This document shows positions 1-64,000 of a DNA stretch of 64,000 nt, piece after piece. The notes below the pieces were generated by a model. It did no database searches. It saw nothing but the letters and a program-made list of their open reading frames with translations, and was not told the DNA's origin. Position 1 is the first letter of the stretch; the number at the start of each line of letters is the position of its first letter. Position numbers and translations under genes: made by a program. The DNA is from an uncultured Mediterraneibacter sp. (GTDB taxonomy: Bacteria > Bacillota > Clostridia > Lachnospirales > Lachnospiraceae), in contig CALWFV010000001.1 in NCBI GenBank assembly GCA_944377745.1, positions 1-64,000 of the forward strand, written 5' to 3'.

Positions 1-97
1 TATAGGGGTGAAACTATTAATTTTGATTTGAGAAAAGTCAGGAAATTCAAGGAATTTGAGTTTCCGAGACCAGACTATTATACTAGGAGGTAAAACG

Positions 98-1501
98 ATG
101 AAACAATTTATACATGAAGATTTCCTTCTGAATTCCGAGACAGGACGTCAGCTCTATCACGAAGCGGCAGAAAATCTTCCCATTCTGGATTTCCACAACC
201 ATCTGAATCCGAAAGAGATCCTGGATGACAAGCGTTTCTCCACGATCACCGAAGCATGGCTGGGCGGCGACCATTATAAATGGCGTGCTATGCGTGCTCA
301 CGGGATACCGGAAGAACTTGTCACAGGAAACGGGGATCCCAGGGACAAGTTCAACGAGTGGGCTGAAACTGTGCAGAATGCATTTGGGAATCCGCTCTAC
401 CACTGGACTCATCTGGAACTGGCAAGATATTTCCAGATCTACGATACGCTCTCTCCCGCCACTGCTGACAGGATCTGGGAAAAGTGCAATCGCCAGCTCG
501 CTGATCCGGATTTCTCCGCACGGGGACTGCTGAAAAAACAGAACGTACGCATCCTCTGCACTACTGATGATCCGATGGACGACCTTGCAGCACACCGCAG
601 CATAAAAGAGCAGGGGATCGATCTGGAAGTTTATCCTACGTTCCGCCCGGAAAAGGCGATGGCGATCGACAAACCGGATTTCACAGACTACATTAACAAT
701 GCAGCTGATAAATACGGGAAATCCATCACCGCGCTATCCGACCTTCTCGATCTTCTGAAGGAACGCCTGGACTACTTCTGCTCCTGCGGATGCCGTATCA
801 CGGATCACAGTCTGGAAGGTGATTTCTACCGTCCTGCTACATATGAAGAGACAGACGCCATCTTTAAGAAACGCATGGAAGGCACAATGCCGTCAAATGA
901 AGAAGGGGCACAATACCGCGCATACATCCTGACAGAACTCGGTAAAGAATATTGCAGGCGCGATCTTGTCATGCAGCTCCACATCGGCGCGATCCGGAAC
1001 AATTCCACCCGCCTGTTTGAGAAGCTGGGGCCGGATACCGGACTTGACAGCCTCAATGATTTCTGCTTTGCGCCACAGATTGCCGCCCTTCTCGACGCAA
1101 TGGACAAGACCGACGAACTGCCGAAGACAGTCCTTTACTATCTCAACCCGAAAGATGCGGATATGCTTGCTGCAATGGCAGGAAACTTCCAGAGCAACTC
1201 CAAAGGATATCGCGGAAAAGTCCAGCTCGGAAGCGCATGGTGGTTCTGCGATCACAAATATGGCATGGAACAGCAGATGGAAGCACTGGCGCACACCGGT
1301 CTTCTCTCCACCTTTATCGGAATGCTGACAGATTCCCGCAGTTTCCTTTCCTTCCCGCGGCATGAATACTTCCGCCGCATCCTCTGCGAATATGTGGGAA
1401 GAAAGGTCGACAACGGCGAGTATCCGAAGGATATGGACTACTTAAAACAGATGATCTCCGGAATCTGCTATTACAATGCAGAGAAGTTCCTGAACTTCTG
1501 A
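98..1501 (+). CDS. uxaC: Glucuronate (uronate) isomerase
   Basis: The 467-residue product matches UxaC, which interconverts D-glucuronate with D-fructuronate and D-galacturonate with D-tagaturonate at the first step of hexuronate catabolism in the cytoplasm. The amidohydrolase metal-binding motif HNH is at residues 33-35 within LDFHNHLNPKE, and the length is normal for the family. The start at 98 is chosen because a strong AGGAGG lies at 85-90; an in-frame ATG at 56 has no ribosome binding site. A hairpin terminator follows at once, so this is probably the last gene of a unit beginning left of the window. Uronate catabolism fits the pectin-type glycosidases farther right. The family assignment is secure; the preferred uronate is not visible. 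Confidence 0.95.
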   Translation: MKQFIHEDFLLNSETGRQLYHEAAENLPILDFHNHLNPKEILDDKRFSTITEAWLGGDHYKWRAMRAHGIPEELVTGNGDPRDKFNEWAETVQNAFGNPLYHWTHLELARYFQIYDTLSPATADRIWEKCNRQLADPDFSARGLLKKQNVRILCTTDDPMDDLAAHRSIKEQGIDLEVYPTFRPEKAMAIDKPDFTDYINNAADKYGKSITALSDLLDLLKERLDYFCSCGCRITDHSLEGDFYRPATYEETDAIFKKRMEGTMPSNEEGAQYRAYILTELGKEYCRRDLVMQLHIGAIRNNSTRLFEKLGPDTGLDSLNDFCFAPQIAALLDAMDKTDELPKTVLYYLNPKDADMLAAMAGNFQSNSKGYRGKVQLGSAWWFCDHKYGMEQQMEALAHTGLLSTFIGMLTDSRSFLSFPRHEYFRRILCEYVGRKVDNGEYPKDMDYLKQMISGICYYNAEKFLNF

Positions 1502-1515
1502 TCATGTCATCACTC

Positions 1516-1552
1516 AGGATGGCTGCGGTTCGATCCGCAGTCATCCTTTTTT
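1516..1552 (+). terminator. Rho-independent terminator after uxaC
   Basis: A GC-rich stem, AGGATGGCTGCGG pairing with CCGCAGTCATCCT, has a short loop and is followed by a run of T. It begins 15 bases after the uxaC stop codon. Confidence 0.9.
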
Positions 1553-1656
1553 CGATCTTCTCCTTTTTCTTCCTTTTCTCCCGAAAACATTGTTTTTTCC
1601 AGAATCTGAAAGTATAATGATTTTTATATGAGCAAATACGGAAAGAAGGATCAGAC

Positions 1657-2802
1657 ATGCATTATACATTCCCGCATTATTATAGAAGATTCAGCTGCAC
1701 CGGAGGATCCTGTCCGGACACCTGCTGTGCGGGATGGCAGATCCAGATCGATCACGCCTCGCTGAAAAGATACCGGAAGGCAAAAGGGCTCATCGGCAGC
1801 CGTCTGAAAAACGAGATCAACTGGAAAGACCAGTGTTTCAGACAGTACGGCGGCAGATGTGCCTTTTTGAATAACGACGGACTCTGCGACCTCTACCTGG
1901 AGGGCGGCGGAGAGAAAGCATTCTGCCGGACGTGCCGCACCTATCCCAGGCATATCGAAGAATTCGAGGGGCTCCGGGAGGTCTCGCTGTCTCTCTCCTG
2001 CCCTGCTGCAGCGGAACTCATCCTTGGAAACAACGAACCGGTCCGTTTTCTCGAAGCGGATGTTCCCTCAAAGGAAGAGTCCTATCCGGACTTCGACTTT
2101 TTTCTCTTTACCAAACTGACCGATGCAAGGAGCCTGGCACTGAGGATCCTGCAGGACCGAAACCATCCGTTTCAGACAAGAGCCGCTATTGTTCTCGCTC
2201 TTGCCCATGACCTGCAGGAACGGATCGACCGGAATGCCCTTTATGCTGCGGACGATCTTCTGGGGCGCTATGCGTCGCCCTCTGTGTGGGCCTGGTTCGA
2301 ACAGCAGCTTGCCCGGATCCACATCGACCGGAAGCATACCGGCAATGCCGCACAGACCAGCGGGAATCTTTTCGTGATCCTGAACCAGCTGGAGGTCCTG
2401 CGCCCCGAGTGGAAGGACCGTCTCCGCAGAGCCAGAACGGCACTCTCTGCTGCTCCTGTCTTTTCTCCTGAGCAGGAGAGACATTTTCAGGAACTCTTTT
2501 CCGATATCACCGGCGAACAGCTCATGGTCTACTTTGTCTTTACTTATTTCTGCGGGGCCGTTTATAACGGAAATGCCTACGGAAAGATGAAGTTCTCCTT
2601 CGCCTGCACACTCCTGATCCGCGAGCTGGTCAGGGCAGAATGGATCCAGAAGTCAGGAAAGATGTCTTATAAAGATGTCATCTCCATCGCCCAGAAGTTC
2701 TCCCGGGAAATAGAGCATTCGGATTACAATAAGATCAGAATTGAAAAGATGCTTGGTGATGAGGAGAGATTCGGACTGGAGAAGATGTTTGCGATATTGT
2801 GA
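1657..2802 (+). CDS. FliB-like Cys-rich protein (flagellin lysine-N-methylase family)
   Basis: The 381-residue product resembles proteins annotated as flagellin lysine-N-methylase (FliB), which methylate lysines on flagellin. The N-terminal third is rich in cysteine: CTGGSCPDTCCAGW at about residues 14-27, then CAFLNNDGLCDLY and FCRTCRTYP. This spacing is typical of a family thought to bind metal or an iron-sulfur cluster. The remainder is helical and featureless. No flagellar gene is present in the window, so flagellin as the substrate is doubtful here; many clostridia carry such orphan copies. The gene stands alone after the uxaC terminator and ends at a shared bidirectional terminator. The family call is fairly sure, the function is not. 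Confidence 0.7.
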   Translation: MHYTFPHYYRRFSCTGGSCPDTCCAGWQIQIDHASLKRYRKAKGLIGSRLKNEINWKDQCFRQYGGRCAFLNNDGLCDLYLEGGGEKAFCRTCRTYPRHIEEFEGLREVSLSLSCPAAAELILGNNEPVRFLEADVPSKEESYPDFDFFLFTKLTDARSLALRILQDRNHPFQTRAAIVLALAHDLQERIDRNALYAADDLLGRYASPSVWAWFEQQLARIHIDRKHTGNAAQTSGNLFVILNQLEVLRPEWKDRLRRARTALSAAPVFSPEQERHFQELFSDITGEQLMVYFVFTYFCGAVYNGNAYGKMKFSFACTLLIRELVRAEWIQKSGKMSYKDVISIAQKFSREIEHSDYNKIRIEKMLGDEERFGLEKMFAIL

Positions 2803-2805
2803 TAA

Positions 2806-2855
2806 TTTTAACAGGTGCCGTGTACTTCGTACGAAGTACACGGCACCTGTTAAAA
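2806..2855. terminator. Perfect 50-bp palindrome, bidirectional terminator
   Basis: The 25-base arms are exactly complementary with no loop, centred on the ACGT at 2829-2832. Each arm ends in a run of T or A, giving U-tracts in both directions. It fills the 58-bp gap between the convergent FliB-like gene and cfa and can terminate both transcripts. Confidence 0.9.
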
Positions 2856-2860
2856 AAATA

Positions 2861-4024
2861 TCAATACCACCTTACCATCGGCAGATCATTATTTATTCCC
2901 TTTGTCATCAGGATCTGATGCAGATCGATGATCCCGTTATGGAATGTGGCTGCGCATGCCGCAAGATAGAGATCCCACATACGGATGAACCTTTCATCGA
3001 ACATCTTCCGCACCTCATCCAGATGCTCCAGGTAATTCTTTCTCCAGCATCTGAGCGTCCGGCTATAATGTAATCTCAGGTTTTCCACATCCATTGTATG
3101 GAAATCAAACTCTGCCATTTCTGTCAGCATCTCTCTTAAACTGGGGATCATTCCGCCCGGGAAGATATATTTCTTGATCCATGCATCACCCGGATGTTCT
3201 TTCAGAGCGCTGATAAAGTGGAGCAGGAAAAGCCCGCCTTTCTTCATCACCTTGTTCGCACACTCCAGGAAGAGTTTATAGTTTTCACGGCCGACATGCT
3301 CTACCATTCCCACGCTGACCACACGGTCAAACTGCTTTCCCAGCTTCGGAAGCTCACGGTAGTCCATAAGTTCCACTTTCACATAGCCTTCCAGCCCTTC
3401 TTCTTTAATCCTCTTCTGGCACTCCTTGTACTGTTCCTCACTCAAAGTGATCCCTGTGCCATGGACTTTGTATTTCTTTGCAGCCTCGATCAGAAGAAAG
3501 CCCCAGCCGCATCCGATATCCAGAAGAGTCATTCCCTCTTTCAGATACAGCTTCTGGAGAATGTAGTCTACTTTATTCACCTGAGCCTGATACAACGTAT
3601 CGTCCTCGTGCTTAAAATAACCGCAGGAGTAGCTCATCGTTTCATCCAGCCAGAGTTTATAAAAATCATTTCCGATATCATAATGGCTCTGTACTTCTTT
3701 CTGCTGGTTCTTCTTGGAAGAAGAAGTAAAGATCAGCTTCTTCAGTGCATTCTGATCCGTAGAGAATTTCCCCATCTGCCCCAGGAAATGATCCAGCGCC
3801 TCGTACAGATCTCCCTCGATCTCCAGATCCCCGTCCATATAAGCTTCACCAAGGGCGATGGACGTGCTGGTAAGAAGCGAGCTCACCGGGATGGCCTTAT
3901 TGAACTTCACAGTAAAAGTAGGTTCTCTCTCCCCGATCTTATACTCCTTTCCGTCCAGTTTCACCAGAAAGGGCTGTTCGTCAAATTTCTTTAAAAATGA
4001 AATCAATCCTTGTTCTACTATCAT
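2861..4024 (-). CDS. cfa: Cyclopropane-fatty-acyl-phospholipid synthase
   Basis: The 387-residue enzyme transfers a methylene group from S-adenosylmethionine to the double bond of unsaturated acyl chains in membrane phospholipids. The SAM-binding motif LDIGCGWG is at residues 168-175. The family signature HYDIGNDFYKLWLDETMSYS lies at about 114-133, upstream of the Rossmann-like methyltransferase domain. Residues 1-100 form the usual N-terminal lipid-binding region. The length is standard. The gene is alone; upstream lies a 246-bp gap with a 13-bp-stem hairpin at 4068-4106, and downstream it shares the palindromic terminator. Confidence 0.95.
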   Translation of the reverse strand: MIVEQGLISFLKKFDEQPFLVKLDGKEYKIGEREPTFTVKFNKAIPVSSLLTSTSIALGEAYMDGDLEIEGDLYEALDHFLGQMGKFSTDQNALKKLIFTSSSKKNQQKEVQSHYDIGNDFYKLWLDETMSYSCGYFKHEDDTLYQAQVNKVDYILQKLYLKEGMTLLDIGCGWGFLLIEAAKKYKVHGTGITLSEEQYKECQKRIKEEGLEGYVKVELMDYRELPKLGKQFDRVVSVGMVEHVGRENYKLFLECANKVMKKGGLFLLHFISALKEHPGDAWIKKYIFPGGMIPSLREMLTEMAEFDFHTMDVENLRLHYSRTLRCWRKNYLEHLDEVRKMFDERFIRMWDLYLAACAATFHNGIIDLHQILMTKGINNDLPMVRWY

Positions 4025-4067
4025 TTTTTCACCATTCCTTTCTTATTGCTGGCACAATCAGTCAGGA

Positions 4068-4106
4068 TTCCCGGTCACAGGCACGTCACTTTTCTGTGAC
4101 CGGGAA
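4068..4106. repeat. Inverted repeat upstream of cfa
   Basis: TTCCCGGTCACAG (4068-4080) pairs perfectly with CTGTGACCGGGAA (4094-4106) around a 13-base loop. It lies between the carboxypeptidase stop and the cfa start. No T-run follows on the minus strand, so it could be a weak terminator, an operator or a 5' leader hairpin; nothing decides between these. Confidence 0.5.
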
Positions 4107-4270
4107 AGCGGCAGCCTGTATCATTCAAGTATTGACAATAAAACACCGGAGGATACCGGTCCGCGTTTCATTACGCCTTCCGCTATCCCCCGGAGAGTAA
4201 TTATATCTCTTTTCCTGTATAAAAGTCAAACCCATTTGTGTGTTCCATTCTTTCCTTTCCAGGCTGTATA

Positions 4271-5257
4271 TTACTCCTCCCTGTCCGTATCCGTACTCCC
4301 AAACTGCGTCCTTAGCTGCCCGTACAGGTTCAGCGCGTCGAGAACATGATAGGGCTCTGTCTGATGATTCCCATCCGCTTTTGCCGTCACGATGATATAG
4401 TCCCTGTTATCGACATGGGCAAGGGATGCAAGGCAGAGTCCCGCCTGATCGGTAAACCCGGTCTTTCCTCCCTTCACTTCCCCGCCTGGTACCTTCCAGT
4501 CCTCTCTGAGCCGGAACATGCTGCTCTCAAAAGTCAGCCCCTCCGGATGCTCTTCGGTGGGAGAAGCGGTATACTCTTCCGTGCAGAAGATATTTCGGAA
4601 CATCCTGTTCTCCAGAGCATGCCTCAGAAGGACCGCCATATCTTCCACCGTTGTATAGTGATTCCCATCCTGAAGTCCGGTCACATTAGTAAAATGGGTG
4701 TTCTCCATGCCCAGCTCACGGGCTTTCTCATTCATCCGTTCTACAAAAGCCTCCTCTGATCCTGCAGTGTGCCTTGCGATCTGAACCGAGCATTCCCCGC
4801 CGGATGGCAGGATGATCCCATAGAGAAGATCCTCCGCAGTGACTGTCTCTCCCGGCATGAATCCCGCCATGGACGCGCCCTCTTCATAGAGCGCCAGAAA
4901 GATCTCTTCCTCCAGAGTAACCTCCTCGGACAGGTCTTCGATCGGCTCGATCCCGATCAGACAGGTCATCATCTTTGTCAGAGAAGCCGGATAGATCCTC
5001 TCCTCTTCCTGAAATTCCGTAATCACCTTCCCATCGCTCAGGCGCACCACGATCCCGGCGTCACTGTAGATCCCGCTCAGGTCAAGATCCATATTGACCG
5101 TCTCGATCACCACCGGTTTCCTCTCGATTTCCGTTCCTGCTGCGCTGCCTGCTTCCTCTTCTGTATGTTCTCCTGTTCCCCCGCTCCTGATCATCAAAAA
5201 CAGCGCCCCTGCTATGACTAGGAGCGCCAATGCTGCCACTGCAATAATCCGTTTCAT
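4271..5257 (-). CDS. D-alanyl-D-alanine carboxypeptidase (serine-type, DacF-like)
   Basis: This 328-residue penicillin-binding-protein-type peptidase would trim the terminal D-Ala from peptidoglycan stem peptides outside the membrane. The SxxK nucleophile motif SLTK is at residues 92-95 and the KTG triad at 265-267 within GGKTGFTDQAG. The usual SxN motif appears as SGG at 152-154 (PSGGECS), so the Asn is absent; related clostridial proteins also vary here. Residues 4-22 are a hydrophobic signal or anchor, followed by an acidic linker. There is no obvious C-terminal amphipathic anchor, so membrane attachment is probably N-terminal. The promoter carries two BlaI/MecI-type operator boxes, suggesting induction by cell-wall antibiotics. 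Confidence 0.85.
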   Translation of the reverse strand: MKRIIAVAALALLVIAGALFLMIRSGGTGEHTEEEAGSAAGTEIERKPVVIETVNMDLDLSGIYSDAGIVVRLSDGKVITEFQEEERIYPASLTKMMTCLIGIEPIEDLSEEVTLEEEIFLALYEEGASMAGFMPGETVTAEDLLYGIILPSGGECSVQIARHTAGSEEAFVERMNEKARELGMENTHFTNVTGLQDGNHYTTVEDMAVLLRHALENRMFRNIFCTEEYTASPTEEHPEGLTFESSMFRLREDWKVPGGEVKGGKTGFTDQAGLCLASLAHVDNRDYIIVTAKADGNHQTEPYHVLDALNLYGQLRTQFGSTDTDREE

Positions 5258-5280
5258 TATATCTCCTCTTTCGCATTATC

Positions 5281-5332
5281 TTACACTTGTAATACTTTTC
5301 TGTATATTACAGATGTAAGAACTGTTTGTCAA
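5281..5332 (-). promoter_or_regulatory. Consensus promoter with two BlaI/MecI-type operator boxes
   Basis: On the minus strand a -35 TTGACA (5327-5332), a 17-bp spacer and a -10 TAATAT (5304-5309) drive the carboxypeptidase gene. Two dyad boxes of the form TTACA-N2-TGTAA lie at 5281-5292 and 5307-5318. One overlaps the -10 and spacer, the other covers the start region, with centres 26 bp apart. TACA-N2-TGTA is the recognition core of BlaI, MecI and CopY winged-helix repressors. No such repressor gene is in the window, so the regulator is inferred. Confidence 0.7.
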
Positions 5333-5353
5333 CACTTTTCTCTTATGTCGTGA

Positions 5354-5359
5354 TATAAT
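5354..5359 (+). promoter_or_regulatory. Probable -10 element of the membrane-protein gene
   Basis: TATAAT lies about 85 bp upstream of the ATG at 5442 in the divergent intergenic region. No good -35 is found at 16-18 bp, so this is a moderate call. Confidence 0.4.
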
Positions 5360-5441
5360 ATGACCACCTGGCAAGGTGTTTCACAGGCCTGGTGACCATG
5401 GTATGAAGGTCACGCAAAATATAAAAATAAAGGGGCATGTC

Positions 5442-6245
5442 ATGAAAATCTGGATATCAGAAAACCTGAAAAAGAAAAATCACTACGCGGCAACAGTCCT
5501 TCTGCCCGTCCTCGGCAGCCTGCTGCTCGCCATCTTCCTGATCACCGGGAGCATTTTTCTCAGCGCCTATCTGGATCTTCCCATGGAAATACTGTCTTTC
5601 GTAGTATGCGTCGCAGCAACAGTTCTTCTGATCTGGGCCGCAGCGGGAACCGGAAGACGTTCTCTGAGGGATGCCCTCGTCTTCTGCCAGGACCGGAATG
5701 GTGATATCTATATCTCAGACGCCCGGAAATACGCCTCCTTCCACAGAGGGATCTTCGGATTCGTCACTATGGCTTTCAAGACACAGAAGATCCTGAACAA
5801 CATGCTCGCGTCGGGAGGCGTTCTGGAAAAATATCTCTCCCAGGAAAGATCACTTCAGGGTCTGGAACCCCGGATCCTGTCAGTAGAAAAGCTCAAAGAA
5901 AACCGTAAGACCTATTCCATGATCTGCCATGTGGAACTGCCCGGGAACCGTCTGAGCCGGCAGACTTATGTCTTTTCAAAAGGCTATGACAATGAAAAAG
6001 AACTTCTGCACGCACTGGAGCTCCTCTCTTCAGGCTCCGTACATGCAGAAGTCCGTGAAAACCGGAATCCGGCATATATCATCCTCAGCACCGCCGTGCT
6101 GATATTGTTTGTCTTTCTGTGTATATGCAGTCACCCGGCGGTAGCACTCCTCCCCACAGGAATCTATTTCCCCTGTCTGGGCGCCGCCTTTCTGGCTGTC
6201 TGCCTCCTGGTCTGTTTCGCCGTACGGCAGCACCGCGGAGAGTAA
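5442..6245 (+). CDS. Unrecognised four-helix membrane protein
   Basis: This 267-residue protein belongs to no family I recognise. It has two N-terminal membrane helices (about residues 17-42 and 48-68), a soluble middle of about 140 residues and two C-terminal helices (about 212-231 and 237-260), so both ends should lie on the same side of the membrane. The arginine-rich segment GTGRRSLR after helix 2 suggests a cytoplasmic middle domain. The start at 5442 is preferred over in-frame ATGs at 5376 and 5403 because AAAGGGG precedes it. It is monocistronic and divergent from the carboxypeptidase gene. Confidence 0.7.
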   Translation: MKIWISENLKKKNHYAATVLLPVLGSLLLAIFLITGSIFLSAYLDLPMEILSFVVCVAATVLLIWAAAGTGRRSLRDALVFCQDRNGDIYISDARKYASFHRGIFGFVTMAFKTQKILNNMLASGGVLEKYLSQERSLQGLEPRILSVEKLKENRKTYSMICHVELPGNRLSRQTYVFSKGYDNEKELLHALELLSSGSVHAEVRENRNPAYIILSTAVLILFVFLCICSHPAVALLPTGIYFPCLGAAFLAVCLLVCFAVRQHRGE

Positions 6246-6333
6246 CATTAATCTGATCCGCAGTACGGCAGCGCCGCGGAGAGAGACGGGAGAGAGACGG
6301 GAGAGAGACGGTAAACTTTCATGTTCTACAAGC

Positions 6334-7296
6334 CTACAGCTCTCCCTTTTCCAGCATCTCCTCAAAAGGCGTCTTCTCCGGCAGTTTAAGAGCGAACCGT
6401 TTCTCAAGCCATGCTGATACGAGCGGGATCCATTTTGCCGCGTCCGGATAGATCTGAGACTGTGACACCGCCGAAGCCTGGGTGGACACGCTCAGACCGT
6501 GAGGCCCCTGCTCGAAGATATGCATCTCGAAAGGAACCTTGTGATCCGCCAGCGCATGTGCCATACGGATGCTGTGCTGTACCGGCACCAGGGAGTCCTC
6601 GGAAGTCGCCCAGAGATAGGTGGGCGGAGTCTGGTCTGTCACAAGCCTTGCCGGGCTCGCGCTCCTTAGTGTCTCCTCATCCGGCTCCGCCTCTCCCAGT
6701 AACGCCGTGGTTGACCCTTTAAAGAAATCCGCATCCATCGGGTTGGCAAAACCAGAATCACGCATAAAAATATAATCGCTGAGCGTATATCCCAGGATCA
6801 GTGCAGCCGGACGGATCATCTCCTTGTCCACTCCCAGGTACTCTGTCACAAGCGGTTTATCCCAGTATACGCCGTACATTGCCGTGTTGTGGGCTCCGGC
6901 GGAGAACCCGCAGACCGCCACACGCTCCATGTCTACTGCCCACTCTTCACTGTGCTCACTGATCAGGAGCATTGCCATTCCGATCTCCCTCACCGGAGCA
7001 GGATGCTTCGTCACCGGATTGGGCTCAATGGATTTTCCGAACACATCCGGGAACTCGTCCCTTCCCTGGGTATAGGTGGAATACCGGAGTACAAACGCGT
7101 GATACCCCATAGCGGCGAACTGCATTGCCACCGGCTCTGCCTCCCGGTCAGAGCAGTTGAAATATCCGCCTCCGGGGCAGATCAGCACTGCCGGGCGCTT
7201 CCCCTGTCCGTGCATCTCTCCCTTTTCATTGATCACATAAGCAGTCAGCGTCACATCTTCCCTGTCTTCATAAAAACGAAATACTTCTGTAAACAT
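6334..7296 (-). CDS. Alpha/beta hydrolase, acetyl-esterase type
   Basis: This 320-residue cytoplasmic esterase of the BD-FAE/acetyl-xylan-esterase type probably removes acetyl or similar esters from sugars. The oxyanion-loop motif PGGGY is at residues 41-45 and the nucleophile elbow GFSAG at 130-134 (Ser132). A C-terminal acid is in EDSLVP and the catalytic His in QGPHGLS. The start at 7296 has AGAGGA eight bases upstream; the longer in-frame start at 7332 would overlap the upstream gene. The upstream hydrolase gene ends 4 bp away, so the two are co-transcribed. The position at the end of a glycosidase gene set supports a role in de-esterifying imported plant oligosaccharides; the substrate is inferred. 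Confidence 0.85.
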   Translation of the reverse strand: MFTEVFRFYEDREDVTLTAYVINEKGEMHGQGKRPAVLICPGGGYFNCSDREAEPVAMQFAAMGYHAFVLRYSTYTQGRDEFPDVFGKSIEPNPVTKHPAPVREIGMAMLLISEHSEEWAVDMERVAVCGFSAGAHNTAMYGVYWDKPLVTEYLGVDKEMIRPAALILGYTLSDYIFMRDSGFANPMDADFFKGSTTALLGEAEPDEETLRSASPARLVTDQTPPTYLWATSEDSLVPVQHSIRMAHALADHKVPFEMHIFEQGPHGLSVSTQASAVSQSQIYPDAAKWIPLVSAWLEKRFALKLPEKTPFEEMLEKGEL

Positions 7297-7300
7297 ATCA

Positions 7301-8164
7301 TCAATTCCTCTGCTTTCTTTTATCTTTTCCAATTACAACGGAAGCGAATCCGGGCTTGAACATATCGTCCAGAGTCATCCCGTCCAGAGCGCAGACACGG
7401 GGTTCAAATTCCATCCCGAAGAACGCCTGAAACGGCTGTCCGCTGTCATAGTCCGCCTCCCCGGCAGCCTGAATAAATCTCGGAAGTTCATCCCTGTGCA
7501 TGACCACCGGATTGTGTCCTCCGATATACCCGTCACAGTTCAGATCATACATCTTCTGTACCGCAGCCATATAGGTGTCCAGATCCGTGGTCTCATCCGA
7601 AAACAGCCACACGAAGAATCCGGTGGCGTCCCCGATGAAGAGAAGATTTTGCTCCTCATACAGAAGAGAGATCCCGCCCTGTGTGTGTCCCGGCGTTTCA
7701 TAAACTTTCAGCGTTGCCCCGCCCAGGTCAAAGGTATCGCCCTCCTTCACAGGGATAAGATTTCCGCATCCCCGTGAAAGAAACTCTTCCTCGTCAAACC
7801 TTTCCGGAAGCCCGTTAAATTCTTTTCCGGTCTCATAGTCCACGCTGTGCTCTGCCCGCTCTATGCTGTCCTTTCTCATATCTCTGGAGTTGTGCCGTCT
7901 GCACAGTTCCATATCCTTCTCCCCGATATAGCAGGGTTCCTCAAACAGCCCGTTTCCGCAGGTATGATCAACATGTCCATGGGTATTAAAGATCAGAAGG
8001 GGGTTGTCTGTAATGCTGCGCACGGCATCATTCAGATCCCCGAAGCCGTAGCCGGTATCGATCAGCGCAGCTTTTTCCTTTCCCTCCACCAGATAGCAAA
8101 ACACCCCTTCCGGGCTTCCGATCCGGTAATATCCGTCCATCTTCTCCGTCTTATAATATGTCAT
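7301..8164 (-). CDS. Metallo-beta-lactamase-fold hydrolase
   Basis: This 287-residue protein has the family's zinc ligands in order: THGHVDH near residue 60-66, the third His in ETPGHTQGG, the Asp in FIGDATG and the last His in GGHNPV. Such proteins hydrolyse thioesters, lactones or phosphodiesters; the substrate is not visible. The start at 8164 is chosen for its AAGGAAG site. It lies 4 bp ahead of the esterase gene and resembles the second MBL protein at 8898-9755 in overall layout, including the opening IDTGYG/LDTGYG motif. The pair brackets a HAD phosphomutase gene, so this is probably a duplicated activity of one operon. Confidence 0.85.
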   Translation of the reverse strand: MTYYKTEKMDGYYRIGSPEGVFCYLVEGKEKAALIDTGYGFGDLNDAVRSITDNPLLIFNTHGHVDHTCGNGLFEEPCYIGEKDMELCRRHNSRDMRKDSIERAEHSVDYETGKEFNGLPERFDEEEFLSRGCGNLIPVKEGDTFDLGGATLKVYETPGHTQGGISLLYEEQNLLFIGDATGFFVWLFSDETTDLDTYMAAVQKMYDLNCDGYIGGHNPVVMHRDELPRFIQAAGEADYDSGQPFQAFFGMEFEPRVCALDGMTLDDMFKPGFASVVIGKDKRKQRN

Positions 8165-8262
8165 TGTCTTCCTTCTTTCCTCTCTGCCCGGCAGATCTCC
8201 GCACAGAGAGTTCTGCCGCATGTCCTTTCATTCCGGGATTATCCGTCTGGGTCCCTATGCAC

Positions 8263-8895
8263 TTAAGCCAGTTTCAAAAGTTCTGAGAATGTCTTGATCT
8301 TTACATCCGCCTTGTCATAACCTGACGCGTCCCCGATGCCGACCGCGGTCATCCCCGCTGCCTTTGCCGCGTCGATCCCGGCATAGGCGTCCTCCACTAC
8401 GATACAGTTCTCCGGGCTTTCCCCTAAGAACTCCCCTGCCTTGGAGAACACCTCCGGATCCGGCTTGGAATGGGTGATGTTGTTTCCGTCAGAGATGGCG
8501 TCAAAAGCGTCCAGCAGTTCCACCTTTTCCAGGATAAACTTCGCGTTCTTGCTGGATGAACCGATTGCCAGCTTACACCCTCTCTCATGGAGTTCTTTCA
8601 GTGTATTTCTCACCTCGTCGGTCACATCCGCAGGAGTCATTGTGGAGAGAAGTTCCCTGTACATATTGTTCTTCTCCTCCATCAGTTCCGCCTTCTTCTC
8701 CGCCGAGAGAGGCTCTCCCTCGTAGCGCTCAAGGATGATCTCCAGGCTCTCCGCGCGGCTTACTCCCCGGAGGCGGTTGTTGATCTTCTCATCAAAATAG
8801 ATCCTCATCCCGTCCGCCATCTTCTTCCACGCCTGATAGTGGAATTTGTCTGTAAATACGATCACGCCGTCAAGGTCAAAAATAAATGCTTTCAT
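8263..8895 (-). CDS. pgmB: HAD hydrolase, beta-phosphoglucomutase-like
   Basis: This 210-residue protein matches the beta-phosphoglucomutase branch of the HAD superfamily, which converts beta-glucose 1-phosphate to glucose 6-phosphate. Motif I is FDLDGVI with Asp7 and Asp9; motif II lies in IGSSSKN, the Lys of motif III in SKPDPEVF, and motif IV in VVEDAYAGI. A helical cap occupies about residues 15-90. The start at 8895 (MKAFIF) has AGGAG seven bases upstream; an ATG at 8901 overlaps the previous stop as ATGA but has no spacing for that site. No sugar phosphorylase gene is nearby, so the source of glucose 1-phosphate is unclear and a sugar-phosphate phosphatase role is possible. Confidence 0.8.
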   Translation of the reverse strand: MKAFIFDLDGVIVFTDKFHYQAWKKMADGMRIYFDEKINNRLRGVSRAESLEIILERYEGEPLSAEKKAELMEEKNNMYRELLSTMTPADVTDEVRNTLKELHERGCKLAIGSSSKNAKFILEKVELLDAFDAISDGNNITHSKPDPEVFSKAGEFLGESPENCIVVEDAYAGIDAAKAAGMTAVGIGDASGYDKADVKIKTFSELLKLA

Positions 8896-8897
8896 GT

Positions 8898-9755
8898 TCA
8901 TTCTCCTTTTCCGTAAACTTTCATGACTTCTGCTTTTTTGATAAAGATGCTTGCTTTTTTATATCTCACCCGGCAAAGTTCGGGCGCCTTCGGGTCCATC
9001 TCCACAAAGGGATGGTTCAGCTCGTCCTCGATCACGGCAGTCCCGCCAAACACCGCGTCCACCAGTCCGATATAGTCGTCGATGTAACTTTTCGCGATGG
9101 GGAATCCGTTGTGGTTTGGAAGAAGCCAGTCGTACTCTGTCCCCAGCTCCTTCATCCTCTGTGAATTACTCTTTAAGTTTTCCAGACGTTCCCTTACGTC
9201 GTAGGGCGCCTCCGGGTTGTTGGAATTGTCAAACAACATGACCTGTGCCGACTCCAGATCGTCCCCGCAGAAGAACATCCTCTCCTTTCTGTCCAGGAAG
9301 AACAGGCTGCTGTTGCAGTGGGCAGGTTTCGCTTCGATCACTTCGATCTCCCGGTCCCCCAGATCGATCCGGTCCCCGTCTTTCAGCCAGATCTTCTTAT
9401 AATCCGGGTGAGGCAGCTTTGCAAGATCAAACGGCACTGCCCCCGGCGCTTCCACGGAGGGAGCGTCGATCAGCTCGCCTTCACTCATATAAGCCTCCTC
9501 AAATTCCCTGTTCCCCGCAACATGGTCCGGATGGTAATGGGTGTTTGCCACGATAATGGGCTTATCTGTCAGCTTCTCGACAAAAGCCCGCAGATTGCCT
9601 GCACCGTAGCCTGTATCCAGGAGAAGGGCCTTTTCTTTTCCTTCCAGCAGATACATATTTTCACTGCCGTTCATAAAATTAATGAACCAGGTGCCCTCCT
9701 TTGCCTCCCATGCCGTATAATTTCCAAAGATCATCTCTAATGATGGCTGTTCCAT
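8898..9755 (-). CDS. Metallo-beta-lactamase-fold hydrolase, second copy
   Basis: This 285-residue MBL-fold protein has the motif NTHYHPDHVAG (His-x-His-x-Asp-His), a third His in AKPAHCNSS, the Asp in FFCGDDLE and the terminal His in LPNHNG. The middle is longer and more charged than in its neighbour at 7301-8164. The start at 9755 has AAAGGA nine bases upstream. Its stop touches the HAD gene, so the two are translationally close. Function is only known at fold level; as in the other copy, lactonase or thioesterase activity on a sugar-derived compound is a guess from context. Confidence 0.85.
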   Translation of the reverse strand: MEQPSLEMIFGNYTAWEAKEGTWFINFMNGSENMYLLEGKEKALLLDTGYGAGNLRAFVEKLTDKPIIVANTHYHPDHVAGNREFEEAYMSEGELIDAPSVEAPGAVPFDLAKLPHPDYKKIWLKDGDRIDLGDREIEVIEAKPAHCNSSLFFLDRKERMFFCGDDLESAQVMLFDNSNNPEAPYDVRERLENLKSNSQRMKELGTEYDWLLPNHNGFPIAKSYIDDYIGLVDAVFGGTAVIEDELNHPFVEMDPKAPELCRVRYKKASIFIKKAEVMKVYGKGE

Positions 9756-9859
9756 ATTCGATCGTTCCTTTCTTTTTCTTTCTGATCCGCTCCGGGACGG
9801 ATCCCCGGCTGCGGTTTACACCTGACTTTCCCGCATATGCCCTTATCGTACCGAACGAA

Positions 9860-12643
9860 TCACAGGACAGCCAGCTCTTTCAGTTCCTCCACCGCTTTCT
9901 TAAGCTGCTCCGGATCAAAGGGGAGGAATCCCAGGTGCGATACCACTTCCAGCGTCTCAAATCCGAATTCCGGATCCCCTGCCTTTGCCATTCCTGCAAG
10001 GGGCGGCGCATATTTCGCAAGGATCCCGAGCGCCCTCTCATCCTGTCCGAGCCGGCAGAGAGTAGTGTTCCAGCTGTAGGGATGGATATAATCCCTCGTA
10101 GGCGTATATTCAAAGTCATAGGATTCTGCTTTCAGCGTCTGAACGCCTCCCTCATAGTCCGGAAGTTCCACTTCCGCCATACATCCGAACGGGATCTCCA
10201 CATGCACCTTCAGCTTTCCATCCTTACAGATCTCAAAATTGCAGACATATTTTCCGCTGACGGAATCGTAGCTGCACTCGATCTTCGGAAGACGGATATC
10301 CGGATGGGGTGCGATCACCGCACTTTTAAATCCCGGTTCCGCCGGACGGATGCCCGCCGCATAACCGTACACGAACTCCATGACAGAACCGTAGGAATAG
10401 TGGTTCAGCGAATTCATGCCTGTTGGGCTGATAGTCCCGTCCGGAAGGACAGAGTTCCATCTCTCCCAGATGGTGGTAGCTCCCAGGTTGACACTGTACA
10501 GCCAGCTCGGGAATCCTTCTCTCAGCAGAAGGTCGTAAGCCAGTTCATAAAGCCCGGCTTCCGCCAGGACAGTACACAAAAGCGGAGCCCCGACAAAGCC
10601 GCATTTGATCTGATTTCCGTCCTTTTTCAGCCGCTCCCGGAATTCGCTGATGGTGCGCTCCCGGTCGATATAGATCCCGAACTTCAGTGCGATGACATAG
10701 GAAGCCTGAGTATTCATGGCCAGTCTTCCGTTTGGCGTGAAGTATTCCCTGAGGATCGCGTCACGGATCCTTTCTTCCAGGTCAGCATAGCGGGCAGCAT
10801 CCTCTGTTTTTCCCAGTTTCTCCGCCGCCTCTTTTACGATCTTCACGGACTGGCAGTAATACATGGACGCGATATAGGTATCGTCCGTACTTCCCTTAAA
10901 GCTCTCCTGAGTCGGTCCGTCCAGAGCAAGCCAGTCTCCGAAATGGAATCCGAAATCGAACAGATAGTGTCTCTCTCCCCTCTCTGCGTCTTTCCGGTCA
11001 ATGTAGTCCACCCAGTCCTTCATCATGGGATAGCAGTATTCCAGTTCTTCCAGACTTCCGTAATATCTGTAGAGCGTATAGGGAAGGAAGGTGCCGATAT
11101 CACCCCAGACACTTCCCGCATCGTCCTTGTGTCCGATGTTGGGCACATAGTTGGGGATGGCGCCGTCCAGGAACTTCTGCTCATCTCTTAAGTCCTTGAC
11201 AAACTTGTGGAAGAACGCCCGCGTATCCATGTGATAGCTTGCCGTAGGCGAAAACACCTGAGCATCCCCGGTCCATCCCAGGCGTTCATTTCTCTGGGGG
11301 CAGTCCGTCGGCATATCCAGGAAATTTGATTTCATTCCCCATACCGTATTCTCATAGAGATGGTTGATTTTCTCGTTGCTTGTATGGATATATCCGGTGC
11401 GCTGAAGATCCGAGTAGAGGACCTTTCCCGTAAAGTCTTCCTTCCTCAGTTCTCCCTCCCATCCGGTCACCTTCACATAGCGGAACCCGTAGAAGGTAAA
11501 GTGTGGATGCACGGTTTCCGGGGTACCGTCAGAAACATAGACAAACTGAGATTCTGCCTCACGGTAGTTCCCGTTGTAGAAATTTCCGTCCTGAAGGATT
11601 TCGCCGAAGTTCAGCGTCACTTTCGCACCTCTCGGAAGCTGTGACCGGAACTCCATGAACCCGGCGAAGTTCTGTCCCATATCAAGCACAGTCTCCCCGG
11701 CCGGAGTATGGATGATCTCTTTTACATCCACTTCCTCCTTCACGATGACCGGAAGGCTCAGGCGGTCCATGAGATGGGATTTCGCCAGGTTCTTTGTCCC
11801 CGGACCTTTCTCCGGATCTGCCAGCACTTCCACATCTTTCCAGGGATTCTCTTTCCCGTCCCAGAGGAGACGGTTTAAGATTTCCCCGAAATAGATTCCT
11901 GACTCTTCAATATCAGAGCCCCGATACTGCCATGTTCCGTCGGTACAGATGCACTCTTCTGTACCGTCCTCATACTCCAGATGAAGCTCTCCGATAGCCG
12001 CCATGCGGTCTCCATAATTCTCCGACTGCCCTTCTAGTCCGAAGGTTCCCATGTACCAGCCTTTGCCAAGAAGGAATTCCAGACTGTTTTCTCCTTCTTT
12101 CACATCAACAGGAAATGTAAACGTCTGGATATTCGTCTCATAATTATTGATATAGGGCGCCAGATACTCTTCTCCCAGTTTCTTTCCGTTTAGATACGCT
12201 TCGAACACGCCCACTCCGGTGGCATAAAGCCTTGCGCGCTTCACCGAACGCTCCGCCACGAAGGATTTTCTCAGGACAGGGTGGAACCGATCCTCCTTTG
12301 CCGGAGAGATCCACTGTGCTTTCCACTCCTCATCCATTTTCCCGGTCTCAAAGTATCCGGTCCCGACAGCGGAATCTCCCCTGTCGCCTGTGATATGGAC
12401 GCGGTACCAATAGCCGGTCCTCGGCTTTAATTCTATATCAATGACCGTACCCGTCTGATCCAGATCCGTTCCTCCCTTTTCCCAGAGGATCTCAGAAAAA
12501 TCTTCTGAATTGCTTACCTGGATCTTTGCATCCGTCTGCTCCTGGCTCTCTGTCTCCTCCACTTTCCAGGAACAGATCACTTTGTCCAGGGTATATCCCA
12601 CCGGATCTGTAATCCCATTGATCTTTAACTGTGTTATCTTCAT
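9860..12643 (-). CDS. Alpha-L-rhamnosidase, GH78
   Basis: This 927-residue glycoside hydrolase would release terminal alpha-L-rhamnose from plant glycosides or pectic oligosaccharides. It has the GH78 layout: N-terminal beta-sandwich domains (to about residue 330), an (alpha/alpha)6 catalytic domain with the signature DCPQRNERLGWTGDAQ at about 445-460 and GATTIWERWNS at about 720, and a C-terminal beta-sandwich. No signal peptide is present, so it acts in the cytoplasm. It lies 27 bp downstream of the GH3 gene and ahead of the MBL/pgmB/esterase genes, so they probably share the GH3 promoter. A second GH78 is at 29394-31904. Confidence 0.93.
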   Translation of the reverse strand: MKITQLKINGITDPVGYTLDKVICSWKVEETESQEQTDAKIQVSNSEDFSEILWEKGGTDLDQTGTVIDIELKPRTGYWYRVHITGDRGDSAVGTGYFETGKMDEEWKAQWISPAKEDRFHPVLRKSFVAERSVKRARLYATGVGVFEAYLNGKKLGEEYLAPYINNYETNIQTFTFPVDVKEGENSLEFLLGKGWYMGTFGLEGQSENYGDRMAAIGELHLEYEDGTEECICTDGTWQYRGSDIEESGIYFGEILNRLLWDGKENPWKDVEVLADPEKGPGTKNLAKSHLMDRLSLPVIVKEEVDVKEIIHTPAGETVLDMGQNFAGFMEFRSQLPRGAKVTLNFGEILQDGNFYNGNYREAESQFVYVSDGTPETVHPHFTFYGFRYVKVTGWEGELRKEDFTGKVLYSDLQRTGYIHTSNEKINHLYENTVWGMKSNFLDMPTDCPQRNERLGWTGDAQVFSPTASYHMDTRAFFHKFVKDLRDEQKFLDGAIPNYVPNIGHKDDAGSVWGDIGTFLPYTLYRYYGSLEELEYCYPMMKDWVDYIDRKDAERGERHYLFDFGFHFGDWLALDGPTQESFKGSTDDTYIASMYYCQSVKIVKEAAEKLGKTEDAARYADLEERIRDAILREYFTPNGRLAMNTQASYVIALKFGIYIDRERTISEFRERLKKDGNQIKCGFVGAPLLCTVLAEAGLYELAYDLLLREGFPSWLYSVNLGATTIWERWNSVLPDGTISPTGMNSLNHYSYGSVMEFVYGYAAGIRPAEPGFKSAVIAPHPDIRLPKIECSYDSVSGKYVCNFEICKDGKLKVHVEIPFGCMAEVELPDYEGGVQTLKAESYDFEYTPTRDYIHPYSWNTTLCRLGQDERALGILAKYAPPLAGMAKAGDPEFGFETLEVVSHLGFLPFDPEQLKKAVEELKELAVL

Positions 12644-12670
12644 TTGCTTTTTCCTTTCTTATTCTGTTTT

Positions 12671-14359
12671 CTACAGCGCCAGGTCAATCTTTCCGCAGAA
12701 AGGATCGATGGGTGATGTCCCCTTGAACTCGCTTCTTCCAAGCAGTTTGTCAATCACTGCTTCGATCACATACTCTGAATTGCAGTATCCGTTTACAAAA
12801 GTCTTGATCATCGGTGCGTCCAGCAGATGATAGGGATTTCCAACACTGACGAACAGCGCCGGCACCTCATGTACCATCCATGGCATGTTGTTCCCGAGTC
12901 CGAACATGGTGTGCCAGTTCAGACGGGATACGGTCTTGTTGGACGCGGTCTCGATGTTCGCCACATAGAATACCAGATCGTATTTACTCCTGAAGTTTGT
13001 CACAGAATCTTCCATGACCTCGAAGCCTTCATTCTGATATACCGTCACTTCGAATCCTTCTTTTTCCAGACGGTCTTTAAAGGATGCAAGCACTCTCTCG
13101 TTTGACGGGAAATCGCCCATGAGTTCCAGGAGGACTCTTCTGTGTTTCTCCGGGCTGATGGGAAGAAGGTTCTGCGTATCCTTCACCAGAGTCACGCCCT
13201 GGTCTGCGCACTCCTTTGCCCAGGTGTCATGCTTCTCACAGTTCAGGATCTCAAGGGCGGAAGCATCCGGCACCAGTGTTCCCTCTTTCTGTTTCTCCGG
13301 GAGATGGAGCGCCGCCTTGGTGGCAAGGATCCGTTTTACCGCCTCCTCAAGACGTTCCTCAGAGAGGATTCCTTTCTCGTACCCTTCTGTCATGAAGCGG
13401 AAGTCCTCCTCCATATTCCGGTTAAAGAGGAACATATCGCATCCGTTCTCAATGCTCAGAGGCACTGCCGTCGCCCTGTCCATAGCGCTGCAGAAGCCTA
13501 CCATAGGAGTCGCGTCCGTGGTGATCAGCCCGTTGAATCCCAGCTTCTCACGGAGCAGATGGGTCAGAAGGTTTTTGGAAAGGGTCGCCGGGATGATCCG
13601 CTCGCATTTCTTTCCATCGTACTTCTCCTCATACGCAGGCATGGCGATGTGAGCTGCCATGACTGTCAACGTGCCTGCAGCGATCATCTCCTCATAGATC
13701 TTTCCGTATGTAGCGTCCCACTCCTCGCAGGATAAAGAGTTCACACTGGTCAGCAGGTGCTGATCCCTCTCGTCCACTCCATCTCCCGGGAAATGTTTCA
13801 CCGAGGTTGCCACGTCTTCCTCTTTTGCCGCCCGGATATATGCTTTTCCCATATCGATCACGGTCTGAAGGTCATTTCCGAATGTCCGGACATTTGTAAT
13901 CGGGTTGTGATAATTCTGATCCAGATCGACAACCGGAGCAAAAGACCAGTTCACACCGACCGCTGCGCCCTCACTGCAGCTGACTTTTCCAAGCTGGTAT
14001 GCCTTCTCCGTATCACCTGTGGCCGCTACCAGCATCTCACGTCCGAAATAAGTCCCCTCAATAGCGGAGCCGTTTCCGCCGTACTCCAGATTGGATGCGG
14101 TCAGGAGCGGGATCTTTGAATTATCCTGAAGGATCTTATGTGCCTGACGGAGCTCCTCACCAGGTCCCTCTCTGTAAAGCATGCCACCGATATGGCTGTT
14201 GTTCACCAGGTCTTTGAGTTCCTGCTCATCCTTCGTGAAAACGATGGGACAGAACAGCTGCCCGATCTTCTCCTCCTTTGTCATGGAAGCATAGGTGTCC
14301 TCCACCCACTTCACCTGCTCATCATTTAAGTAAAACGGATTTTCTTTATACTTGATCAT
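12671..14359 (-). CDS. Glycoside hydrolase family 3 (NagZ-like N-terminal domain)
   Basis: This 562-residue cytoplasmic GH3 enzyme has the motif KHFPGDGVDERDQH near residue 187, which keeps the Asp-x-His dyad seen in NagZ-type N-acetylglucosaminidases. The nucleophile Asp is in LITTDATP at about 278. Residues from about 370 form a shortened C-terminal domain. The substrate could be a beta-N-acetylhexosaminide or another beta-glycoside; the dyad favours the former, while the neighbours favour plant glycans. It is the first gene after the shared operator-promoter at 14431-14490 and probably heads the unit running to 6334. There is a clear AGGAGG-type site before the ATG. Confidence 0.85.
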   Translation of the reverse strand: MIKYKENPFYLNDEQVKWVEDTYASMTKEEKIGQLFCPIVFTKDEQELKDLVNNSHIGGMLYREGPGEELRQAHKILQDNSKIPLLTASNLEYGGNGSAIEGTYFGREMLVAATGDTEKAYQLGKVSCSEGAAVGVNWSFAPVVDLDQNYHNPITNVRTFGNDLQTVIDMGKAYIRAAKEEDVATSVKHFPGDGVDERDQHLLTSVNSLSCEEWDATYGKIYEEMIAAGTLTVMAAHIAMPAYEEKYDGKKCERIIPATLSKNLLTHLLREKLGFNGLITTDATPMVGFCSAMDRATAVPLSIENGCDMFLFNRNMEEDFRFMTEGYEKGILSEERLEEAVKRILATKAALHLPEKQKEGTLVPDASALEILNCEKHDTWAKECADQGVTLVKDTQNLLPISPEKHRRVLLELMGDFPSNERVLASFKDRLEKEGFEVTVYQNEGFEVMEDSVTNFRSKYDLVFYVANIETASNKTVSRLNWHTMFGLGNNMPWMVHEVPALFVSVGNPYHLLDAPMIKTFVNGYCNSEYVIEAVIDKLLGRSEFKGTSPIDPFCGKIDLAL

Positions 14360-14430
14360 ATTCTTTCCTCCTGGTCTTCATCCGCGTTCACTGCTCCGCA
14401 GGCAGGACACGGACTTTATCTTACTGTCTA

Positions 14431-14490
14431 TTGTATCGGAAAGGCGTCAGATACTCCATGTACATTTTTTTTTACAATCCGACCTATTTT
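14431..14490 (-). promoter_or_regulatory. Operator and promoter of the GH3 operon (shared layout, copy 1)
   Basis: Reading the minus strand from 14490: AAAATAGGTCGGATT, 14 bp, ACATGG, 20 bp, then TACAAT as the -10. The same elements with identical spacings occur upstream of the transporter gene (19740-19841) and the second GH78 gene (31905-31994). No proper -35 hexamer sits 17 bp from the -10; ACATGG covers that region, as expected of an activator-dependent (AraC class II) promoter. The -10 lies about 70 bp from the start codon. Confidence 0.65.
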
Positions 14491-14549
14491 TATATTCAGA
14501 CCTCCGGCTTTTCTTTCTCCCTGAGAGGTATTCTCTCCTTTTCGTCTTG

Positions 14550-15399
14550 TTACGACCTCCAGTACTCCACAGCCTCGTCCAGCCAGCCTTCCGCCTCGCT
14601 GTCCTCGCCTAGTCCCAGACCGTGCAGTCCATGCTGTACGTTTTCAGCTTTGACGGAACGCCAAGCTTCTGGAGCCTCCGGTAGATCTCGTGTCCGTTTG
14701 CCTCGAAAGGCACCTGCTCGTCCTCCACAGTCTGCCAGATAAATGTTTTCGGGTAATCCCGGTCCAGGTGTTCAACGGGTGTAAATTGATCTTTCATTTC
14801 TTCCCGCTTTCCATCTTCAAACATGATATTCAGACAGTTCTCCATCTGTTCATCCTCCTGTGCAAACGCCACCAGTGGATAGCACAGCCCCAGCATCTGC
14901 GGCTTTGGAAGCCCGTATACTTTATAGCCTTCATTGTCTGTCCCCAGTTCAGACACAAGGTGTCCGCCCGCAGAAAATCCAAACGCCGCATACCTTTCCT
15001 CAACCTGAAACTTTTCTTTCTGATCCAGGATGAATTTCAAAGCCCGGCGCAGACCAGAGCAAAGGGCCCCTTCTTCCCAGCCGGGAACCACAAAAGCCCG
15101 GCGCGTTCCTTTGTCGGATCCGTCTTTCTCTCCTCAGTGGAATAGATTTCCTGTTTCATCGGTATTCCCGCGTCCAGATGCGACGCGATGGCTTGAAAAC
15201 CTTTTGCCATTGATCTGGGATTCCATGCAGGTGACACAGCGGATGCCAGCATCTTCAGGGTGATCTTTTTCATTTCCTCCGGAGCGGGACCAACCGTATC
15301 CTCCCGCCCCTCTACCGGCTGCTGCATGATAAACTTCTCCAGATCCGCCATTCCCGGATAAGATAAAATTTCTTCAAATGTAGATTCTTCTGTAAACAT
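14550..15399 (-). pseudogene. Alpha/beta hydrolase (esterase), two lesions
   Basis: The gene begins with AGGAGG and MFTEEST at 15399 and reads to FALVCAGL, where a stop at 15037 ends the frame. Reading resumes in another frame at GLRRALKFI and continues through the nucleophile elbow GFSAGGHL. About 55-65 residues expected between these parts, including the oxyanion loop, are missing, so the junction near 15045 looks like an internal deletion. A second lesion near 14636 shifts the frame to an early stop at 14609; moving one frame restores HGLHGLGLG, with the catalytic His, and a normal end at 14550. The protein cannot be active. It was probably another carbohydrate esterase of this operon. Confidence 0.85.
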
Positions 15400-15520
15400 T
15401 TTCTTCCTCCTACTACTTGTTCTTTCCCTGTCTGACTGGCCTTTGGCCGGACAGGAGCAATTCTTCAGGTACATTTATTTTTTATTATAGGCACTCTCCG
15501 CAAGCCCCACAACCGCAATC

Positions 15521-15549
15521 TTGAATTACGTTCTCTGTTTTGCTATACT
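15521..15549 (+). promoter_or_regulatory. Promoter of the AraC gene at 15621
   Basis: A -35 TTGAAT (15521-15526), a 17-bp spacer and a -10 TATACT (15544-15549) lie about 70 bp upstream of the start codon. Confidence 0.7.
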
Positions 15550-15620
15550 TGTTACAGTTTCCATACACATGACAGCAGCATGAACCTGCTGCAGAGTACT
15601 ACAGAAATCCGAGGTAAAAT

Positions 15621-16781
15621 ATGGCATATTACATAACATACGGAGAATTTCAGAGACATATGAAAGAGTACTATCTCAGGACCGGAAACCGGATGCAGTT
15701 TCCGGAAATGACGGATTATCTCTACCGGAAAGGGCTCCTCCTGGACTCGCCGCCCCACAAGCTTCCTGCCGCAGAAATGTTCGGGACGTTAGATAATGAA
15801 GAATTCAATAAAGTGATCGATGATATTGTCCTGACGGTAGATCCGGGGCTCAAGGCATCTTTCAGGGTTGGTGAAAATGCCATTATCCCCCATTCAAAAG
15901 ACGTCTTTGTGATCCGGCACCCCCGTTACACACGTCCTTCTCCCCATACCCACAACTATTTTGAGATCAATTATGTGGCGGAAGGGACCTGCACTCTTGT
16001 ATTTGAAAAAACAACCCGTCAGCTTGGAAAAGGTGAGATCTGCATCATCGCGCCCTCCTCAGAGCACGACCTGGTCATAGATGACGATTCCACAGTATTC
16101 TGCATCATGCTGAGGAAAAGCACTTTTGATATGACGTTTTTCTCTCTTCTGTCGAGAAAGGATCTCCTGTCCTATTTCTTCCGCACAACACTGCAGGACG
16201 ACGCCCACGCAAACTTCCTGCTGTTCTTTGCGGAGAATACGCAGTGGATCAATGAGATCGTCCACAATGCAATGGGGGAAAGCTACAAAAATGATCCATA
16301 CAGCAACTCCTGCTGTATCTCCTGGATCAACCTTTTCTTCTCCAATCTGCTGCGCAATTACAGCAAGACGCTCCAGTTCTACGATTACCAGATGGGGTCG
16401 GACTTCTCTCTTGTGCTCCAGTACATACAGCACAATTACCAGAACCTGACCCTTTCTTCCCTGGCAGAACTGTTCCACTACAGCGAACCGCACCTGTGTA
16501 CGCTGATCAAACAGAACACCGGGCATAATTTCACCGGTCTGGTGAAAAGGCTGCGCATGGCAGAGGCCGTTGACTACCTGTCCAACACGAACCTGAAGAT
16601 CAGCGAGATTGCAGAACGGGTCGGCTACAACTCCGCCGATCATTTCTCCCGGATATTCCGGAAGACATATAACATGTCCCCCCTGGAATACCGGAAAGAG
16701 CACAGTGATACGGAAGAGGCCTTCATTCCCTTTGCAACAAATGAGGAACTCGGGCCAGCTCCTGATTCTAAGCCGAACTAA
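15621..16781 (+). CDS. AraC-family transcriptional regulator
   Basis: This 386-residue regulator has an N-terminal cupin-like ligand-binding part (PHTHNYFEINYVAEG at about residues 110-124, with the barrel continuing to about 150) and a C-terminal pair of helix-turn-helix motifs (about 270-366, ending GYNSADHFSRIFRKTYNMSP). It should sense a sugar released by the locus and activate its genes. It is the only plus-strand gene among the minus-strand glycosidases and ends by a 4-base overlap with the convergent GH43 gene. It is a candidate, by position only, for the protein that binds the shared GTCGGATT/ACRTGG operators. Confidence 0.9.
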   Translation: MAYYITYGEFQRHMKEYYLRTGNRMQFPEMTDYLYRKGLLLDSPPHKLPAAEMFGTLDNEEFNKVIDDIVLTVDPGLKASFRVGENAIIPHSKDVFVIRHPRYTRPSPHTHNYFEINYVAEGTCTLVFEKTTRQLGKGEICIIAPSSEHDLVIDDDSTVFCIMLRKSTFDMTFFSLLSRKDLLSYFFRTTLQDDAHANFLLFFAENTQWINEIVHNAMGESYKNDPYSNSCCISWINLFFSNLLRNYSKTLQFYDYQMGSDFSLVLQYIQHNYQNLTLSSLAELFHYSEPHLCTLIKQNTGHNFTGLVKRLRMAEAVDYLSNTNLKISEIAERVGYNSADHFSRIFRKTYNMSPLEYRKEHSDTEEAFIPFATNEELGPAPDSKPN

Positions 16782-18268
16782 AACATGAACTCTGCAAAAT
16801 CAAGATTTCCTTCCTTCACACGGAAATACAGCGCATGGGCTCCTTCTTTTACGGAAATGTCCATGCGTTTTTCTGTCCATTCGGAACTGTCGCACTCCAC
16901 ACTTCCGACGGCACTTCCGTCCGGCGTGTCAATGACAAGCTGCAGGACGCCCCTGCCCCGCACAGTCACGCCAAGCTCTTTTTCCGTTCCTTTCAGTGCA
17001 AAATACTTAAATCCCGCCACAGCACCGTCTCTCATATTACGAATGAATGGATAGAGTCCTTTCTCTTCCCCTTCCTTCTCTTCCTCTGTGATGTAGGGCA
17101 TCTTCTCCGGAAGTTCAGGGACTTCTTCTCCGGGACCTCCCATAACAACCTGACCAACCTTCGAGCGGTCTCCTTCTGTCAGATGGCACGCGATATATGT
17201 CTTCCATTTTCCTTCCGTCGGAAGAGGTCCGTCATTCAGGCCGCAGCTTGTGATCTCGATCTGCGGGATCGTTCCATCAGAAAGGATCTCCACCTGATCC
17301 GCGCACCCCTGTCTTGAGAATGCTGTCCCGTGAGTATGGCGATGCCAGAAAATGTAATATTTGTCTTTGATCTGCACCAGACCGCCGTGATTATTTCCCG
17401 TATAGTTGACCGGGACCGTATTCCCTCTATATCCGAGATCCCCATTGGAAACGATCACTCCTTTGTACTCAAACGGTCCCTCCGGAGACTCTGCCATGCC
17501 GTAGCAGAGTTCATTTCCCTGAAGGCTGGAGTATACAAAATAATAATGTTTCCCAAAATGCCGTATGCTGGACGCCTCAAAGAACGGATGCGCCTCATAG
17601 CCCGTTCCTTTTGCCGTATCACAGCCGTTCGCCACACAAACCGGCTCCGTGATAATGGTATGCATATCGTCGGCAAGCTTCACCATCATCGCCCCCGGAA
17701 TGTCCAGTTCCTCCATGCCCGGGAAACGGACCGGAGGGCAGAATCCGTAATACAGATAGTTTCCGCTCTCTTCACAGAGGATTGCCGGGTCAAACCATCT
17801 TCCAATCCTCGGGATAGAGCCATCCTCTCTCGTGACAAAATCAAGAAATTCATATTTTCCCGCCGGCGTGTCACACACTGCCACAGAGATCACATTAACA
17901 AAATCCAGCGCGTAATAAAGATAGAAGCTTCCGTCCGGTCCCTGAGCCACATCCGGGGCATAGAGACAGTGAAGATGGTCCTCTGTTCCCAGCTCTCCCT
18001 CAAACTCCGGAAGTTCCTTATCATAAGGCGCCCCGTTCAGCGGATCCTGATCCTTCCTGTAGATAATGCCCTCATATCTCCAGTCGCCCGGATCATCTAC
18101 CGGAGCGCTCCAGCACACATAGTCCTCCTCACAGAAGGATGTTCCATTCCTTCTGTCATGGCTTCCGAAAATATACACTCTGTCTCCAAACACATGGGGT
18201 TCTCCATCCGGAACCGTCTCCCAGAACGGAAGGTACGGATTAACTGCTGTTTTCTTCATTTTCTTCAC
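16778..18268 (-). CDS. Glycoside hydrolase family 43 with C-terminal carbohydrate-binding-like domain
   Basis: This 496-residue enzyme is a five-bladed beta-propeller glycosidase of GH43, a family of arabinofuranosidases and xylosidases. An Asp in VPDGEPHVFGDRVYIFGSHD is the likely base, the modulating Asp lies in LYAPDVAQGPDG and the acid Glu in HPFFEASSIRHF. The C-terminal 100 residues (TVRGRGVLQLVID to FAEFMF) look like a CBM6-type jelly roll. No signal peptide is seen. It is closely related to the GH43 protein at 22131-23630, sharing segments such as ITSCGLNDGPL and SRQGCA. It lies 87 bp downstream of the transporter with a hairpin between them. Confidence 0.9.
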   Translation of the reverse strand: MKKMKKTAVNPYLPFWETVPDGEPHVFGDRVYIFGSHDRRNGTSFCEEDYVCWSAPVDDPGDWRYEGIIYRKDQDPLNGAPYDKELPEFEGELGTEDHLHCLYAPDVAQGPDGSFYLYYALDFVNVISVAVCDTPAGKYEFLDFVTREDGSIPRIGRWFDPAILCEESGNYLYYGFCPPVRFPGMEELDIPGAMMVKLADDMHTIITEPVCVANGCDTAKGTGYEAHPFFEASSIRHFGKHYYFVYSSLQGNELCYGMAESPEGPFEYKGVIVSNGDLGYRGNTVPVNYTGNNHGGLVQIKDKYYIFWHRHTHGTAFSRQGCADQVEILSDGTIPQIEITSCGLNDGPLPTEGKWKTYIACHLTEGDRSKVGQVVMGGPGEEVPELPEKMPYITEEEKEGEEKGLYPFIRNMRDGAVAGFKYFALKGTEKELGVTVRGRGVLQLVIDTPDGSAVGSVECDSSEWTEKRMDISVKEGAHALYFRVKEGNLDFAEFMF

Positions 18269-18281
18269 CTCATATATACGA

Positions 18282-18314
18282 AAGGCTCCCGGTCTTATAC
18301 CTGCCGGAAGCCTT
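18282..18314 (-). terminator. Intercistronic hairpin between the GH43 gene and the transporter gene
   Basis: AAGGCTCCCGG (18282-18292) pairs with CCGGAAGCCTT (18304-18314) with one mismatch on each side. It sits in the gap between the GH43 start and the transporter stop. On the minus strand it follows the transporter and is trailed by only TTT, so it may be a weak terminator or an mRNA-stabilising hairpin that sets the expression ratio of the two genes. Confidence 0.5.
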
Positions 18315-18355
18315 CCTTTAGAATCACTGTTTAATTATCATCAGGAGTAATAAAG

Positions 18356-19741
18356 CTACTCATTTGCCTCCATTTTTGCCTTCATCTCTTCAATATCCTT
18401 GTAGTATTTTGCTACCGGGTTGATGAGAACTGCGATGATCAGGATGATTCCTGTCACACAGGGAGCTCCGAATTTCAGGAAGTTCAGAGCGAACATTGCG
18501 GAATCCGGCTGTTCGCCGATTGCGTTTGCAACATATCCGGATACAGCAAGGACTGCCAGAATACCTGAGCTTGTAAATGTGTTACCACATTTCTGAGCAA
18601 ATCCTTTGATGGAAGCGATCACTCCGTTTGCGGAGATACCTTCCTTAAGCTGTACATAATCGATCGCATCGTTTACAAGTACATTGACCAGTGCGTTCTG
18701 CATTGATGACAAGCAGGATGAAATAAATGTCATAACACACAGGAACATGAAATTTGATCTTCCAAAGAAAAACAGGATCAGGTAGCAAACAATCGATGTT
18801 GCCTGAGAGAAGATCAGAGATTTCTGTCCCGTTTTGAAGATCTTCAGCACGATCGGCATCAGCACGACCATGGAAACCGTTGCGCCGATGGAAATAACCA
18901 GCATATATACAGGAATCAGATCCGGTCTCTCATAATAATAAGTCATATAGTATACGGATGTTGAAAACATCAGTCCATATCCCATGGAAGCCATGATCCA
19001 TGCGATGATGTTCGGGAACAGTTCCACATGCTTCAGAACTTTTTTCAGGTTTTTCAAACTTTCACCCTTCTGAACCGGCTGGAGATATCTCTCTTTTGAT
19101 GTTGCAAACAGTCCCCAGAAGGAAATAAATGAAAGGATACCACAGCAGATCATCAGCGGAATATATCCGTTGCTGAAACCAAGGTTGTTAAAGAAACCTG
19201 TCAGGTTCGGTGTAAAAGTATTACCAATCAGGAAAGCCACTGCACAAACGCCTGCGCCCATTGTGATGATCATATTTCTTCTCTCATTGCTCTTTACGCA
19301 TGCAGGAAGAACTGCTACCTGGGGCATCGTATACATTGTAACTGTCATTCCGTATCCGATGTATGTAACCAGTACCCAGACGAATTTACCTGTTGTTGAG
19401 AAGTCCGGATTTACCCAGATCAGTACGGAAAACAGTGTCAGCAGGATCGGTGCTGCAATAAAGTAAGGTCTGTAACGTCCCCATCTGGATTTCGTACGGT
19501 CTGCAATGACTCCCATCATCGGGTCATTACATGCATCCCAGAATGTTGCGATGAACATGATCAGGGAAGCTGATGCAGCCGGCAGGCCCATTGTATCTGT
19601 CATGTAGACCGAGAAATAACTTGAGATCACCGCCGCGATGATCATCGCTCCTCCGTTGACAGATGTCGCATGGAACCACTTAAAGGCTGTGCTTACATGT
19701 TCTTCTGAGCTCTTTGTGCTCACTGTCTTTTCATTTGCCAT
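18356..19741 (-). CDS. GPH-family sugar:cation symporter (MFS)
   Basis: This 461-residue transporter has about 12 membrane helices and the glycoside-pentoside-hexuronide (MelB/YicJ) signature DACNDPMMGVIADRTKSRWG at about residues 68-87, followed by RYRP. It would import glycosides or oligosaccharides with Na+ or H+. It is the only sugar transporter in the locus; no ABC permease or solute-binding protein is present. With signal-less glycosidases around it, it is the likely entry point for the substrate. Its upstream region carries the shared operator-promoter plus a tandem array of 15-bp repeats, the densest regulatory region of the window. Confidence 0.92.
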   Translation of the reverse strand: MANEKTVSTKSSEEHVSTAFKWFHATSVNGGAMIIAAVISSYFSVYMTDTMGLPAASASLIMFIATFWDACNDPMMGVIADRTKSRWGRYRPYFIAAPILLTLFSVLIWVNPDFSTTGKFVWVLVTYIGYGMTVTMYTMPQVAVLPACVKSNERRNMIITMGAGVCAVAFLIGNTFTPNLTGFFNNLGFSNGYIPLMICCGILSFISFWGLFATSKERYLQPVQKGESLKNLKKVLKHVELFPNIIAWIMASMGYGLMFSTSVYYMTYYYERPDLIPVYMLVISIGATVSMVVLMPIVLKIFKTGQKSLIFSQATSIVCYLILFFFGRSNFMFLCVMTFISSCLSSMQNALVNVLVNDAIDYVQLKEGISANGVIASIKGFAQKCGNTFTSSGILAVLAVSGYVANAIGEQPDSAMFALNFLKFGAPCVTGIILIIAVLINPVAKYYKDIEEMKAKMEANE

Positions 19742-19779
19742 TTTTTCTCTCTCCTTTACTCGTTCTTTGAACTGTATAT

Positions 19780-19840
19780 AGTGTACTTTAGAAAAGGCAA
19801 GAGTTCCATGTCATTTATTTTCTGAAATCCGACCTATTTT
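19780..19840 (-). promoter_or_regulatory. Operator and promoter of the sugar transporter (shared layout, copy 2)
   Basis: Reading the minus strand from 19840: AAAATAGGTCGGATT, 14 bp, ACATGG, 20 bp, then TACACT as the -10. The distance from the GGATT end to the -10 is exactly 40 bp, as in the other two copies at 14431 and 31935. Confidence 0.65.
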
Positions 19841-19894
19841 AAGACGACATATTTTCATCCGATTTATTTTCAGGCAGAAACGACATATTTTCAT
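19829..19894 (-). repeat. Tandem 15-bp repeat array (probable operator array)
   Basis: On the plus strand, units of the form nCGAYMTATTTTnnn start at 19829, 19844, 19859 and, after a 6-base break, 19880. The second and fourth units are identical over ACGACATATTTTCAT. Two further CCGACATT units lie at 19940 and 19954. The first unit is part of the shared operator, so the array probably gives extra binding sites for the same regulator. Confidence 0.6.
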
Positions 19895-20004
19895 TTTCGC
19901 TTGTTGATCCGTCAAATATTTTTCATCTGATTCCGATATCCGACATTTTTTCTCCGACATTCTTCAACGTTCGTCATGGTGTTCTGTCTCTCTGTTCATC
20001 CTCC

Positions 20005-20286
20005 CTATTCAAGGATTTCCCTCACCTGCTCGACCGTGATATCACACTGCCTGGCGATTTCACTCTCGGAGACGCCGCTTCCGGAAAGACGGAAAACCTG
20101 CTTTGCAAGCTCTAATCCCGCCGCTCTCCCTCTTTCGTCAGCCTCTTTCAATTCTTCCGCAAAAAGTTCATTTAACGCATCGCACATCTTCTTTTCCTCC
20201 TCCATCTGTTTCCAGTTTGCCCTTGTGATCAGGTCCATAACAGCCTCATAATCCTTCCGCTTCCTGTTCTGTTCATATCTCATCAT
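20005..20286 (-). CDS. Hypothetical protein, C-terminal fragment of a PD-(D/E)XK/Rpn-type protein
   Basis: This 93-residue product is charged and helical, with EERGRAAGLELAKQVF-like composition and a C-terminal segment (VSESEIARQCDITVEQVREIL) that resembles a helix-turn-helix. Similar tails end the Rpn-type recombination nuclease or transposase proteins common in Lachnospiraceae. The nuclease domain is absent, so this is probably the leftover end of such a gene rather than a functional one. The only ribosome-binding candidate is a weak GGAGAGATAAGAGA. It lies between the transporter's regulatory region and the DUF5060 glycosidase gene. Family placement is tentative. Confidence 0.45.
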   Translation of the reverse strand: MMRYEQNRKRKDYEAVMDLITRANWKQMEEEKKMCDALNELFAEELKEADERGRAAGLELAKQVFRLSGSGVSESEIARQCDITVEQVREILE

Positions 20287-20463
20287 CAGTTCTCTTATCT
20301 CTCCGCCTGCCTTGAGGTGGATTCAGAATAGCACAGATATCCATTTTAAACAAGAATCTGCTATTCCAATTTTTACGCGTAAGGAGAAAACCGGACAGCG
20401 CGTTGCTCTGCACTGCCCAGTATATAACATATCGCGATTTTCTATAATATTCTTTTCCCGCTG

Positions 20464-21984
20464 TCAGTCATCAGCCACAGCCAGAACCGCCATCTTCTCT
20501 TTCCCCGGCATATCAAACCACACCGTACCGGAAGCCCCGCTCATGAGAACAGATCTCTTCTGCTCCCTTGTGTCGATCAGCTCGATCCTGTATATATGGT
20601 CTTTTGGAAGGAACATGCAGGATCTCGCCGGCTGCTGTATGCCGTAATATTTGATAAACGCTTTTTCTTCAAAGTGTCCGCAGTATGCGCTGTCTTTCAG
20701 ATCCAGCGCATCTTTCTCCGCGTCTGTCAGGCTTGCGCGGAGTTTGAAAAACGGATTCTCCATCAGATCCGCCGGAGCCTCACCGTCCTGGAGCTCCGGT
20801 TCATACAAGGTCCATACCGGCTCATCCCAGGGCTCCAGCGCGCCCGGCAGTCTTTCCATCACCTCACGGAGGAACGCGATCCCTTCCGGGCTTTTCCCTT
20901 TGAGTTTTCCGCCTTTCGCCCACCAAAGCACATCATCGTTTGACAGGTAAGTCTCTCCATGAGTCGCAAAAGCCCCGTCGCAATATGCGCACCAGAACCG
21001 GTGTACCATTTCTTCCGCGGAAATATTTCCCCAGGAGAGATGGATATTCCCCTCATAGCAGCACTCATCATAGATCAGCGGCTTCTTATATTCTCTGATC
21101 CACTGAGGCGCTTTGTAGAACAGGATGTTCTGCATACTCAGGTGAGTGATGTTCTCTCTGCTGTTGTCATAAGATTTCATGCAGTAGTGATTGCTTAGCA
21201 GATGACCATACGGGTCTTCCTCTTTGATGACCTCCTCGAATCTTGCCCAGTCCTCTTTTGTCTTCGCAAAGCACAGGTCATATTCGTTTGCCATGCTCCA
21301 CCACACAGAGGGGAATGCGGAAAGTCTTCTGACCGCATATCGGAGATAGATCTCATTCTCCTCCGCACTCATAACAGCAAAGCCCCATCTGTCATAGGGA
21401 TGGAACAGGATCAGATCCGATTCAATGCCCATATCCGCAAGCTCCAGGATCGCTTTTTCCAGTCTCTCCCAGAATCTGTAATTCGGACGGTTCACATCCC
21501 AGTTCCCCTCGGCATCCTTTTCAAATGCATAGCATGGTGGTTCATTCTGGTTAAAATCATAAGATTTCGGGAAGACACAGTGGCGAACCTTGTTGAACGG
21601 AGCCTTCTTCAACGACTCCATTGTCTCCCTGACGAGTGCGTCTTCCTGATGGATCAACGCGTAGATCGTCGTTCCAAACGGGATATAACGTGTTCCGTCT
21701 TCATAGACGAAATGTGTTTTCTCCGTGCGGACCAGACCGTGCTTTTCTCCCGGGACGCATTCTTTGGATCCCTCCGCTGCAACAGCGCCGCTCACTTTCC
21801 AGGAATATGTCCCGCATTTTTCCGGGAGGAAACGCACTTTATAGACTCCGTTTCCGTCATAAAATCCTTTTACTTCCTTCTCCTGTCCGTCACAGGTGAA
21901 AACGGCATTCACCTCCGCAAGTGCTTCTGATCCTTCCGGCGGCTGTCCATTCAGCGCCAGTTCAAATACTTCATACTGCTTCAT
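20464..21984 (-). CDS. DUF5060/DUF4038-type glycoside hydrolase
   Basis: This 506-residue protein starts with a beta-sandwich of DUF5060 type (about residues 1-90, FELALNGQPPEG to GTYSWKVSG). A TIM-barrel glycosidase domain of the DUF4038/GH140-like group follows (about 110-400), and a C-terminal beta domain of DUF5605 type ends the protein. Candidate catalytic Glu residues are in WWSMANEYD (acid/base position after an Asn, as in clan GH-A) and LIYDECCYEG. The start at 21984 follows AAAGGA; an upstream ATG at 22089 would give an unsupported 35-residue extension. Related enzymes act on pectic rhamnogalacturonan or apiose-containing chains, but the substrate here is inferred. Confidence 0.8.
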   Translation of the reverse strand: MKQYEVFELALNGQPPEGSEALAEVNAVFTCDGQEKEVKGFYDGNGVYKVRFLPEKCGTYSWKVSGAVAAEGSKECVPGEKHGLVRTEKTHFVYEDGTRYIPFGTTIYALIHQEDALVRETMESLKKAPFNKVRHCVFPKSYDFNQNEPPCYAFEKDAEGNWDVNRPNYRFWERLEKAILELADMGIESDLILFHPYDRWGFAVMSAEENEIYLRYAVRRLSAFPSVWWSMANEYDLCFAKTKEDWARFEEVIKEEDPYGHLLSNHYCMKSYDNSRENITHLSMQNILFYKAPQWIREYKKPLIYDECCYEGNIHLSWGNISAEEMVHRFWCAYCDGAFATHGETYLSNDDVLWWAKGGKLKGKSPEGIAFLREVMERLPGALEPWDEPVWTLYEPELQDGEAPADLMENPFFKLRASLTDAEKDALDLKDSAYCGHFEEKAFIKYYGIQQPARSCMFLPKDHIYRIELIDTREQKRSVLMSGASGTVWFDMPGKEKMAVLAVADD

Positions 21985-22097
21985 CAGATTTCTGTCCTTT
22001 CCTGATAATTTCTCGGCCTTTTCTGCTATATTCCACGAAAAAGGACCGGTCTCTCTTATTATCATAGCAACAGGGAAACTTAATTTCACGTCATAGA

Positions 22098-22116
22098 TTA
22101 AGTATATTTTACTTAA
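22098..22116. promoter_or_regulatory. Small inverted repeat upstream of the DUF5060 glycosidase
   Basis: TTAAGTA (22098-22104) and TACTTAA (22110-22116) form a dyad with a 5-base centre in an AT-rich stretch between the GH43 stop and the glycosidase start. It could be an operator or part of a promoter. Confidence 0.35.
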
Positions 22117-22130
22117 TTATCAACTGAACT

Positions 22131-23630
22131 TTATTTGCGGACGAAAGAAAACTCCGTCATATTACATTTTCCCTTGCCTGTAAAGTAGAAATAAACCGCA
22201 TAAATACCATCATCAATTTCAACCGGTATCTCCGCTTCTGTCATGCCGCCGCATACGATATCGGCTTCTCCAGCTTTCTGTTTTCTCTCTTTATCCGTAT
22301 ACACATACACATGCCCGCTAAAATCGCCGTCAATGTTTATCCGGATCGCCTTTTCGTCGGCACACTGGAAGTATTTATATCCTACCATGCTTCCGTCCGC
22401 GATATCTGTAATGTACTGTCTCTTTCCATCCGGCGTGGAAGTGATCCTCGTCTGTCTCGTCAAAATCGGATTGCTGTAATCAATCTGGCTCAGTGTACTC
22501 GGATCTGTGATATGGCAGGCAATGTAAGCCGGATAACTCCCTTCCCCGATGAGTGGTCCGTCATTCAGACCGCAACTGGTAATCTCCGCCTGTCCGATCT
22601 TTCCGTCGGGTTCTATGTATATCTTTTCCGCACATCCCTGTCTGGAATATTCCGTACCGTTTGTCTGCCTGTGATAAAAAATATACCACTGTCCGGCAGC
22701 CTTCACCATTCCACCATGATTATTTCCGATGATATTTACCGGCTTCTCAGCCCCGTTTATTCCAATATCACCATTGGAGACCAGTATACCCCCGTATTTG
22801 AAATCTCTGTCCGGATATTTACTTGTGGCGTAGCACAACTCGTTGCTCTTATGGCTTGAATAAACAAAATAGTACATGTCGTCGACCTTACGGATCGATG
22901 AGGCCTCAAAAAAACCATGTCCCTCAAATCCGGTCCCCTTTGTGTGATGTCCGCCGGGGACCATCTCTCTCGGCACTTCTTTCAGCGTTATCATGTCCGG
23001 CTCCAGCTCCGCCACCATATTGTACTCGCTGAATGTCTCCTGCTCAAACCGGGCCGCTATCTCCCGGAGTTTTTCTTTCTCCTCCTCCGGGATATCCAGC
23101 TCATCCGGATTGGGGATCGACATTTCTTTCTCTTCCGACGGAGCAAATCCATAATAAAGGTAAATCCGTCCGTCATCATTTAAGACGGCTGGGTCAAACG
23201 GCATAAACTCTCTTAAGACCGCCCCGTTCCGAATGTTATCCGGATATTTTACATGACCATAAAATTCAAATTTTCCGGCTGGCGTTTCGCTGACAGCCAC
23301 ACCGATCTCATGATGGAAGGAAAGACAGTAATACAGATAATATCTCCCGTCGCTTCCCCTGCACACGTCAGGAGCCCACAGATCCAGCTTTCCGTCACGG
23401 TTGGAAGGATCCTGTGTTTTTTCATAAATAACACCATCACAGCGCCAGTCCGACAGGTCGTTTTCCGGCGCGGACCACACCACATAATCTCCCGGGCAGT
23501 ACTTTGTCCCGAATGCTTCATCATGTGAACCGTAAATATATACACGTCCGTCAAACAAATGTGGTTCCCCGTCCGGTACGAATTCAGATTCCGGAAGATA
23601 CGGATTATATACCTGATGTTTCATACTCAT
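22131..23630 (-). CDS. Glycoside hydrolase family 43, second copy
   Basis: This 499-residue GH43 protein is built like the one at 16778-18268. A VPDGEPHLFDGRVYIYGSHD motif holds the likely base Asp, LWAPDVCRGSDG the second Asp, and GHGFFEASSIRKV the acid Glu. A C-terminal jelly roll follows (about residues 390-499). There is no signal peptide. It differs from its paralogue by a helical insertion around residues 165-205 (IPNPDELDIPEEEKEKL). The two copies flank the transporter and DUF5060 genes, pointing to an old duplication inside the locus. Expected activity is alpha-L-arabinofuranosidase or beta-xylosidase. Confidence 0.9.
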   Translation of the reverse strand: MSMKHQVYNPYLPESEFVPDGEPHLFDGRVYIYGSHDEAFGTKYCPGDYVVWSAPENDLSDWRCDGVIYEKTQDPSNRDGKLDLWAPDVCRGSDGRYYLYYCLSFHHEIGVAVSETPAGKFEFYGHVKYPDNIRNGAVLREFMPFDPAVLNDDGRIYLYYGFAPSEEKEMSIPNPDELDIPEEEKEKLREIAARFEQETFSEYNMVAELEPDMITLKEVPREMVPGGHHTKGTGFEGHGFFEASSIRKVDDMYYFVYSSHKSNELCYATSKYPDRDFKYGGILVSNGDIGINGAEKPVNIIGNNHGGMVKAAGQWYIFYHRQTNGTEYSRQGCAEKIYIEPDGKIGQAEITSCGLNDGPLIGEGSYPAYIACHITDPSTLSQIDYSNPILTRQTRITSTPDGKRQYITDIADGSMVGYKYFQCADEKAIRINIDGDFSGHVYVYTDKERKQKAGEADIVCGGMTEAEIPVEIDDGIYAVYFYFTGKGKCNMTEFSFVRK

Positions 23631-23688
23631 ATATCTCCTTTCAAACTTGCGTTTCCGCCATTCTCCTGTTCTATACTGAGATCCTCAT

Positions 23689-25848
23689 TTACAGTGTACA
23701 CTCCGCCATCATCGTATCCCTGGAGTTCCCTCCCACATAAAACCGGAACAGCCCCGGTTCCACAACATAGTTCATCTCCCGGTCATAATATCCCAGCTTC
23801 TCAAAGGGGATCTCGAACACGACTTCTTTTTCCTCGCCGGGTTGCAGGCTCACTTTCGCAAAGTCTTTCAGTTCTTTTACAGGGCGCACTCTCTTTGCTA
23901 CCACATCCTGTGCATAGCACTGGACGATTTCCTCTCCTGCTCTGTCTCCTGTGTTTTTCACCTTTGCAGAAACCCGGAACGCTTCTTCTGTTTTCTCTGC
24001 CGCCACATCACTGTACTCATAGGTCGTATAACTCAGGCCATATCCGAATGGGTAGACCGGCTCAAGAGGCGTATCCAGGTATTTGGAAGTAAACTTCGAT
24101 TTTCCGCCGGGACGCCCTGTATTGATGTGAGCGTAATACATCGGACACTGCCCTGTGGTGTATGGGAAGGTGGTTGTCAGTTTCCCGCTGGGGTTGACCT
24201 CTCCATAGAGGATGTCGAGAAGCGCGTTCCCCGCTTCCACTCCCGGATGCCATGCCTCCAGGATGGCGGATGCGGTTTCATTAAGCTGCGGGATTGCAAG
24301 AGGACGCCCGTTAAACAGGACTGCAATTACCGGTTTTCCAAAAGTATGGAGACCTTTCAGAAGTTCCTCATCCTCCGGTTTCAACGTGATGGAAGCCCGG
24401 CTTGCCGCCTCGCCGCTCTCGTCCTTTCTCTCACCGATGACTGCGATCAGGACGTCGCTCTCGATTGCCATCTTCAGGACATTTTTTCCGTCTTTGCTGT
24501 ATGTATAAGGGATTCCTCTTGCATCGCAGGCGTCCGTCAGGCTGATACAGTCGTCTCCGTTGGCGCCGATGGCCCATGCCCCGGTCATCTCGCCCCGATC
24601 CGACGCAAGCGCTCCTATGATCCCGATCTTTTTCTCTTTCGCAAGGGGCAGGACGCCGTCATTTTTCAGAAGGACCATGGATTTCTGCGCGGCTTCTCTT
24701 GCAAGGGCTCGGTATTCCGGCCTGCCCATGGTCTGTGACTCTCTCTGGCTGTCTGTCCTGTAGGGATCGTCAAACAGCCCCAGTTCAAATTTTACCCGGA
24801 GGATGTTTGCGACCGCCTCGTCCAGCACATCCATAGGGACTTCTCCGGACTCCACCAGTTCTTTCATGTTCTCGATATAAGAATTGGAGGACATATCCAT
24901 GTCCATGCCTGCAAGGATCGCCTGTTTTGCGGCGTCCCTTTTGTCCTCCGCGATCCCGTGGTTCACACACTCTGCGATGGCGTTGGAATCGCTGACCGTC
25001 ATTCCGTCAAATCCCCAGTCCTCGCGGAGGATATCCCGGAGCAGTTTTCGGCTCACCGAACAGGGGACTCCGTTGATGTCGTTGAAGGCAGGCATCACCG
25101 CACGGGCTCCTGCGTCAATGCAGGCTTTATATGCCGGAAGATACTCTTCGTACAGTCTCTGCTCCGACATATCCACCCGGTTATAGTCTCTTCCTGCTTC
25201 TCCCGCTCCGTATGCAGCGAAATGTTTCACACAGGCAGCCATGGAATCATTCCTTGACAGATCCTCTCCCTGGAATCCTCTTACCTTGGCCGCACCGTAA
25301 AGGCCGTTTAATAGCACGTCCTCGCCGGCTCCCTCGCTGACTCTTCCCCAGCGCGCGTCCTTTGCCGCGTCCACCATGGGAGCAAATGTCATATGTACGC
25401 CTGCTGCCGTCGCCTCATCCGCTGCCATCCGTCCGGTCCGCTCCCACAGTTCCGGTTCCCATGCGCAGCTCTCCGCAAGAGGAATCGGCGTCACGGTCTT
25501 AAACCCGTGGATCACGTCATATCCGAAGAGAAGCGGGATTCCCAGCCTGGTCTCTTCCACCGCTATTTTCTGCAGACGGTTGACTGTCTCCGCGTCTCCA
25601 ACGCCGTTGTAGGAACCGATCCTTCCAGCGCGGAGATCCTCCTCGTGGAAATCCTGCTCCGCGGTACCCATAAGGCGTCCGAACTCCTCCTGGCTGATCC
25701 GTCCGTCAAACATCATGTTCAGCAGTTCCTCAAAGCTGACGTCAAAGGCGCCCACAAGTGAGGGACCGCACTGCTGGAGCTGTCCCACTTTCTCCTCCAG
25801 TGTCATTTTCCCCAGCAGTTCCTTTATCCTTCCTTCGTAATCTTTCAT
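23689..25848 (-). CDS. Beta-glucosidase-type glycoside hydrolase family 3
   Basis: This 719-residue three-domain GH3 enzyme resembles BglX. The N-terminal TIM barrel carries KHFAAYGAGEAGRDYN at about residue 210 and the nucleophile Asp in MTVSDSNA at about 284. The alpha/beta sandwich follows, and a fibronectin-III-like C-terminus begins around 600 (FRVSAKVKNTGDRAGEEIVQ). The start at 25848 has AAGGAGG upstream; the longer in-frame start is unsupported. No signal peptide is present, unlike periplasmic BglX. It would remove terminal beta-linked glucose, xylose or galactose. It lies 80 bp downstream of the GH2 gene in one run of same-strand genes. Confidence 0.92.
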   Translation of the reverse strand: MKDYEGRIKELLGKMTLEEKVGQLQQCGPSLVGAFDVSFEELLNMMFDGRISQEEFGRLMGTAEQDFHEEDLRAGRIGSYNGVGDAETVNRLQKIAVEETRLGIPLLFGYDVIHGFKTVTPIPLAESCAWEPELWERTGRMAADEATAAGVHMTFAPMVDAAKDARWGRVSEGAGEDVLLNGLYGAAKVRGFQGEDLSRNDSMAACVKHFAAYGAGEAGRDYNRVDMSEQRLYEEYLPAYKACIDAGARAVMPAFNDINGVPCSVSRKLLRDILREDWGFDGMTVSDSNAIAECVNHGIAEDKRDAAKQAILAGMDMDMSSNSYIENMKELVESGEVPMDVLDEAVANILRVKFELGLFDDPYRTDSQRESQTMGRPEYRALAREAAQKSMVLLKNDGVLPLAKEKKIGIIGALASDRGEMTGAWAIGANGDDCISLTDACDARGIPYTYSKDGKNVLKMAIESDVLIAVIGERKDESGEAASRASITLKPEDEELLKGLHTFGKPVIAVLFNGRPLAIPQLNETASAILEAWHPGVEAGNALLDILYGEVNPSGKLTTTFPYTTGQCPMYYAHINTGRPGGKSKFTSKYLDTPLEPVYPFGYGLSYTTYEYSDVAAEKTEEAFRVSAKVKNTGDRAGEEIVQCYAQDVVAKRVRPVKELKDFAKVSLQPGEEKEVVFEIPFEKLGYYDREMNYVVEPGLFRFYVGGNSRDTMMAECTL

Positions 25849-25928
25849 GCTCTTCCTCCTTCTGTTTCCAAAAAGGCCCGGAGAAACACTGCACAAAGCA
25901 GCTTTCCCGGACCTTTCCCGGATCTGTT

Positions 25929-28358
25929 TTAATAATTTACCGTCGTGCTTCTTCCGTCTTCCGCTTTAACCGTTACGGTTCCGTGGCAGTCCTCCTCCGT
26001 CTTTCTGAGGATGAGCAGGGCCCGTCCGTTGAATGTCTCTGTCACACCTTCGTTGAAGTTATAGACCGGCTTCGGGTTACCGCTTCCGAATCCTGCTGCC
26101 ACTGCGTCCCCGGTAACTTCTGCCGTCAATTTCACATCGCTGTCAGTCAGGACCCGTCCCTCTTTGTCTTTCAGGGCTATGTCTATATAAACCAGTTCCT
26201 TTCCTTCCGTATCCTCTGTCTGCGCCCACAGCTCTGCGTCTGCATCCGCGCTCTGGAGTTCCATCCGTCCGATCTCCTGTCCGCTTTCGTAGGCCACTGC
26301 GACCACGTTTCCGGGCTCGTACACTGTCTCAAACAGCGTGCGGTATCCCGCCTGGACTCCCGACGGCTTTCTGCCCTGGGACACACCGTTTACAAACAGT
26401 TCCACCTCATCACCGGGAGCGTAGATCTCCACAACCACCGGTTTTCCTTCACAGCCTTTCCAGTTCCAGGTAGACACACTGTCGCTGAGCACCCATGGTG
26501 TCTTGATCAGGTTCTGTCCATAGTGATTGGGATCCTGGACTGTGATATAAGGATCCTTTCTCAGGCCGAACACCACTTCTCTGAAATAGGAGGCAGGTCT
26601 GCGGAAACCGGTGATGTCAATGTCTCCGCTGTATGCCAGCTGGCAGGGGAATCCTGCGCCGAAGCCGCCTTCGCCCCACTGATATGCAGGCACGCCCACT
26701 CCGGCTTCGCCGATATAGTCCCATCCGGTCCAGGTGAAATCTCCGATCACATGAGCCAGTTTTTTCACCAGTTCCCAGTTTCTCGCGATCTCCGGCGGAT
26801 ACGTCTCGCTGCCTACGATCACACGGTTCGGATACTTCTCCCCGTCCATTTCATATCTCGCCGTCATATAATTGTAACCGGCAATGTCAACAGAAGCACA
26901 CGCCTTCTCCAGACGCTCGGAGATGGCGTCATGGACAACGATCTCATCCATATGGTCGTCCATCAGTGTCATGAAGTCATTGACATTTCCGTCCAGTTCG
27001 CCCTTCTCCACAAGGTCTGCGGAGACGTCCGCGACGATCTGATCCACTTTGTCCCCCGCCGCGAATACGCCGTTGATAGAAGCAAGGGTAAAGCGGGTGT
27101 CATCCAGGCTCCGGATCTTTTCACAGATATCATGGCATGTCTTCGCGCCGTGGTCCGTGCCGATCTCGGGGATCTCATTTCCAACAGAATAGAGTACGAC
27201 AGAAGGATGGTTATAATCCTTTCTCACCATGGCCGTGACGTCCTTCTCCCACCACTCCTGGAAATACAGACCGTAATCCAGGTCGGATTTACACCGGTTC
27301 CACATATCAAAGGTCTCGTCCATCACATACATTCCGATCTCATCGCAGGCGCGCAGCATCGCAGGGGCCATCGGATGATGGGACATGCGGATGGCATTGA
27401 ATCCCGCCTCTTTTAGTTTTCTCACCTGGCGGTACTGGGCTTCCTCAAATGTCGCCGCCCCCAGCAGCCCGCTGTCGTGATGGATGCAGGCTCCGCGAAG
27501 TTTCACGGACTCTCCGTTCACGCGGAGTCCCCGCTTCGCGTCGAGAGCGAGAGTGCGGATCCCGAACTTCTCTGTCTGGGAATCTGCCTCTTCCCCGTCC
27601 ACATACAGGACCGTCTCACAGGTATAAAGGACCGGGTTCTCCGCAGACCAGAGTTTCGGATCTCCAACCGCGATCCGCTGGGTCAGCGTTCTCTCTTCCT
27701 GATCAAAAAGGACTGCCGAACTCTCCTCTTCCGCTACAACCTGTCCGTTTCCGTCTTTGATGATATTTTTCAGCCTCATCGCTGTTGCGCCGTGCTCCCG
27801 GTTCTTTATCTCTGTGTTGACCTTAAGGACGGCGTAATCCGGATCCGCGGACTCGCATCGGATCTGAACTCCCTCCGGCACCAGGTAGGACATTCCCGAT
27901 TCCAGCAGATAAACGTCCCGGTAGATACCGGTTCCGGAGTACCAGCGGCTGTTCGTCATGTTATTGTTCCTGACCTGGACACGGATTTCATTATCCGCCC
28001 CGTAGCGCAGGAAATCATCCAGCTTCACGAAAAATGTGGTGTAGCCGAACATATTCTTTGCCGCGAGCTGCTCATTGACATAGACCTGGGCATTCATATA
28101 CACACCCTCAAACTCCAGCAGCATTGTCTTTCCTTTTGCCTCTTCTGGCACATACAGGTTTTTCACATAGGTGTAAACTCCACCGTTGCGGAAACCCGTG
28201 TTCCCCTTGTTGGGGCTTTCCGGATCCGCTTTTTCCTCGATCATTGCATCGTGGGGAAGGTTGATCTCCCGCGCGTTCTCCGGTACATTCCACACCAGGG
28301 CAAAGGAATCCTTATCTGCCCAGAATTTCCATCCTTCATTCCATTTCTGTCTCTTCAT
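25929..28358 (-). CDS. Beta-galactosidase-type glycoside hydrolase family 2
   Basis: This 809-residue GH2 enzyme has the sugar-binding jelly roll first (RKGNTGFRNGG-like region, residues 1-170), an immunoglobulin-like domain, and a TIM barrel with the acid/base Glu in YSVGNEIPE at about 393 and the nucleophile Glu in VIVGSETYPPE at about 515. A long C-terminal part of Ig-like domains follows. The R(M/I)SHHP motif that opens the barrel is present. No signal peptide is seen. It would cleave terminal beta-galactosides, or beta-glucuronides or mannosides in related enzymes, from imported oligosaccharides. A gap of 147 bp without recognisable signals separates it from the downstream end of the GH43 gene at 28506. 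Confidence 0.92.
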   Translation of the reverse strand: MKRQKWNEGWKFWADKDSFALVWNVPENAREINLPHDAMIEEKADPESPNKGNTGFRNGGVYTYVKNLYVPEEAKGKTMLLEFEGVYMNAQVYVNEQLAAKNMFGYTTFFVKLDDFLRYGADNEIRVQVRNNNMTNSRWYSGTGIYRDVYLLESGMSYLVPEGVQIRCESADPDYAVLKVNTEIKNREHGATAMRLKNIIKDGNGQVVAEEESSAVLFDQEERTLTQRIAVGDPKLWSAENPVLYTCETVLYVDGEEADSQTEKFGIRTLALDAKRGLRVNGESVKLRGACIHHDSGLLGAATFEEAQYRQVRKLKEAGFNAIRMSHHPMAPAMLRACDEIGMYVMDETFDMWNRCKSDLDYGLYFQEWWEKDVTAMVRKDYNHPSVVLYSVGNEIPEIGTDHGAKTCHDICEKIRSLDDTRFTLASINGVFAAGDKVDQIVADVSADLVEKGELDGNVNDFMTLMDDHMDEIVVHDAISERLEKACASVDIAGYNYMTARYEMDGEKYPNRVIVGSETYPPEIARNWELVKKLAHVIGDFTWTGWDYIGEAGVGVPAYQWGEGGFGAGFPCQLAYSGDIDITGFRRPASYFREVVFGLRKDPYITVQDPNHYGQNLIKTPWVLSDSVSTWNWKGCEGKPVVVEIYAPGDEVELFVNGVSQGRKPSGVQAGYRTLFETVYEPGNVVAVAYESGQEIGRMELQSADADAELWAQTEDTEGKELVYIDIALKDKEGRVLTDSDVKLTAEVTGDAVAAGFGSGNPKPVYNFNEGVTETFNGRALLILRKTEEDCHGTVTVKAEDGRSTTVNY

Positions 28359-28505
28359 TTTTTCTCTTCCTTTCTATCTTTCCCGGATCATCTTTCCGTT
28401 TTTTTCTTCATCATAATCCCGGCTGCCGCACTGCTCCTCCGGTGTCGGCGCTGCCGATTCAGTACTGCTGGATCAGCGTTCCTGGTTCAGAGTTGCCGTT
28501 CAGCG

Positions 28506-29384
28506 CTACCGGATCAGCGAGACTTTGCCGTCCCTGACACAAAGCTCTGTGATCACCGGGCGTTCTCTATATTTGTCATTAGGGTAATGGAGCAGGAATT
28601 TCAGCTTCCCGTCCAGATCCCGGAACACCATGCCGTGTCCCCCGTTTTCCGGAAAGACCGGCTCCTCCTGCTGGATCCAGGGTCCTTTCACGGAACCGCT
28701 CTCTGACCTTGCCGCGCCCACCGCGTATCCGGCGGTTCCCCAGCTCGACCAGAGCAGATACAGTCCGTCCCCTTCCCGGAATACACAGGGGCCGTCCGTA
28801 AAGTAAACGTCTCCGTCGATTCCGAACTCTGCTTTCGCAAAGGGTACCGGATGAGCCCATGGCGCCTCTTTCGCCGAGAAGAGCAGTTCCGGCTCTCCCG
28901 CCGCTTCCTTCAGATCCTCCGACAGTTTCAGGATACACATATCTCCGTCCTTTGAGTCTTCGATGGAATGGGAGAAGATCAGGTAAGGCGTTCCTTTCTC
29001 CCAATATAACGTTCCGTCAATGGACGACCATTCTTCCGGGGTCAGTCTCCCGCTGTACGGTTCAAAAGGTCCCTCCGGCCTGTCGGACTTCAGCACATAG
29101 ATGCCTTTCTTTCCTTCTGAAGACCCGAATGTAGTTACCAGATAAAAATCACCATCGATCTGATAACATTCCGGCGCCCAGTAATTCTGGTCCGCAAAGA
29201 ATCCCTCCGGACGGCGGAAGATCTCAATGGGGCCTTCCCATTCTTTTCCGTCCCTGCTCCGGTAGCAGTCGAATCCGTCCGCTTTTCCCCAGCAGGTCTC
29301 GCTCCGGGTACCGTACAGATAATAAGTCCCATCCACGATCAGCAGATAAGGATCCCTTATATTTACTTCATCTGTTCTCATCAT
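28506..29384 (-). CDS. Glycoside hydrolase family 43, small single-domain type
   Basis: This 292-residue enzyme is a bare GH43 propeller without accessory domain. The base Asp is in NIRDPYLL near residue 11 and the second Asp in SSIDGTLYW near 140. At the usual EGP acid position the sequence reads TDGPCVF, so Asp replaces Glu; this variant occurs in some annotated GH43 subgroups, so activity cannot be judged from it alone. Two ATGs in tandem follow AGGAGG. The gene starts 9 bp after the GH78 stop, so it is co-transcribed with GH78 from the promoter at 31935-31994. It probably acts on arabinosyl or galactosyl residues exposed by the rhamnosidase. Confidence 0.85.
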   Translation of the reverse strand: MMRTDEVNIRDPYLLIVDGTYYLYGTRSETCWGKADGFDCYRSRDGKEWEGPIEIFRRPEGFFADQNYWAPECYQIDGDFYLVTTFGSSEGKKGIYVLKSDRPEGPFEPYSGRLTPEEWSSIDGTLYWEKGTPYLIFSHSIEDSKDGDMCILKLSEDLKEAAGEPELLFSAKEAPWAHPVPFAKAEFGIDGDVYFTDGPCVFREGDGLYLLWSSWGTAGYAVGAARSESGSVKGPWIQQEEPVFPENGGHGMVFRDLDGKLKFLLHYPNDKYRERPVITELCVRDGKVSLIR

Positions 29385-29393
29385 CCGTCCTCC

Positions 29394-31904
29394 TCACTCT
29401 GCATTTCTCTCATAAGTATAAGTGCCTGCCGTCACATTGACCGGCTCTTCTCCCGGAAGAATGAGCTGAGCCGACGCCCCGAAAGGCACTTTGATCTCAT
29501 AGTATATCTTTCCGTCCCGGTATTTCCAGCTGCTCTCGTAAGTGCCGGACGCTGTGTTGATCCTCCCTCTCATATATCCAAGCCGCTGGTCCGGGTGAGG
29601 AGCGATGACCGCCTCCCGGAATCCGAACATCCCGGCGCGGATCCCGCACACATCCGCGAACATCCATGCCTCGATGCTCCCGTATGTATAATGGTTCAGG
29701 CTGTTCATCCCCTCCGGGTTGATGGTCCCGTCCGGGAGCACGGAGTTCCATCTCTCCCAGATCGTAGTCGCCCCCAGGTTGACACTGTAGAGCCATCCCG
29801 GATAGTCTTCATTTAAGAGCAGATCCACCGCCGTCCTATGGTGCCCGCTCTTTGTCAGCGCCTGACAGAGGATCGGCGTCCCTACGAATCCTGTGTTCAG
29901 ATGTCCCTCGTTTTCCCGGATCCGCTGTTCCAGGACGTCTCCCTCCTCTTTGATGTTCTCACTCAGTCCGAACTGGATGGCCAGAGCAGAACCGGTCTGT
30001 GTCGGGCAGACGCATAAACCCTTCTCATCAAAGTATTTCTCACGGATGGCACTGAGGATCTCTCCGGCGAGGGTCCTGTACTCTTCTGCTTCCCCGTAGC
30101 CCAGCGCTTCCGCAGACTGTGCCACAATGTCTGCGCACCGGTAATAGTAGGCGCTGGCAATATACAGCGGATCTGTTGCGCCGAAGGGAGCCGGATCGTC
30201 GTGATCCAGTGCCAGCCAGTCAGCGAAATGGAAACCGCCCTTGATCAGATGAGGTCCGCCCTGCGCCTCCTCCTGCTTTCTCTGGTAGTCCACCCAGTCT
30301 TTCATCCCGGAGTAGGTCTCCGCAAGCAGCGTCTTATTCCCATAGTGGAGATAGGTGTTCCAGGGTATGATCACCCCGGCATCCGCCCATGGGCAGGATC
30401 CGTATTCGGACACCATTCCCTCTTTGATCCGGGGTACCACGTTGGGAACCGCACCGTCCAGGATGCTCTGCTCCGCTCTCACATCCCACAGATATTTCCG
30501 ATAGAATGCAGGCATATACAGACTGTAGCAGGCTGTCTCAGAAATAGCCTGGGCGTCTCCAGTCCATCCCAGTCTCTCATCCCTCTGCGGACAGTCCGTG
30601 GGGACATCCAGCAGGTTATCCTTCATCCCCCAGAGCGCATTGGAGAAAAGCTGGTCCACTTTCCTGTTCCCGGTCTCGATCCAGCCGATCTGATCAAAAT
30701 CGCTGCGGAGGTGATATGCCGTAAACATCTCCCCTGTGACCTCACAGGGACAGTCCACCTTCATGTACCGGAATCCATAAAACGTAAAGTGAGGGCGCAC
30801 ATGCGCCTTTTTTCCATTGGAAATATAGGTAAACTCGGTCTTTGCAGTCCTCAGGTTGTCGTGGTAGAACTCGCCCTGCTGAAGGATCTCGCCTGCAGTT
30901 AGTGTGATCTGCGTCCCCTCCGGGAAATCACAGTCAAATTCCACCCATCCGGTCAGGTTCTGTCCGAAATCCAGCACTGTATCTCCCTTTGGCGTATGGA
31001 TCATATCTTTTACGGCAAAGGAATCTTTCTTACGGATTGGCAGGCTGAGCCGGTCGCAGATCTTCCCGCAGCGCTCCGGCGCTTTCAGAATGACTCCGCC
31101 CTCTGCATCCATGTTCTCTCTTCTGGCGTCATACTTCTCTCCGTCGTAGATATTATTGAAAATAACAGGAGAAGGACAGGTTTCCCAGGTGTCATCGGTA
31201 CAAACAACGCACTCCCTTTTCTCCTCTGTTTTCACATACATCTCCGCGATGGCATAGAGGCGGTCGCCGTAAAGGTTCGTGTATCCTCCGTCGAATCCCA
31301 GTCTTCCCTTGAACCAGCCCTCTCCCAGAAAGATGCTGATCTCATTTTCTCCCTGATGAAGAAGATCCGTCACATCATAAGTCTGTGTCTGAAGATGGAA
31401 ATCATAGGAGTGATATCCCGGAGCCAGGAACTCGTCTCCCGCCTTCTTTCCGTTGATATAGCATTCATATACTCCAAGCCCGCACATATAAAGTCTTGCC
31501 TCTCCGGGCTTTTCCACTGTAAATCTCTTTCTCAGGATCGCGGAGGACGTCTCATTTTCCGGGGAGATCCACTGTCCCAGCCACTCCTCGTCCATCTTTC
31601 CGGTCTCAAAGCGGCTCGTCTCCTCCGCTTTCTCTCCGTTGTCCGCCTCAACAGTGACTTTCCATTCATACTGAGCTGCCGGCTTCAGTTTCACCTCTAC
31701 CGGAACACGGAAATCCAGACTGTCCGCCTGGGTATCCTCTCCACTGTCATAGATGCATTTTTTATTCTCAAAGATCTCTATCCTTGCCCACTTCTGCCTT
31801 TTCGCATCCCCTGCTTCCCCGACAGTCCAGGACAGACTTAAAGGGGTGACCTGAAAGCCCAGAGGCTCGACAAGATTATTGACACGCATATTTGTTATCT
31901 TCAT
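29394..31904 (-). CDS. Alpha-L-rhamnosidase, GH78, second copy
   Basis: This 836-residue GH78 protein has the same domain order as the first copy but is about 90 residues shorter at the C-terminus. The signature DCPQRDERLGWTGDAQ is at about residue 433-448 and GATTIWERWNS at about 715. The two proteins are clearly diverged outside these motifs, which suggests different linkage preferences rather than simple duplication. There is no signal peptide. It heads a unit with the small GH43 gene and carries the third copy of the shared operator-promoter upstream. Start site: GGAGG precedes the ATG. Confidence 0.93.
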   Translation of the reverse strand: MKITNMRVNNLVEPLGFQVTPLSLSWTVGEAGDAKRQKWARIEIFENKKCIYDSGEDTQADSLDFRVPVEVKLKPAAQYEWKVTVEADNGEKAEETSRFETGKMDEEWLGQWISPENETSSAILRKRFTVEKPGEARLYMCGLGVYECYINGKKAGDEFLAPGYHSYDFHLQTQTYDVTDLLHQGENEISIFLGEGWFKGRLGFDGGYTNLYGDRLYAIAEMYVKTEEKRECVVCTDDTWETCPSPVIFNNIYDGEKYDARRENMDAEGGVILKAPERCGKICDRLSLPIRKKDSFAVKDMIHTPKGDTVLDFGQNLTGWVEFDCDFPEGTQITLTAGEILQQGEFYHDNLRTAKTEFTYISNGKKAHVRPHFTFYGFRYMKVDCPCEVTGEMFTAYHLRSDFDQIGWIETGNRKVDQLFSNALWGMKDNLLDVPTDCPQRDERLGWTGDAQAISETACYSLYMPAFYRKYLWDVRAEQSILDGAVPNVVPRIKEGMVSEYGSCPWADAGVIIPWNTYLHYGNKTLLAETYSGMKDWVDYQRKQEEAQGGPHLIKGGFHFADWLALDHDDPAPFGATDPLYIASAYYYRCADIVAQSAEALGYGEAEEYRTLAGEILSAIREKYFDEKGLCVCPTQTGSALAIQFGLSENIKEEGDVLEQRIRENEGHLNTGFVGTPILCQALTKSGHHRTAVDLLLNEDYPGWLYSVNLGATTIWERWNSVLPDGTINPEGMNSLNHYTYGSIEAWMFADVCGIRAGMFGFREAVIAPHPDQRLGYMRGRINTASGTYESSWKYRDGKIYYEIKVPFGASAQLILPGEEPVNVTAGTYTYERNAE

Positions 31905-31934
31905 GATATCCTCCTTCTTCTGTCTCTGGATACT

Positions 31935-31994
31935 ATTTTAAAAAAATATCCCGTAGAAGACCACGTGTTTTTTTCTCAGAAATCCGACATTTTC
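31935..31994 (-). promoter_or_regulatory. Operator and promoter of the second GH78 gene (shared layout, copy 3)
   Basis: Reading the minus strand from 31994: GAAAATGTCGGATT, 14 bp, ACGTGG, 20 bp, then TAAAAT as the -10. Spacings are identical to copies 1 and 2. The second box differs only by G for A in its third position. Confidence 0.65.
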
Positions 31995-32051
31995 TAACCC
32001 GTGTGTCCCCTCCGGGATACTCTTTTTATTTTCTTTTCCGTCTCCGCCCGG

Positions 32052-33866
32052 TCACTCTCTCCCGGAGCCGGCTTTGTTTCCGCAGCAGATCAGCACTTCC
32101 TTCCCACGGAATGCAAAGCCATACTTTCTGATCCGTTCCGCCGGGATCCCATTCTCTTCCAATTCTCTTGTATAGTCTTTCTCCTCAATCTGCTTCAACG
32201 CATTTTCTGCTGTATCCTCCAGTGTTTTCTCCTTCCTTGGATTAAAAACCTTAAATTCCATGACTGCGGCATCCAGATCATTTCCATAAGGCATGAGCAT
32301 TACATCATATCTCCCAAATCCGCTTTCCCTGTTTGAGGTCAGCCTGTATTTATCTGACAGCTCTACCATCATCCCAAGGACAAAGCCATGATAGAACTTT
32401 TCCGGCTCCGCATGCTCCGGATCCCCTGCGGTATCAAAGAAACTAAACATTCCTCGCGCCACTCGGTTCATAAACTCATTCATCGCTTCCACATCCCCCT
32501 CAAGGAATGCACGGAGAAATCCATTATAGCTGGAGGCTGCCGGCGCAAACCAGTTTTTTACCATGCGCCGGAACATGACCTGAACCTCAAAATTCGTCAT
32601 TTCCAGCGTATATACCTGCTTCCAGTCTCCATACCCGGACTGGATGGTTTCCACTTCTTTTACCGCCAGATAGCCGCTTGCCAGAAGGAGACTCCATATA
32701 GCGCTTTCATCCAGATCGAGCTGATCATAGACGATCTGTTCGTCTATTTCCGACCGGACCGAGCCACCTTCAAGAAGAGTCTGGAATTCTTCCTTTACCT
32801 TCCCGGTCCCTTCACGGATCAGTTTCCCGACAAGGCTGTTGCTGCTCGTATTTGCCCAGTAGGGCGCAGTCTTTCCTTCCTTCAGGAAATTAAGGATAGA
32901 CCACGGATTATACATGTCCGCTGTATTCCCAAATGTAAATCCGTCATACCAGTGCCTTACTTCATCCGCCCTGTCAGTCAGACCGAATTCTTTCAGGGAA
33001 GCGTCAACTTCTTCTTCCGTAAAGCCAAACGAGGTTTCATATTTTTCTGTGGTTGTCGTCACTATCCGCAGATTATTCAGATCAGAGAAGACAGATTGGC
33101 ATTGAGTGCTTAGCGAGGTATTTTCGAGCTTAGCAGGAAAGCCCACCTCGTCCACTTGGCGAGGTGTTTTCGAGCCTAGTGGCGAGGGTGCTGCATTTAT
33201 CCTGGTGATCCCGGTCATCAGGGCGCGTTCAAGATACGGATTCGTCTTAAATGTATTATTAAGCAGGTTTCTGGTGAAATTAACGATCTCTTCCCAATAT
33301 CCGTTGACATAGGCCTCCTGCATGGGCGTGTCATATTCATCCAGAAGAATGATCGTCTTCTTTCCAAAATAACGGCACAGATAATCCGAAAGGTTTCTGA
33401 GCGAAACCGCCGCCGTGCTATCGTCCATATCTGCCTTCACAGAGCGATAATACTCTTTTTCCTTTTCATTCAGAAGCGTTCCCTCTGTCAGATATTCATA
33501 TCTGTTGTAAATTTCTTCTATGATCCGGCAGAAATGTTCTCTTGCAGACAGAAAGGTATTGTCCTTTATCCCTGCAAACGTCAGAAAGATGACAGGATAG
33601 CTCCCCTGCAGCGCGCGGAATCTCTCATCCTCCCATATCTGCATGCCTTCAAATAAATCCTTCCTGCCGGCGTACGCTGTTGAAAAAAACTTTTCCGTCA
33701 TGCTCAGGTTCAGCGTTTTCCCAAAGCGCCTTGGTCTGGTGATCAGCGTTACGATGTCACCGGCTTCCCACCATTCCTTTATAAATCCTGTTTTGTCCAC
33801 ATAGAAATAATCATTCATCCGGACCGTCTCGTAATCCTGATGCCCGATTGCTGCCGTTCTCGCCAT
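32052..33866 (-). CDS. AAA-ATPase-like protein with C-terminal PD-(D/E)XK nuclease domain
   Basis: This 604-residue protein joins an AAA-like ATPase domain (Walker A RPRRFGKT at residues 44-51, Walker B IILLDEYDTPM near 175) to a C-terminal PD-(D/E)XK nuclease-like domain (YDVMLMP ... AAVMEFKVF near 525-545). Such proteins are numerous and unstudied in Lachnospiraceae; roles in defence or mobile DNA have been supposed. Residues about 223-254 are an in-frame insertion between TGITRI and VFSDLNN, segments that are normally close together, encoded by a double-hairpin DNA element. AAGGCGG precedes the ATG at the right spacing. The upstream promoter would lie inside the divergent fragment at 33848. 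Confidence 0.8.
   Translation of the reverse strand: MARTAAIGHQDYETVRMNDYFYVDKTGFIKEWWEAGDIVTLITRPRRFGKTLNLSMTEKFFSTAYAGRKDLFEGMQIWEDERFRALQGSYPVIFLTFAGIKDNTFLSAREHFCRIIEEIYNRYEYLTEGTLLNEKEKEYYRSVKADMDDSTAAVSLRNLSDYLCRYFGKKTIILLDEYDTPMQEAYVNGYWEEIVNFTRNLLNNTFKTNPYLERALMTGITRINAAPSPLGSKTPRQVDEVGFPAKLENTSLSTQCQSVFSDLNNLRIVTTTTEKYETSFGFTEEEVDASLKEFGLTDRADEVRHWYDGFTFGNTADMYNPWSILNFLKEGKTAPYWANTSSNSLVGKLIREGTGKVKEEFQTLLEGGSVRSEIDEQIVYDQLDLDESAIWSLLLASGYLAVKEVETIQSGYGDWKQVYTLEMTNFEVQVMFRRMVKNWFAPAASSYNGFLRAFLEGDVEAMNEFMNRVARGMFSFFDTAGDPEHAEPEKFYHGFVLGMMVELSDKYRLTSNRESGFGRYDVMLMPYGNDLDAAVMEFKVFNPRKEKTLEDTAENALKQIEEKDYTRELEENGIPAERIRKYGFAFRGKEVLICCGNKAGSGRE
33107..33182. repeat. Twin-hairpin element inserted in the ATPase gene
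   Basis: Hairpin A (33107-33135) has arms TGCTTAGC and GCTTAGCA; hairpin B (33152-33182) has arms CCACTTGGC and GCCTAGTGG. Each stem has one mismatch. The loops are the same 13 bases (GAGGTATTTTCGA and GAGGTGTTTTCGA), 46 bp apart. The element adds about 30 codons in frame. Confidence 0.7.
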
Positions 33867-34999
33867 ATTACAGCCGCCTTACATTGGAAGGAATTTCAGA
33901 GGATGATTTCTCCCTGTTCAAAAATGTGATAGATAGTTTCTATTATCCGGAAAATCCCCTTCTCGGTGACGTTATATGGGAGGGAAAAGAAGGGGCTGTT
34001 TATACCAGAAGTAAAAATGATTATTCTCCTGCTCTGCCATGTTGTTACAATTTTGGGCGGAAAGGTGCGGTATTCTGCTCTTATCAGTTGCTCGGATCTA
34101 ATCCGTTTAACATAGTTGTCTGTCTGCACAATTATACAAAGGATGACCGAGAAAGGAATACACTTTACGATTTTGAAGTTGTGGAAATCTTTTCTTTAAT
34201 TGCCTGTTATATTGACCCACACGGTGCTATGGAAATGCTGGAAAAGATGCGGAGATATTGGAACTCTGTGCCGAAGAAACGGATTGACATCAGTTCTTGG
34301 AGCAGGGTAATCTGTATGCTGGTCAGAAAGACCAGCGAGTCCCCCACTGTCACCTCTGCATTCCGAAAGAGATATCCAAACTTGTTAGCGCTGCGCCCCA
34401 TAACTACTATAAAAGAAAGGAATCGACGCGGTCAGGCAAGAGCATGGTTAAATTCATATAATCGAGATTATCTGTTAGTGCAGGGAGAGTTCGTTCGGTT
34501 CGGATATATGTCTTTGGAAGAGTTCTGTGAACAGAATGGCGGATTTGTAATAGATGACAGTCCCGGCATGTTTGAGGATAAAGGATTCGAAGTGATTGAA
34601 ATATTGATCCGGGAACTTTATGAGGGATTCTTTGATTTTACATACGGTATGCCAACCAGAAAGATAATCTCGAACGAGCGAGCCTCATATCACGGGATGG
34701 CTACACTATTCCGCCGCAGCCCCGTATTGGTCAATAACTGGGGAGTCACTGTCCGTTATGAAGTTCGCGAACTTTATCTGAAGAGGTCTGCTTTCCACAC
34801 AAACGGATTTTATAACTCACTTTCCACTTATGTGCATGAAATGTGTCATCAATTTGGCGGAGATTCTTCAAATGCATTCAGCACCGGATTAACTTATGCA
34901 ATGGAAATCCTCCTGCAGGGTACAAAGCTGATCGAAGAATATAAAAAGAAGTGGGAAACAATTTTTTCTGCAGAGAATGATATTTCTAAAAAGGACTAA
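33848..34999 (+). pseudogene. 5'-truncated unknown gene with an HExxH motif
   Basis: The open frame of up to 383 codons has no ATG or ribosome binding site near its left end (only a TTG) and runs into the start of the divergent ATPase gene, so its 5' part is probably missing. I recognise no family. Near residue 328 it reads STYVHEMCHQFGGD, an HExxH zincin-like motif with an Asp four residues after the last His, followed by a hydrophobic helix. The rest is mixed alpha/beta. Base use is visibly richer in A and T than in the flanking glycosidase genes, which suggests acquired DNA. It could be the end of a larger ATP-binding/metallopeptidase-like protein; this is a guess. Confidence 0.5.
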
Positions 35000-35005
35000 A
35001 AAGAC

Positions 35006-35752
35006 TCACCAGCTCTCCTGTTCTCTGTAGTATTTCCGGTATCTCGCCGGCGTCGTCCCCATATACTTCCGAAAGATCCGGATGAAATAACTCTCCGTTG
35101 AGAAGTGCAGGTATTCGCTGATCTCCGATATTGTATACTCCGAATAGATCAGCATATGTCTTGCCGCCTCCACCCGCTCTTTCTGGATATAATCCACAAA
35201 GGACATTCCCGTCTCTTTCTTAAATGTCCTGGAGAGATGGCAGGGGCTGATCCCCACCTTTTTTGCCGCGCTTTCCAATGTGATCTTCTCGTGAAGATGA
35301 ATATGGATAAAATGGATCACATTCTCCGTCACAGTACTGTAATGCTTCTTCCCTTTCTCCGCCACCGCACAGGTAAATTCCCGCACTGCCTTCCGATATA
35401 GCTGATCGATCTCCCCCAGATTCGTACAGGCCTCCCCGTTCTGGATGTAACTGTCGCTCATGGCATAGGCTGTCTCTTCCGGAAGTCCGCCGTCCATCGC
35501 GGACCGGGTAAACAGAGTGATGGCAGAGATAAACATGTTCTTCGCGTTGCGCAGTTCATCTCTGGAAAGAATCCCCATAGTGCCGTCCGGCGGAATCGCC
35601 ATCACACGTTCGATCTCATCCACACGCCCTTCTGAGATCACCCGGTGACGCTCTTTCTCATGGGCATAGGACATGTGGGGCTGTGCGTCCTCCCTCCGCC
35701 GGAACAGCTGATATTCCCGCAGTATCTCCACTGCTTTGCTCTGATCGTCCAT
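35006..35752 (-). CDS. AraC-family transcriptional regulator
   Basis: This 248-residue regulator has a poorly conserved N-terminal half without an evident cupin and a C-terminal double helix-turn-helix (about residues 148-245, FIHIHLHEKITLESAAKKVG to GTTPARYRKYY). The start at 35752 follows GGAAGGAG; the longer frame from 35836 lacks a site. It is divergent from the GH3 gene at 35977, and the 224-bp gap holds a pair of 15-bp direct repeats 20 bp apart that are good candidates for its binding sites. Its likely target is that GH3 gene and possibly itself. Confidence 0.88.
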   Translation of the reverse strand: MDDQSKAVEILREYQLFRRREDAQPHMSYAHEKERHRVISEGRVDEIERVMAIPPDGTMGILSRDELRNAKNMFISAITLFTRSAMDGGLPEETAYAMSDSYIQNGEACTNLGEIDQLYRKAVREFTCAVAEKGKKHYSTVTENVIHFIHIHLHEKITLESAAKKVGISPCHLSRTFKKETGMSFVDYIQKERVEAARHMLIYSEYTISEISEYLHFSTESYFIRIFRKYMGTTPARYRKYYREQESW

Positions 35753-35818
35753 ATTGCTCTCCTTCCTGATTTTAGTTCTCCAGTATATTCTCTGAAACCA
35801 TCTAAATAACTCTGACAA

Positions 35819-35853
35819 GATTTTACTATATTTCACATGATTTTGCTATATTT
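35819..35853. promoter_or_regulatory. Paired direct repeats between the araC and GH3 genes
   Basis: GATTTTACTATATTT (35819-35833) and GATTTTGCTATATTT (35839-35853) differ at one base and are 20 bp apart, so they lie on nearly the same face of the helix. AraC-type monomers often bind such direct repeats. Confidence 0.55.
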
Positions 35854-35976
35854 AATCTTCTTTCAGTGATAAAGTAATCTCCAGAAAGTTACAGTGTGAA
35901 CTTTAACACCGGAAAGGAAATGAACCGACTCATTTTCTCTGGCACAACAGATCAAAAAAGAAAGGAAGTTACAACA

Positions 35977-38241
35977 ATGGAACGTAATCTGAAAGAACTT
36001 GTAAGCCAGATGACTCTGGAAGAGAAAGCCGGCATGTGCTCCGGTCTGGACTTCTGGCATCTGAAATCCGTGGATCGTCTCGATATCCCCAGCGTCATGG
36101 TCAGCGATGGCCCTCACGGTCTTCGCAAGCAGGATGACAAGGCAGATCACCTCGGCATCAACGAGAGCATCAGGGCAGTCTGCTTCCCTCCCGCTGTCTT
36201 AAGCGCCTGCTCCTTTGACCGCGATCTGCTGAGGGAACTGGGTGACACTGTGGGAAAAGAAGCACAGGCGACCGATGTGTCCGTCGTTCTGGGACCTGCC
36301 GTAAATATCAAGAGATCCCCTCTCTGCGGCCGGAACTTTGAATATTATTCCGAGGATCCTTACCTCGCCGGTGAGTCCGCCGCCGCGTTCATCGACGGTG
36401 TCCAGTCTCATCATGTGGGGACTTCCATCAAACACTTTGCCGCCAACAATCAGGAACTGAACCGGATGAGCTGCTCCTCCGAAGTCGATGAAAGGACGCT
36501 CCGCGAGATCTACCTTCCTGCATTTGAGACCGCCGTGAAAAAATCTCAGCCCTACACCGTTATGTGCTCCTACAATAAGATCAACGGGACCTATGCGTCC
36601 GAGAATCCCTGGCTGCTGACCGAAGTGCTCCGGGATGAGTGGGGATTTAAAGGCTATGTCATGTCAGACTGGGGCGCTGTCAACGAAAGAGTTCCGGGAC
36701 TCAAAGCCGGACTCGACCTGGAGATGCCTGCATCTGGAGGGATGACTGACAGGGAGATCGTTGCGGCAGTCAAGGACGGTTCTCTTGATGAATCCGTCCT
36801 TGACCAGGCAGTGGAACGGATCCTCCGGATCACATTTACCTGGCTGGACAACAGAGAGAAACAGAATCTTACCCTCGAAGCAGACCACGAGACTGCCCGC
36901 AGGATCGCAGAGGAGTCCATGGTCCTTCTGAAAAACGAGAACGTTCTCCCTCTGAGTTCTTCAGAAAATGTCGTATTCATCGGTGGATTTGCGAAGAAAC
37001 CGCGCTATCAGGGAGGCGGAAGTTCTCACATCAACAGTTTCCGTGTGGACAGCGCGCTGGAGACAGTCAAAGGCATCGCTGAGGTCTCCTATGCGGAAGG
37101 GTTCTCTTCCTCGAAAGACTTCTATGACGAGAAACTGGCGGCAGAGGCTGTAGCGGCAGCGAAAAAAGCAGACAAGGCAGTCATCTTCGCAGGACTTCCC
37201 GACAGCTTCGAGTCCGAGGGATATGACCGTCCCCACATGCGTCTCCCGGAGTGCCAGGACCGTCTGATCTATGAGATCGCAAAAGTTCAGCCGAATACTA
37301 TCGTCGTCCTCCACAACGGCTCTCCGGTGGAGATGCCCTGGAAAGATGATGTGAAAGGACTGCTGGAGGCTTATCTGGGCGGACAGGCAGGCGGCTCTGC
37401 TGTCGTAAACATCCTCTACGGAAAGGTCAACCCGTCCGGTAAGCTGGCGGAGACTCTGCCCATCAAGCTCTCTGACAATCCGTCCTACCTGAACTTTGCA
37501 GAGAAGGAAAAAGTAAACTACAGCGAGGGCGTTTTCGTGGGATACCGCTATTACGACGCAAAAGAAATGGAGGTGGCATTCCCCTTCGGACATGGCCTCT
37601 CCTACACTACCTTCAAATACAGCAATCTGAAGCTGGACCGCACAGAGATGACGGATCAGGATACGCTGACTGTTTCCGTCGATGTGACAAACACCGGGGA
37701 CCGGGCCGGAAAAGAGGTCGTACAGCTCTATGTCAGTGATCTGACCGGAACGGTCAGAAGACCGGTAAAAGAACTGAAAGGATACGAGAAAGTTTCCCTT
37801 GAGCCGGGCGAGACGAAGACAGTCACAATGATTCTTGATAAAAGGAGTTTCGCGTGGTACAATACCGACCTGCATGACTGGTATGTTTCTTCCGGAGATT
37901 ATGAGATACTGATCGGGGCTTCCTCCCGGGATATCAGACTGAAAAAGATAGTACATCTCGTAAGTACACGGCTTCTTCCTCTGCATCTTACATTAAACAC
38001 CCCTCTCGGGGAGCTGATTGCAGATGACAGAACAAAGGAATTCGGTCTGTTCCTGAAAAAGAAGATGGATGAATTCTTTTCTCCGGTCAGTTCTGCTGTA
38101 AACCTCAGCGATGATGAGTCTGGTGAAGATCCCATGGGCGATGCCATCGTTGCTGCTACCCCGGTCCGCAACGTAGTCTCCTTTGGACTTATAAGTAAAG
38201 AAGACCTTGTTAAAAAACTGAAAGAACTTAGTTCAAAATAA
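35977..38241 (+). CDS. Beta-glucosidase-type glycoside hydrolase family 3, with long C-terminus
   Basis: This 754-residue GH3 enzyme has the barrel motif KHFAANNQELNRM near residue 152 and the nucleophile Asp in VMSDWGAV near 229. The alpha/beta sandwich and a fibronectin-III-like domain follow (from about 570, VTNTGDRAGKEVVQLYVS). About 90 extra residues end the protein (LTLNTPLGELIADDRTKEF and onward) and are typical of one cytoplasmic beta-glucosidase subgroup. The start at 35977 is set by AAAGGAAG; no signal peptide is present. It is transcribed away from the other glycosidases and is probably controlled by the divergent AraC protein. It would hydrolyse terminal beta-glucosides. Confidence 0.92.
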   Translation: MERNLKELVSQMTLEEKAGMCSGLDFWHLKSVDRLDIPSVMVSDGPHGLRKQDDKADHLGINESIRAVCFPPAVLSACSFDRDLLRELGDTVGKEAQATDVSVVLGPAVNIKRSPLCGRNFEYYSEDPYLAGESAAAFIDGVQSHHVGTSIKHFAANNQELNRMSCSSEVDERTLREIYLPAFETAVKKSQPYTVMCSYNKINGTYASENPWLLTEVLRDEWGFKGYVMSDWGAVNERVPGLKAGLDLEMPASGGMTDREIVAAVKDGSLDESVLDQAVERILRITFTWLDNREKQNLTLEADHETARRIAEESMVLLKNENVLPLSSSENVVFIGGFAKKPRYQGGGSSHINSFRVDSALETVKGIAEVSYAEGFSSSKDFYDEKLAAEAVAAAKKADKAVIFAGLPDSFESEGYDRPHMRLPECQDRLIYEIAKVQPNTIVVLHNGSPVEMPWKDDVKGLLEAYLGGQAGGSAVVNILYGKVNPSGKLAETLPIKLSDNPSYLNFAEKEKVNYSEGVFVGYRYYDAKEMEVAFPFGHGLSYTTFKYSNLKLDRTEMTDQDTLTVSVDVTNTGDRAGKEVVQLYVSDLTGTVRRPVKELKGYEKVSLEPGETKTVTMILDKRSFAWYNTDLHDWYVSSGDYEILIGASSRDIRLKKIVHLVSTRLLPLHLTLNTPLGELIADDRTKEFGLFLKKKMDEFFSPVSSAVNLSDDESGEDPMGDAIVAATPVRNVVSFGLISKEDLVKKLKELSSK

Positions 38242-38250
38242 AAAATGAAA

Positions 38251-38297
38251 AAGATCCGACAAAGTGCTTATTTCTCAACAGCACCCTGTCGGATCTT
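38251..38297 (+). terminator. Terminator after the GH3 gene
   Basis: AAGATCCGAC (38251-38260) pairs with GTCGGATCTT (38288-38297) and is followed by a T-rich stretch. It begins 9 bases after the stop codon. Confidence 0.8.
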
Positions 38298-38352
38298 TCT
38301 TATGTTCATTTTATTTTCTTTACTCATCTTCCCGTGTACCTCTGGCTACAGT

Positions 38353-38523
38353 TTATCTCATTGCACGGTACAACAGGTACGGGGAAACATTTCCGTTCAT
38401 CATAAGAAGTCCTGCATTGATCATCTCTGCATTCTCTGTAAAATATTTTCTGATTCTTTCCATAAGTGAAGTTTTCTCTTCTCTTCCTGCATAACCTTTC
38501 TGACTTACTGCGATTGTACTCAT
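38353..38523 (-). CDS. Small hypothetical protein, 56 residues
   Basis: A short gene starts MSTIAVSQKGYAGREEKTSL and ends YLLYRAMR. It is preceded by AAAGGAGAG at correct spacing, and its reading frame is clean. The middle, RIRKYFTENAEMINAGLLMM, is an amphipathic helix. No family is recognised. It lies divergent from the AraC gene at 38741, and the 217-bp gap holds two TGAC/GTCA dyads, so the AraC protein may control it. A TATTATAAT sequence near 38571-38579 could be its -10. The ribosome binding site is the main support. Confidence 0.6.
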   Translation of the reverse strand: MSTIAVSQKGYAGREEKTSLMERIRKYFTENAEMINAGLLMMNGNVSPYLLYRAMR

Positions 38524-38597
38524 ATATCATCTCTCCTTTATTGAATCTCTTTGTTTTCTCTTTACGCCTATTATAATAGCGCTTTAAAGTTCATAAA

Positions 38598-38638
38598 AAA
38601 AGTCAGTTTTTTGACCTTTCCTAAGTCAATATTGACTT
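38598..38638. promoter_or_regulatory. AGTCA/TGACT dyads between the small gene and the araC gene
   Basis: A perfect 16-bp palindrome AAGTCAATATTGACTT lies at 38623-38638 and a looser dyad AAAGTCA-N5-TTGACCTT at about 38598-38617. Both sit in the divergent promoter region and look like operator sites. Confidence 0.5.
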
Positions 38639-38740
38639 TTTCTTCTTTTTTCTGTACTCTTTATCTATATAGCAGCATTCTGCCATCCTGCTTTTTTTCA
38701 GCATAACAGCAGGACTACTTCTTATCAGGGAGATGATCAT

Positions 38741-39601
38741 ATGGAACAGCCATACTACGAAACTTTTCAGGAAATCAGCGATCTGGGGATCCAGCTCGCC
38801 TATTCCACGGCGCCGGGCGGATATCATCCGCTTCACTGGCACGAGGAGATCGAACTGCTCTACCAGCTCAACGGAGAGGCAACGATACAGATTGAAGGGA
38901 AAAAATATCACATTCCGAACAAACACCTGACAGTGGTCGATTCCGGACTGGTGCACAGCACCTATACCTATACAGATACCTCCATGTTTATCTGCGCGCA
39001 TATTTCCCGCAAATACATGGAGCGATATCTTCCCGACATTGAGCTTTATCAGATCCACTGTATCCCCGACGACCTGACGGATGAGCAGTTTCCGGAATAT
39101 CGTAAGATCTGCCAGATGCTGGAAGACCTCACAAGGATCTACATTGAAGATGCCTCTGCATTTCTTATGGAAGCGGAAGGGATCATCATGCAGGTTCTCG
39201 CGCATCTGATCCGCCATTTCTCCACTCACGCGGCTGCCAAAGTCACTGCCACGGACCGGCTGACCGTGGACCGGATCCGGGAGATCATCACTTACGTGGA
39301 AGAACATTTCGCGGAACAGATCTCCCTTCAGGATATCGCCGATCATCTTGGACTTGGAAAAGAGTATTTCTGCCGGTTCTTCAAGAAAAACATGGGTATG
39401 TCCTTCCTACAGTACGTCAATGAAGTCAGAGCATCCCACATATATCAGGATCTGATCCGCACTGACGCGCCTGTCTATGAGATCGCGGAGAAGAACGGAT
39501 TTCACAACCAGAAGCTGTTCAACCGGACATTTAAGATCTTATATGGCTGTACACCTTCCTCGGTCAGAAAGACAGAAAAGAGCGGCTTGCCATGGCCTTA
39601 A
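38741..39601 (+). CDS. AraC-family transcriptional regulator with cupin domain
   Basis: This 286-residue regulator begins with a cupin (YHPLHWHEEIELLYQLNGEA at about residues 28-47) that binds a sugar, continues with a helical linker, and ends with paired helix-turn-helix motifs (about 187-283, LQDIADHLGLGKEYFCRFFK and VYEIAEKNGFHNQKLFNRTF). AGGGAGAT precedes the ATG. It is divergent from the 56-residue gene. No sugar gene follows it; the next genes are rubredoxin and a permease on the other strand. Its target may therefore be the small gene or a distant locus. Confidence 0.9.
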   Translation: MEQPYYETFQEISDLGIQLAYSTAPGGYHPLHWHEEIELLYQLNGEATIQIEGKKYHIPNKHLTVVDSGLVHSTYTYTDTSMFICAHISRKYMERYLPDIELYQIHCIPDDLTDEQFPEYRKICQMLEDLTRIYIEDASAFLMEAEGIIMQVLAHLIRHFSTHAAAKVTATDRLTVDRIREIITYVEEHFAEQISLQDIADHLGLGKEYFCRFFKKNMGMSFLQYVNEVRASHIYQDLIRTDAPVYEIAEKNGFHNQKLFNRTFKILYGCTPSSVRKTEKSGLPWP

Positions 39602-39621
39602 CGGTCACGACATGCCGCTCT
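39580..39621. terminator. Probable terminator hairpin between the araC and rubredoxin genes
   Basis: AGAGCGGC (39580-39587) pairs with GCCGCTCT (39614-39621), overlapping the last codons of the AraC gene. It lies between convergent genes. The U-tract is weak. Confidence 0.5.
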
Positions 39622-39677
39622 CTATCATTTCTGTCAGCTTCTTTGGACGAGGATATAATAATTCTCAGAATATGAGA

Positions 39678-39839
39678 TTACTCAGTCTCAGAAAACTGAT
39701 CCTTTCCTACTCCGCACAGCGGACAGAGGAAATCATCCGGCACATCTTCCCATTTTGTGCCCGGTTCGATCCCGTTATCCGGATCTCCTGCCGCTTCGTC
39801 ATAAATGTATCCGCATACATCGCACACATATTTTTTCAT
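39678..39839 (-). CDS. Rubredoxin
   Basis: This 53-residue protein begins [20 protein letters not shown] and carries the two CxxCG knuckles (VCDVCG at about 5-10, LCPLCG at about 38-43) that hold one iron atom in the small electron carrier. Classic rubredoxin aromatic and acidic residues ([14 protein letters not shown]) are present. AGGAGG precedes the start, and a consensus promoter lies 90-120 bp upstream. It usually passes electrons to rubrerythrin or superoxide reductase in anaerobes to detoxify oxygen species; no such partner is adjacent. Confidence 0.95.
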
Positions 39840-39929
39840 CTTGTCTTACCTCCTGTTTTTTCTGCAGGGCAAAACCATCTCAGATCCTGCCCCTGTTCCT
39901 TTTGGGAAAGCTTCTCTTTCCTGTTCCCC

Positions 39930-39958
39930 ATAATACCATAACTGTCTCTCTTTTTCAA
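39930..39958 (-). promoter_or_regulatory. Promoter of the rubredoxin gene
   Basis: On the minus strand TTGAAA (39953-39958), a 17-bp spacer and TATTAT (39930-39935) lie upstream of the rubredoxin start. Confidence 0.7.
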
Positions 39959-39974
39959 CGCACTGCCGCAAAAA

Positions 39975-41129
39975 TCATTCTTGCCCACCCTTTTTTTCAG
40001 TTGAAGCATTATCCTCCCTGAGTCCGAGTATGCCGTTGATCAGGATCTTAACATCGTCAATTATATAGTCGAAAGCCCCAGCCTGGCACATATTTATCAG
40101 CACCATGCCAATCGGGACTGTCAGGATCATCCATAGCACGCCTCCCATTCTGTATCCTACATAAAGGAGAAGAAGCGTCACAAGAGGGTTCAGTCCCACA
40201 CTGTCCCCTACCAGTTTCGGCTGCAGGAGCTGATGCACGACCTGAGTGATCACATAGATGATCACCAGTGCGGCTGTGGTCCTGTAGTTCCCCATAAAAA
40301 ACTCATAGAGCGCCCAGGGGATCATCGCTGTCCCTGTGCCGAAAAACGGCAGAAAATCGAGGAAGGCAATGAGGAAGGCCACCAGTACAAAATACCGCAC
40401 ATTCAGGAAAGCCAGCCCAACCAGAAGGATCAGAAAAACAAATCCCATGATCTTAAACTGCGCTTTGAAGTACCCACCGACCGCATACTTCAGATTATCC
40501 ATCACCAGCGTCATGCGCTGTTCCACGGCTTTGGGAGCGGCCTTTCTAAACCAGTTAATCACCTCTTCTCTCTGCACAGTAAAGAAGTAGGCGGACATGA
40601 CCGCGACAATGAACGAGATCAGATAATAGGGGACCCGTTTGGCAAAATTTCCCGCAGCTGTCATTGTCGGCTCACTGATATTTGACACAAGATTTCCCAT
40701 ATACTGATCCAGATTCTCTACAGCCGTGTTCCATCCGTTCTGTATTCCTTCCGGCAGCCGTGCAAAAAGGCCTGACAAGGTACCCCCGATCTGTCTCAGA
40801 CCGGTCTCAAGCTGCGCGTACAGCTCCGGGAAATTCTGAATCAGATCTCCCACCTCTGAGACAACACGGCTGATCGCAAAATAGATCACAAGAACGATCA
40901 GCACCAGAACAAGGATAACGATCAGTGCGGATCCCAGCTTTTTCACGATCTTCAGCCTTTTCTCCAGCCAGTTCACCAGAGGAGCCGCAATGGATGCAAT
41001 GATCCATCCGATCACAAAAGGCATCAGAAAAACTATAAGTCTGAGTCCGATCAGAACAAATGCCGCAGTGGCAAGAAGGCTGAACAACAGTCTGAGTGCC
41101 ACCTGCCAGTAGGGTCTTCCGTTCTCCAT
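39975..41129 (-). CDS. AI-2E family permease, YtvI-like
   Basis: This 384-residue membrane protein belongs to the AI-2E transporter family (PF01594 type). It has about seven membrane helices with two near the N-terminus, a soluble stretch of about 80 residues (ETGLRQIGGTLSGLFARLPEG), and paired helices near the C-terminus containing the family region ALLVIIYVITQVVHQLLQPKLVG. Length and the context in an endospore-type clostridium resemble YtvI, a sporulation-related permease, but that role is only inferred. The start follows AAGGAGG. It lies 11 bp downstream of engB and is probably co-transcribed with it. Confidence 0.82.
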   Translation of the reverse strand: MENGRPYWQVALRLLFSLLATAAFVLIGLRLIVFLMPFVIGWIIASIAAPLVNWLEKRLKIVKKLGSALIVILVLVLIVLVIYFAISRVVSEVGDLIQNFPELYAQLETGLRQIGGTLSGLFARLPEGIQNGWNTAVENLDQYMGNLVSNISEPTMTAAGNFAKRVPYYLISFIVAVMSAYFFTVQREEVINWFRKAAPKAVEQRMTLVMDNLKYAVGGYFKAQFKIMGFVFLILLVGLAFLNVRYFVLVAFLIAFLDFLPFFGTGTAMIPWALYEFFMGNYRTTAALVIIYVITQVVHQLLQPKLVGDSVGLNPLVTLLLLYVGYRMGGVLWMILTVPIGMVLINMCQAGAFDYIIDDVKILINGILGLREDNASTEKKGGQE

Positions 41130-41140
41130 ACCCTTCCTCC

Positions 41141-41755
41141 TTAATCACATGAAAGACTTTCTTTTTCATCACAGAGATATTCCGTCTCGATCAGTTCCCA
41201 TATCTCGTCCCGTCCCTGCTTTGTCGCAGAGGAGAACGGAATCATCTTCGTCCCGGGGAGCAGTTTCAACCCATCCCGGAGCATCTTCAGATGCTTCTGC
41301 ACCTGACTTCTTTTTATCTTGTCCAGTTTTGTTGCGATTATGACCGGCTGGAATCCCTGTTCCACGACCCATTGATACATCATCTTGTCGTTTGCCGACG
41401 GCTCATGCCGGATATCAATGAGAAGGAATACAGCTTTGAGCTGTTCCGAGCCGTGGAGATACCCTTCGATCAGTTTTCCCCACTGGGCCCGTTCCTTCTC
41501 GGAGACCTTTGCGTATCCATAACCAGGAAGGTCCACCAGATACATCACATCGTTGATATTATAGAAATTTATCGTCTGGGTTTTCCCGGGCGTCGCGGAG
41601 ATTCTTGCATAGGCTTTCCGGTTCATCAGGGCGTTGATGAGAGAAGATTTTCCTACATTTGATTTTCCCGCAAAGGCAATCTCCGGCTTCTCATTTTTCG
41701 GCAGCGGGCTTGTGATCCCGCAGACCGTTTCCAGGTTTATATTTTTGATTACCAT
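41141..41755 (-). CDS. engB: Ribosome-biogenesis GTPase YsxC/EngB
   Basis: This 204-residue GTPase is needed to assemble the large ribosomal subunit. G1 is GKSNVGKS at residues 30-37, the G2 Thr is in ATPGKTQTINFY, G3 is DLPGYG, and G4 is TKLDK. The start at 41755 follows AGGAGG; an upstream in-frame ATG at 41791 would overlap lon. The position directly after lon is the standard Firmicutes arrangement. A short basic tail ends the protein. Confidence 0.97.
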   Translation of the reverse strand: MVIKNINLETVCGITSPLPKNEKPEIAFAGKSNVGKSSLINALMNRKAYARISATPGKTQTINFYNINDVMYLVDLPGYGYAKVSEKERAQWGKLIEGYLHGSEQLKAVFLLIDIRHEPSANDKMMYQWVVEQGFQPVIIATKLDKIKRSQVQKHLKMLRDGLKLLPGTKMIPFSSATKQGRDEIWELIETEYLCDEKESLSCD

Positions 41756-41783
41756 ACTGTCCTCCTGTACCAGCACCTGCCGC

Positions 41784-44102
41784 TCAGTCAATGAGCGCCG
41801 CTTTCAGAACCTCGTCCATATTTTCCATATAATGTATCTCAAGACCTTTTGTGATCTCGGAAGACAGTTCCTCCACGTCCGCCCGGTTGTCCTTCGGGAC
41901 GAGCACTGTCCTGATCCCGGCGTTCTTCGCCGCCAGAAGTTTTTCTTTCAGTCCCCCGATGGGAAGAACTCTTCCCCGGAGCGTGACCTCTCCTGTCATG
42001 GCAAGGTCTGCGCGCACTTTCCTTCCGGTCACCGCCGACAGCATGGCCGTAGCCATCGTGATCCCGGCAGAAGGGCCGTCCTTGGGCACCGCTCCCTCCG
42101 GGATATGTACGTGGATATCATGCTTTTCAAAGAAATCTTCCGCGATATCAAACCTGCTGCTGACCGAACGGATATAGCTGATCCCTGTCTGTGCGGATTC
42201 CTTCATCACATCCCCCATCTGACCTGTCAGCATGATCTCACCTTTTCCCGGCATGACGTTCACTTCAATCTGAAGTGTGTCTCCTCCCACGCTGGTCCAC
42301 GCAAGTCCTCTTACGATCCCGGTCTCCGGCTCCGGATTAGCCATCTGGTAACTGTACTTCTCTTTTCCCAGAAATCTGTGGATATTCCGGTCTGTCACCG
42401 CGATCTTCTTCCGATTCGTTGTGAGGATCTCTTTTGCCGCCTTTCGGCAGACATTTCCGATCTCCCTCTCGAGCTGACGGACGCCGGCTTCCTTCGTATA
42501 GTTCCGGGCCATCTTCCAGACGGCATTCCTGCTGAAAGAAAGCTGCTGTGCGTTCAGTCCATTGTGCTCCAGCTGTTTGGGGATCAGGTGTTCCATGGCG
42601 ATATGAAGTTTCTCATTCTCCGTATAGCTGCTGATCTCGATCACTTCCATGCGGTCGAGAAGAGGACGCGGGATCGTCTGAAGTGTATTCGCCGTAGTGA
42701 TAAACATAACCTCTGAGAGATCCAGCGGAACCTCCAGATAATGATCTCTGAACTTACAGTTCTGTTCACTGTCCAGGACCTCCAGAAGAGCAGAGAACGT
42801 ATCCCCTTTATAGTCTGTGCTGACTTTGTCGATCTCATCCAGCAGCATGACCGGGTTTTTCACACCTGCCATGCGGATCCCGTTGGCGATCCTTCCAGGC
42901 ATCGCCCCGATATAAGTCTTTCGATGTCCCCGAATCTCCGCCTCATCCCGGACTCCTCCCAGGGAGATCCTGACATATTTTTTCTTCATCGCTCTGGCAA
43001 GAGACCGTGCGACAGAGGTCTTTCCTGTTCCCGGCGGACCCACGAGACAGAGGATCGGACTCTCACCTTTCTTTGTCAGTGTTCGAACGGCAAGAAACTC
43101 CAGAATCCTTTCTTTCACCTGCTCCAGCCCATAGTGCTCCTCCTCAAGAACCTGTTTGGCGTAGGTGATGTCCGCGTTATCCTTAGACGCCTTATCCCAG
43201 GGCATTTCAAGGAGTGTTTCAATATAGGTGCGGATCACAGCATTTTCCGATGGCGAGCCCAGCGAACTCTTAAAACGGCTGATCTCCTTGTAAAGCTTCC
43301 CTTTCACTTCCCTGGGAGCCTTCAGCTTCTTTACCGCGTTCTCAAACTCTTCCGCGTCGGATATCGTGGAATCCTCGCCGAGCTCTTCCCGGATCAGCCT
43401 GAGCTGCTCTCTCAGAATATATTCCCGCTGATGCTTGTCGACCCGCTCTTTTACCTTTCTCTGTATCTCTTCCTTGATATTTATGATCTGAACTTCGTTT
43501 ACAAGTTTCATGGCCAGCTTCTCATAGCGTTTCCTGAAGTCAATTTCATCAAGGATCTCCTGCTGGTCCATATATGAGATCGGAATATTCGCCGCGATCT
43601 CATCCACAAGCTTCTTAAGTCCTGTGATATCCAGAAGCTGCGCCACAGATTCTTTTGACATTTTCCCATTCTTCGCGGCATAGTCAACAAGCATATCTTT
43701 CAGGCTTCTCTCCATCGCCTTCACATTGGCGTCGCCAGGGATCTCCAGTCCGGATTCATCAATGAGTTCGACTTCAGCCCTCATATAAGGATCTGTCTGT
43801 TCAAGACTGCGGAGGATCCCCCTCTCCTCCCCTGAAACCAGCACTCTTACAATATGCTTCGGCAGTTTGATGAGCTGTTTGATCGTACCCACTGTCCCAA
43901 CTTCAAAGACATCTTTCTGTTCCGGCTCCTCAGCCTCCATAGATCTCTGTGTGACCATAAAGATCTTCTGTTCTTCCACCATAGCTTCCTGGATCGCAGC
44001 GATCGAACGCTCTCTGCTCACATCGAAATGTACTACCATCTCTGGCAGGATCGTTATCCCCCGGAGCGCGACCATTGGAAAACTCTTTATCTCATTATCC
44101 AT
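41784..44102 (-). CDS. lon: ATP-dependent protease Lon (endopeptidase La)
   Basis: The 772-residue protease degrades damaged and regulatory proteins in the cytoplasm. It has the N-terminal substrate-binding domain (residues 1-200), coiled-coil helices, the AAA+ domain with Walker A GPPGTGKT near 354 and Walker B VMLLDEIDK, and the C-terminal peptidase domain with the catalytic Ser in KDGPSAGITMA near 677 and Lys in GLKEKLLAAKNAG near 720. Length is standard. It sits between clpX and engB. The gap upstream holds the clpX terminator and a GGGGTCAGGCCCC-like palindrome, so lon probably has its own promoter there. Confidence 0.98.
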   Translation of the reverse strand: MDNEIKSFPMVALRGITILPEMVVHFDVSRERSIAAIQEAMVEEQKIFMVTQRSMEAEEPEQKDVFEVGTVGTIKQLIKLPKHIVRVLVSGEERGILRSLEQTDPYMRAEVELIDESGLEIPGDANVKAMERSLKDMLVDYAAKNGKMSKESVAQLLDITGLKKLVDEIAANIPISYMDQQEILDEIDFRKRYEKLAMKLVNEVQIINIKEEIQRKVKERVDKHQREYILREQLRLIREELGEDSTISDAEEFENAVKKLKAPREVKGKLYKEISRFKSSLGSPSENAVIRTYIETLLEMPWDKASKDNADITYAKQVLEEEHYGLEQVKERILEFLAVRTLTKKGESPILCLVGPPGTGKTSVARSLARAMKKKYVRISLGGVRDEAEIRGHRKTYIGAMPGRIANGIRMAGVKNPVMLLDEIDKVSTDYKGDTFSALLEVLDSEQNCKFRDHYLEVPLDLSEVMFITTANTLQTIPRPLLDRMEVIEISSYTENEKLHIAMEHLIPKQLEHNGLNAQQLSFSRNAVWKMARNYTKEAGVRQLEREIGNVCRKAAKEILTTNRKKIAVTDRNIHRFLGKEKYSYQMANPEPETGIVRGLAWTSVGGDTLQIEVNVMPGKGEIMLTGQMGDVMKESAQTGISYIRSVSSRFDIAEDFFEKHDIHVHIPEGAVPKDGPSAGITMATAMLSAVTGRKVRADLAMTGEVTLRGRVLPIGGLKEKLLAAKNAGIRTVLVPKDNRADVEELSSEITKGLEIHYMENMDEVLKAALID

Positions 44103-44126
44103 CTTTTCCTGCTTTCCCGATATTCA

Positions 44127-44140
44127 AAGGGGCCTGACCC
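44127..44140. repeat. GGGGCCTGACCCCC palindrome upstream of lon
   Basis: A short GC-rich palindrome in the lon leader. Nearly the same sequence (GGGGCCTGACCCC) appears at 56751-56763 next to hisA, so it may be one member of a dispersed repeat. Confidence 0.5.
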
Positions 44141-44166
44141 CCATGAGCACCGTTTTCAGAATATTC

Positions 44167-44211
44167 TAAAAACAGGCGGGCACATAGGTATTTCTCCATT
44201 GCGCCCGCCCT
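44167..44211 (-). terminator. clpX terminator
   Basis: On the minus strand GGGCGGGCGC and its partner GTGCCCGCCTG form a long stem followed by TTTTT, about 25 bases after the clpX stop. Confidence 0.88.
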
Positions 44212-44235
44212 CTGTACAGAACTCACCGTCCTGTC

Positions 44236-45507
44236 TTATGCACTCTCTGATGTGAGGAACGAGCGGCGCTCCTCACCATCCCGCTCGTAGAGCGGCTTCC
44301 CCGTCCCCAGGACTGCCTCTTTCGTGATGCGGCAGCCTTTGATCGTCTCATCCGACGGAACTGTGAACATGGTATCCATCATGATATTCTCCATAATCGC
44401 TCTGAGTCCTCTGGCACCGGTCTTCCTCGCCAGCGTCGTCTCCGCGATCGCATCCAATGCATCTTTGTCAAACTCCAGATCAACTCCGTCCAGCTCAAGA
44501 AGCTTCTGGTACTGTTTTACAATCGCACTCTTTGGCTCCGTGAGGATCCGGATCAGCGCTTCTTTGTCCAGCAGGTCCAGAGAAACCGTGACCGGAAGTC
44601 TTCCCACAAGTTCCGGAATCAGCCCGAATTTGACAAGATCCTGTGGCAGCGCCTCGTGAAGGAGCACATCCATATCATACTCGTGCTTCGTGGCAATCTC
44701 CGCATTAAAACCGATGGACTTTCTGTCCAGACGGGTCTCAATGATCTTGTCGATCCCCTCAAACGCACCCCCGCAGATAAACAGAATATTGGTCGTGTCA
44801 ATCTGGATCAGTTCCTGATGGGGATGTTTTCTTCCTCCCTGCGGAGGAACGGAAGCGACTGTTCCCTCTATGATCTTGAGAAGTGCCTGCTGTACGCCCT
44901 CCCCGGACACATCCCTGGTGATGGAGGGATTCTCGGATTTTCTTGTAATCTTGTCAATCTCGTCAATATAGATGATCCCGTGCTCCGCACGCTCAATATC
45001 TCCATCAGCGGCCTGGATCAGCTTCAACAGGATATTCTCCACATCTTCGCCTACGTATCCTGCCTCAGTGAGCGCTGTCGCGTCCGCGATCGCGAACGGA
45101 ACATTTAAAAGCTTTGCCAGTGTCTGGGCCAGAAGCGTTTTTCCGCACCCGGTCGGTCCCAGCATCAGAATATTACTTTTCTGAAGTTCCACGCCGAGAT
45201 CCTGATCTGCCAGGATCCTCTTATAGTGATTATATACGGCCACCGAAAGCACCTTTTTCGCCTCATCCTGACCGATCACGTAATCATCCAGAAAAGACTT
45301 AATCTCTTCAGGAGTGAGAAGATTAATATCATCCAGTGCCCTCCTGTCGTTATAATCCAGCTCTTCCTCAATGATCTCCGAGCAGATCGCGATACACTCA
45401 TCACAGATGTAAGTGCCGTTTGGCCCTGCGATCAGTTTGCGCACCTGCGCCTGGGTCTTATTACAGAATGAACACCTTACGATATCATCCATCATTTTTC
45501 CTGCCAT
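44236..45507 (-). CDS. clpX: ATP-dependent Clp protease, ATP-binding subunit ClpX
   Basis: This 423-residue AAA+ unfoldase delivers proteins to ClpP. It has the N-terminal four-cysteine zinc finger (CSFCNK ... CDECIAIC, about residues 9-40), Walker A GPTGCGKT near 122, Walker [10 protein letters not shown], and sensor motifs including the arginine-rich C-terminal subdomain. The IGF-type ClpP-contact loop is represented by the LDRKSIGFN region. The start at 45507 follows TGAGGTGA. It lies 22 bp downstream of clpP and they form one operon ending at the hairpin at 44167-44211. Confidence 0.98.
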
Positions 45508-45529
45508 AAATGTCACCTCATACAACCAG

Positions 45530-46111
45530 TTAGTGGCTTGCAATCACTTCGTCTATCAGTCCGTATTCCTTCGCCTCTTCAGCAGACATGAAATTGTCAC
45601 GCTCTGTATCGGCCTGGATGACCTCCAGCGGTTTTCCTGTGTTGGCCGCCAGGATCTCATTTAATTTCTTCTTCGTACGGAGAATGTGCTCTGCCGCGAT
45701 CTGGATCTCCGTTGCCTGTCCCTGTGCGCCGCCGGACGGCTGGTGGATCATAATCTCTGCATTAGGAAGAGCAAATCTCTTTCCTTTCTTTCCTCCGGAC
45801 AGAAGGAAAGCACCCATGCTTGCAGCCATTCCGATACACACTGTGGAAACATCGCATTTGATGTACTGCATCGTATCATAGATAGCAAGTCCCGCCGTAA
45901 CGGAACCGCCCGGGCTGTTGATATAAAGCTGGATATCCTTATCCGGATCGTCCGCCTCAAGGAAAAGGAGCTGTGCCACAACCACGCTTGCGGACACATC
46001 GTTTACTTCTTCTCCCAGGAAGATGATCCTTTCTTTTAAAAGCCTGGAGTAGATATCATAGGAACGTTCTCCGCGGCTTGTCTGCTCAATGACATAAGGT
46101 ACTAAACTCAT
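45530..46111 (-). CDS. clpP: ATP-dependent Clp protease proteolytic subunit
   Basis: This 193-residue serine protease forms the double-heptamer chamber used with ClpX. Catalytic Ser98 (GMAASMG), His123 (MIHQPSGG) and Asp172 (ERDNFMS) are all in place. The start at 46111 follows AGAAGGAAG and gives the usual [21 protein letters not shown]-terminus. It is followed by clpX and preceded by tig, with a terminator between tig and clpP. Confidence 0.98.
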
Positions 46112-46140
46112 ATATCTTCCTTCTTTCTTCTTTGTCCAAC

Positions 46141-46170
46141 AAAAGGTGCACCGTCCGCGGCACACCTTTT
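46141..46170 (-). terminator. tig terminator
   Basis: AAAAGGTG (46141-46148) and CACCTTTT (46163-46170) with further pairing inside form a strong hairpin in the tig-clpP gap, ending in a short T run on the minus strand. Confidence 0.8.
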
Positions 46171-46188
46171 GCGATCAATTTTTCTCAA

Positions 46189-47478
46189 TTAACCTTCTAC
46201 AGCTGCCTCTGTGATCAGAGTCACTGCATCCTGAACTGCAATGTCCTCTTTCATCTGTTTTCTCTCGTTCTCACCCATGAACTCTTTGAGTTTGTCAACT
46301 TCCATCTGATAGGACTCAGCCATCTTTGTGAGTTCCTCCTCGAGACGCTCATCCGACACCTCAATGTTCTCAGCGGCAACGATCGCCTCCAGAACAAGTC
46401 TTGTTCTGATCCGCTTCTCAGCCTGAGGCTTCAGTTCTTCTATCAACTTCTCTTCTGACTGGCCTGTGAACTGGATATACTGCTCCAGCGTCATGCCCTG
46501 CTGCATAATGCGGCGCGCGAAATCATCTGCCATCTGCCTTGCCTGAAGATCAACCATAGGCTCGGGAAGATCAATCTCAGCATTCTCCACAGCCTGCTCT
46601 ACGGCCTGGTTTTCCTTCTTCTCTTTGCCTTCGCGCTCTTTGCGCTCTTTGATCTTTCCTTTTACCTCTGCCTTATACTGGTCAACGGTCTCGCTCTCTT
46701 CAGATACATCGGAAACGAACTCGTCATCCAGCTCCGGAAGCTCTTTCGCCTTGATCTCATGTACTGTGCATTTAAAGACAGCGTCTTTTCCTGCAAGATC
46801 TTTTGCGTGATAATCCTCCGGGAACTTCACATTGACTTCCATCTCTTTTCCGATCTCAGCGCCGATCAGCTGCTCCTCAAATCCCGGAATAAAAGAACCG
46901 GAACCGATGGTAAGCGGATAGTTTTCGCCCTTTCCGCCCTCGAACGCCTCTCCGTCAACGAAACCTTCAAAGTCGAGCACTACCTGGTCTTTATCCTGTA
47001 CCGCTCTGTCTGTGACGTCGATCATCCTTGCATTGCGCTCGCGCTCTTTATCGATCTCCTCGTCAACTTCTTTCTGTGTCACTCTTGTGGAAACCTTATC
47101 CACTTTCAGTCCCTTATATTCGCCCAGCTTAACTTCCGGCTTTACTGCAACTTCAGCTGTAAAGATGAAGGGCTTTCCTTTCTCAAGCTGTTTGACCTCG
47201 ATCTTCGGCTGAGATGTGATCTCAAGTCCGCACTCATCATAAGCATTTCCATATGCCTCTGATATCATATGATTTGCAGCCTCATCATAGAACACTTCCG
47301 GTCCGTACATCTTCTCGATCATCTGACGCGGAACCTTTCCTTTACGGAATCCCGGAAGGCTGATCCTGCTGCGCTCTTTCAGATATGCAGCCTGAAGAGC
47401 TTTCTCAACATCTTCTGCTGATACCTCGATCGTCAGCCTAGCCATATTATGTTCTAACTTTTCTACCTGTAAACTCAT
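46189..47478 (-). CDS. tig: Trigger factor
   Basis: This 429-residue ribosome-bound chaperone and peptidyl-prolyl isomerase has the N-terminal ribosome-binding domain with the GFRKGKVP signature (near residues 45-52), the FKBP-like domain (about 160-245), and a long helical C-terminal domain with DFARRIMQQGMTLEQYI. Its acidic, coiled C-terminus is typical. It heads the tig-clpP-clpX series. A -10 TATACT for its promoter lies at 47527-47532 on the minus strand, with a poor -35. Confidence 0.97.
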   Translation of the reverse strand: MSLQVEKLEHNMARLTIEVSAEDVEKALQAAYLKERSRISLPGFRKGKVPRQMIEKMYGPEVFYDEAANHMISEAYGNAYDECGLEITSQPKIEVKQLEKGKPFIFTAEVAVKPEVKLGEYKGLKVDKVSTRVTQKEVDEEIDKERERNARMIDVTDRAVQDKDQVVLDFEGFVDGEAFEGGKGENYPLTIGSGSFIPGFEEQLIGAEIGKEMEVNVKFPEDYHAKDLAGKDAVFKCTVHEIKAKELPELDDEFVSDVSEESETVDQYKAEVKGKIKERKEREGKEKKENQAVEQAVENAEIDLPEPMVDLQARQMADDFARRIMQQGMTLEQYIQFTGQSEEKLIEELKPQAEKRIRTRLVLEAIVAAENIEVSDERLEEELTKMAESYQMEVDKLKEFMGENERKQMKEDIAVQDAVTLITEAAVEG

Positions 47479-47526
47479 TTTCTTCCTCCTTGATTACGCA
47501 AATTCATCCTTTGCACTCATTAAAGC

Positions 47527-47532
47527 AGTATA
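47527..47532 (-). promoter_or_regulatory. Probable -10 element of tig
   Basis: TATACT on the minus strand about 50 bp upstream of the tig start; the hexamer 17 bp farther up (TGGAAA) is a weak -35. Confidence 0.45.
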
Positions 47533-47610
47533 GCACACAAACCCGCATATTTCCAGTGTTTTTTCGAGGTTTCCGACAGGTTTCTGCTCAAACCGGCAGC
47601 GGTCGGACTC

Positions 47611-48159
47611 CTAAACCTGGTATACAATGGATTTTCTCACTTCCTCTGCATTGTCTTCTCCGCACAGGATCGCCGTAAGCCTGAGGGCAAACGGGATCGC
47701 CACGCCCATTCCGCGTCCTGTTGTGATATGTCCGTCTGTCACGACCGGAACCTGCTGCACGTCCGCTCCATCCAGTTTATCTTCGAACCCCGGATATGAG
47801 CACGCCTTCTTTCCTTTCAGCATGCCCAGTCCGCCCAGGATACTGGGTGCAGCGCAGATGGCAGCAATATTTCTTTTCTCTCTGTCAAACTTCCTGAGGA
47901 GTTCGTTCAGTCCCTCATGCTCTTTCAACGTCAGTGTACCCGGCATTCCTCCGGGAAGGACCAGCATATCAGCCTCTCCTGCCTCTTTCGCATCAAACAG
48001 GCAGTCGGCCTGGACTCCGATATCATGGGATCCTCTGATTGACAGACTCTCCGTCACAGACATCATGGTCACATCGACTCCGGCCCTGCGAAGGATATCC
48101 ACGACCGTAAGACCTTCAATCTCTTCAAAACCGTCAGCTAAAAAAACAAAGACTTTCAT
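47611..48159 (-). CDS. DJ-1/PfpI family protein
   Basis: This 182-residue protein has the flavodoxin-like fold of DJ-1/ThiJ/PfpI proteins. The reactive Cys102 is in IAAICAAPSILGG and the acidic partner in DGFEEIEGL near residue 10-18. Members act as protein or nucleotide deglycases, chaperones or peptidases; for YajL/DJ-1-like forms, protection against glyoxals is proposed but debated. The gene stands alone, divergent from the CYTH gene. No closer assignment is possible. Confidence 0.9.
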   Translation of the reverse strand: MKVFVFLADGFEEIEGLTVVDILRRAGVDVTMMSVTESLSIRGSHDIGVQADCLFDAKEAGEADMLVLPGGMPGTLTLKEHEGLNELLRKFDREKRNIAAICAAPSILGGLGMLKGKKACSYPGFEDKLDGADVQQVPVVTDGHITTGRGMGVAIPFALRLTAILCGEDNAEEVRKSIVYQV

Positions 48160-48238
48160 GTATCCGTTCCTCCTGTCTTAAATATGATCAGTTTCCGCTG
48201 CTTTTCAGTCTATCAAAAGACCTCCCCAAATGCAACGG

Positions 48239-48267
48239 TTTACAATTTTTTCATCTCGTATTATGAT
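48239..48267 (+). promoter_or_regulatory. Promoter of the CYTH gene
   Basis: TTTACA (48239-48244), a 17-bp spacer and TATGAT (48262-48267), 36 bp ahead of the ATG. Confidence 0.6.
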
Positions 48268-48302
48268 TGTTACAGGTTACCGCGAAAAGGAGGCGCTTTA
48301 AT

Positions 48303-48755
48303 ATGGAAATAGAACGAAAATTCCTCATCACTTCCACAGAGACTCTTCCCTTTGATCCAGAAGACTTTCCGAGCCGTCAGATCGAGCAGGGCTACCTCTG
48401 CACCTCGCCGGTCGTGCGGATCCGCAGGGATAATGACAATTATTTTCTCACATACAAATCAAAAGGGCTGATGGTGCGGAACGAGTACAATCTCCCCCTC
48501 ACACCCGAATCCTATGCCCATCTCCGCGCAAAGGCGGACGGCCGTATCATCACAAAGACAAGATATATGATCCCTGTTGAAAAAGGGCTCACTCTGGAAC
48601 TTGATATTTTCCACGGTGACCTTGCTCCTCTCATCCTTGCAGAAATCGAATTCCCGGATGAACAGTCAGCCCGCGCGTACCAGCCGCCGGAATGGCTCGG
48701 GGAAGATGTGACTTTCTCGGCAGAATATCATAACAGCTCCCTGAGCAGACTGTGA
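48303..48755 (+). CDS. CYTH domain protein (triphosphate tunnel metalloenzyme)
   Basis: This 150-residue protein begins with the ExExK-type motif MEIERKFLI and continues with the alternating charged strands of the CYTH/TTM fold (VVRIRRDNDNYFLTYKSKG, ELDIFHGDLAPLILAEIEF). Bacterial members hydrolyse inorganic tripolyphosphate or thiamine triphosphate, or make cyclic AMP; the short stand-alone form is most often a tripolyphosphatase. AAAAGGAGG sits upstream of the start at 48303. It is a single gene. Confidence 0.85.
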   Translation: MEIERKFLITSTETLPFDPEDFPSRQIEQGYLCTSPVVRIRRDNDNYFLTYKSKGLMVRNEYNLPLTPESYAHLRAKADGRIITKTRYMIPVEKGLTLELDIFHGDLAPLILAEIEFPDEQSARAYQPPEWLGEDVTFSAEYHNSSLSRL

Positions 48756-48831
48756 TTCAGGACTTTTGTCTACAGCCAGGCAACATTCCGTTGCTTTTAT
48801 TTAATTTGTTTTCAGTTTGTTGCATATCCCT

Positions 48832-48859
48832 TTGATTACTGGAAAAATTGATATAATAT
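48832..48859 (+). promoter_or_regulatory. Possible promoter of the XRE regulator gene
   Basis: TTGATT (48832-48837), a 16-bp spacer and TAATAT (48854-48859), about 45 bp upstream of the GTG start. Confidence 0.4.
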
Positions 48860-48903
48860 GACCGATTAATCTAAATGTTTTTCTTGTATTCGGAGGTGTT
48901 CCC

Positions 48904-49302
48904 GTGGCGAACGTGCAACTGGTAGAGAATCTGCGCCGTCTCAGAGACGAACACAATTACACACAGCTCCAGATCAGCAAAAAACTGAACATCTCCCGCC
49001 AGGCCTATTCAAATTATGAGACCGGAAAGCGGGTGCCTGATATCGAAACGCTGCTCCGGCTGACCGATATCTACGGCATCAGCCTGGAAGACCTTATTGC
49101 CCGGCCATTTACCGGTATGTCGCATATCAGTGCGTCACGGGAGCAAAAAGGACCTTATTCTCCCGGACTCGTGATCAAAAGCGGCGACACCATCTATCTC
49201 ACAGAGGAAGAGCTGCTCCTGCTGAAATATTACCGCAGGGCTTCCTCTGATGACAAACGGCTTGTCCGCAAGGTACTTAACGTTCCGGATATAAACAGAT
49301 AG
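48904..49302 (+). CDS. XRE-family transcriptional regulator
   Basis: This 132-residue protein has a Cro/CI-type helix-turn-helix at residues 5-62 (LRRLRDEHNYTQLQISKKLN, ISRQAYSNYETGKRVPD) and a C-terminal tail (YLTEEELLLLKYYRRASSDD) often seen in clostridial regulators of this sort. The start codon is GTG, with CGGAGGTG before it. A possible promoter (TTGATT, 16 bp, TAATAT) is at 48832-48859. Its targets are unknown; the gene stands alone and ends at a bidirectional terminator. Confidence 0.85.
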   Translation: MANVQLVENLRRLRDEHNYTQLQISKKLNISRQAYSNYETGKRVPDIETLLRLTDIYGISLEDLIARPFTGMSHISASREQKGPYSPGLVIKSGDTIYLTEEELLLLKYYRRASSDDKRLVRKVLNVPDINR

Positions 49303-49311
49303 ACAAAGTCC

Positions 49312-49352
49312 AAAACTCTCCGCTGCAGTTTTTCTGCAGACGGAGAGTTTTT
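49312..49352. terminator. Bidirectional terminator between the XRE and apgM genes
   Basis: AAAACTCTCCG (49312-49322) pairs with CGGAGAGTTTT (49341-49351), with an inner CTGCAG pairing. A-tract and T-tract on the two sides suit termination from both convergent genes. Confidence 0.9.
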
Positions 49353-49359
49353 CTTTTAT

Positions 49360-50568
49360 TTATATCGTCTTTTCCAGAAGATGATCCATCAGTCGGCATC
49401 CCTTTTCTTCGAAGATCCCCGTCTGTCTGCCTGTCTTCTCACTGTATGTATCCGCCGTTCTCACCGCTCCTGTACTGTCATACAGAAGATACGGCACAGG
49501 ATCCGAGGTGTGGGTCCTCACGCGCACCGGCGTGGGATGGTCCGGAAGGATCATCATACGGAAGTCAATCCCTTTTGCCTCCAGCGCGCTTCTCACCGGC
49601 CCCACTATCTCCTCGTCGATCCGCTCGATCGCTGTGATCTTATTCTCACAGCTTCCCTGATGCCCCATCTCATCGGGCGCCTCGATATGTACATAGACGA
49701 AATCATATCCATCTTCTGCGAGAGCCTTTACAGCCGCCTGCGCTTTCCCTGAATAATTTGTATCCAGACCGCCGTTTGCGCCCTCAACAATAATGTTGTC
49801 CATGTCCGCTCCCACGGCAATGCCCCTGAGCAGATCCACAGCAGATATCATGGCTCCCTTTACTCCGTTCTTTTTCTCGAAAGACATCAGAGCAGGACTG
49901 GTGCCTGCGCCCCAGAACCACGCCGAATTAGCTGGATTTTTCCCTTCTGCCCGGCGTTTCACATTGACCGGATGATCTTTCAGGATATCATAGCTTTTCA
50001 CCATCATATCTCTCAGCACTTCATCCTGGGGCAGATAATCGCCGATCCGCTTTGTCAGGATATCATGGGGAGCTGTCAGCCCCACCACCTTCCCTCTTTT
50101 CTGTATGAGGAGATGGCGGTAACTGGTGCCGACATAAAACTCATATCCGTCCCGCTTCAGCCCTTCGCTCAGCGCTTTTACGAGTTCTGCCGCTTCTTCC
50201 GTGCTGATCTCACCTGAACTGTGGTCAAGCACATGTCGGTCTTCGTACCGGTCTTCTTCCTCCGAAAGAGTGACCAGATTACAGCGGAACGACACGTCGT
50301 CCGGCGCCATGTCCGCACCGATGCTCAGCGCCTCCAGCGGAGACCTGCCTGTGTAATATTCCCTCGGGTCGTATCCGATCACGGAAAGGTTCGCCGTATC
50401 ACTTCCCGGAGCCATTCCCTCCGGTACAGTCCGAACCATCCCGATCTCGGACTCCTTTGCAAGACTGTCCATGTTCGCAGTGCGTGCCGCCTCCAGGGGA
50501 GTCTTCCCGCCCAGCTCATCCAGCGGCTCATCTGCCATGCCGTCACACAAAATCACAATATATTTCAT
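49360..50568 (-). CDS. ApgM-type phosphoglycerate mutase, possible homoserine kinase
   Basis: This 402-residue protein of the alkaline phosphatase superfamily begins MKYIVILCDGMADEPLDELG and carries the metal-binding and nucleophile segment GSDTANLSVIGYDP near residue 55-68, plus His-rich metal sites (HIEAPDEMGHQG, LPDHPTPV). It is of the archaeal type cofactor-independent phosphoglycerate mutase family. A subgroup of this family (TIGR02535) has been proposed as an alternative homoserine kinase because it lies beside threonine-pathway genes. Here it follows homoserine dehydrogenase by 23 bp in one operon, which favours that role. No ordinary thrB is in the window. Biochemical function stays inferred. 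Confidence 0.85.
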   Translation of the reverse strand: MKYIVILCDGMADEPLDELGGKTPLEAARTANMDSLAKESEIGMVRTVPEGMAPGSDTANLSVIGYDPREYYTGRSPLEALSIGADMAPDDVSFRCNLVTLSEEEDRYEDRHVLDHSSGEISTEEAAELVKALSEGLKRDGYEFYVGTSYRHLLIQKRGKVVGLTAPHDILTKRIGDYLPQDEVLRDMMVKSYDILKDHPVNVKRRAEGKNPANSAWFWGAGTSPALMSFEKKNGVKGAMISAVDLLRGIAVGADMDNIIVEGANGGLDTNYSGKAQAAVKALAEDGYDFVYVHIEAPDEMGHQGSCENKITAIERIDEEIVGPVRSALEAKGIDFRMMILPDHPTPVRVRTHTSDPVPYLLYDSTGAVRTADTYSEKTGRQTGIFEEKGCRLMDHLLEKTI

Positions 50569-50591
50569 TATTACTGCCTTTCAATCCTGAA

Positions 50592-51809
50592 TCAGTCTTC
50601 TGCGCGGATCATATTGAGGATCCTGCTGAAACTCTCTGCCTTTTTCCTGTAGTCGCCCTCTGCCATGGATTCTGTCATATATCCGAATTCATCATCCAGT
50701 CCGGGAACGCGCACGATCTTTCCGGGGCCGAAACAGTTCTCTGTCTCGTTTTTTCTCTCATCGGCGCTTCCGCTGATCCTGATAAAGAAGCGTCTGCATG
50801 TATCTTCGATCGGTTCCAGTTCCAGTTTCTCGCTCTTCCACATGGTCATGATATTTCTGTGGAGATGTTTCGCCTCATCCACAACGTCCGCAACAACTGC
50901 ACTTGCCGTGGGGAGTTTGCCTGCTCCGCTTCCGTAAAACATGGCGTCGCCGAGCATATTTCCGCGTACGAAAACAGCATTGAACACGTCATCCACATTG
51001 TAGAGAGGATGAGACTTCCCGAGAAGGAAGGGCGCCACGATCGCGTGCAGATGATTCTCATGCCGTTTGCTGGAAGCCAGAAGCTTGATCGTCATCCCCA
51101 TCTCCTTGGCATACATCATGTCTTTCTTCGTGATCTTTGTGATCCCTTCTGTGTAGATATCCTCGAAGTCAACCTGCTGTCCGGAGATCAGCGAAGAAAG
51201 GATCGCGATCTTGCGGCAGGAATCATATCCTTCCACGTCAGCCTCCGGGTTTCGCTCTGCATAGCCTTTTTCCTGGGCTTCCTTGAGCACATCCTCATAC
51301 TCTGCACCCTCATAGAACATCTTGCTGAGCACATAGTTGGTCGTTCCGTTGAGGATTCCCGTGATCTCCTCGATCTCGTCCGCTGTCATGCAGGAATTGA
51401 GCGCGCGGATGATCGGGATCCCGCCGCCCACGCTTGCCTCAAAGAGAAAGTTGATGTCTCTCTCTCTTGCAATGGAGAGAAGTTCCGCACCGTGCTTTGC
51501 CACAAGCGCCTTATTGGAGGTGGCAACGCTCTTTCCCGCCTCCAGGCAGCGTTTTACGTAAGTGTAGGCAGGCTCGATACCGCCCATCACTTCTACCACG
51601 ATCCGGATCTCCGGATCATTTATGACCGTCTCGAAATCGTGGACGATCTTCTCCTGCACCGGATCTCCCGGGAAATCCCTGAGATCCAGGACGTATTTTA
51701 CATTGATCTCGTCAGCGGCACGCTGGGTGATGATCTTTTTGTTCCTCTCCAGGACTTCCACCACGCCTGATCCTACTGTGCCGTATCCCATCACTGCTAT
51801 ATTTACCAT
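50592..51809 (-). CDS. hom: Homoserine dehydrogenase
   Basis: This 405-residue enzyme reduces aspartate semialdehyde to homoserine, on the way to threonine and methionine. The NAD(P) motif GYGTVGSG is at residues 8-15 and the substrate region GGGIPIIRALN near 130. The catalytic family stretch LNGTTNYVLSKM and the Lys-bearing DVEGYDSCRKIAILSSL follow. The C-terminal ACT-like domain (from about 315) is short. Its stop and the start of the next gene in the operon are 23 bp apart; its own start overlaps the prfB stop by one base, so translation is coupled. Confidence 0.96.
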   Translation of the reverse strand: MVNIAVMGYGTVGSGVVEVLERNKKIITQRAADEINVKYVLDLRDFPGDPVQEKIVHDFETVINDPEIRIVVEVMGGIEPAYTYVKRCLEAGKSVATSNKALVAKHGAELLSIARERDINFLFEASVGGGIPIIRALNSCMTADEIEEITGILNGTTNYVLSKMFYEGAEYEDVLKEAQEKGYAERNPEADVEGYDSCRKIAILSSLISGQQVDFEDIYTEGITKITKKDMMYAKEMGMTIKLLASSKRHENHLHAIVAPFLLGKSHPLYNVDDVFNAVFVRGNMLGDAMFYGSGAGKLPTASAVVADVVDEAKHLHRNIMTMWKSEKLELEPIEDTCRRFFIRISGSADERKNETENCFGPGKIVRVPGLDDEFGYMTESMAEGDYRKKAESFSRILNMIRAED

Positions 51810-52931
51810 TACTTTCTCCCTTTCTGTGCTTCTGCGTTCATGCTGAGGTATGCATTGATAAACGGATCGATATTTCCGTCCATCACACTTCCCACATTGC
51901 TGATCTCTGCATTTGTCCTGTGGTCCTTCACCATCGTGTATGGCTGCATGACATAAGAACGTATCTGGTTACCGAAATTGATATCCTTTACCTCGCCTCT
52001 GATATCGGACATCTTTTCCGCCTGTTCCTGCTGTTTCATCATATACAGCCTGGATTTGAGCATCTGCATCGCCTTATCCTTGTTCATATGCTGCGAGCGC
52101 TCATTCTGGCACTGCACAACGATTCCTGTGGGCAGATGCGTGATCCTGACTGCGGAGGACGTCTTGTTGATATGCTGTCCGCCTGCGCCGCTGGAGCGGT
52201 AGGTATCGATCTTCAGGTCATCGTCATTGATCTCAATGTCAATGTCCTCCTCGATATCCGGCATCACATCGCATGAGGCAAAAGACGTCTGCCGCTTTCC
52301 CGCTGCATTGAATGGCGAGATCCTGACAAGACGGTGCACCCCCTGCTCTGAACGAAGATATCCGTACGCATTCTCTCCGTTCACCTGGAACGTAACGCCC
52401 TTGATCCCCGCCACATCGCCTTCAAGATAGTCCAGGACCTCCACACTGTAGTTTTTCTTTTCCGCCCAGCGTGTATACATGCGGTACAACATATTGGTCC
52501 AGTCGCAGGACTCCGTACCGCCCGCTCCCGCATGGAGCGTGACGATCGCATTGTCCCTGTCATAGGGTCCGGTCAGGAGTGTGCTGATCCGCAGTTCTTC
52601 AAATCGTTTTTCAAACTGCTCCAGCTCTTCCTGTATCCCGTCCACGGTCTCCTCGTCTGCCTCCTCCTCACTCATCTCAATGAGAAGGGACATATCCTCA
52701 TAGTCCGTACAAAGCTTCTCGATCTGTTCCACAGAATCCTGAAGGTTCTTCAGTTCCTTCATCACCTGCTGGGAGGCTTCCGGGTTATCCCAGAATCCCG
52801 GTTCTTCAATTCTTTTCTGTAATTCTTCGATCCTTAACTTCTTTGAAGCCAGGTCAAAGTGAATCCCTCAAATCTTTCAGCGGTTCTTCATATGCGCCCA
52901 GTCTGGACTTTAATTCTTCTACTAAAACCAC
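51809..52931 (-). CDS. prfB: Peptide chain release factor 2, programmed +1 frameshift
   Basis: RF2 releases finished peptides at UGA and UAA codons. The protein of about 373 residues is encoded in two frames: 25 codons from the GTG at 52931 (VEELKSRLGAYEEPLKDLRD) to CTT, then a shift past the in-frame TGA at 52854-52856 into the frame 52855 to 51809. The GGQ motif (SGAGGQHINKT) and the anticodon-like region lie in the second part. The GTG start follows AGAGGTGA; an in-frame ATG at 52949 lacks a site. Low RF2 allows the shift, so the gene regulates itself. It is upstream of hom by one base overlap. Confidence 0.95.
52854..52859 (-). promoter_or_regulatory. RF2 frameshift site CTT TGA C
   Basis: The minus strand reads GAGGGATTCACTTTGAC: a Shine-Dalgarno-like GAGGG five bases before the slippery CTT, then the in-frame TGA followed by C. 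After the +1 shift the frame reads GAC CTG GCT. All hallmarks of the autoregulatory prfB site are present. Confidence 0.95.
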
Positions 52932-53003
52932 CTTGATCACCTCTTTCATAAATAAATATTTATCAGTAAAACGGATCTTCCGCTTCGCTGTCCTTATCAA
53001 ATC

Positions 53004-55583
53004 TCAGGCTGTCTGCTTTCTTCCGCAGCACTGTTTGTACTTCTTTCCGCTTCCACAGGGGCACGGATCGTTGGGATAGATCTTCTTCGCCTCACGCTTC
53101 TTCGGAGCTCGGACTGCACTGTCGTCCTTGTTTGTTCCCGTCACTTTTGCGACTTCCTCGCGCTCAACCTTCTGCTCCACGCGGATGCGGAACAGGGTCC
53201 TCAGCGTTGTCTCTGCGATCATGTTCGTCATCTCTCCGAACATGTCGTATCCCATCATCTTGTACTCAACCAGCGGGTCCCTCTGCCCGTAGGCCTGAAG
53301 TCCAATTCCCTGACGGAGCTGATCCATGTCGTCAATGTGATCCATCCATCTCGCGTCGATGACCTTCAGAAGGACAACGCGCTCCACTTCTCGCAGCTGT
53401 TCCGCCTCAGGGAACTCAGCCTCTTTCGCCTCGTAAGCCTTCACGGCACGCTCTTTGAGCAGATGCTTGAGTTCCTTCTGACGCATATCCTGACATTCCT
53501 CCGAAGTCGGAAGCTGGAGCTGCGGGATCACATTGTGAAGGTTCACGTCAAGACCTTTCAGATCCCACTCGTCAGACTCCGCATCCGGAGCCGCAAAGCG
53601 GTCCGTGATATTCTCCACATACTCTGTAATCATGCTGTAGATCGTATCGCGCATACTCTCTCCGTCCAGCACTCTCCGGCGCTCACCGTAGATGATCTCT
53701 CTCTGCTCATTCATAACCTGATCGTACTCCAGCAGGTTCTTACGGATGCCGAAGTTGTTGTTCTCAATCTTCTTCTGAGCTTTCTCAATGGCATTGGAAA
53801 GCATCTTATGCTCGATCTGTTCGCCGTCCTCAACGCCCAGCGTGTTGAACACACTCATCAGCTTCTCGGAACCGAACAGACGCATCAGATCGTCCTCCAG
53901 GGAAATATAGAAGCGGGATTCACCCGGATCTCCCTGACGTCCGGAACGTCCGCGGAGCTGATTGTCAATACGTCTGGACTCGTGGCGCTCTGTGCCGATG
54001 ATCTTCAAGCCGCCGGCTTTCCGCGCGTCGTCGTCCAGCTTGATATCCGTACCACGTCCGGCCATATTGGTGGCAATGGTGACAGCTCCGTGAACACCTG
54101 CGTCCGCAACGATCTCCGCCTCCAGCTCATGATATTTCGCATTCAGCACGTTGTGCGGGATGCCTTCTTTCTTGAGCATCCTGCTCAGAAGTTCGGAAAC
54201 TTCGATGGTGATCGTACCCACCAGGACCGGCTGTCCCGTCGCGTGAGCTTCCTTCACCGCCTCGATCACAGCATGATATTTTTCCTTCTTTGTCTTATAG
54301 ACGGCGTCATCCAGATCCACACGCTGCACCGGTACATTGGTGGGGATCTCCACAACGTCCATGCCATAGATGTCACGGAACTCTTTTTCCTCTGTAAGGG
54401 CCGTACCGGTCATACCGCTCTTCTTGTCAAATTTATTGAACAGATTCTGGAAAGTGATCGTTGCCAGCGTCTTGCTCTCCCGTTTCACCTTTACATGTTC
54501 CTTCGCCTCGATGGCCTGATGAAGCCCGTCCGAATAACGGCGTCCCGGCATGATACGTCCGGTAAACTCGTCCACGATCATTACCTCGCCCTCCGGCGTC
54601 ACCACATAATCCTGATCGCGGAACATCAGATTGTGAGCCCTGAGAGCCAGGATAATATTGTGCTGGATCTCCAGGTTTTCCGGATCCGCAAGGTTTTCAA
54701 TATGGAAGAACTTCTCAACTTTCTTCACGCCGTCTTCTGTAAGGTTGACCGTCTTCTCTTTCTCATTGACGATAAAGTCTCCGGTTTCCTCGATATCCTC
54801 GCCCATGATGGCATTCATCTTGGAAAATTCTCCGCTGGCCTCGCCCCGTTCTAACTGCCGCGCGAGGATATCACACGCCTCATACAACTTTGTGGATTTT
54901 CCGCTCTGTCCGGAAATAATAAGCGGGGTCCTCGCCTCGTCGATCAGGACGGAATCGACCTCATCGATGATGGCGAAGTGCAGCCCTCTCTGTACAAGCT
55001 GTTCTTTGTAGATCACCATATTATCTCTCAGATAATCGAATCCGAGTTCATTGTTGGTGACATAGGTGATATCACAGTTGTATGCGGCACGCCGCTCTTC
55101 ATTATTCATACTGTTCAGCACAACGCCGACAGTAAGTCCGAGAAATTCATGAACCTTTCCCATCCACTCGGCGTCACGCTTTGCCAGATAGTCATTGACC
55201 GTGACGATATGAACGCCTTTGCCCTCCAGGGCATTCAGATATGCTGGAAGCGTTGACACAAGCGTCTTACCTTCACCGGTCTTCATCTCGGCGATACGGC
55301 CCTGATGCAGGATGATACCTCCGATCAGCTGTACCCGGTAATGTCTCATGCCAAGCGCTCTGGACGCGCCTTCACGCACAACGGCAAACGCTTCCGGAAG
55401 AAGATCGTCCAGGGTCTTTCCCTCTTTCAGGCGTTCCTTGAACTCTCTGGTCTTGCCGCGCAGTTCCTCATCCGACAGGGCTTTCATCTCCGGTTCCAGC
55501 GATTCGATCCGGTCGACGATCGGGTAGATCCTTTTCAGTTCATTTTCGCTGTGAGTTCCAAAGATCTTTTCTATAAATCCCAT
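53004..55583 (-). CDS. secA: Preprotein translocase ATPase SecA
   Basis: This 859-residue motor drives proteins through SecYEG. Walker A is [10 protein letters not shown] near residue 101, the DEAD motif is in [14 protein letters not shown] near 210, and preprotein-binding, helical-scaffold and second nucleotide-binding regions follow ([24 protein letters not shown]). The C-terminus ends with the zinc-binding SEC-C domain [13 protein letters not shown]. Length is standard. A consensus promoter (TTGAAT, 17 bp, TAGAAT) lies about 65-90 bp upstream and AAGGAG precedes the ATG. prfB follows after 72 bp. Confidence 0.98.
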
Positions 55584-55646
55584 TTCCCGTAATTAACTCC
55601 TTAAATATATATTTAGTGTCTGACAGACGACACCACTCCGTTTTCC

Positions 55647-55675
55647 ATTCTAGCACTAACTTCCGCCTAATTCAA
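55647..55675 (-). promoter_or_regulatory. Promoter of secA
   Basis: On the minus strand TTGAAT (55670-55675), a 17-bp spacer and TAGAAT (55647-55652). Between it and the start codon is a small GTGTC/GACAC hairpin at 55617-55634. Confidence 0.7.
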
Positions 55676-55706
55676 TAAGTTCATATTATGTTAACAATTC
55701 TTGATC

Positions 55707-55867
55707 AACAGTTCAGCCATGAAGCTATTGGGGAGAGAAAATCATGCTCGCATGATTTTTCAAGCAGATAGCTTCATGAACTGAGCGCCAGTCTATGAGC
55801 AAAGAAGCGGCGTAAGCCGCAATAAGCACGCAAGTGCGGCTTTGCGAATGGCGCGGGCTGAACTGTT
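55707..55867. repeat. Multi-hairpin element with 12-bp terminal inverted repeats
   Basis: The 161-bp element fills most of the 321-bp gap between hisA and secA. It is bounded by perfect inverted repeats AACAGTTCAGCC and GGCTGAACTGTT. Nested inside are an 11-bp pair CATGAAGCTAT/ATAGCTTCATG enclosing the hairpin AAAATCATG-CTCG-CATGATTTT, and a GCGCCA/TGGCGC pair enclosing two tetraloop hairpins, GCGGC-GTAA-GCCGC and GCAC-GCAA-GTGC. It resembles a palindromic MITE or a structured RNA. No coding frame or A/U-tract terminator is seen in it. Confidence 0.7.
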
Positions 55868-55890
55868 ACTTCATCCTTGCAGATGCCCTC

Positions 55891-55920
55891 AGCCAAAAGG
55901 CGCGTTAGCGCTTTTTGGCT
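55891..55920 (-). terminator. Hairpin at the 3' end of hisA
   Basis: AGCCAAAAGGCGC and GCGCTTTTTGGCT pair around a short loop that includes the hisA stop codon. There is no U-tract after it, so termination is possible but not certain. Confidence 0.5.
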
Positions 55921-56684
55921 GGCACGGCAAGTTTCTCATACGGTATCTTCCCTCCGAACAGGTCCAGCGCGCTCCCGATGGTAAAGTCCAGGCGCCCTCC
56001 GCTCACTTCCCGGAACCGGTCCAGGTCTTCCATGGATCCGATTCCGCCCGCGTATGTAACCGGGATCCCCTCCCACCCGGCAAGCATCCTGACCAGTTCT
56101 GTCTCCATACCGGATGATCGTCCTTCCACATCCACTCCGTGGATCAGGAATTCGTCGCAGGATACAGCCAGATCATCCAGGATTTCCGGGCACAGTTTCA
56201 CATCCGTAAACTTCTGCCACCGGTCCGTCACGATATAATATCCGTCTTCTTTCTTCCGACAGCTCAGATCCAGCACGATATGCCTTTTCCCCGCGGCTGC
56301 GACCAGTTTCTCAAGGTTGTCCCTGTGGAACGTGCCATCCCTGAACACATAGGACGTGACGATCACATGGCTGGCGCCTGCTTTCAGATAGTCCTCTGCA
56401 TTGTCCGCATTGATCCCACCGCCGAGCTGCATTCCGCCGGGATAGGCTTCGAGCGCTGACATCGCCTGTGCCCTCGTCTCGTCATAGTATTCCGACCCGG
56501 GCGGGTTGAGCAGGATGATGTGCCCGCCTTTCAGTCCGTCTCTCCGGTACAGTCCTGCGTAATACTCCGCTCCCAGCTCAGACGCAAAATTGTCTTTCGC
56601 ACTGTTCCCTTCATCCCGAAGGCTTCCGCCCACAATCTGTTTTACTTTCCCGTTATGTATATCGATACAGGGTCTGAATCTCAT
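55905..56684 (-). CDS. hisA: Eukaryotic-type ProFAR isomerase (HisA)
   Basis: This 259-residue TIM-barrel enzyme catalyses the fourth step of histidine synthesis, ProFAR to PRFAR. It begins MRFRPCIDIHNGKVKQIVGG, with the phosphate-binding and catalytic Asp in PCIDIHNG and a second segment GVDVEGRSSG near 180. These follow the eukaryotic/HIS6-like branch rather than the usual bacterial HisA. The start at 56684 follows GGAGGAG; an upstream in-frame ATG would add 30 residues read from a hairpin repeat. No other his gene is nearby, so this is an isolated copy, possibly for a strain lacking a standard hisA. Confidence 0.88.
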   Translation of the reverse strand: MRFRPCIDIHNGKVKQIVGGSLRDEGNSAKDNFASELGAEYYAGLYRRDGLKGGHIILLNPPGSEYYDETRAQAMSALEAYPGGMQLGGGINADNAEDYLKAGASHVIVTSYVFRDGTFHRDNLEKLVAAAGKRHIVLDLSCRKKEDGYYIVTDRWQKFTDVKLCPEILDDLAVSCDEFLIHGVDVEGRSSGMETELVRMLAGWEGIPVTYAGGIGSMEDLDRFREVSGGRLDFTIGSALDLFGGKIPYEKLAVPAKKR

Positions 56685-56715
56685 ACCTCTCCTCCGTTCT
56701 TTCACAAAGAGGACA

Positions 56716-56763
56716 GGCCCTGATGCAAAAGGGGCTGTCCCCTTTGCATCGGGGCCTGACCCC
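56716..56763. repeat. GC-rich hairpin repeat between hisA and the lipoprotein gene
   Basis: GGCCCTGATGCAAAAGGGG pairs with CCCCTTTGCATCGGGGCC apart from one bulged A and one T:G step. The outer GGGGCCTGACCCC repeats the palindrome upstream of lon. Confidence 0.6.
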
Positions 56764-56777
56764 TTTGCAGACATCTC

Positions 56778-57107
56778 TTATCTGTTCTCCTGCATATCTT
56801 TCTGTGCTCCATTGTCTTCTGTCAGATCATCCGTGGCCTTGTCCACGCCGTCTGTCACATCATCTGTCACATCGTCCACACCGTCTGTCACGTCGTCCAC
56901 CGCGTTATCGATGATCCCGTCCCCGTCAGTAGCGTCATTGACATTGCTGTTATCCGTATTGTTCTGATTCGTATCGGTCCGGTCATCGGCGTTCTGTGTA
57001 GACTGATCAGCTCCGTTGTCCGCGTTATCCCGGCTGCTGCATGCCGCCGTTCCCAGAAGCACAAATGTACAAGTCATAAGCAGAAGTATTTTTTTCATTG
57101 TTTTCAT
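56778..57107 (-). CDS. Acidic low-complexity lipoprotein
   Basis: This 109-residue protein starts with a lipoprotein signal (MKTMKKILLLMTCTFVLLGT) and the lipobox TAAC with Cys at position 23. The mature part is almost entirely Asp, Asn, Thr, Val and Gly, with near repeats VDDVTDGVDDVTDDV and GVDKATDDL. No fold or family is evident. It should be an acidic, unstructured tail exposed on the outer face of the membrane. GGGAGA precedes the ATG. It lies between the sigma-factor gene and hisA, with no operon signal. Function unknown. Confidence 0.8.
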   Translation of the reverse strand: MKTMKKILLLMTCTFVLLGTAACSSRDNADNGADQSTQNADDRTDTNQNNTDNSNVNDATDGDGIIDNAVDDVTDGVDDVTDDVTDGVDKATDDLTEDNGAQKDMQENR

Positions 57108-57183
57108 AAAAGTATCTCCCTTTCCACAAATATTGTTGTATCACTACTTTCTGCATTTCCAACAATATTTATACAGGATCTAC

Positions 57184-58020
57184 TTAATTTTTTGCATTTC
57201 TTCGAAGTTTTTCCATTGCCCTCGCCTCGATCTGTCGCACACGCTCTCTGGTGACATTAAGCATCTTTCCAATTTCTTCCAGCGTATGCGTCTTCCCGTC
57301 CTCCAGACCGTACCTGAGCCGGATAACCTGCCGCTCCCTGTCGCTTAAAGATTCCAGCAGTTCTCTGACCTCCTCTTTCTGGACAAGGGTGTTCATCGCC
57401 TCCTCCGGCGTCGCCTCAGTCCGGTCCTCAACCATGTCGCCCAGACTGTTCTCTCCTTCCTCTCCCACAGGAGTCTCCAGTGAGACCGGACTCTGAAGGT
57501 ACGACAGGATCTCTTTGATATCCTTCTCTGTCTTTCCCGGCATCTTCTCCGAGATCTCCTTCGGAAGAGGATCCCTTCCGAGCTCCTGCTGAAGCTCCTT
57601 TGAGATCTTCTGCACCTTTTTCATATTCTCAGCCACATGCACGGGAACACGGATCTCTCTGGACTGCTGGTCGATCGCGCGCTGCATGGCCTCCTTGATC
57701 CACCAGGAGGCATAGGTGGAGAACCGGTTTTCCATAGTATAGTCATATTTCTCCGCCGCTCGCATCAGCCCCATATTCCCCTCCTGGATCAGATCCATGA
57801 GCTGTACGCCCCGGCCGTTGTAATGTTTTGCAATGGAAACCACAAGACGCAAATTCGCCTCTGCAAGTTTTTGTCTCGCGCTCTCGTCTCCCTCTGAGCT
57901 CCTGCGCCCCAGTTCCTTTTCTTCCTCCTCGCTCAACAGCGGGATCTGCCCAATCTCATTGAGATAGATCTTCAGCGGCTCTGTCATCATTCCTTCCTGT
58001 ATGTTCAGTTCATTTTCCAT
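57184..58020 (-). CDS. RpoD-like sigma-70 factor lacking region 1.1
   Basis: This 278-residue group 2-type sigma factor directs RNA polymerase to promoters. Region 1.2 ([16 protein letters not shown]), region 2 with the -10-reading helices ([28 protein letters not shown]), region 3 and region 4 with the -35 helix-turn-helix ([23 protein letters not shown]) are complete. The acidic region 1.1 of the primary factor is absent. The exact start is unsure: MENEL at 58020 or MGETM at 58032, both after weak sites. The fbp gene ends 6-18 bp upstream, so the two are co-transcribed. Confidence 0.9.
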
Positions 58021-58038
58021 AGTCTCACCCATCCTGCC

Positions 58039-59991
58039 TTATAGTTTTTCAATAATCTCTCCATTTCTGTATGCCGCAAGAAGTCTTTCCAGATCCAGCA
58101 CCTGTTCCTTCAGTTCACGTCCGATATCTGTATCGCCTACAAGACAGCGGTCCGTCCTCCTGCTCACGATCACGGTCTCTGAATGGATATCCTTCTCCTT
58201 TGCGATCGCCGCCTCCGTGGATTCAAAAGGTTCAAGGGCCACAAGTCTGAGCCCGTATGAATTGTAGATCAGAGTATAGCCCGCAATCCCCGTTTCCTTC
58301 TGATATGCCCTGGAGAATCCCCCATCGATGACCAGGACTTTTCCGCCGCATTTGACCGGACTCTCACCGTCTTTTGTCTTTACCGGCACATGCCCGTTGA
58401 CGATATGGGCTTTCCCCGGATCCAGCCCGAACTCCTCCAGGACCCGTTCGATCACTTCCTCGTCCTCCAGAAATGTATAATATGGATTCTTTTTCTCCAC
58501 ATGGGTCTCTTTCTCCGCCAGGAAATATCTTTCAAATGTAGCCATCTTGTTCTTTCCAAAAAGGGGAGAACAGGGGTGGAGCCATATGTACCACATAATA
58601 TCCTTCCCATCCTGTCGTTCCTTTTCATCCAGGGCGAAAAACCCTTTTCTCACATAACTGTCCAGCACGTCGTACAGCTCTTTTCCCTTATATTTCTTCC
58701 CGAACACAGAGACTTCCTTCAAATTCCCTTTCTGATCAAGAGGAACGCATCCATGATAGAGCAGATTGTCGTTAAACACCTTGTAAAGCCCTCCCTTTGA
58801 CAGCAGGAAACGCATATGCTGCTGAAGCTTCCCACAGCCGAGAAATGCCCGTTCCAGCCGGTCCATAATCTCCTGTTCCTCCGTGCTGAGAGCATAGGGA
58901 TCTGAGGGATCTACAGTCGGAAAGTTATCATCCAGCAGTCTGTACTCCTTTTCCTCCAGTGTGATCGTCCCCTTCTCGTAGTCGATCCGGTGCAGGAGAG
59001 CCCGGTCTTCCATGCAAAAGTCCTTCTGCCTCTGAATGATCTGTCCCTCCACCTTGAACTGGATCACTGAAACCGCCTTATGGATGCGCAGATTCATCTC
59101 CATCTCCTCCGAATCAGCTTTGTCTGCGGCTTTCAATTTGAAACAGCTGCATGGGTCGTCCCCGTAGACTTTGAGCGCAAACGCCGCAAGAGGAAGCAGG
59201 TTGATTCCATACCCGTCCTCAAGGATATCAAGATTTCCATATCGGGCGCAGATGCGGATCACGTTAGCGATACATCCTCTCTGTCCCGCTGCGGCCCCCA
59301 TCCAGAGCACGTCGTGATTTCCCCACTGGATATCCACCGAATGGTAGGACATCAGCTTGTCCATAATGATATGAGGTCCCGGTCCCCTGTCGAAGATATC
59401 ACCTACGATATGGAGATGATCTACCACCAGACGCTGGATCAGTTCTGAGATCGCACTGATGAACTGTTCCGCACGATCAATCCGTATGATCGTTGAGATG
59501 ATCTCATTATAATAGGATTCTTTGTCGCTCAGCTCCGCTTTCTCCGTGATCAGTTCCTCTATCACATATGCAAAATCTTTCGGCAACGCCTTTCTCACTT
59601 TAGACCGGGTATATTTGCTCGCCACATGCTTGCTCACCTGAATGAGCCGATACAGATTCACCTTGTACCAGTCTTCCATGTTCGTCTCTGTCTGCCTGAC
59701 GACGTTCATCTTCTCCTTCGGATAATAGATCAGAGTTGCAAGAGACTTTTTATCCCTTGCGCTCATGGTATTCCCGAACACTTCCTCAATCTTCCTCTTT
59801 ACCGATCCCGATCCGTTTTTCAGCACGTGAGAAAACGCCTCGTATTCCCCGTGCACGTCCGTCAGGAAATGCTCCGTCCCCTTCGGAAGGTTGAGAATCG
59901 CCTGCAGATTAATAATCTCAGTAGACGCCGCCGCAATCGTGGGATAAAGATCCGAAAGGCGTTCCAGATATCTGGTCTCCAGATTTTTCAT
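58039..59991 (-). CDS. fbp: Class III fructose-1,6-bisphosphatase
   Basis: This 650-residue enzyme makes fructose 6-phosphate in gluconeogenesis; the class III form is restricted mostly to Firmicutes. The metallophosphatase motifs GDIFDRGPGPH near residue 197 and WGNHDVLWMGAAAG near 225 hold the metal site. The length and the C-terminal region (VIDGGFSRAYQ, NSYGLRLVALEPF) fit the family. The start at 59991 follows GGAGGAG. It is upstream of and close to the sigma-70 gene, and follows dapB after 49 bp. The cluster is probably one operon led by dapB. Confidence 0.96.
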   Translation of the reverse strand: MKNLETRYLERLSDLYPTIAAASTEIINLQAILNLPKGTEHFLTDVHGEYEAFSHVLKNGSGSVKRKIEEVFGNTMSARDKKSLATLIYYPKEKMNVVRQTETNMEDWYKVNLYRLIQVSKHVASKYTRSKVRKALPKDFAYVIEELITEKAELSDKESYYNEIISTIIRIDRAEQFISAISELIQRLVVDHLHIVGDIFDRGPGPHIIMDKLMSYHSVDIQWGNHDVLWMGAAAGQRGCIANVIRICARYGNLDILEDGYGINLLPLAAFALKVYGDDPCSCFKLKAADKADSEEMEMNLRIHKAVSVIQFKVEGQIIQRQKDFCMEDRALLHRIDYEKGTITLEEKEYRLLDDNFPTVDPSDPYALSTEEQEIMDRLERAFLGCGKLQQHMRFLLSKGGLYKVFNDNLLYHGCVPLDQKGNLKEVSVFGKKYKGKELYDVLDSYVRKGFFALDEKERQDGKDIMWYIWLHPCSPLFGKNKMATFERYFLAEKETHVEKKNPYYTFLEDEEVIERVLEEFGLDPGKAHIVNGHVPVKTKDGESPVKCGGKVLVIDGGFSRAYQKETGIAGYTLIYNSYGLRLVALEPFESTEAAIAKEKDIHSETVIVSRRTDRCLVGDTDIGRELKEQVLDLERLLAAYRNGEIIEKL

Positions 59992-60040
59992 TCTGTTCTC
60001 CTCCATATTACTGTGCAGTCCGCCGATGCCTCCTGCAGGA

Positions 60041-60799
60041 TCAGAACTGTATCACATCGCTCATATCATACATTCCCGGCCCTTTCCCCGCCAGGAATTT
60101 TGCCGCCTCCACGGCCCCCTTCGCAAATACATTTCTGGAATACGCGCTGTGCCTGAACTCGATCACTTCATCCGTTCCGGCAAAGATTACCTCGTGATCA
60201 CCTACGATCGTGCCGCCGCGCACCGCTGAGATCCCTATCTCTTTCGCCCCCCTCTTCTGTCTCACCTGGCTCCTGTCATAGACATAGTGGTATTCTCCGT
60301 TCAACGCTTCATTAATGGAATCCGCGAGTGCCAGAGCGGTTCCGCTGGGCGCGTCCACTTTCTGATTGTGATGACGCTCCACAAGTTCAATATCATAACC
60401 AGAATTTCCCAGCACTTTCGCAGCGTCTTTCAGAAGCTTCAGGAGAAGATTGATCCCTAAAGACATATTGGCAGACTTAAGGACCGCCGTTTTCCCGGCT
60501 GTCTCCTGAACCTTCTCAAGCTGTATCTCAGAAAGTCCCGTAGTACAAAGAACTACCGGCAGTTTCTTCCCGGCACAGTAATCAAGCAGGGCGTCCATCG
60601 CGCCCGCATTGGAAAAATCGATAACCACATCTGCATCCGTATCACATTTCTCAATAGAATCATATACCGGATAATCATTCGGCACTCCGGTATACGAATC
60701 CACTCCCGCCGCGATTTTTGCATCCGCGTCGTTTTTTACAAGCTCTGTGATCATTCTTCCCATTTTACCATTGCATCCATGTAATAAAATTTTTGTCAT
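60041..60799 (-). CDS. dapB: 4-hydroxy-tetrahydrodipicolinate reductase
   Basis: This 252-residue enzyme reduces the cyclic precursor in the diaminopimelate and lysine pathway, feeding peptidoglycan. The NAD(P) motif HGCNGKMGR is at about residues 6-14, and the signature ERHHNQKVDAPSGTAL near 149-164 holds the catalytic His-His and Lys. The start at 60799 follows AGGAGG; the in-frame ATG at 60841 lacks a site. A consensus promoter lies 50-80 bp upstream on the minus strand. Confidence 0.97.
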   Translation of the reverse strand: MTKILLHGCNGKMGRMITELVKNDADAKIAAGVDSYTGVPNDYPVYDSIEKCDTDADVVIDFSNAGAMDALLDYCAGKKLPVVLCTTGLSEIQLEKVQETAGKTAVLKSANMSLGINLLLKLLKDAAKVLGNSGYDIELVERHHNQKVDAPSGTALALADSINEALNGEYHYVYDRSQVRQKRGAKEIGISAVRGGTIVGDHEVIFAGTDEVIEFRHSAYSRNVFAKGAVEAAKFLAGKGPGMYDMSDVIQF

Positions 60800-60848
60800 T
60801 CTTCTGTCCTCCTGGCTGATCCTTAAAATTAAGTTGGTCAATATAAAA

Positions 60849-60877
60849 AGAATATCACATTTGAAAATTTATCTCAA
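60849..60877 (-). promoter_or_regulatory. Promoter of dapB
   Basis: On the minus strand TTGAGA (60872-60877), a 17-bp spacer and TATTCT (60849-60854). Confidence 0.65.
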
Positions 60878-60981
60878 CATTTACACTTATCTTTACTTGA
60901 ACCGCGGGCGTATGATAAGATTTATAAAGATGTGTTTTCAAAAAACGCACCCACTATTTTACGGAAAAGGAGACGCGAAAA

Positions 60982-61452
60982 ATGAAAGTACGCATGGCAT
61001 CAGAAAAAGATATCGACAGGATACACGAACTGCTCTCCCAGGTGGCTATGGTCCACCACAGAGGGCGCCCGGATCTTTTCAAATACGGACAGAGGAAATA
61101 TACGGACGACCAGCTGGGAGATATCCTTAAGGATGAGAATCGACCGGTCTTTGCAGCCGTAGATGAAGACGACCGCCTGTCAGGATACGCGTTCTGTATC
61201 TTCCAGCAGCATCCAAACGACAACATTCTGACCGATATCAAAACGCTGTATATCGACGACCTCTGCGTGGACGAAAACCTGCGCGGAAACCACGTCGGCA
61301 CCGCGATCTACGAAGCAGTCCTGGAATTCGCAAGGAAAAACGGATGTTATAATGTTACCCTTAATGTATGGAGCTGCAATGAGAGTGCAATGAAATTCTA
61401 TCAGGCGAGAGGGCTCAGTCCACAGAAAGTGGGAATGGAAGTTATCTTATAA
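60982..61452 (+). CDS. GNAT-family N-acetyltransferase
   Basis: This 156-residue enzyme of the Gcn5-related family transfers acetyl from acetyl-CoA to an amine. The acetyl-CoA loop lies in LCVDENLRGNHVGTAIYE (R/Q-x-x-G-x-A type) near residue 95-112, and the C-terminal strand region in LNVWSCNESAMKFYQARGL. The N-terminal half (KVRMASEKDIDRIHELLSQ) is typical. AAAAGGAG precedes the ATG at good spacing. The acceptor cannot be read from the sequence. It stands divergent from dapB. Confidence 0.9.
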   Translation: MKVRMASEKDIDRIHELLSQVAMVHHRGRPDLFKYGQRKYTDDQLGDILKDENRPVFAAVDEDDRLSGYAFCIFQQHPNDNILTDIKTLYIDDLCVDENLRGNHVGTAIYEAVLEFARKNGCYNVTLNVWSCNESAMKFYQARGLSPQKVGMEVIL

Positions 61453-61485
61453 AATGCAGTTTGTGCTAAGATTTCTTAACCACTA

Positions 61486-61515
61486 TTGACCTTCTTTTTT
61501 GTTTCAGTGTAAGAT
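61486..61515 (+). promoter_or_regulatory. Promoter of the zinc-ribbon and kinase gene pair
   Basis: TTGACC (61486-61491), an 18-bp spacer and TAAGAT (61510-61515), about 40 bp ahead of the zinc-ribbon start codon. Confidence 0.65.
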
Positions 61516-61555
61516 AGGTTCAACTTACTGATAGTTACAAAATGGAGGGACAATA

Positions 61556-61945
61556 ATGTTTAACTTCTTTTCAGATTCCAGCAGAAAAAGACGATATCCG
61601 AACCCGAACAGAGGCAGTTCGCATTATCAGAAAGGCGGCTTTTTCGGCATGGGGAGCAGCTTTTCCCGATCCGGGAGCAGCAGCCCCCGCCGGCAGTATG
61701 GTTATCAGCCGTATCCCCGTCAGGGACAGCATTACGGGATGCCTCAGCAGAATCAGGGATATGCAGCATCACAGTCCGGTTCTTGCATCTGCCCCAATTG
61801 TGGCGCTTCTGTGCCCGCAGGCTCGAAATTCTGTCTATCCTGCGGCGCGAAGATGGCCTCCGCTGCCTTCTGTCCAAACTGTGGGAAACCGGTTCCTCAG
61901 GGAGCAAAATTCTGCCCGGAATGCGGCTCTCCCACAGGCCGATGA
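61556..61945 (+). CDS. Double zinc-ribbon protein with a low-complexity N-terminus
   Basis: This 129-residue protein has a glycine-, serine- and arginine-rich disordered half (residues 10-75, repeats of GS, RR, YQP) and two zinc ribbons: C79xxC82 with C93xxC96, and C106xxC109 with C120xxC123, each with a GSKFC or GAKFC-type knuckle. The ribbons are of the class found in many small regulatory and signalling proteins. It ends ATGA with the start of the kinase-fold gene, so the two proteins are made together and probably work together. The binding partner is unknown. Confidence 0.8.
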   Translation: MFNFFSDSSRKRRYPNPNRGSSHYQKGGFFGMGSSFSRSGSSSPRRQYGYQPYPRQGQHYGMPQQNQGYAASQSGSCICPNCGASVPAGSKFCLSCGAKMASAAFCPNCGKPVPQGAKFCPECGSPTGR

Positions 61946-62628
61946 TCTTCTTCCGGCGCGCAGGATGCTATACCGTTGAATCCAGACTTGGCGGCGGCCG
62001 GTACGGCGTCTGTTATCTGGCGCGGGATCCGGAAGGCCGCCGGGTCGTCTTAAAGAAATTCCGTCCAAAGATCTGGCGGGAAAATTCGGGCGGGAACCAC
62101 CATGAGGCAGTGATCCTCTCCGGACTCGACCATCCGGCCATCCCGGAGTTTCTTGGCGTCCTGAACCTCCCCCGGGGCTATTTCTTTATCCTGGAATACA
62201 AGCAGGGAACCACATTAAAGGATCTGCTGTTTCACCGCCATACCGAGTTTACCGAAAGCATGATCCTGCGCGTCGGAACACAGCTTCTCGACATTCTCTC
62301 CTATATCCACAGCCGCAGCGTAGTACATGGAGATATCAGCATCTCAAATATCGTGGATGATGGCAGACAGACAGCACTCCTGGACTTTGGCCTGGCCAGA
62401 TATACAGGCGGGGATCTCTCCGTTGATCTGGATCATTCCTGTTTCGGGAACGTACTGCTCTATCTGTTATATTCCCGCTATCGCGGAAAGAAATTCGGCG
62501 CCTGGTATGAAGAGTTAGACCTTTCCGCCGGAAAAACCCTCTTTCTGAAGCGTCTGATGGGACTGGAGGCTCCGTTCTGCGATGACGCGGAAGTAAAGGA
62601 GGCGTTCCTGACTTTTTTCTCTGACTAA
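61942..62628 (+). CDS. Protein-kinase-fold protein, coupled to the zinc-ribbon protein
   Basis: This 228-residue protein is a compact eukaryotic-like serine/threonine kinase. The glycine loop is LGGGRYGVC (residues 16-24), the Lys in VVLKK (38 or 39), the Glu near 55 (HHEAVIL), the catalytic HGDISISN at 129-136 (HRD replaced by HGD) and DFG at 148-150. The lobes are shorter than in PknB-type kinases; there is no PASTA or membrane segment. The ATG overlaps the zinc-ribbon stop as ATGA. HGD instead of HRD is typical of lipopolysaccharide- and small-molecule-type kinases as well, so the substrate may not be protein. Confidence 0.8.
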   Translation: MIFFRRAGCYTVESRLGGGRYGVCYLARDPEGRRVVLKKFRPKIWRENSGGNHHEAVILSGLDHPAIPEFLGVLNLPRGYFFILEYKQGTTLKDLLFHRHTEFTESMILRVGTQLLDILSYIHSRSVVHGDISISNIVDDGRQTALLDFGLARYTGGDLSVDLDHSCFGNVLLYLLYSRYRGKKFGAWYEELDLSAGKTLFLKRLMGLEAPFCDDAEVKEAFLTFFSD

Positions 62629-62680
62629 GGGTCCGTTTCCATAAAGGGCCCGGATATAATCAAGCTGTCCGCCGTTGAAA

Positions 62681-62712
62681 AAAAGCTGTGCCGGCTAAAC
62701 CGGCACAGCTTT
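62681..62712. terminator. Bidirectional terminator
   Basis: AAAAGCTGTGCCGG (62681-62694) pairs with CCGGCACAGCTTT (62700-62712) over a short loop, between the convergent kinase-fold gene and the 74-residue gene, with A- and T-runs on the two sides. Confidence 0.88.
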
Positions 62713-62730
62713 CGCATCCTTTTTATCCTT

Positions 62731-62955
62731 CTAATAATCCGACAACTGGACTTTGATCTTCGGGGGGAGAGGCTTTTTATTTCTCTCTGCTTCTTCTTCG
62801 CTGCGGAACATCTGTTTCTCAGTCCTGAAAAGTGTCCCACATATTCCAACACGCTCCAGAAGATAACCTGAACCCTTCCGTCCCACGACTTTCGCCATGA
62901 TTATCTTATTTTCTTCATCCAGGATATAACAGGAGTCACCTCGAATATATGGCAT
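62731..62955 (-). CDS. Small hypothetical protein, 74 residues
   Basis: A short protein beginning MPYIRGDSCYILDEENKII and ending KVQLSDY. It has beta-strand-like alternating segments followed by a charged helix (RSEEEAERNKKPLPP). No family is recognised. AGGAAGGTG precedes the ATG. It follows the P-type ATPase gene by 48 bp, so it may be its last co-transcribed gene, but it also could stand alone. Two cysteines (Cys9 and Cys39) are far apart and do not form a clear metal motif. Confidence 0.65.
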   Translation of the reverse strand: MPYIRGDSCYILDEENKIIMAKVVGRKGSGYLLERVGICGTLFRTEKQMFRSEEEAERNKKPLPPKIKVQLSDY

Positions 62956-63003
62956 ACTGCATCACCTTCCTCTATGATACAATAGCAAATATGCGCCTGT
63001 TTT

Positions 63004-64000
63004 TCAAGAGCAGACTTCATCGGGCAGCAAACTGCCCATGCTTTTCAGGCTGATAGCCAGGGTCGAGGTATTGTGGAGCAGGGCTGACGTTGTAGGCTGG
63101 ATCACTCCTGCAACCCCCAGTAGAATGAGTGCGGAATTGATTCCCACAATCCCTCTGTAATTGCGATGGATCCGCTTCATCATCCCATCAGACAGCCTCT
63201 TCAGTGTCACAATCTCTCTCAGGTCATCCGCTGCGATAGTAATATCTGCGATCTCCCGGGCAATCTCCGCACCGTCGCTGACAGCAATCCCTGCGTCAGC
63301 CGCAGAAAGCGCAGGTGAGTCATTGATGCCATCACCAATCATAATGACCTTTCTTCCTGCCGCTTTCTCCCGCTCGATAAATCCCGCCTTATCTTCCGGC
63401 AGGACTTCCGCGTAATATTCATCCACACCTACTTTCCGGGCGATCGCCGCTGCAGTTCTCCCACTATCCCCCGTCATCATGACGATCTTCGAGATCCCTT
63501 CCGCGCGCAGTTCCTTCACCATCTCTCCCGCCTCTTCCCGAAGCGGGTCTTCGATGCAGATGACCGCAGTCAGTTCGTGATCGACAGCAAGATACAAGTG
63601 GGAATATTCTGTTGGAAGGTGCTCGAACCGCTCCTGATATTCAGGGCGAATCCGGCATCCCTCGTCTTCAAATACAAAATGACTGCTTCCGATCACAACT
63701 TTTCTGCTGTCAATATAGGACGAAATCCCATGAGCGACGACATACTCTACTTTCGAGTGCATTTCCTCATGAGAAAGCTTCCGTTTCTTCGCCGCGTCCA
63801 CTACTGCCTTTGCCATGGAATGGGGAAAATGTTCCTCCAGACATGCCGCGATCCGGAGACACTCTTCCTCCGGACAGTCTCCAAACGTAACGACATTCTT
63901 TACGGTAGGTTTTGCCTTTGTGAGGGTTCCCGTCTTGTCAAACACGATCGTGTCCGCCTCGGCTACCGCCTCCAGAAATTTTCCACCCTTCACAGTGATA
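63004..64000 (-). CDS. Heavy-metal P-type ATPase, C-terminal part
   Basis: The window holds the last 332 residues of a P1B-type metal pump. The phosphorylation motif DKTGTLT, the nucleotide-binding domain with TGDSGRTAAAIA, the hinge GDGINDSPAL and the final membrane helices (NPTTSALLHNTSTLA-type end) are visible. The residues before this, with the metal-selecting CPC helix and any metal-binding domains, lie beyond base 64000, so the metal transported cannot be named. The frame is open to the edge; the GTG at 63993 is not the start. Confidence 0.93.
   Translation of the reverse strand, partial: ITVKGGKFLEAVAEADTIVFDKTGTLTKAKPTVKNVVTFGDCPEEECLRIAACLEEHFPHSMAKAVVDAAKKRKLSHEEMHSKVEYVVAHGISSYIDSRKVVIGSSHFVFEDEGCRIRPEYQERFEHLPTEYSHLYLAVDHELTAVICIEDPLREEAGEMVKELRAEGISKIVMMTGDSGRTAAAIARKVGVDEYYAEVLPEDKAGFIEREKAAGRKVIMIGDGINDSPALSAADAGIAVSDGAEIAREIADITIAADDLREIVTLKRLSDGMMKRIHRNYRGIVGINSALILLGVAGVIQPTTSALLHNTSTLAISLKSMGSLLPDEVCS

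Follow-up and report, generated by a model that had tools for sequence, protein, structure and literature searches.

The window, i.e., the whole stretch of 64,000 nucleotides analysed here, harbours a gene cluster for glycan degradation. Of the 15 genes encoded on the minus strand from 6334 to 31904, 14 belong to operons headed by three predicted operator sites. The features of the locus are:

6334..9755, minus strand: tail of operon 1, comprising an esterase, two metallo-beta-lactamase-fold hydrolases and a beta-phosphoglucomutase-like HAD protein (Pfam, NCBIfam)
9860..12643, minus strand: GH78 alpha-L-rhamnosidase, operon 1 (Pfam)
12671..14359, minus strand: GH3, first gene after site 1 (Pfam)
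14430..14492, minus strand: operator and -10, site 1, upstream of GH3 12671; exact match; box 1 to end of -10 at 14430-14483
15621..16781, plus strand: AraC1, proposed activator, 386 aa, cupin and AraC-type HTH (Pfam)
16778..18268, minus strand: GH43, operon 2 (Pfam)
18356..19741, minus strand: GPH cation symporter, first gene after site 2 (TIGR00792, 232.6 bits against a cut-off of 231.35; MFS_2)
19780..19842, minus strand: operator and -10, site 2, upstream of GPH symporter 18356; exact match; box 1 to end of -10 at 19780-19833
19825..19954, minus strand: array of box-1-like half-sites (half-site matrix), main one at 19825, extras at 19840, 19855, 19876 and 19936
20464..29384, minus strand: rest of operon 3, with GH43 (28506), GH2 (25929), GH3 (23689), GH43 (22131) and an apiosidase-like gene (20464) (Pfam)
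29394..31904, minus strand: GH78 alpha-L-rhamnosidase, first gene after site 3 (Pfam)
31935..31997, minus strand: operator and -10, site 3, upstream of GH78 29394; boxes and -10 exact; box 1 to end of -10 at 31935-31988

Operon 1 runs in the order GH3 (12671), GH78 (9860), metallo-beta-lactamase fold, HAD/beta-phosphoglucomutase, metallo-beta-lactamase fold and esterase, and homologues of all four tail genes come after GH78 in three other genomes (G419, G403 and G148). The locus unites GH78, GH3, GH43, GH2, a GPH symporter and an AraC-type regulator, and thus corresponds to a gpPUL as defined in PMC5320581. Platycoside-type saponins and rhamnogalacturonan side chains were considered as substrates because rhamnosidase and apiosidase-like genes are present; both candidates were set aside, since among the other locus stretches compared only that of G403 contains an apiosidase homologue.

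Predicted operator sites and their shared element

The original prediction held that three minus-strand promoters of the locus share one code, with 40 bp between GGATT and the -10 and no proper -35. All elements are present on this strand, within a few bases of the positions given. The pattern GTCGGATT-N14-ACRTGG-N20-TANNNT (box 1, box 2 and -10) has three matches in the window against 0.02 expected by chance, and at each of them the gap between the boxes is 14, that from box 2 to the -10 is 20, and GGATT lies 40 bp from the -10 (TACAAT, TACACT and TAAAAT at sites 1, 2 and 3, as claimed). Sites 1 and 2 also match an extended pattern exactly, and site 3 does so with 2 mismatches.

A scan of the genome to which the window belongs (3.67 Mb), as had been proposed, finds the exact box pair, searched without the -10, only at the three named places, while a reversed control pattern yields 0 exact matches. 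Allowing 1-2 mismatches in the boxes adds 24 pairs (2 with one, 22 with two), compared to 14 for the reversed control at up to 2 mismatches; these 24 were treated as background collectively rather than inspected one by one. When the A-rich flank and the -10 are included in the pattern, the genome still yields just the three sites at up to 3 mismatches. Pairwise, the three spacers agree at 6-9 of 14 (N14) and 4-6 of 20 positions (N20); given this divergence, the sites are not one promoter recently copied.

The full element is longer than first described: T.AAAAWATGTCGGATT is followed by an A-rich stretch, by ACATGG, which covers the -35, and by TAAAAT. Columns outside the search pattern are also kept, with A invariant at -7 and -4 among the 50 non-redundant sites and present at -5 and -2 in 49 of them. 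The boxes and distances of the original motif stand, but the motif is incomplete, as it lacks the conserved TNAAAAWA before box 1 and the extra half-sites at the symporter. TTGACA at 16-18 bp from the -10 occurs in 0 of the 50 non-redundant sites; matches of 5/6, 4/6 and 3/6 are found in 2, 10 and 32 sites, where shuffled sequences lead one to expect 0.9, 5.6 and 17.5, respectively. The excess of 3/6 matches probably originates from the TGG of box 2 itself, and the predicted lack of a proper -35 is borne out, a match of 5/6 or better being confined to 2 of 50 sites.

Within the main operator the A-rich stretches lie 21 bp apart, yet offsets of 24 and 19 score about equally by column similarity. 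The symporter promoter carries additional half-sites, and the array has matrix scores of 16.3-26.1; outside it and the other two operators (23.0 and 24.9), scores do not exceed 15.1 anywhere in the 64 kb. The extra pair 19876/19855, 21 bp apart, sits 51 bp upstream, and positions -51 and -30 are likewise filled in four orthologous promoters of related genomes, the spacing being exactly 21 bp in all five. The upstream pair is present in just 5 of 23 symporter promoters. The half-site count made for the orthologous promoters includes some records twice (L103 and L153).

Conservation and co-occurrence with AraC1

The comparative set comprised 76 loci around AraC1 relatives, 1.23 Mb in total. Exact boxes form 22 pairs at gap 14 and 0 at any other gap from 4 to 40, and for 42 of the 45 box pairs with at most 1 mismatch the distance from box 2 to TANNNT is exactly 20 bp. 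At up to 2 mismatches, the full pattern has 69 sites, while each of six versions with an altered box gap has 0 or 1. Moving the -10 by one base leaves 8 matches at 19 bp and 18 at 21 bp, which presumably owe their survival to the boxes and to A-rich -10s. The sites display the sequence features of class II (sigma-70) activator-dependent promoters, namely a site over the -35, a fixed distance to the -10 and a poor -35.

The nearest downstream gene within 600 bp is a homologue of a window gene for 60 of the 69 sites, and GPH is the most frequent first gene (24/69). The pattern is conserved and is met again next to the AraC1 gene in numerous related bacteria. An equivalent of site 1 precedes the GH3 orthologue in G419, G403 and G410, and a site also lies ahead of this orthologue in M. 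glycyrrhizinilyticus (L115), F. faecalis (L116) and A. acetethylicum (L170). The identical architecture is thus found in other genera, where it heads several different genes. In 29 of the 76 loci, among them all six at 40-50% identity, the pattern is absent even when 2 mismatches are tolerated; some of the 29 are cut by contig ends.

Within the genus, 58 genomes were scanned, and the 4 with exact sites are precisely those possessing AraC1. At up to 2 mismatches, the full pattern has 46 matches in 31 of the 58 genomes (10 exact, 3 with one and 33 with two mismatches), and the reversed control has 8. Among the 36 inexact matches, only that of G419 C141 was followed further, and several others are visibly one repeated sequence. 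Among 397 genomes of the family, boxes plus -10 are found in 6, every one of which belongs to the 12 with AraC1, the p-value of this association taking no account of kinship. The remaining 10 box pairs have no -10 and fall within open frames of at least 100 codons. Several of these genomes coincide with loci of the comparative set (G110 C81 with L170, G148 with L116, G322 with L115, G419 with L113, G403 with L114, G291 with L128 and G231 with L124), and therefore the two sets of counts overlap.

Co-occurrence inside one gene cluster would likewise be expected if the site were the target of a different protein encoded there.

AraC1 as the predicted activator

AraC1 contains a C-terminal AraC/XylS-type domain at residues 281-359 (PF12833, 78.3 bits against a cut-off of 33.6; PF00165, 63.7 against 26.6) and an N-terminal cupin effector domain (PF02311, 45.3 against 21.1), which is common but not universal in this family. 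The respective Pfam E-values are 5e-22 (HTH_18), 1e-17 (HTH_AraC) and 9e-12 (AraC_binding). The best NCBIfam match is RhaS with 76.9 bits, far under the cut-off of 288, and AraC1 does not qualify as a RhaS orthologue. In an alignment of 11 sequences, i.e., AraC1 and ten others at 47-78% identity, both recognition helices are near-identical and the cupin residues H109, H111, E115 and H149 are invariant. AraC1 orthologues adjoin the operator in other genera.

Taken together, the three sites are most probably operators of one regulon under AraC1, acting as an AraC-family class II activator, and AraC1 very probably turns on the whole plant-sugar-digesting cluster. Each operator would consist of two half-sites arranged in tandem, distally TNAAAAWATGTCGGATT and proximally the A-rich stretch plus ACATGG, whose final three bases would occupy the place of the -35 hexamer in a promoter with a good -10 and no usable -35. 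An incoming sugar would bind the cupin domain, and an AraC1 dimer on the operator would hold RNA polymerase at the -10, such that uptake and all glycosidases are switched on together; at the symporter, the second tandem pair, which lies about five turns (51 bp) further upstream, may add binding. While the sites, their conservation, spacing and co-occurrence are read directly, we infer dimeric binding, activation and an inducer that is a product of the locus, possibly a rhamnose-, xylose/arabinose- or apiose-containing oligosaccharide.

The activator geometry at the -35 put forward in the original prediction gains support from the rigid spacing across genera. Repressors, too, sit at the -35 position, which the proximal box covers in part, yet AraC1 blocking the -35 region would require neither an absent -35 nor the exact 20-bp distance to the -10, and forward-orientation sites overlapping the -35 are described for MarA-type class II activators (PMC12052159); repression is therefore very unlikely. 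Just as improbable is binding by another regulator, such as the second AraC-type gene of the window (35006) or a paralogue outside the locus. The genome does encode six further AraC1-like proteins (E up to 1e-30), and a MerR-type gene is also present in the G231 locus (L081). However, orthologues of 35006 (at least 45% identity, best hits) occur in 0 of the 76 loci, the genomes with exact sites plus -10 are those with AraC1, and in the compact stretch of G322, with its two exact sites, no AraC-type gene other than AraC1 was matched. Operator/orthologue co-occurrence and the lack of 35006 orthologues in these loci favour AraC1, the first candidate from the outset, as the likely regulator. That the three sites reflect chance or a functionless recent local duplication is scarcely credible and in our view already refuted by conservation: all three do lie within one 18-kb stretch, but their number far exceeds expectation, their spacers differ while boxes and distances stay fixed, and other genera share the architecture.

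Known systems and the wider AraC clan

To our knowledge, Lachnospiraceae possess many AraC-type regulators beside glycan loci, few of them with a known operator. In the present case, the sequence allows the putative regulator to be named together with its operator, promoter geometry and target genes, and the conserved operator allows the regulon to be read off in many related genomes. If the inducer is found, the operator may also provide an inducible promoter for use in such gut bacteria.

RhaS, RhaR and AraC of E. coli combine a cupin ligand domain with two HTH motifs, and RhaS and AraC bind tandem half-sites adjoining the -35. AraC1 resembles these regulators in its cupin and HTH domains and in the predicted tandem half-sites beside the -35; its predicted targets, however, are glycosidases and a GPH symporter, not the genes of rhamnose catabolism. 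MarA is a monomer that binds one marbox and has no ligand domain. AraC1 differs from MarA and SoxS by its cupin domain and two-box site, and is alike in the overlap with the -35. Direct repeats with 21-bp periodicity are described for AraC-family rhamnose regulators of Bacillales, Bacteroides and Enterococcus in PMC3870299, the main text of which contains no word starting with “lachnospir”; the upstream pair at the symporter has the same periodicity. The gpPULs of Roseburia and E. rectale likewise unite degrading enzyme, transporter and regulator, with GPH symporters and AraC regulators listed among their parts, and the passages of PMC5320581 consulted give no operators. A search of the open-access literature retrieved no published description of this operator or regulator. 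On the best reading, the predicted regulon is new, and class II AraC-family architecture is already known.

A modular operator, in which the HTH2 helix GYNS(A/T)DHF(S/T)R reads box 1 (GTCGGATT, 40 bp before the -10) throughout a wider AraC clan, while box 2 and HTH1 vary and set the target of each regulator, is conceivable but rather unlikely. Three relatives with 31-35% identity to AraC1 (G419 C141 in L060; Sedimentibacter, L185; Trichococcus, L186) carry this helix and, nearby, box 1 exactly 40 bp before a -10, with box 2 altered to ATGTGG, ACATTA and ACATTA, respectively, which counts in favour of modularity. Counting against it, G144 and G379 (49-53% relatives) keep the helix or nearly so and have no site in the stretches examined, and box 1 plus -10 is not widely used. 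Searched without box 2, the latter combination has 19 matches, spread over 16 of the 397 genomes, while the reversed control has 4; of the 19 matches, 8 lie in AraC1 loci. Ten of the other 11 fall inside open frames of at least 100 codons, three of these being one homologous sequence, and the match outside such frames is L215 (G154); none of the 11 has an AraC1-like protein within 1.5-kb flanks. Broad use beyond AraC1 was therefore rejected for this sample.

Six other aligned paralogues lack the helix, and their own 3.8-kb loci are devoid of sites even when 4 mismatches are tolerated. At the same threshold, 30 loci of AraC1 paralogues yield one good site (L060, 1 mismatch), and L063, L064, L109, L111 and L112 each contain one weak match with 3-4 mismatches.

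Three probable operators in the glycan locus

The original prediction that three transcription units of the glycan locus have one promoter code in common is confirmed as an observation and supported in its interpretation. The three elements are present on the minus strand as predicted, with the spacings and -10 hexamers described, and match exactly the pattern box 1 (GTCGGATT), 14 bp, box 2 (ACRTGG), 20 bp, TANNNT. Assignments of the downstream genes are from Pfam and NCBIfam.

14430-14483, minus strand: operator 1, GTCGGATT, 14 bp, ACRTGG, 20 bp, TACAAT; before genes for GH3, GH78, a metallo-beta-lactamase-fold protein, a beta-phosphoglucomutase-like HAD protein, a second metallo-beta-lactamase-fold protein and an esterase
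15621-16781, plus strand: gene for the AraC-family protein AraC1, between operons 1 and 2
19780-19833, minus strand: operator 2, GTCGGATT, 14 bp, ACRTGG, 20 bp, TACACT; before genes for a GPH symporter and GH43
31935-31988, minus strand: operator 3, GTCGGATT, 14 bp, ACRTGG, 20 bp, TAAAAT; before genes for GH78, GH43, GH2, GH3, GH43 and an apiosidase-like protein

With up to two mismatches allowed, the full pattern matches three times in the window versus 0.02 times in shuffles. Within the window, either box taken singly with its -10 (TANNNT 40 bp after box 1, or 20 bp after box 2) has just three matches, those at the operators. Throughout the genome (3,665,754 bases) exact box pairs are confined to these three sites, and a reversed control pattern has no exact match; 24 further box pairs with one or two mismatches, versus 14 for the control, are therefore treated as background. 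A search combining boxes, A-rich flank and -10, with up to three mismatches, returns the same three sites and no others.

Judging by orientation and spacing, the genes downstream probably form three operons. Among the 15 minus-strand frames between 6334 and 31904 (at least 150 aa, Pfam match), a site precedes 14; the remaining one is a short esterase frame (14609-15091). From the sequence, we propose a new operator and regulon of a predicted AraC-family class II activator, which would control a gpPUL-type locus (as defined in a section of PMC5320581). The operator and regulon finding is solid, clean and testable, and the mechanism itself is familiar.

The esterase-like frame at 14609-15091 encodes 160 aa, compared with 360 and 331 aa for homologues in genomes G419 and G410, and a second frame on the minus strand, at 15037, also matches the homologue; the gene thus looks interrupted. 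Directly upstream of operon 3, an AAA-ATPase_like / PDDEXK_9 protein is encoded (32052-33866), a homologue of which (24% identity) is found at locus L080 of genome G291.

Co-occurrence of the operator and AraC1

Exact box pairs occur 23 times in 15 of 397 family genomes. TANNNT follows at exactly 20 bp in 13 of them, in six genomes; the ten pairs without it (nine genomes) all sit within open frames of at least 100 codons, as do two of the 13 (113 or 128 codons). An AraC1 protein search of the same genomes yielded strong matches (E up to 1e-90) in 12, at 47-100% identity, and these include all six genomes with box pair and -10 (hypergeometric p = 1.8e-10, kinship ignored). In the genus, the exact pattern is found in four of 58 genomes (G000, G403, G410, G419), the same four that encode AraC1 (at least 95% identity), that of G410 being cut by a contig end. 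With up to two mismatches, there are 46 matches in 31 of the 58, versus 8 for the reversed control.

Scanning one genome each for 84,980 species with an 11-sequence AraC1 alignment yielded 76 loci (1,226,863 bases), including Mediterraneibacter glycyrrhizinilyticus, Faecalicatena faecalis and orotica, Anaerobium acetethylicum, Lachnotalea glycerini, Butyrivibrio and Pseudobutyrivibrio; these partly repeat the family genomes, and the two counts are therefore not independent. Exact boxes occur 22 times at a gap of 14 and never at any other gap from 4 to 40. With up to one mismatch tolerated there are 45 box pairs, and in 42 of these TANNNT follows exactly 20 bp later; the distance ranking second is 25, with 12. 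Allowing up to two mismatches, the full pattern yields 69 sites. Box gaps of 13, 15, 12 and 16, with the -10 kept at 20, leave 1, 0, 1 and 1 matches; altering both gaps (11/17, 17/23) leaves none, and shifting the -10 alone by one base leaves 8 and 18.

The 69 sites are spread over 47 of the 76 loci, and 63 lie outside frames longer than 150 aa. By identity of the AraC relative, sites are present in 5/5 loci at 75% or more, 12/19 at 65-75%, 12/14 at 60-65%, 16/29 at 50-60%, 0/6 at 40-50% and 2/3 below 40%. Counting genes up to 600 bp downstream of a site, the closest is similar to the GPH symporter of the window in 24 cases, GH78 (9860) in 12, GH3 (12671) in 11, GH2 in 5, GH78 (29394) in 3, GH3 (23689) and GH43 (28506) in 2 each and the esterase in 1; it is unmatched in 3, and in 6 no gene lies within reach.

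A metagenome-assembled genome labelled Treponema sp. (L161) encodes an AraC1 relative (55%) and has a site ahead of a GPH symporter gene, owing either to transfer or to a misbinned contig. At L103 (genome G373, 8448-9569) the AraC1 relative is spread over two frames; next to it are a GH3 orthologue of 562 aa and a site whose second box is altered.

The candidate regulator and its distant relatives

AraC1 comprises an AraC_binding cupin and an AraC-type HTH domain. Its putative recognition helices, placed by analogy with the family (YSEPHLCTLIKQN and GYNSADHFSRIFRK in the window), hardly vary among ten relatives with identities as low as 47%. No orthologue (at least 45%) of the window's other AraC gene, at 35006, is among the best hits in the 76 loci, and in a G322 stretch with two exact sites (M. 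glycyrrhizinilyticus L115) no AraC-type gene other than AraC1 is matched. Together, these findings support the choice of the AraC protein at 15621 and point to it as by far the best candidate; it would act as an activator, with a sugar as its putative inducer.

Three AraC proteins that share just 31-35% identity with AraC1 (L060 on contig C141 of G419; L185, Sedimentibacter; L186, Trichococcus; the latter two nearly the same) are encoded beside box 1 placed exactly 40 bp before a -10, with altered second boxes. At L060 (2649-2702), GTCGGATT-N14-ATGTGG-N20-TAAAAT, which differs from the operator by a single mismatch, lies in the divergent promoter of the paralogue (361 aa), and the frame downstream has no Pfam match. 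At L185 and L186 (both 9884-9937, minus strand; AraC relatives of ~34% identity), GTCGGATT-N14-ACATTA-N20-TACAAT precedes GH43, and the A-rich flank is absent.

These three proteins and AraC1 have the second recognition helix GYNS(A/T)DHF(S/T)R in common, which is absent from the 35006 protein and from six other paralogues, whose own loci hold no site with up to four mismatches (the 20-kb stretches around two, L109 and L111, hold one four-mismatch match each). This pattern, with two independent cases behind it, suggests that HTH2 may read box 1. Against this reading, relatives in G144 and G379 (49-53% identity) keep the helix or nearly so, and the stretches read around them hold no site. Moreover, box 1 with the -10 alone is not widely used: of 19 matches in the 397 genomes, AraC1 loci account for 8, and open frames enclose 10 of the remaining 11.

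Promoter class and the half-site array

Across 50 non-redundant sites (L185 and L186 excluded) the consensus is T.AAAAWATGTCGGATT, an A-rich stretch, ACATGG and TAaaAT. Columns unused in picking sites are also kept, with A at -7 and -4 in 50/50 and at -5 and -2 in 49/50. TTGACA lies 16-18 bp from the -10 in none of the 50; 5/6 letters match in 2, 4/6 in 10 and 3/6 in 32, in agreement with the predicted lack of a proper -35. The proposed geometry of an activator at the -35 likewise gains support, since the element looks like a class II activator site, akin to class II MarA promoters, where a forward site overlaps the -35 (according to a portion of PMC12052159).

At the symporter the predicted operator stands, and a half-site scan of the window revealed an upstream array that had been missed:

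19840, 19855, 19876 and 19936, minus strand: box-1-like half-sites, plus the main one at 19825 (array to 19954)

Elsewhere in the 64 kb, only the two other operators reach such scores. Around 94 full sites (window plus 80 loci, a few records counted twice) there are 15 extra same-strand half-sites, distributed over eight promoters, where background predicts ~0.7, and none on the opposite strand. Two half-sites with a 21-bp spacing (-51 and -30) recur ahead of the symporter gene in the window, L114, L115 (M. glycyrrhizinilyticus), L116 (F. faecalis) and L117 (F. orotica), with half-site scores of 11 to 20 and varying sequence between them; G265 has half-sites at -50 and -29. The -51/-30 pair is found in 5/23 symporter promoters and therefore belongs to one group of relatives. 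Within the main operator a 21-bp repeat is less clear than in the array (scores of 7.3, 6.7 and 6.6 at offsets 24, 21 and 19). The 21-bp spacing of the symporter pair resembles that of AraC-family rhamnose regulators of Bacillales, Bacteroides and Enterococcus, for which the relevant part of PMC3870299 describes direct repeats with 21-bp periodicity.
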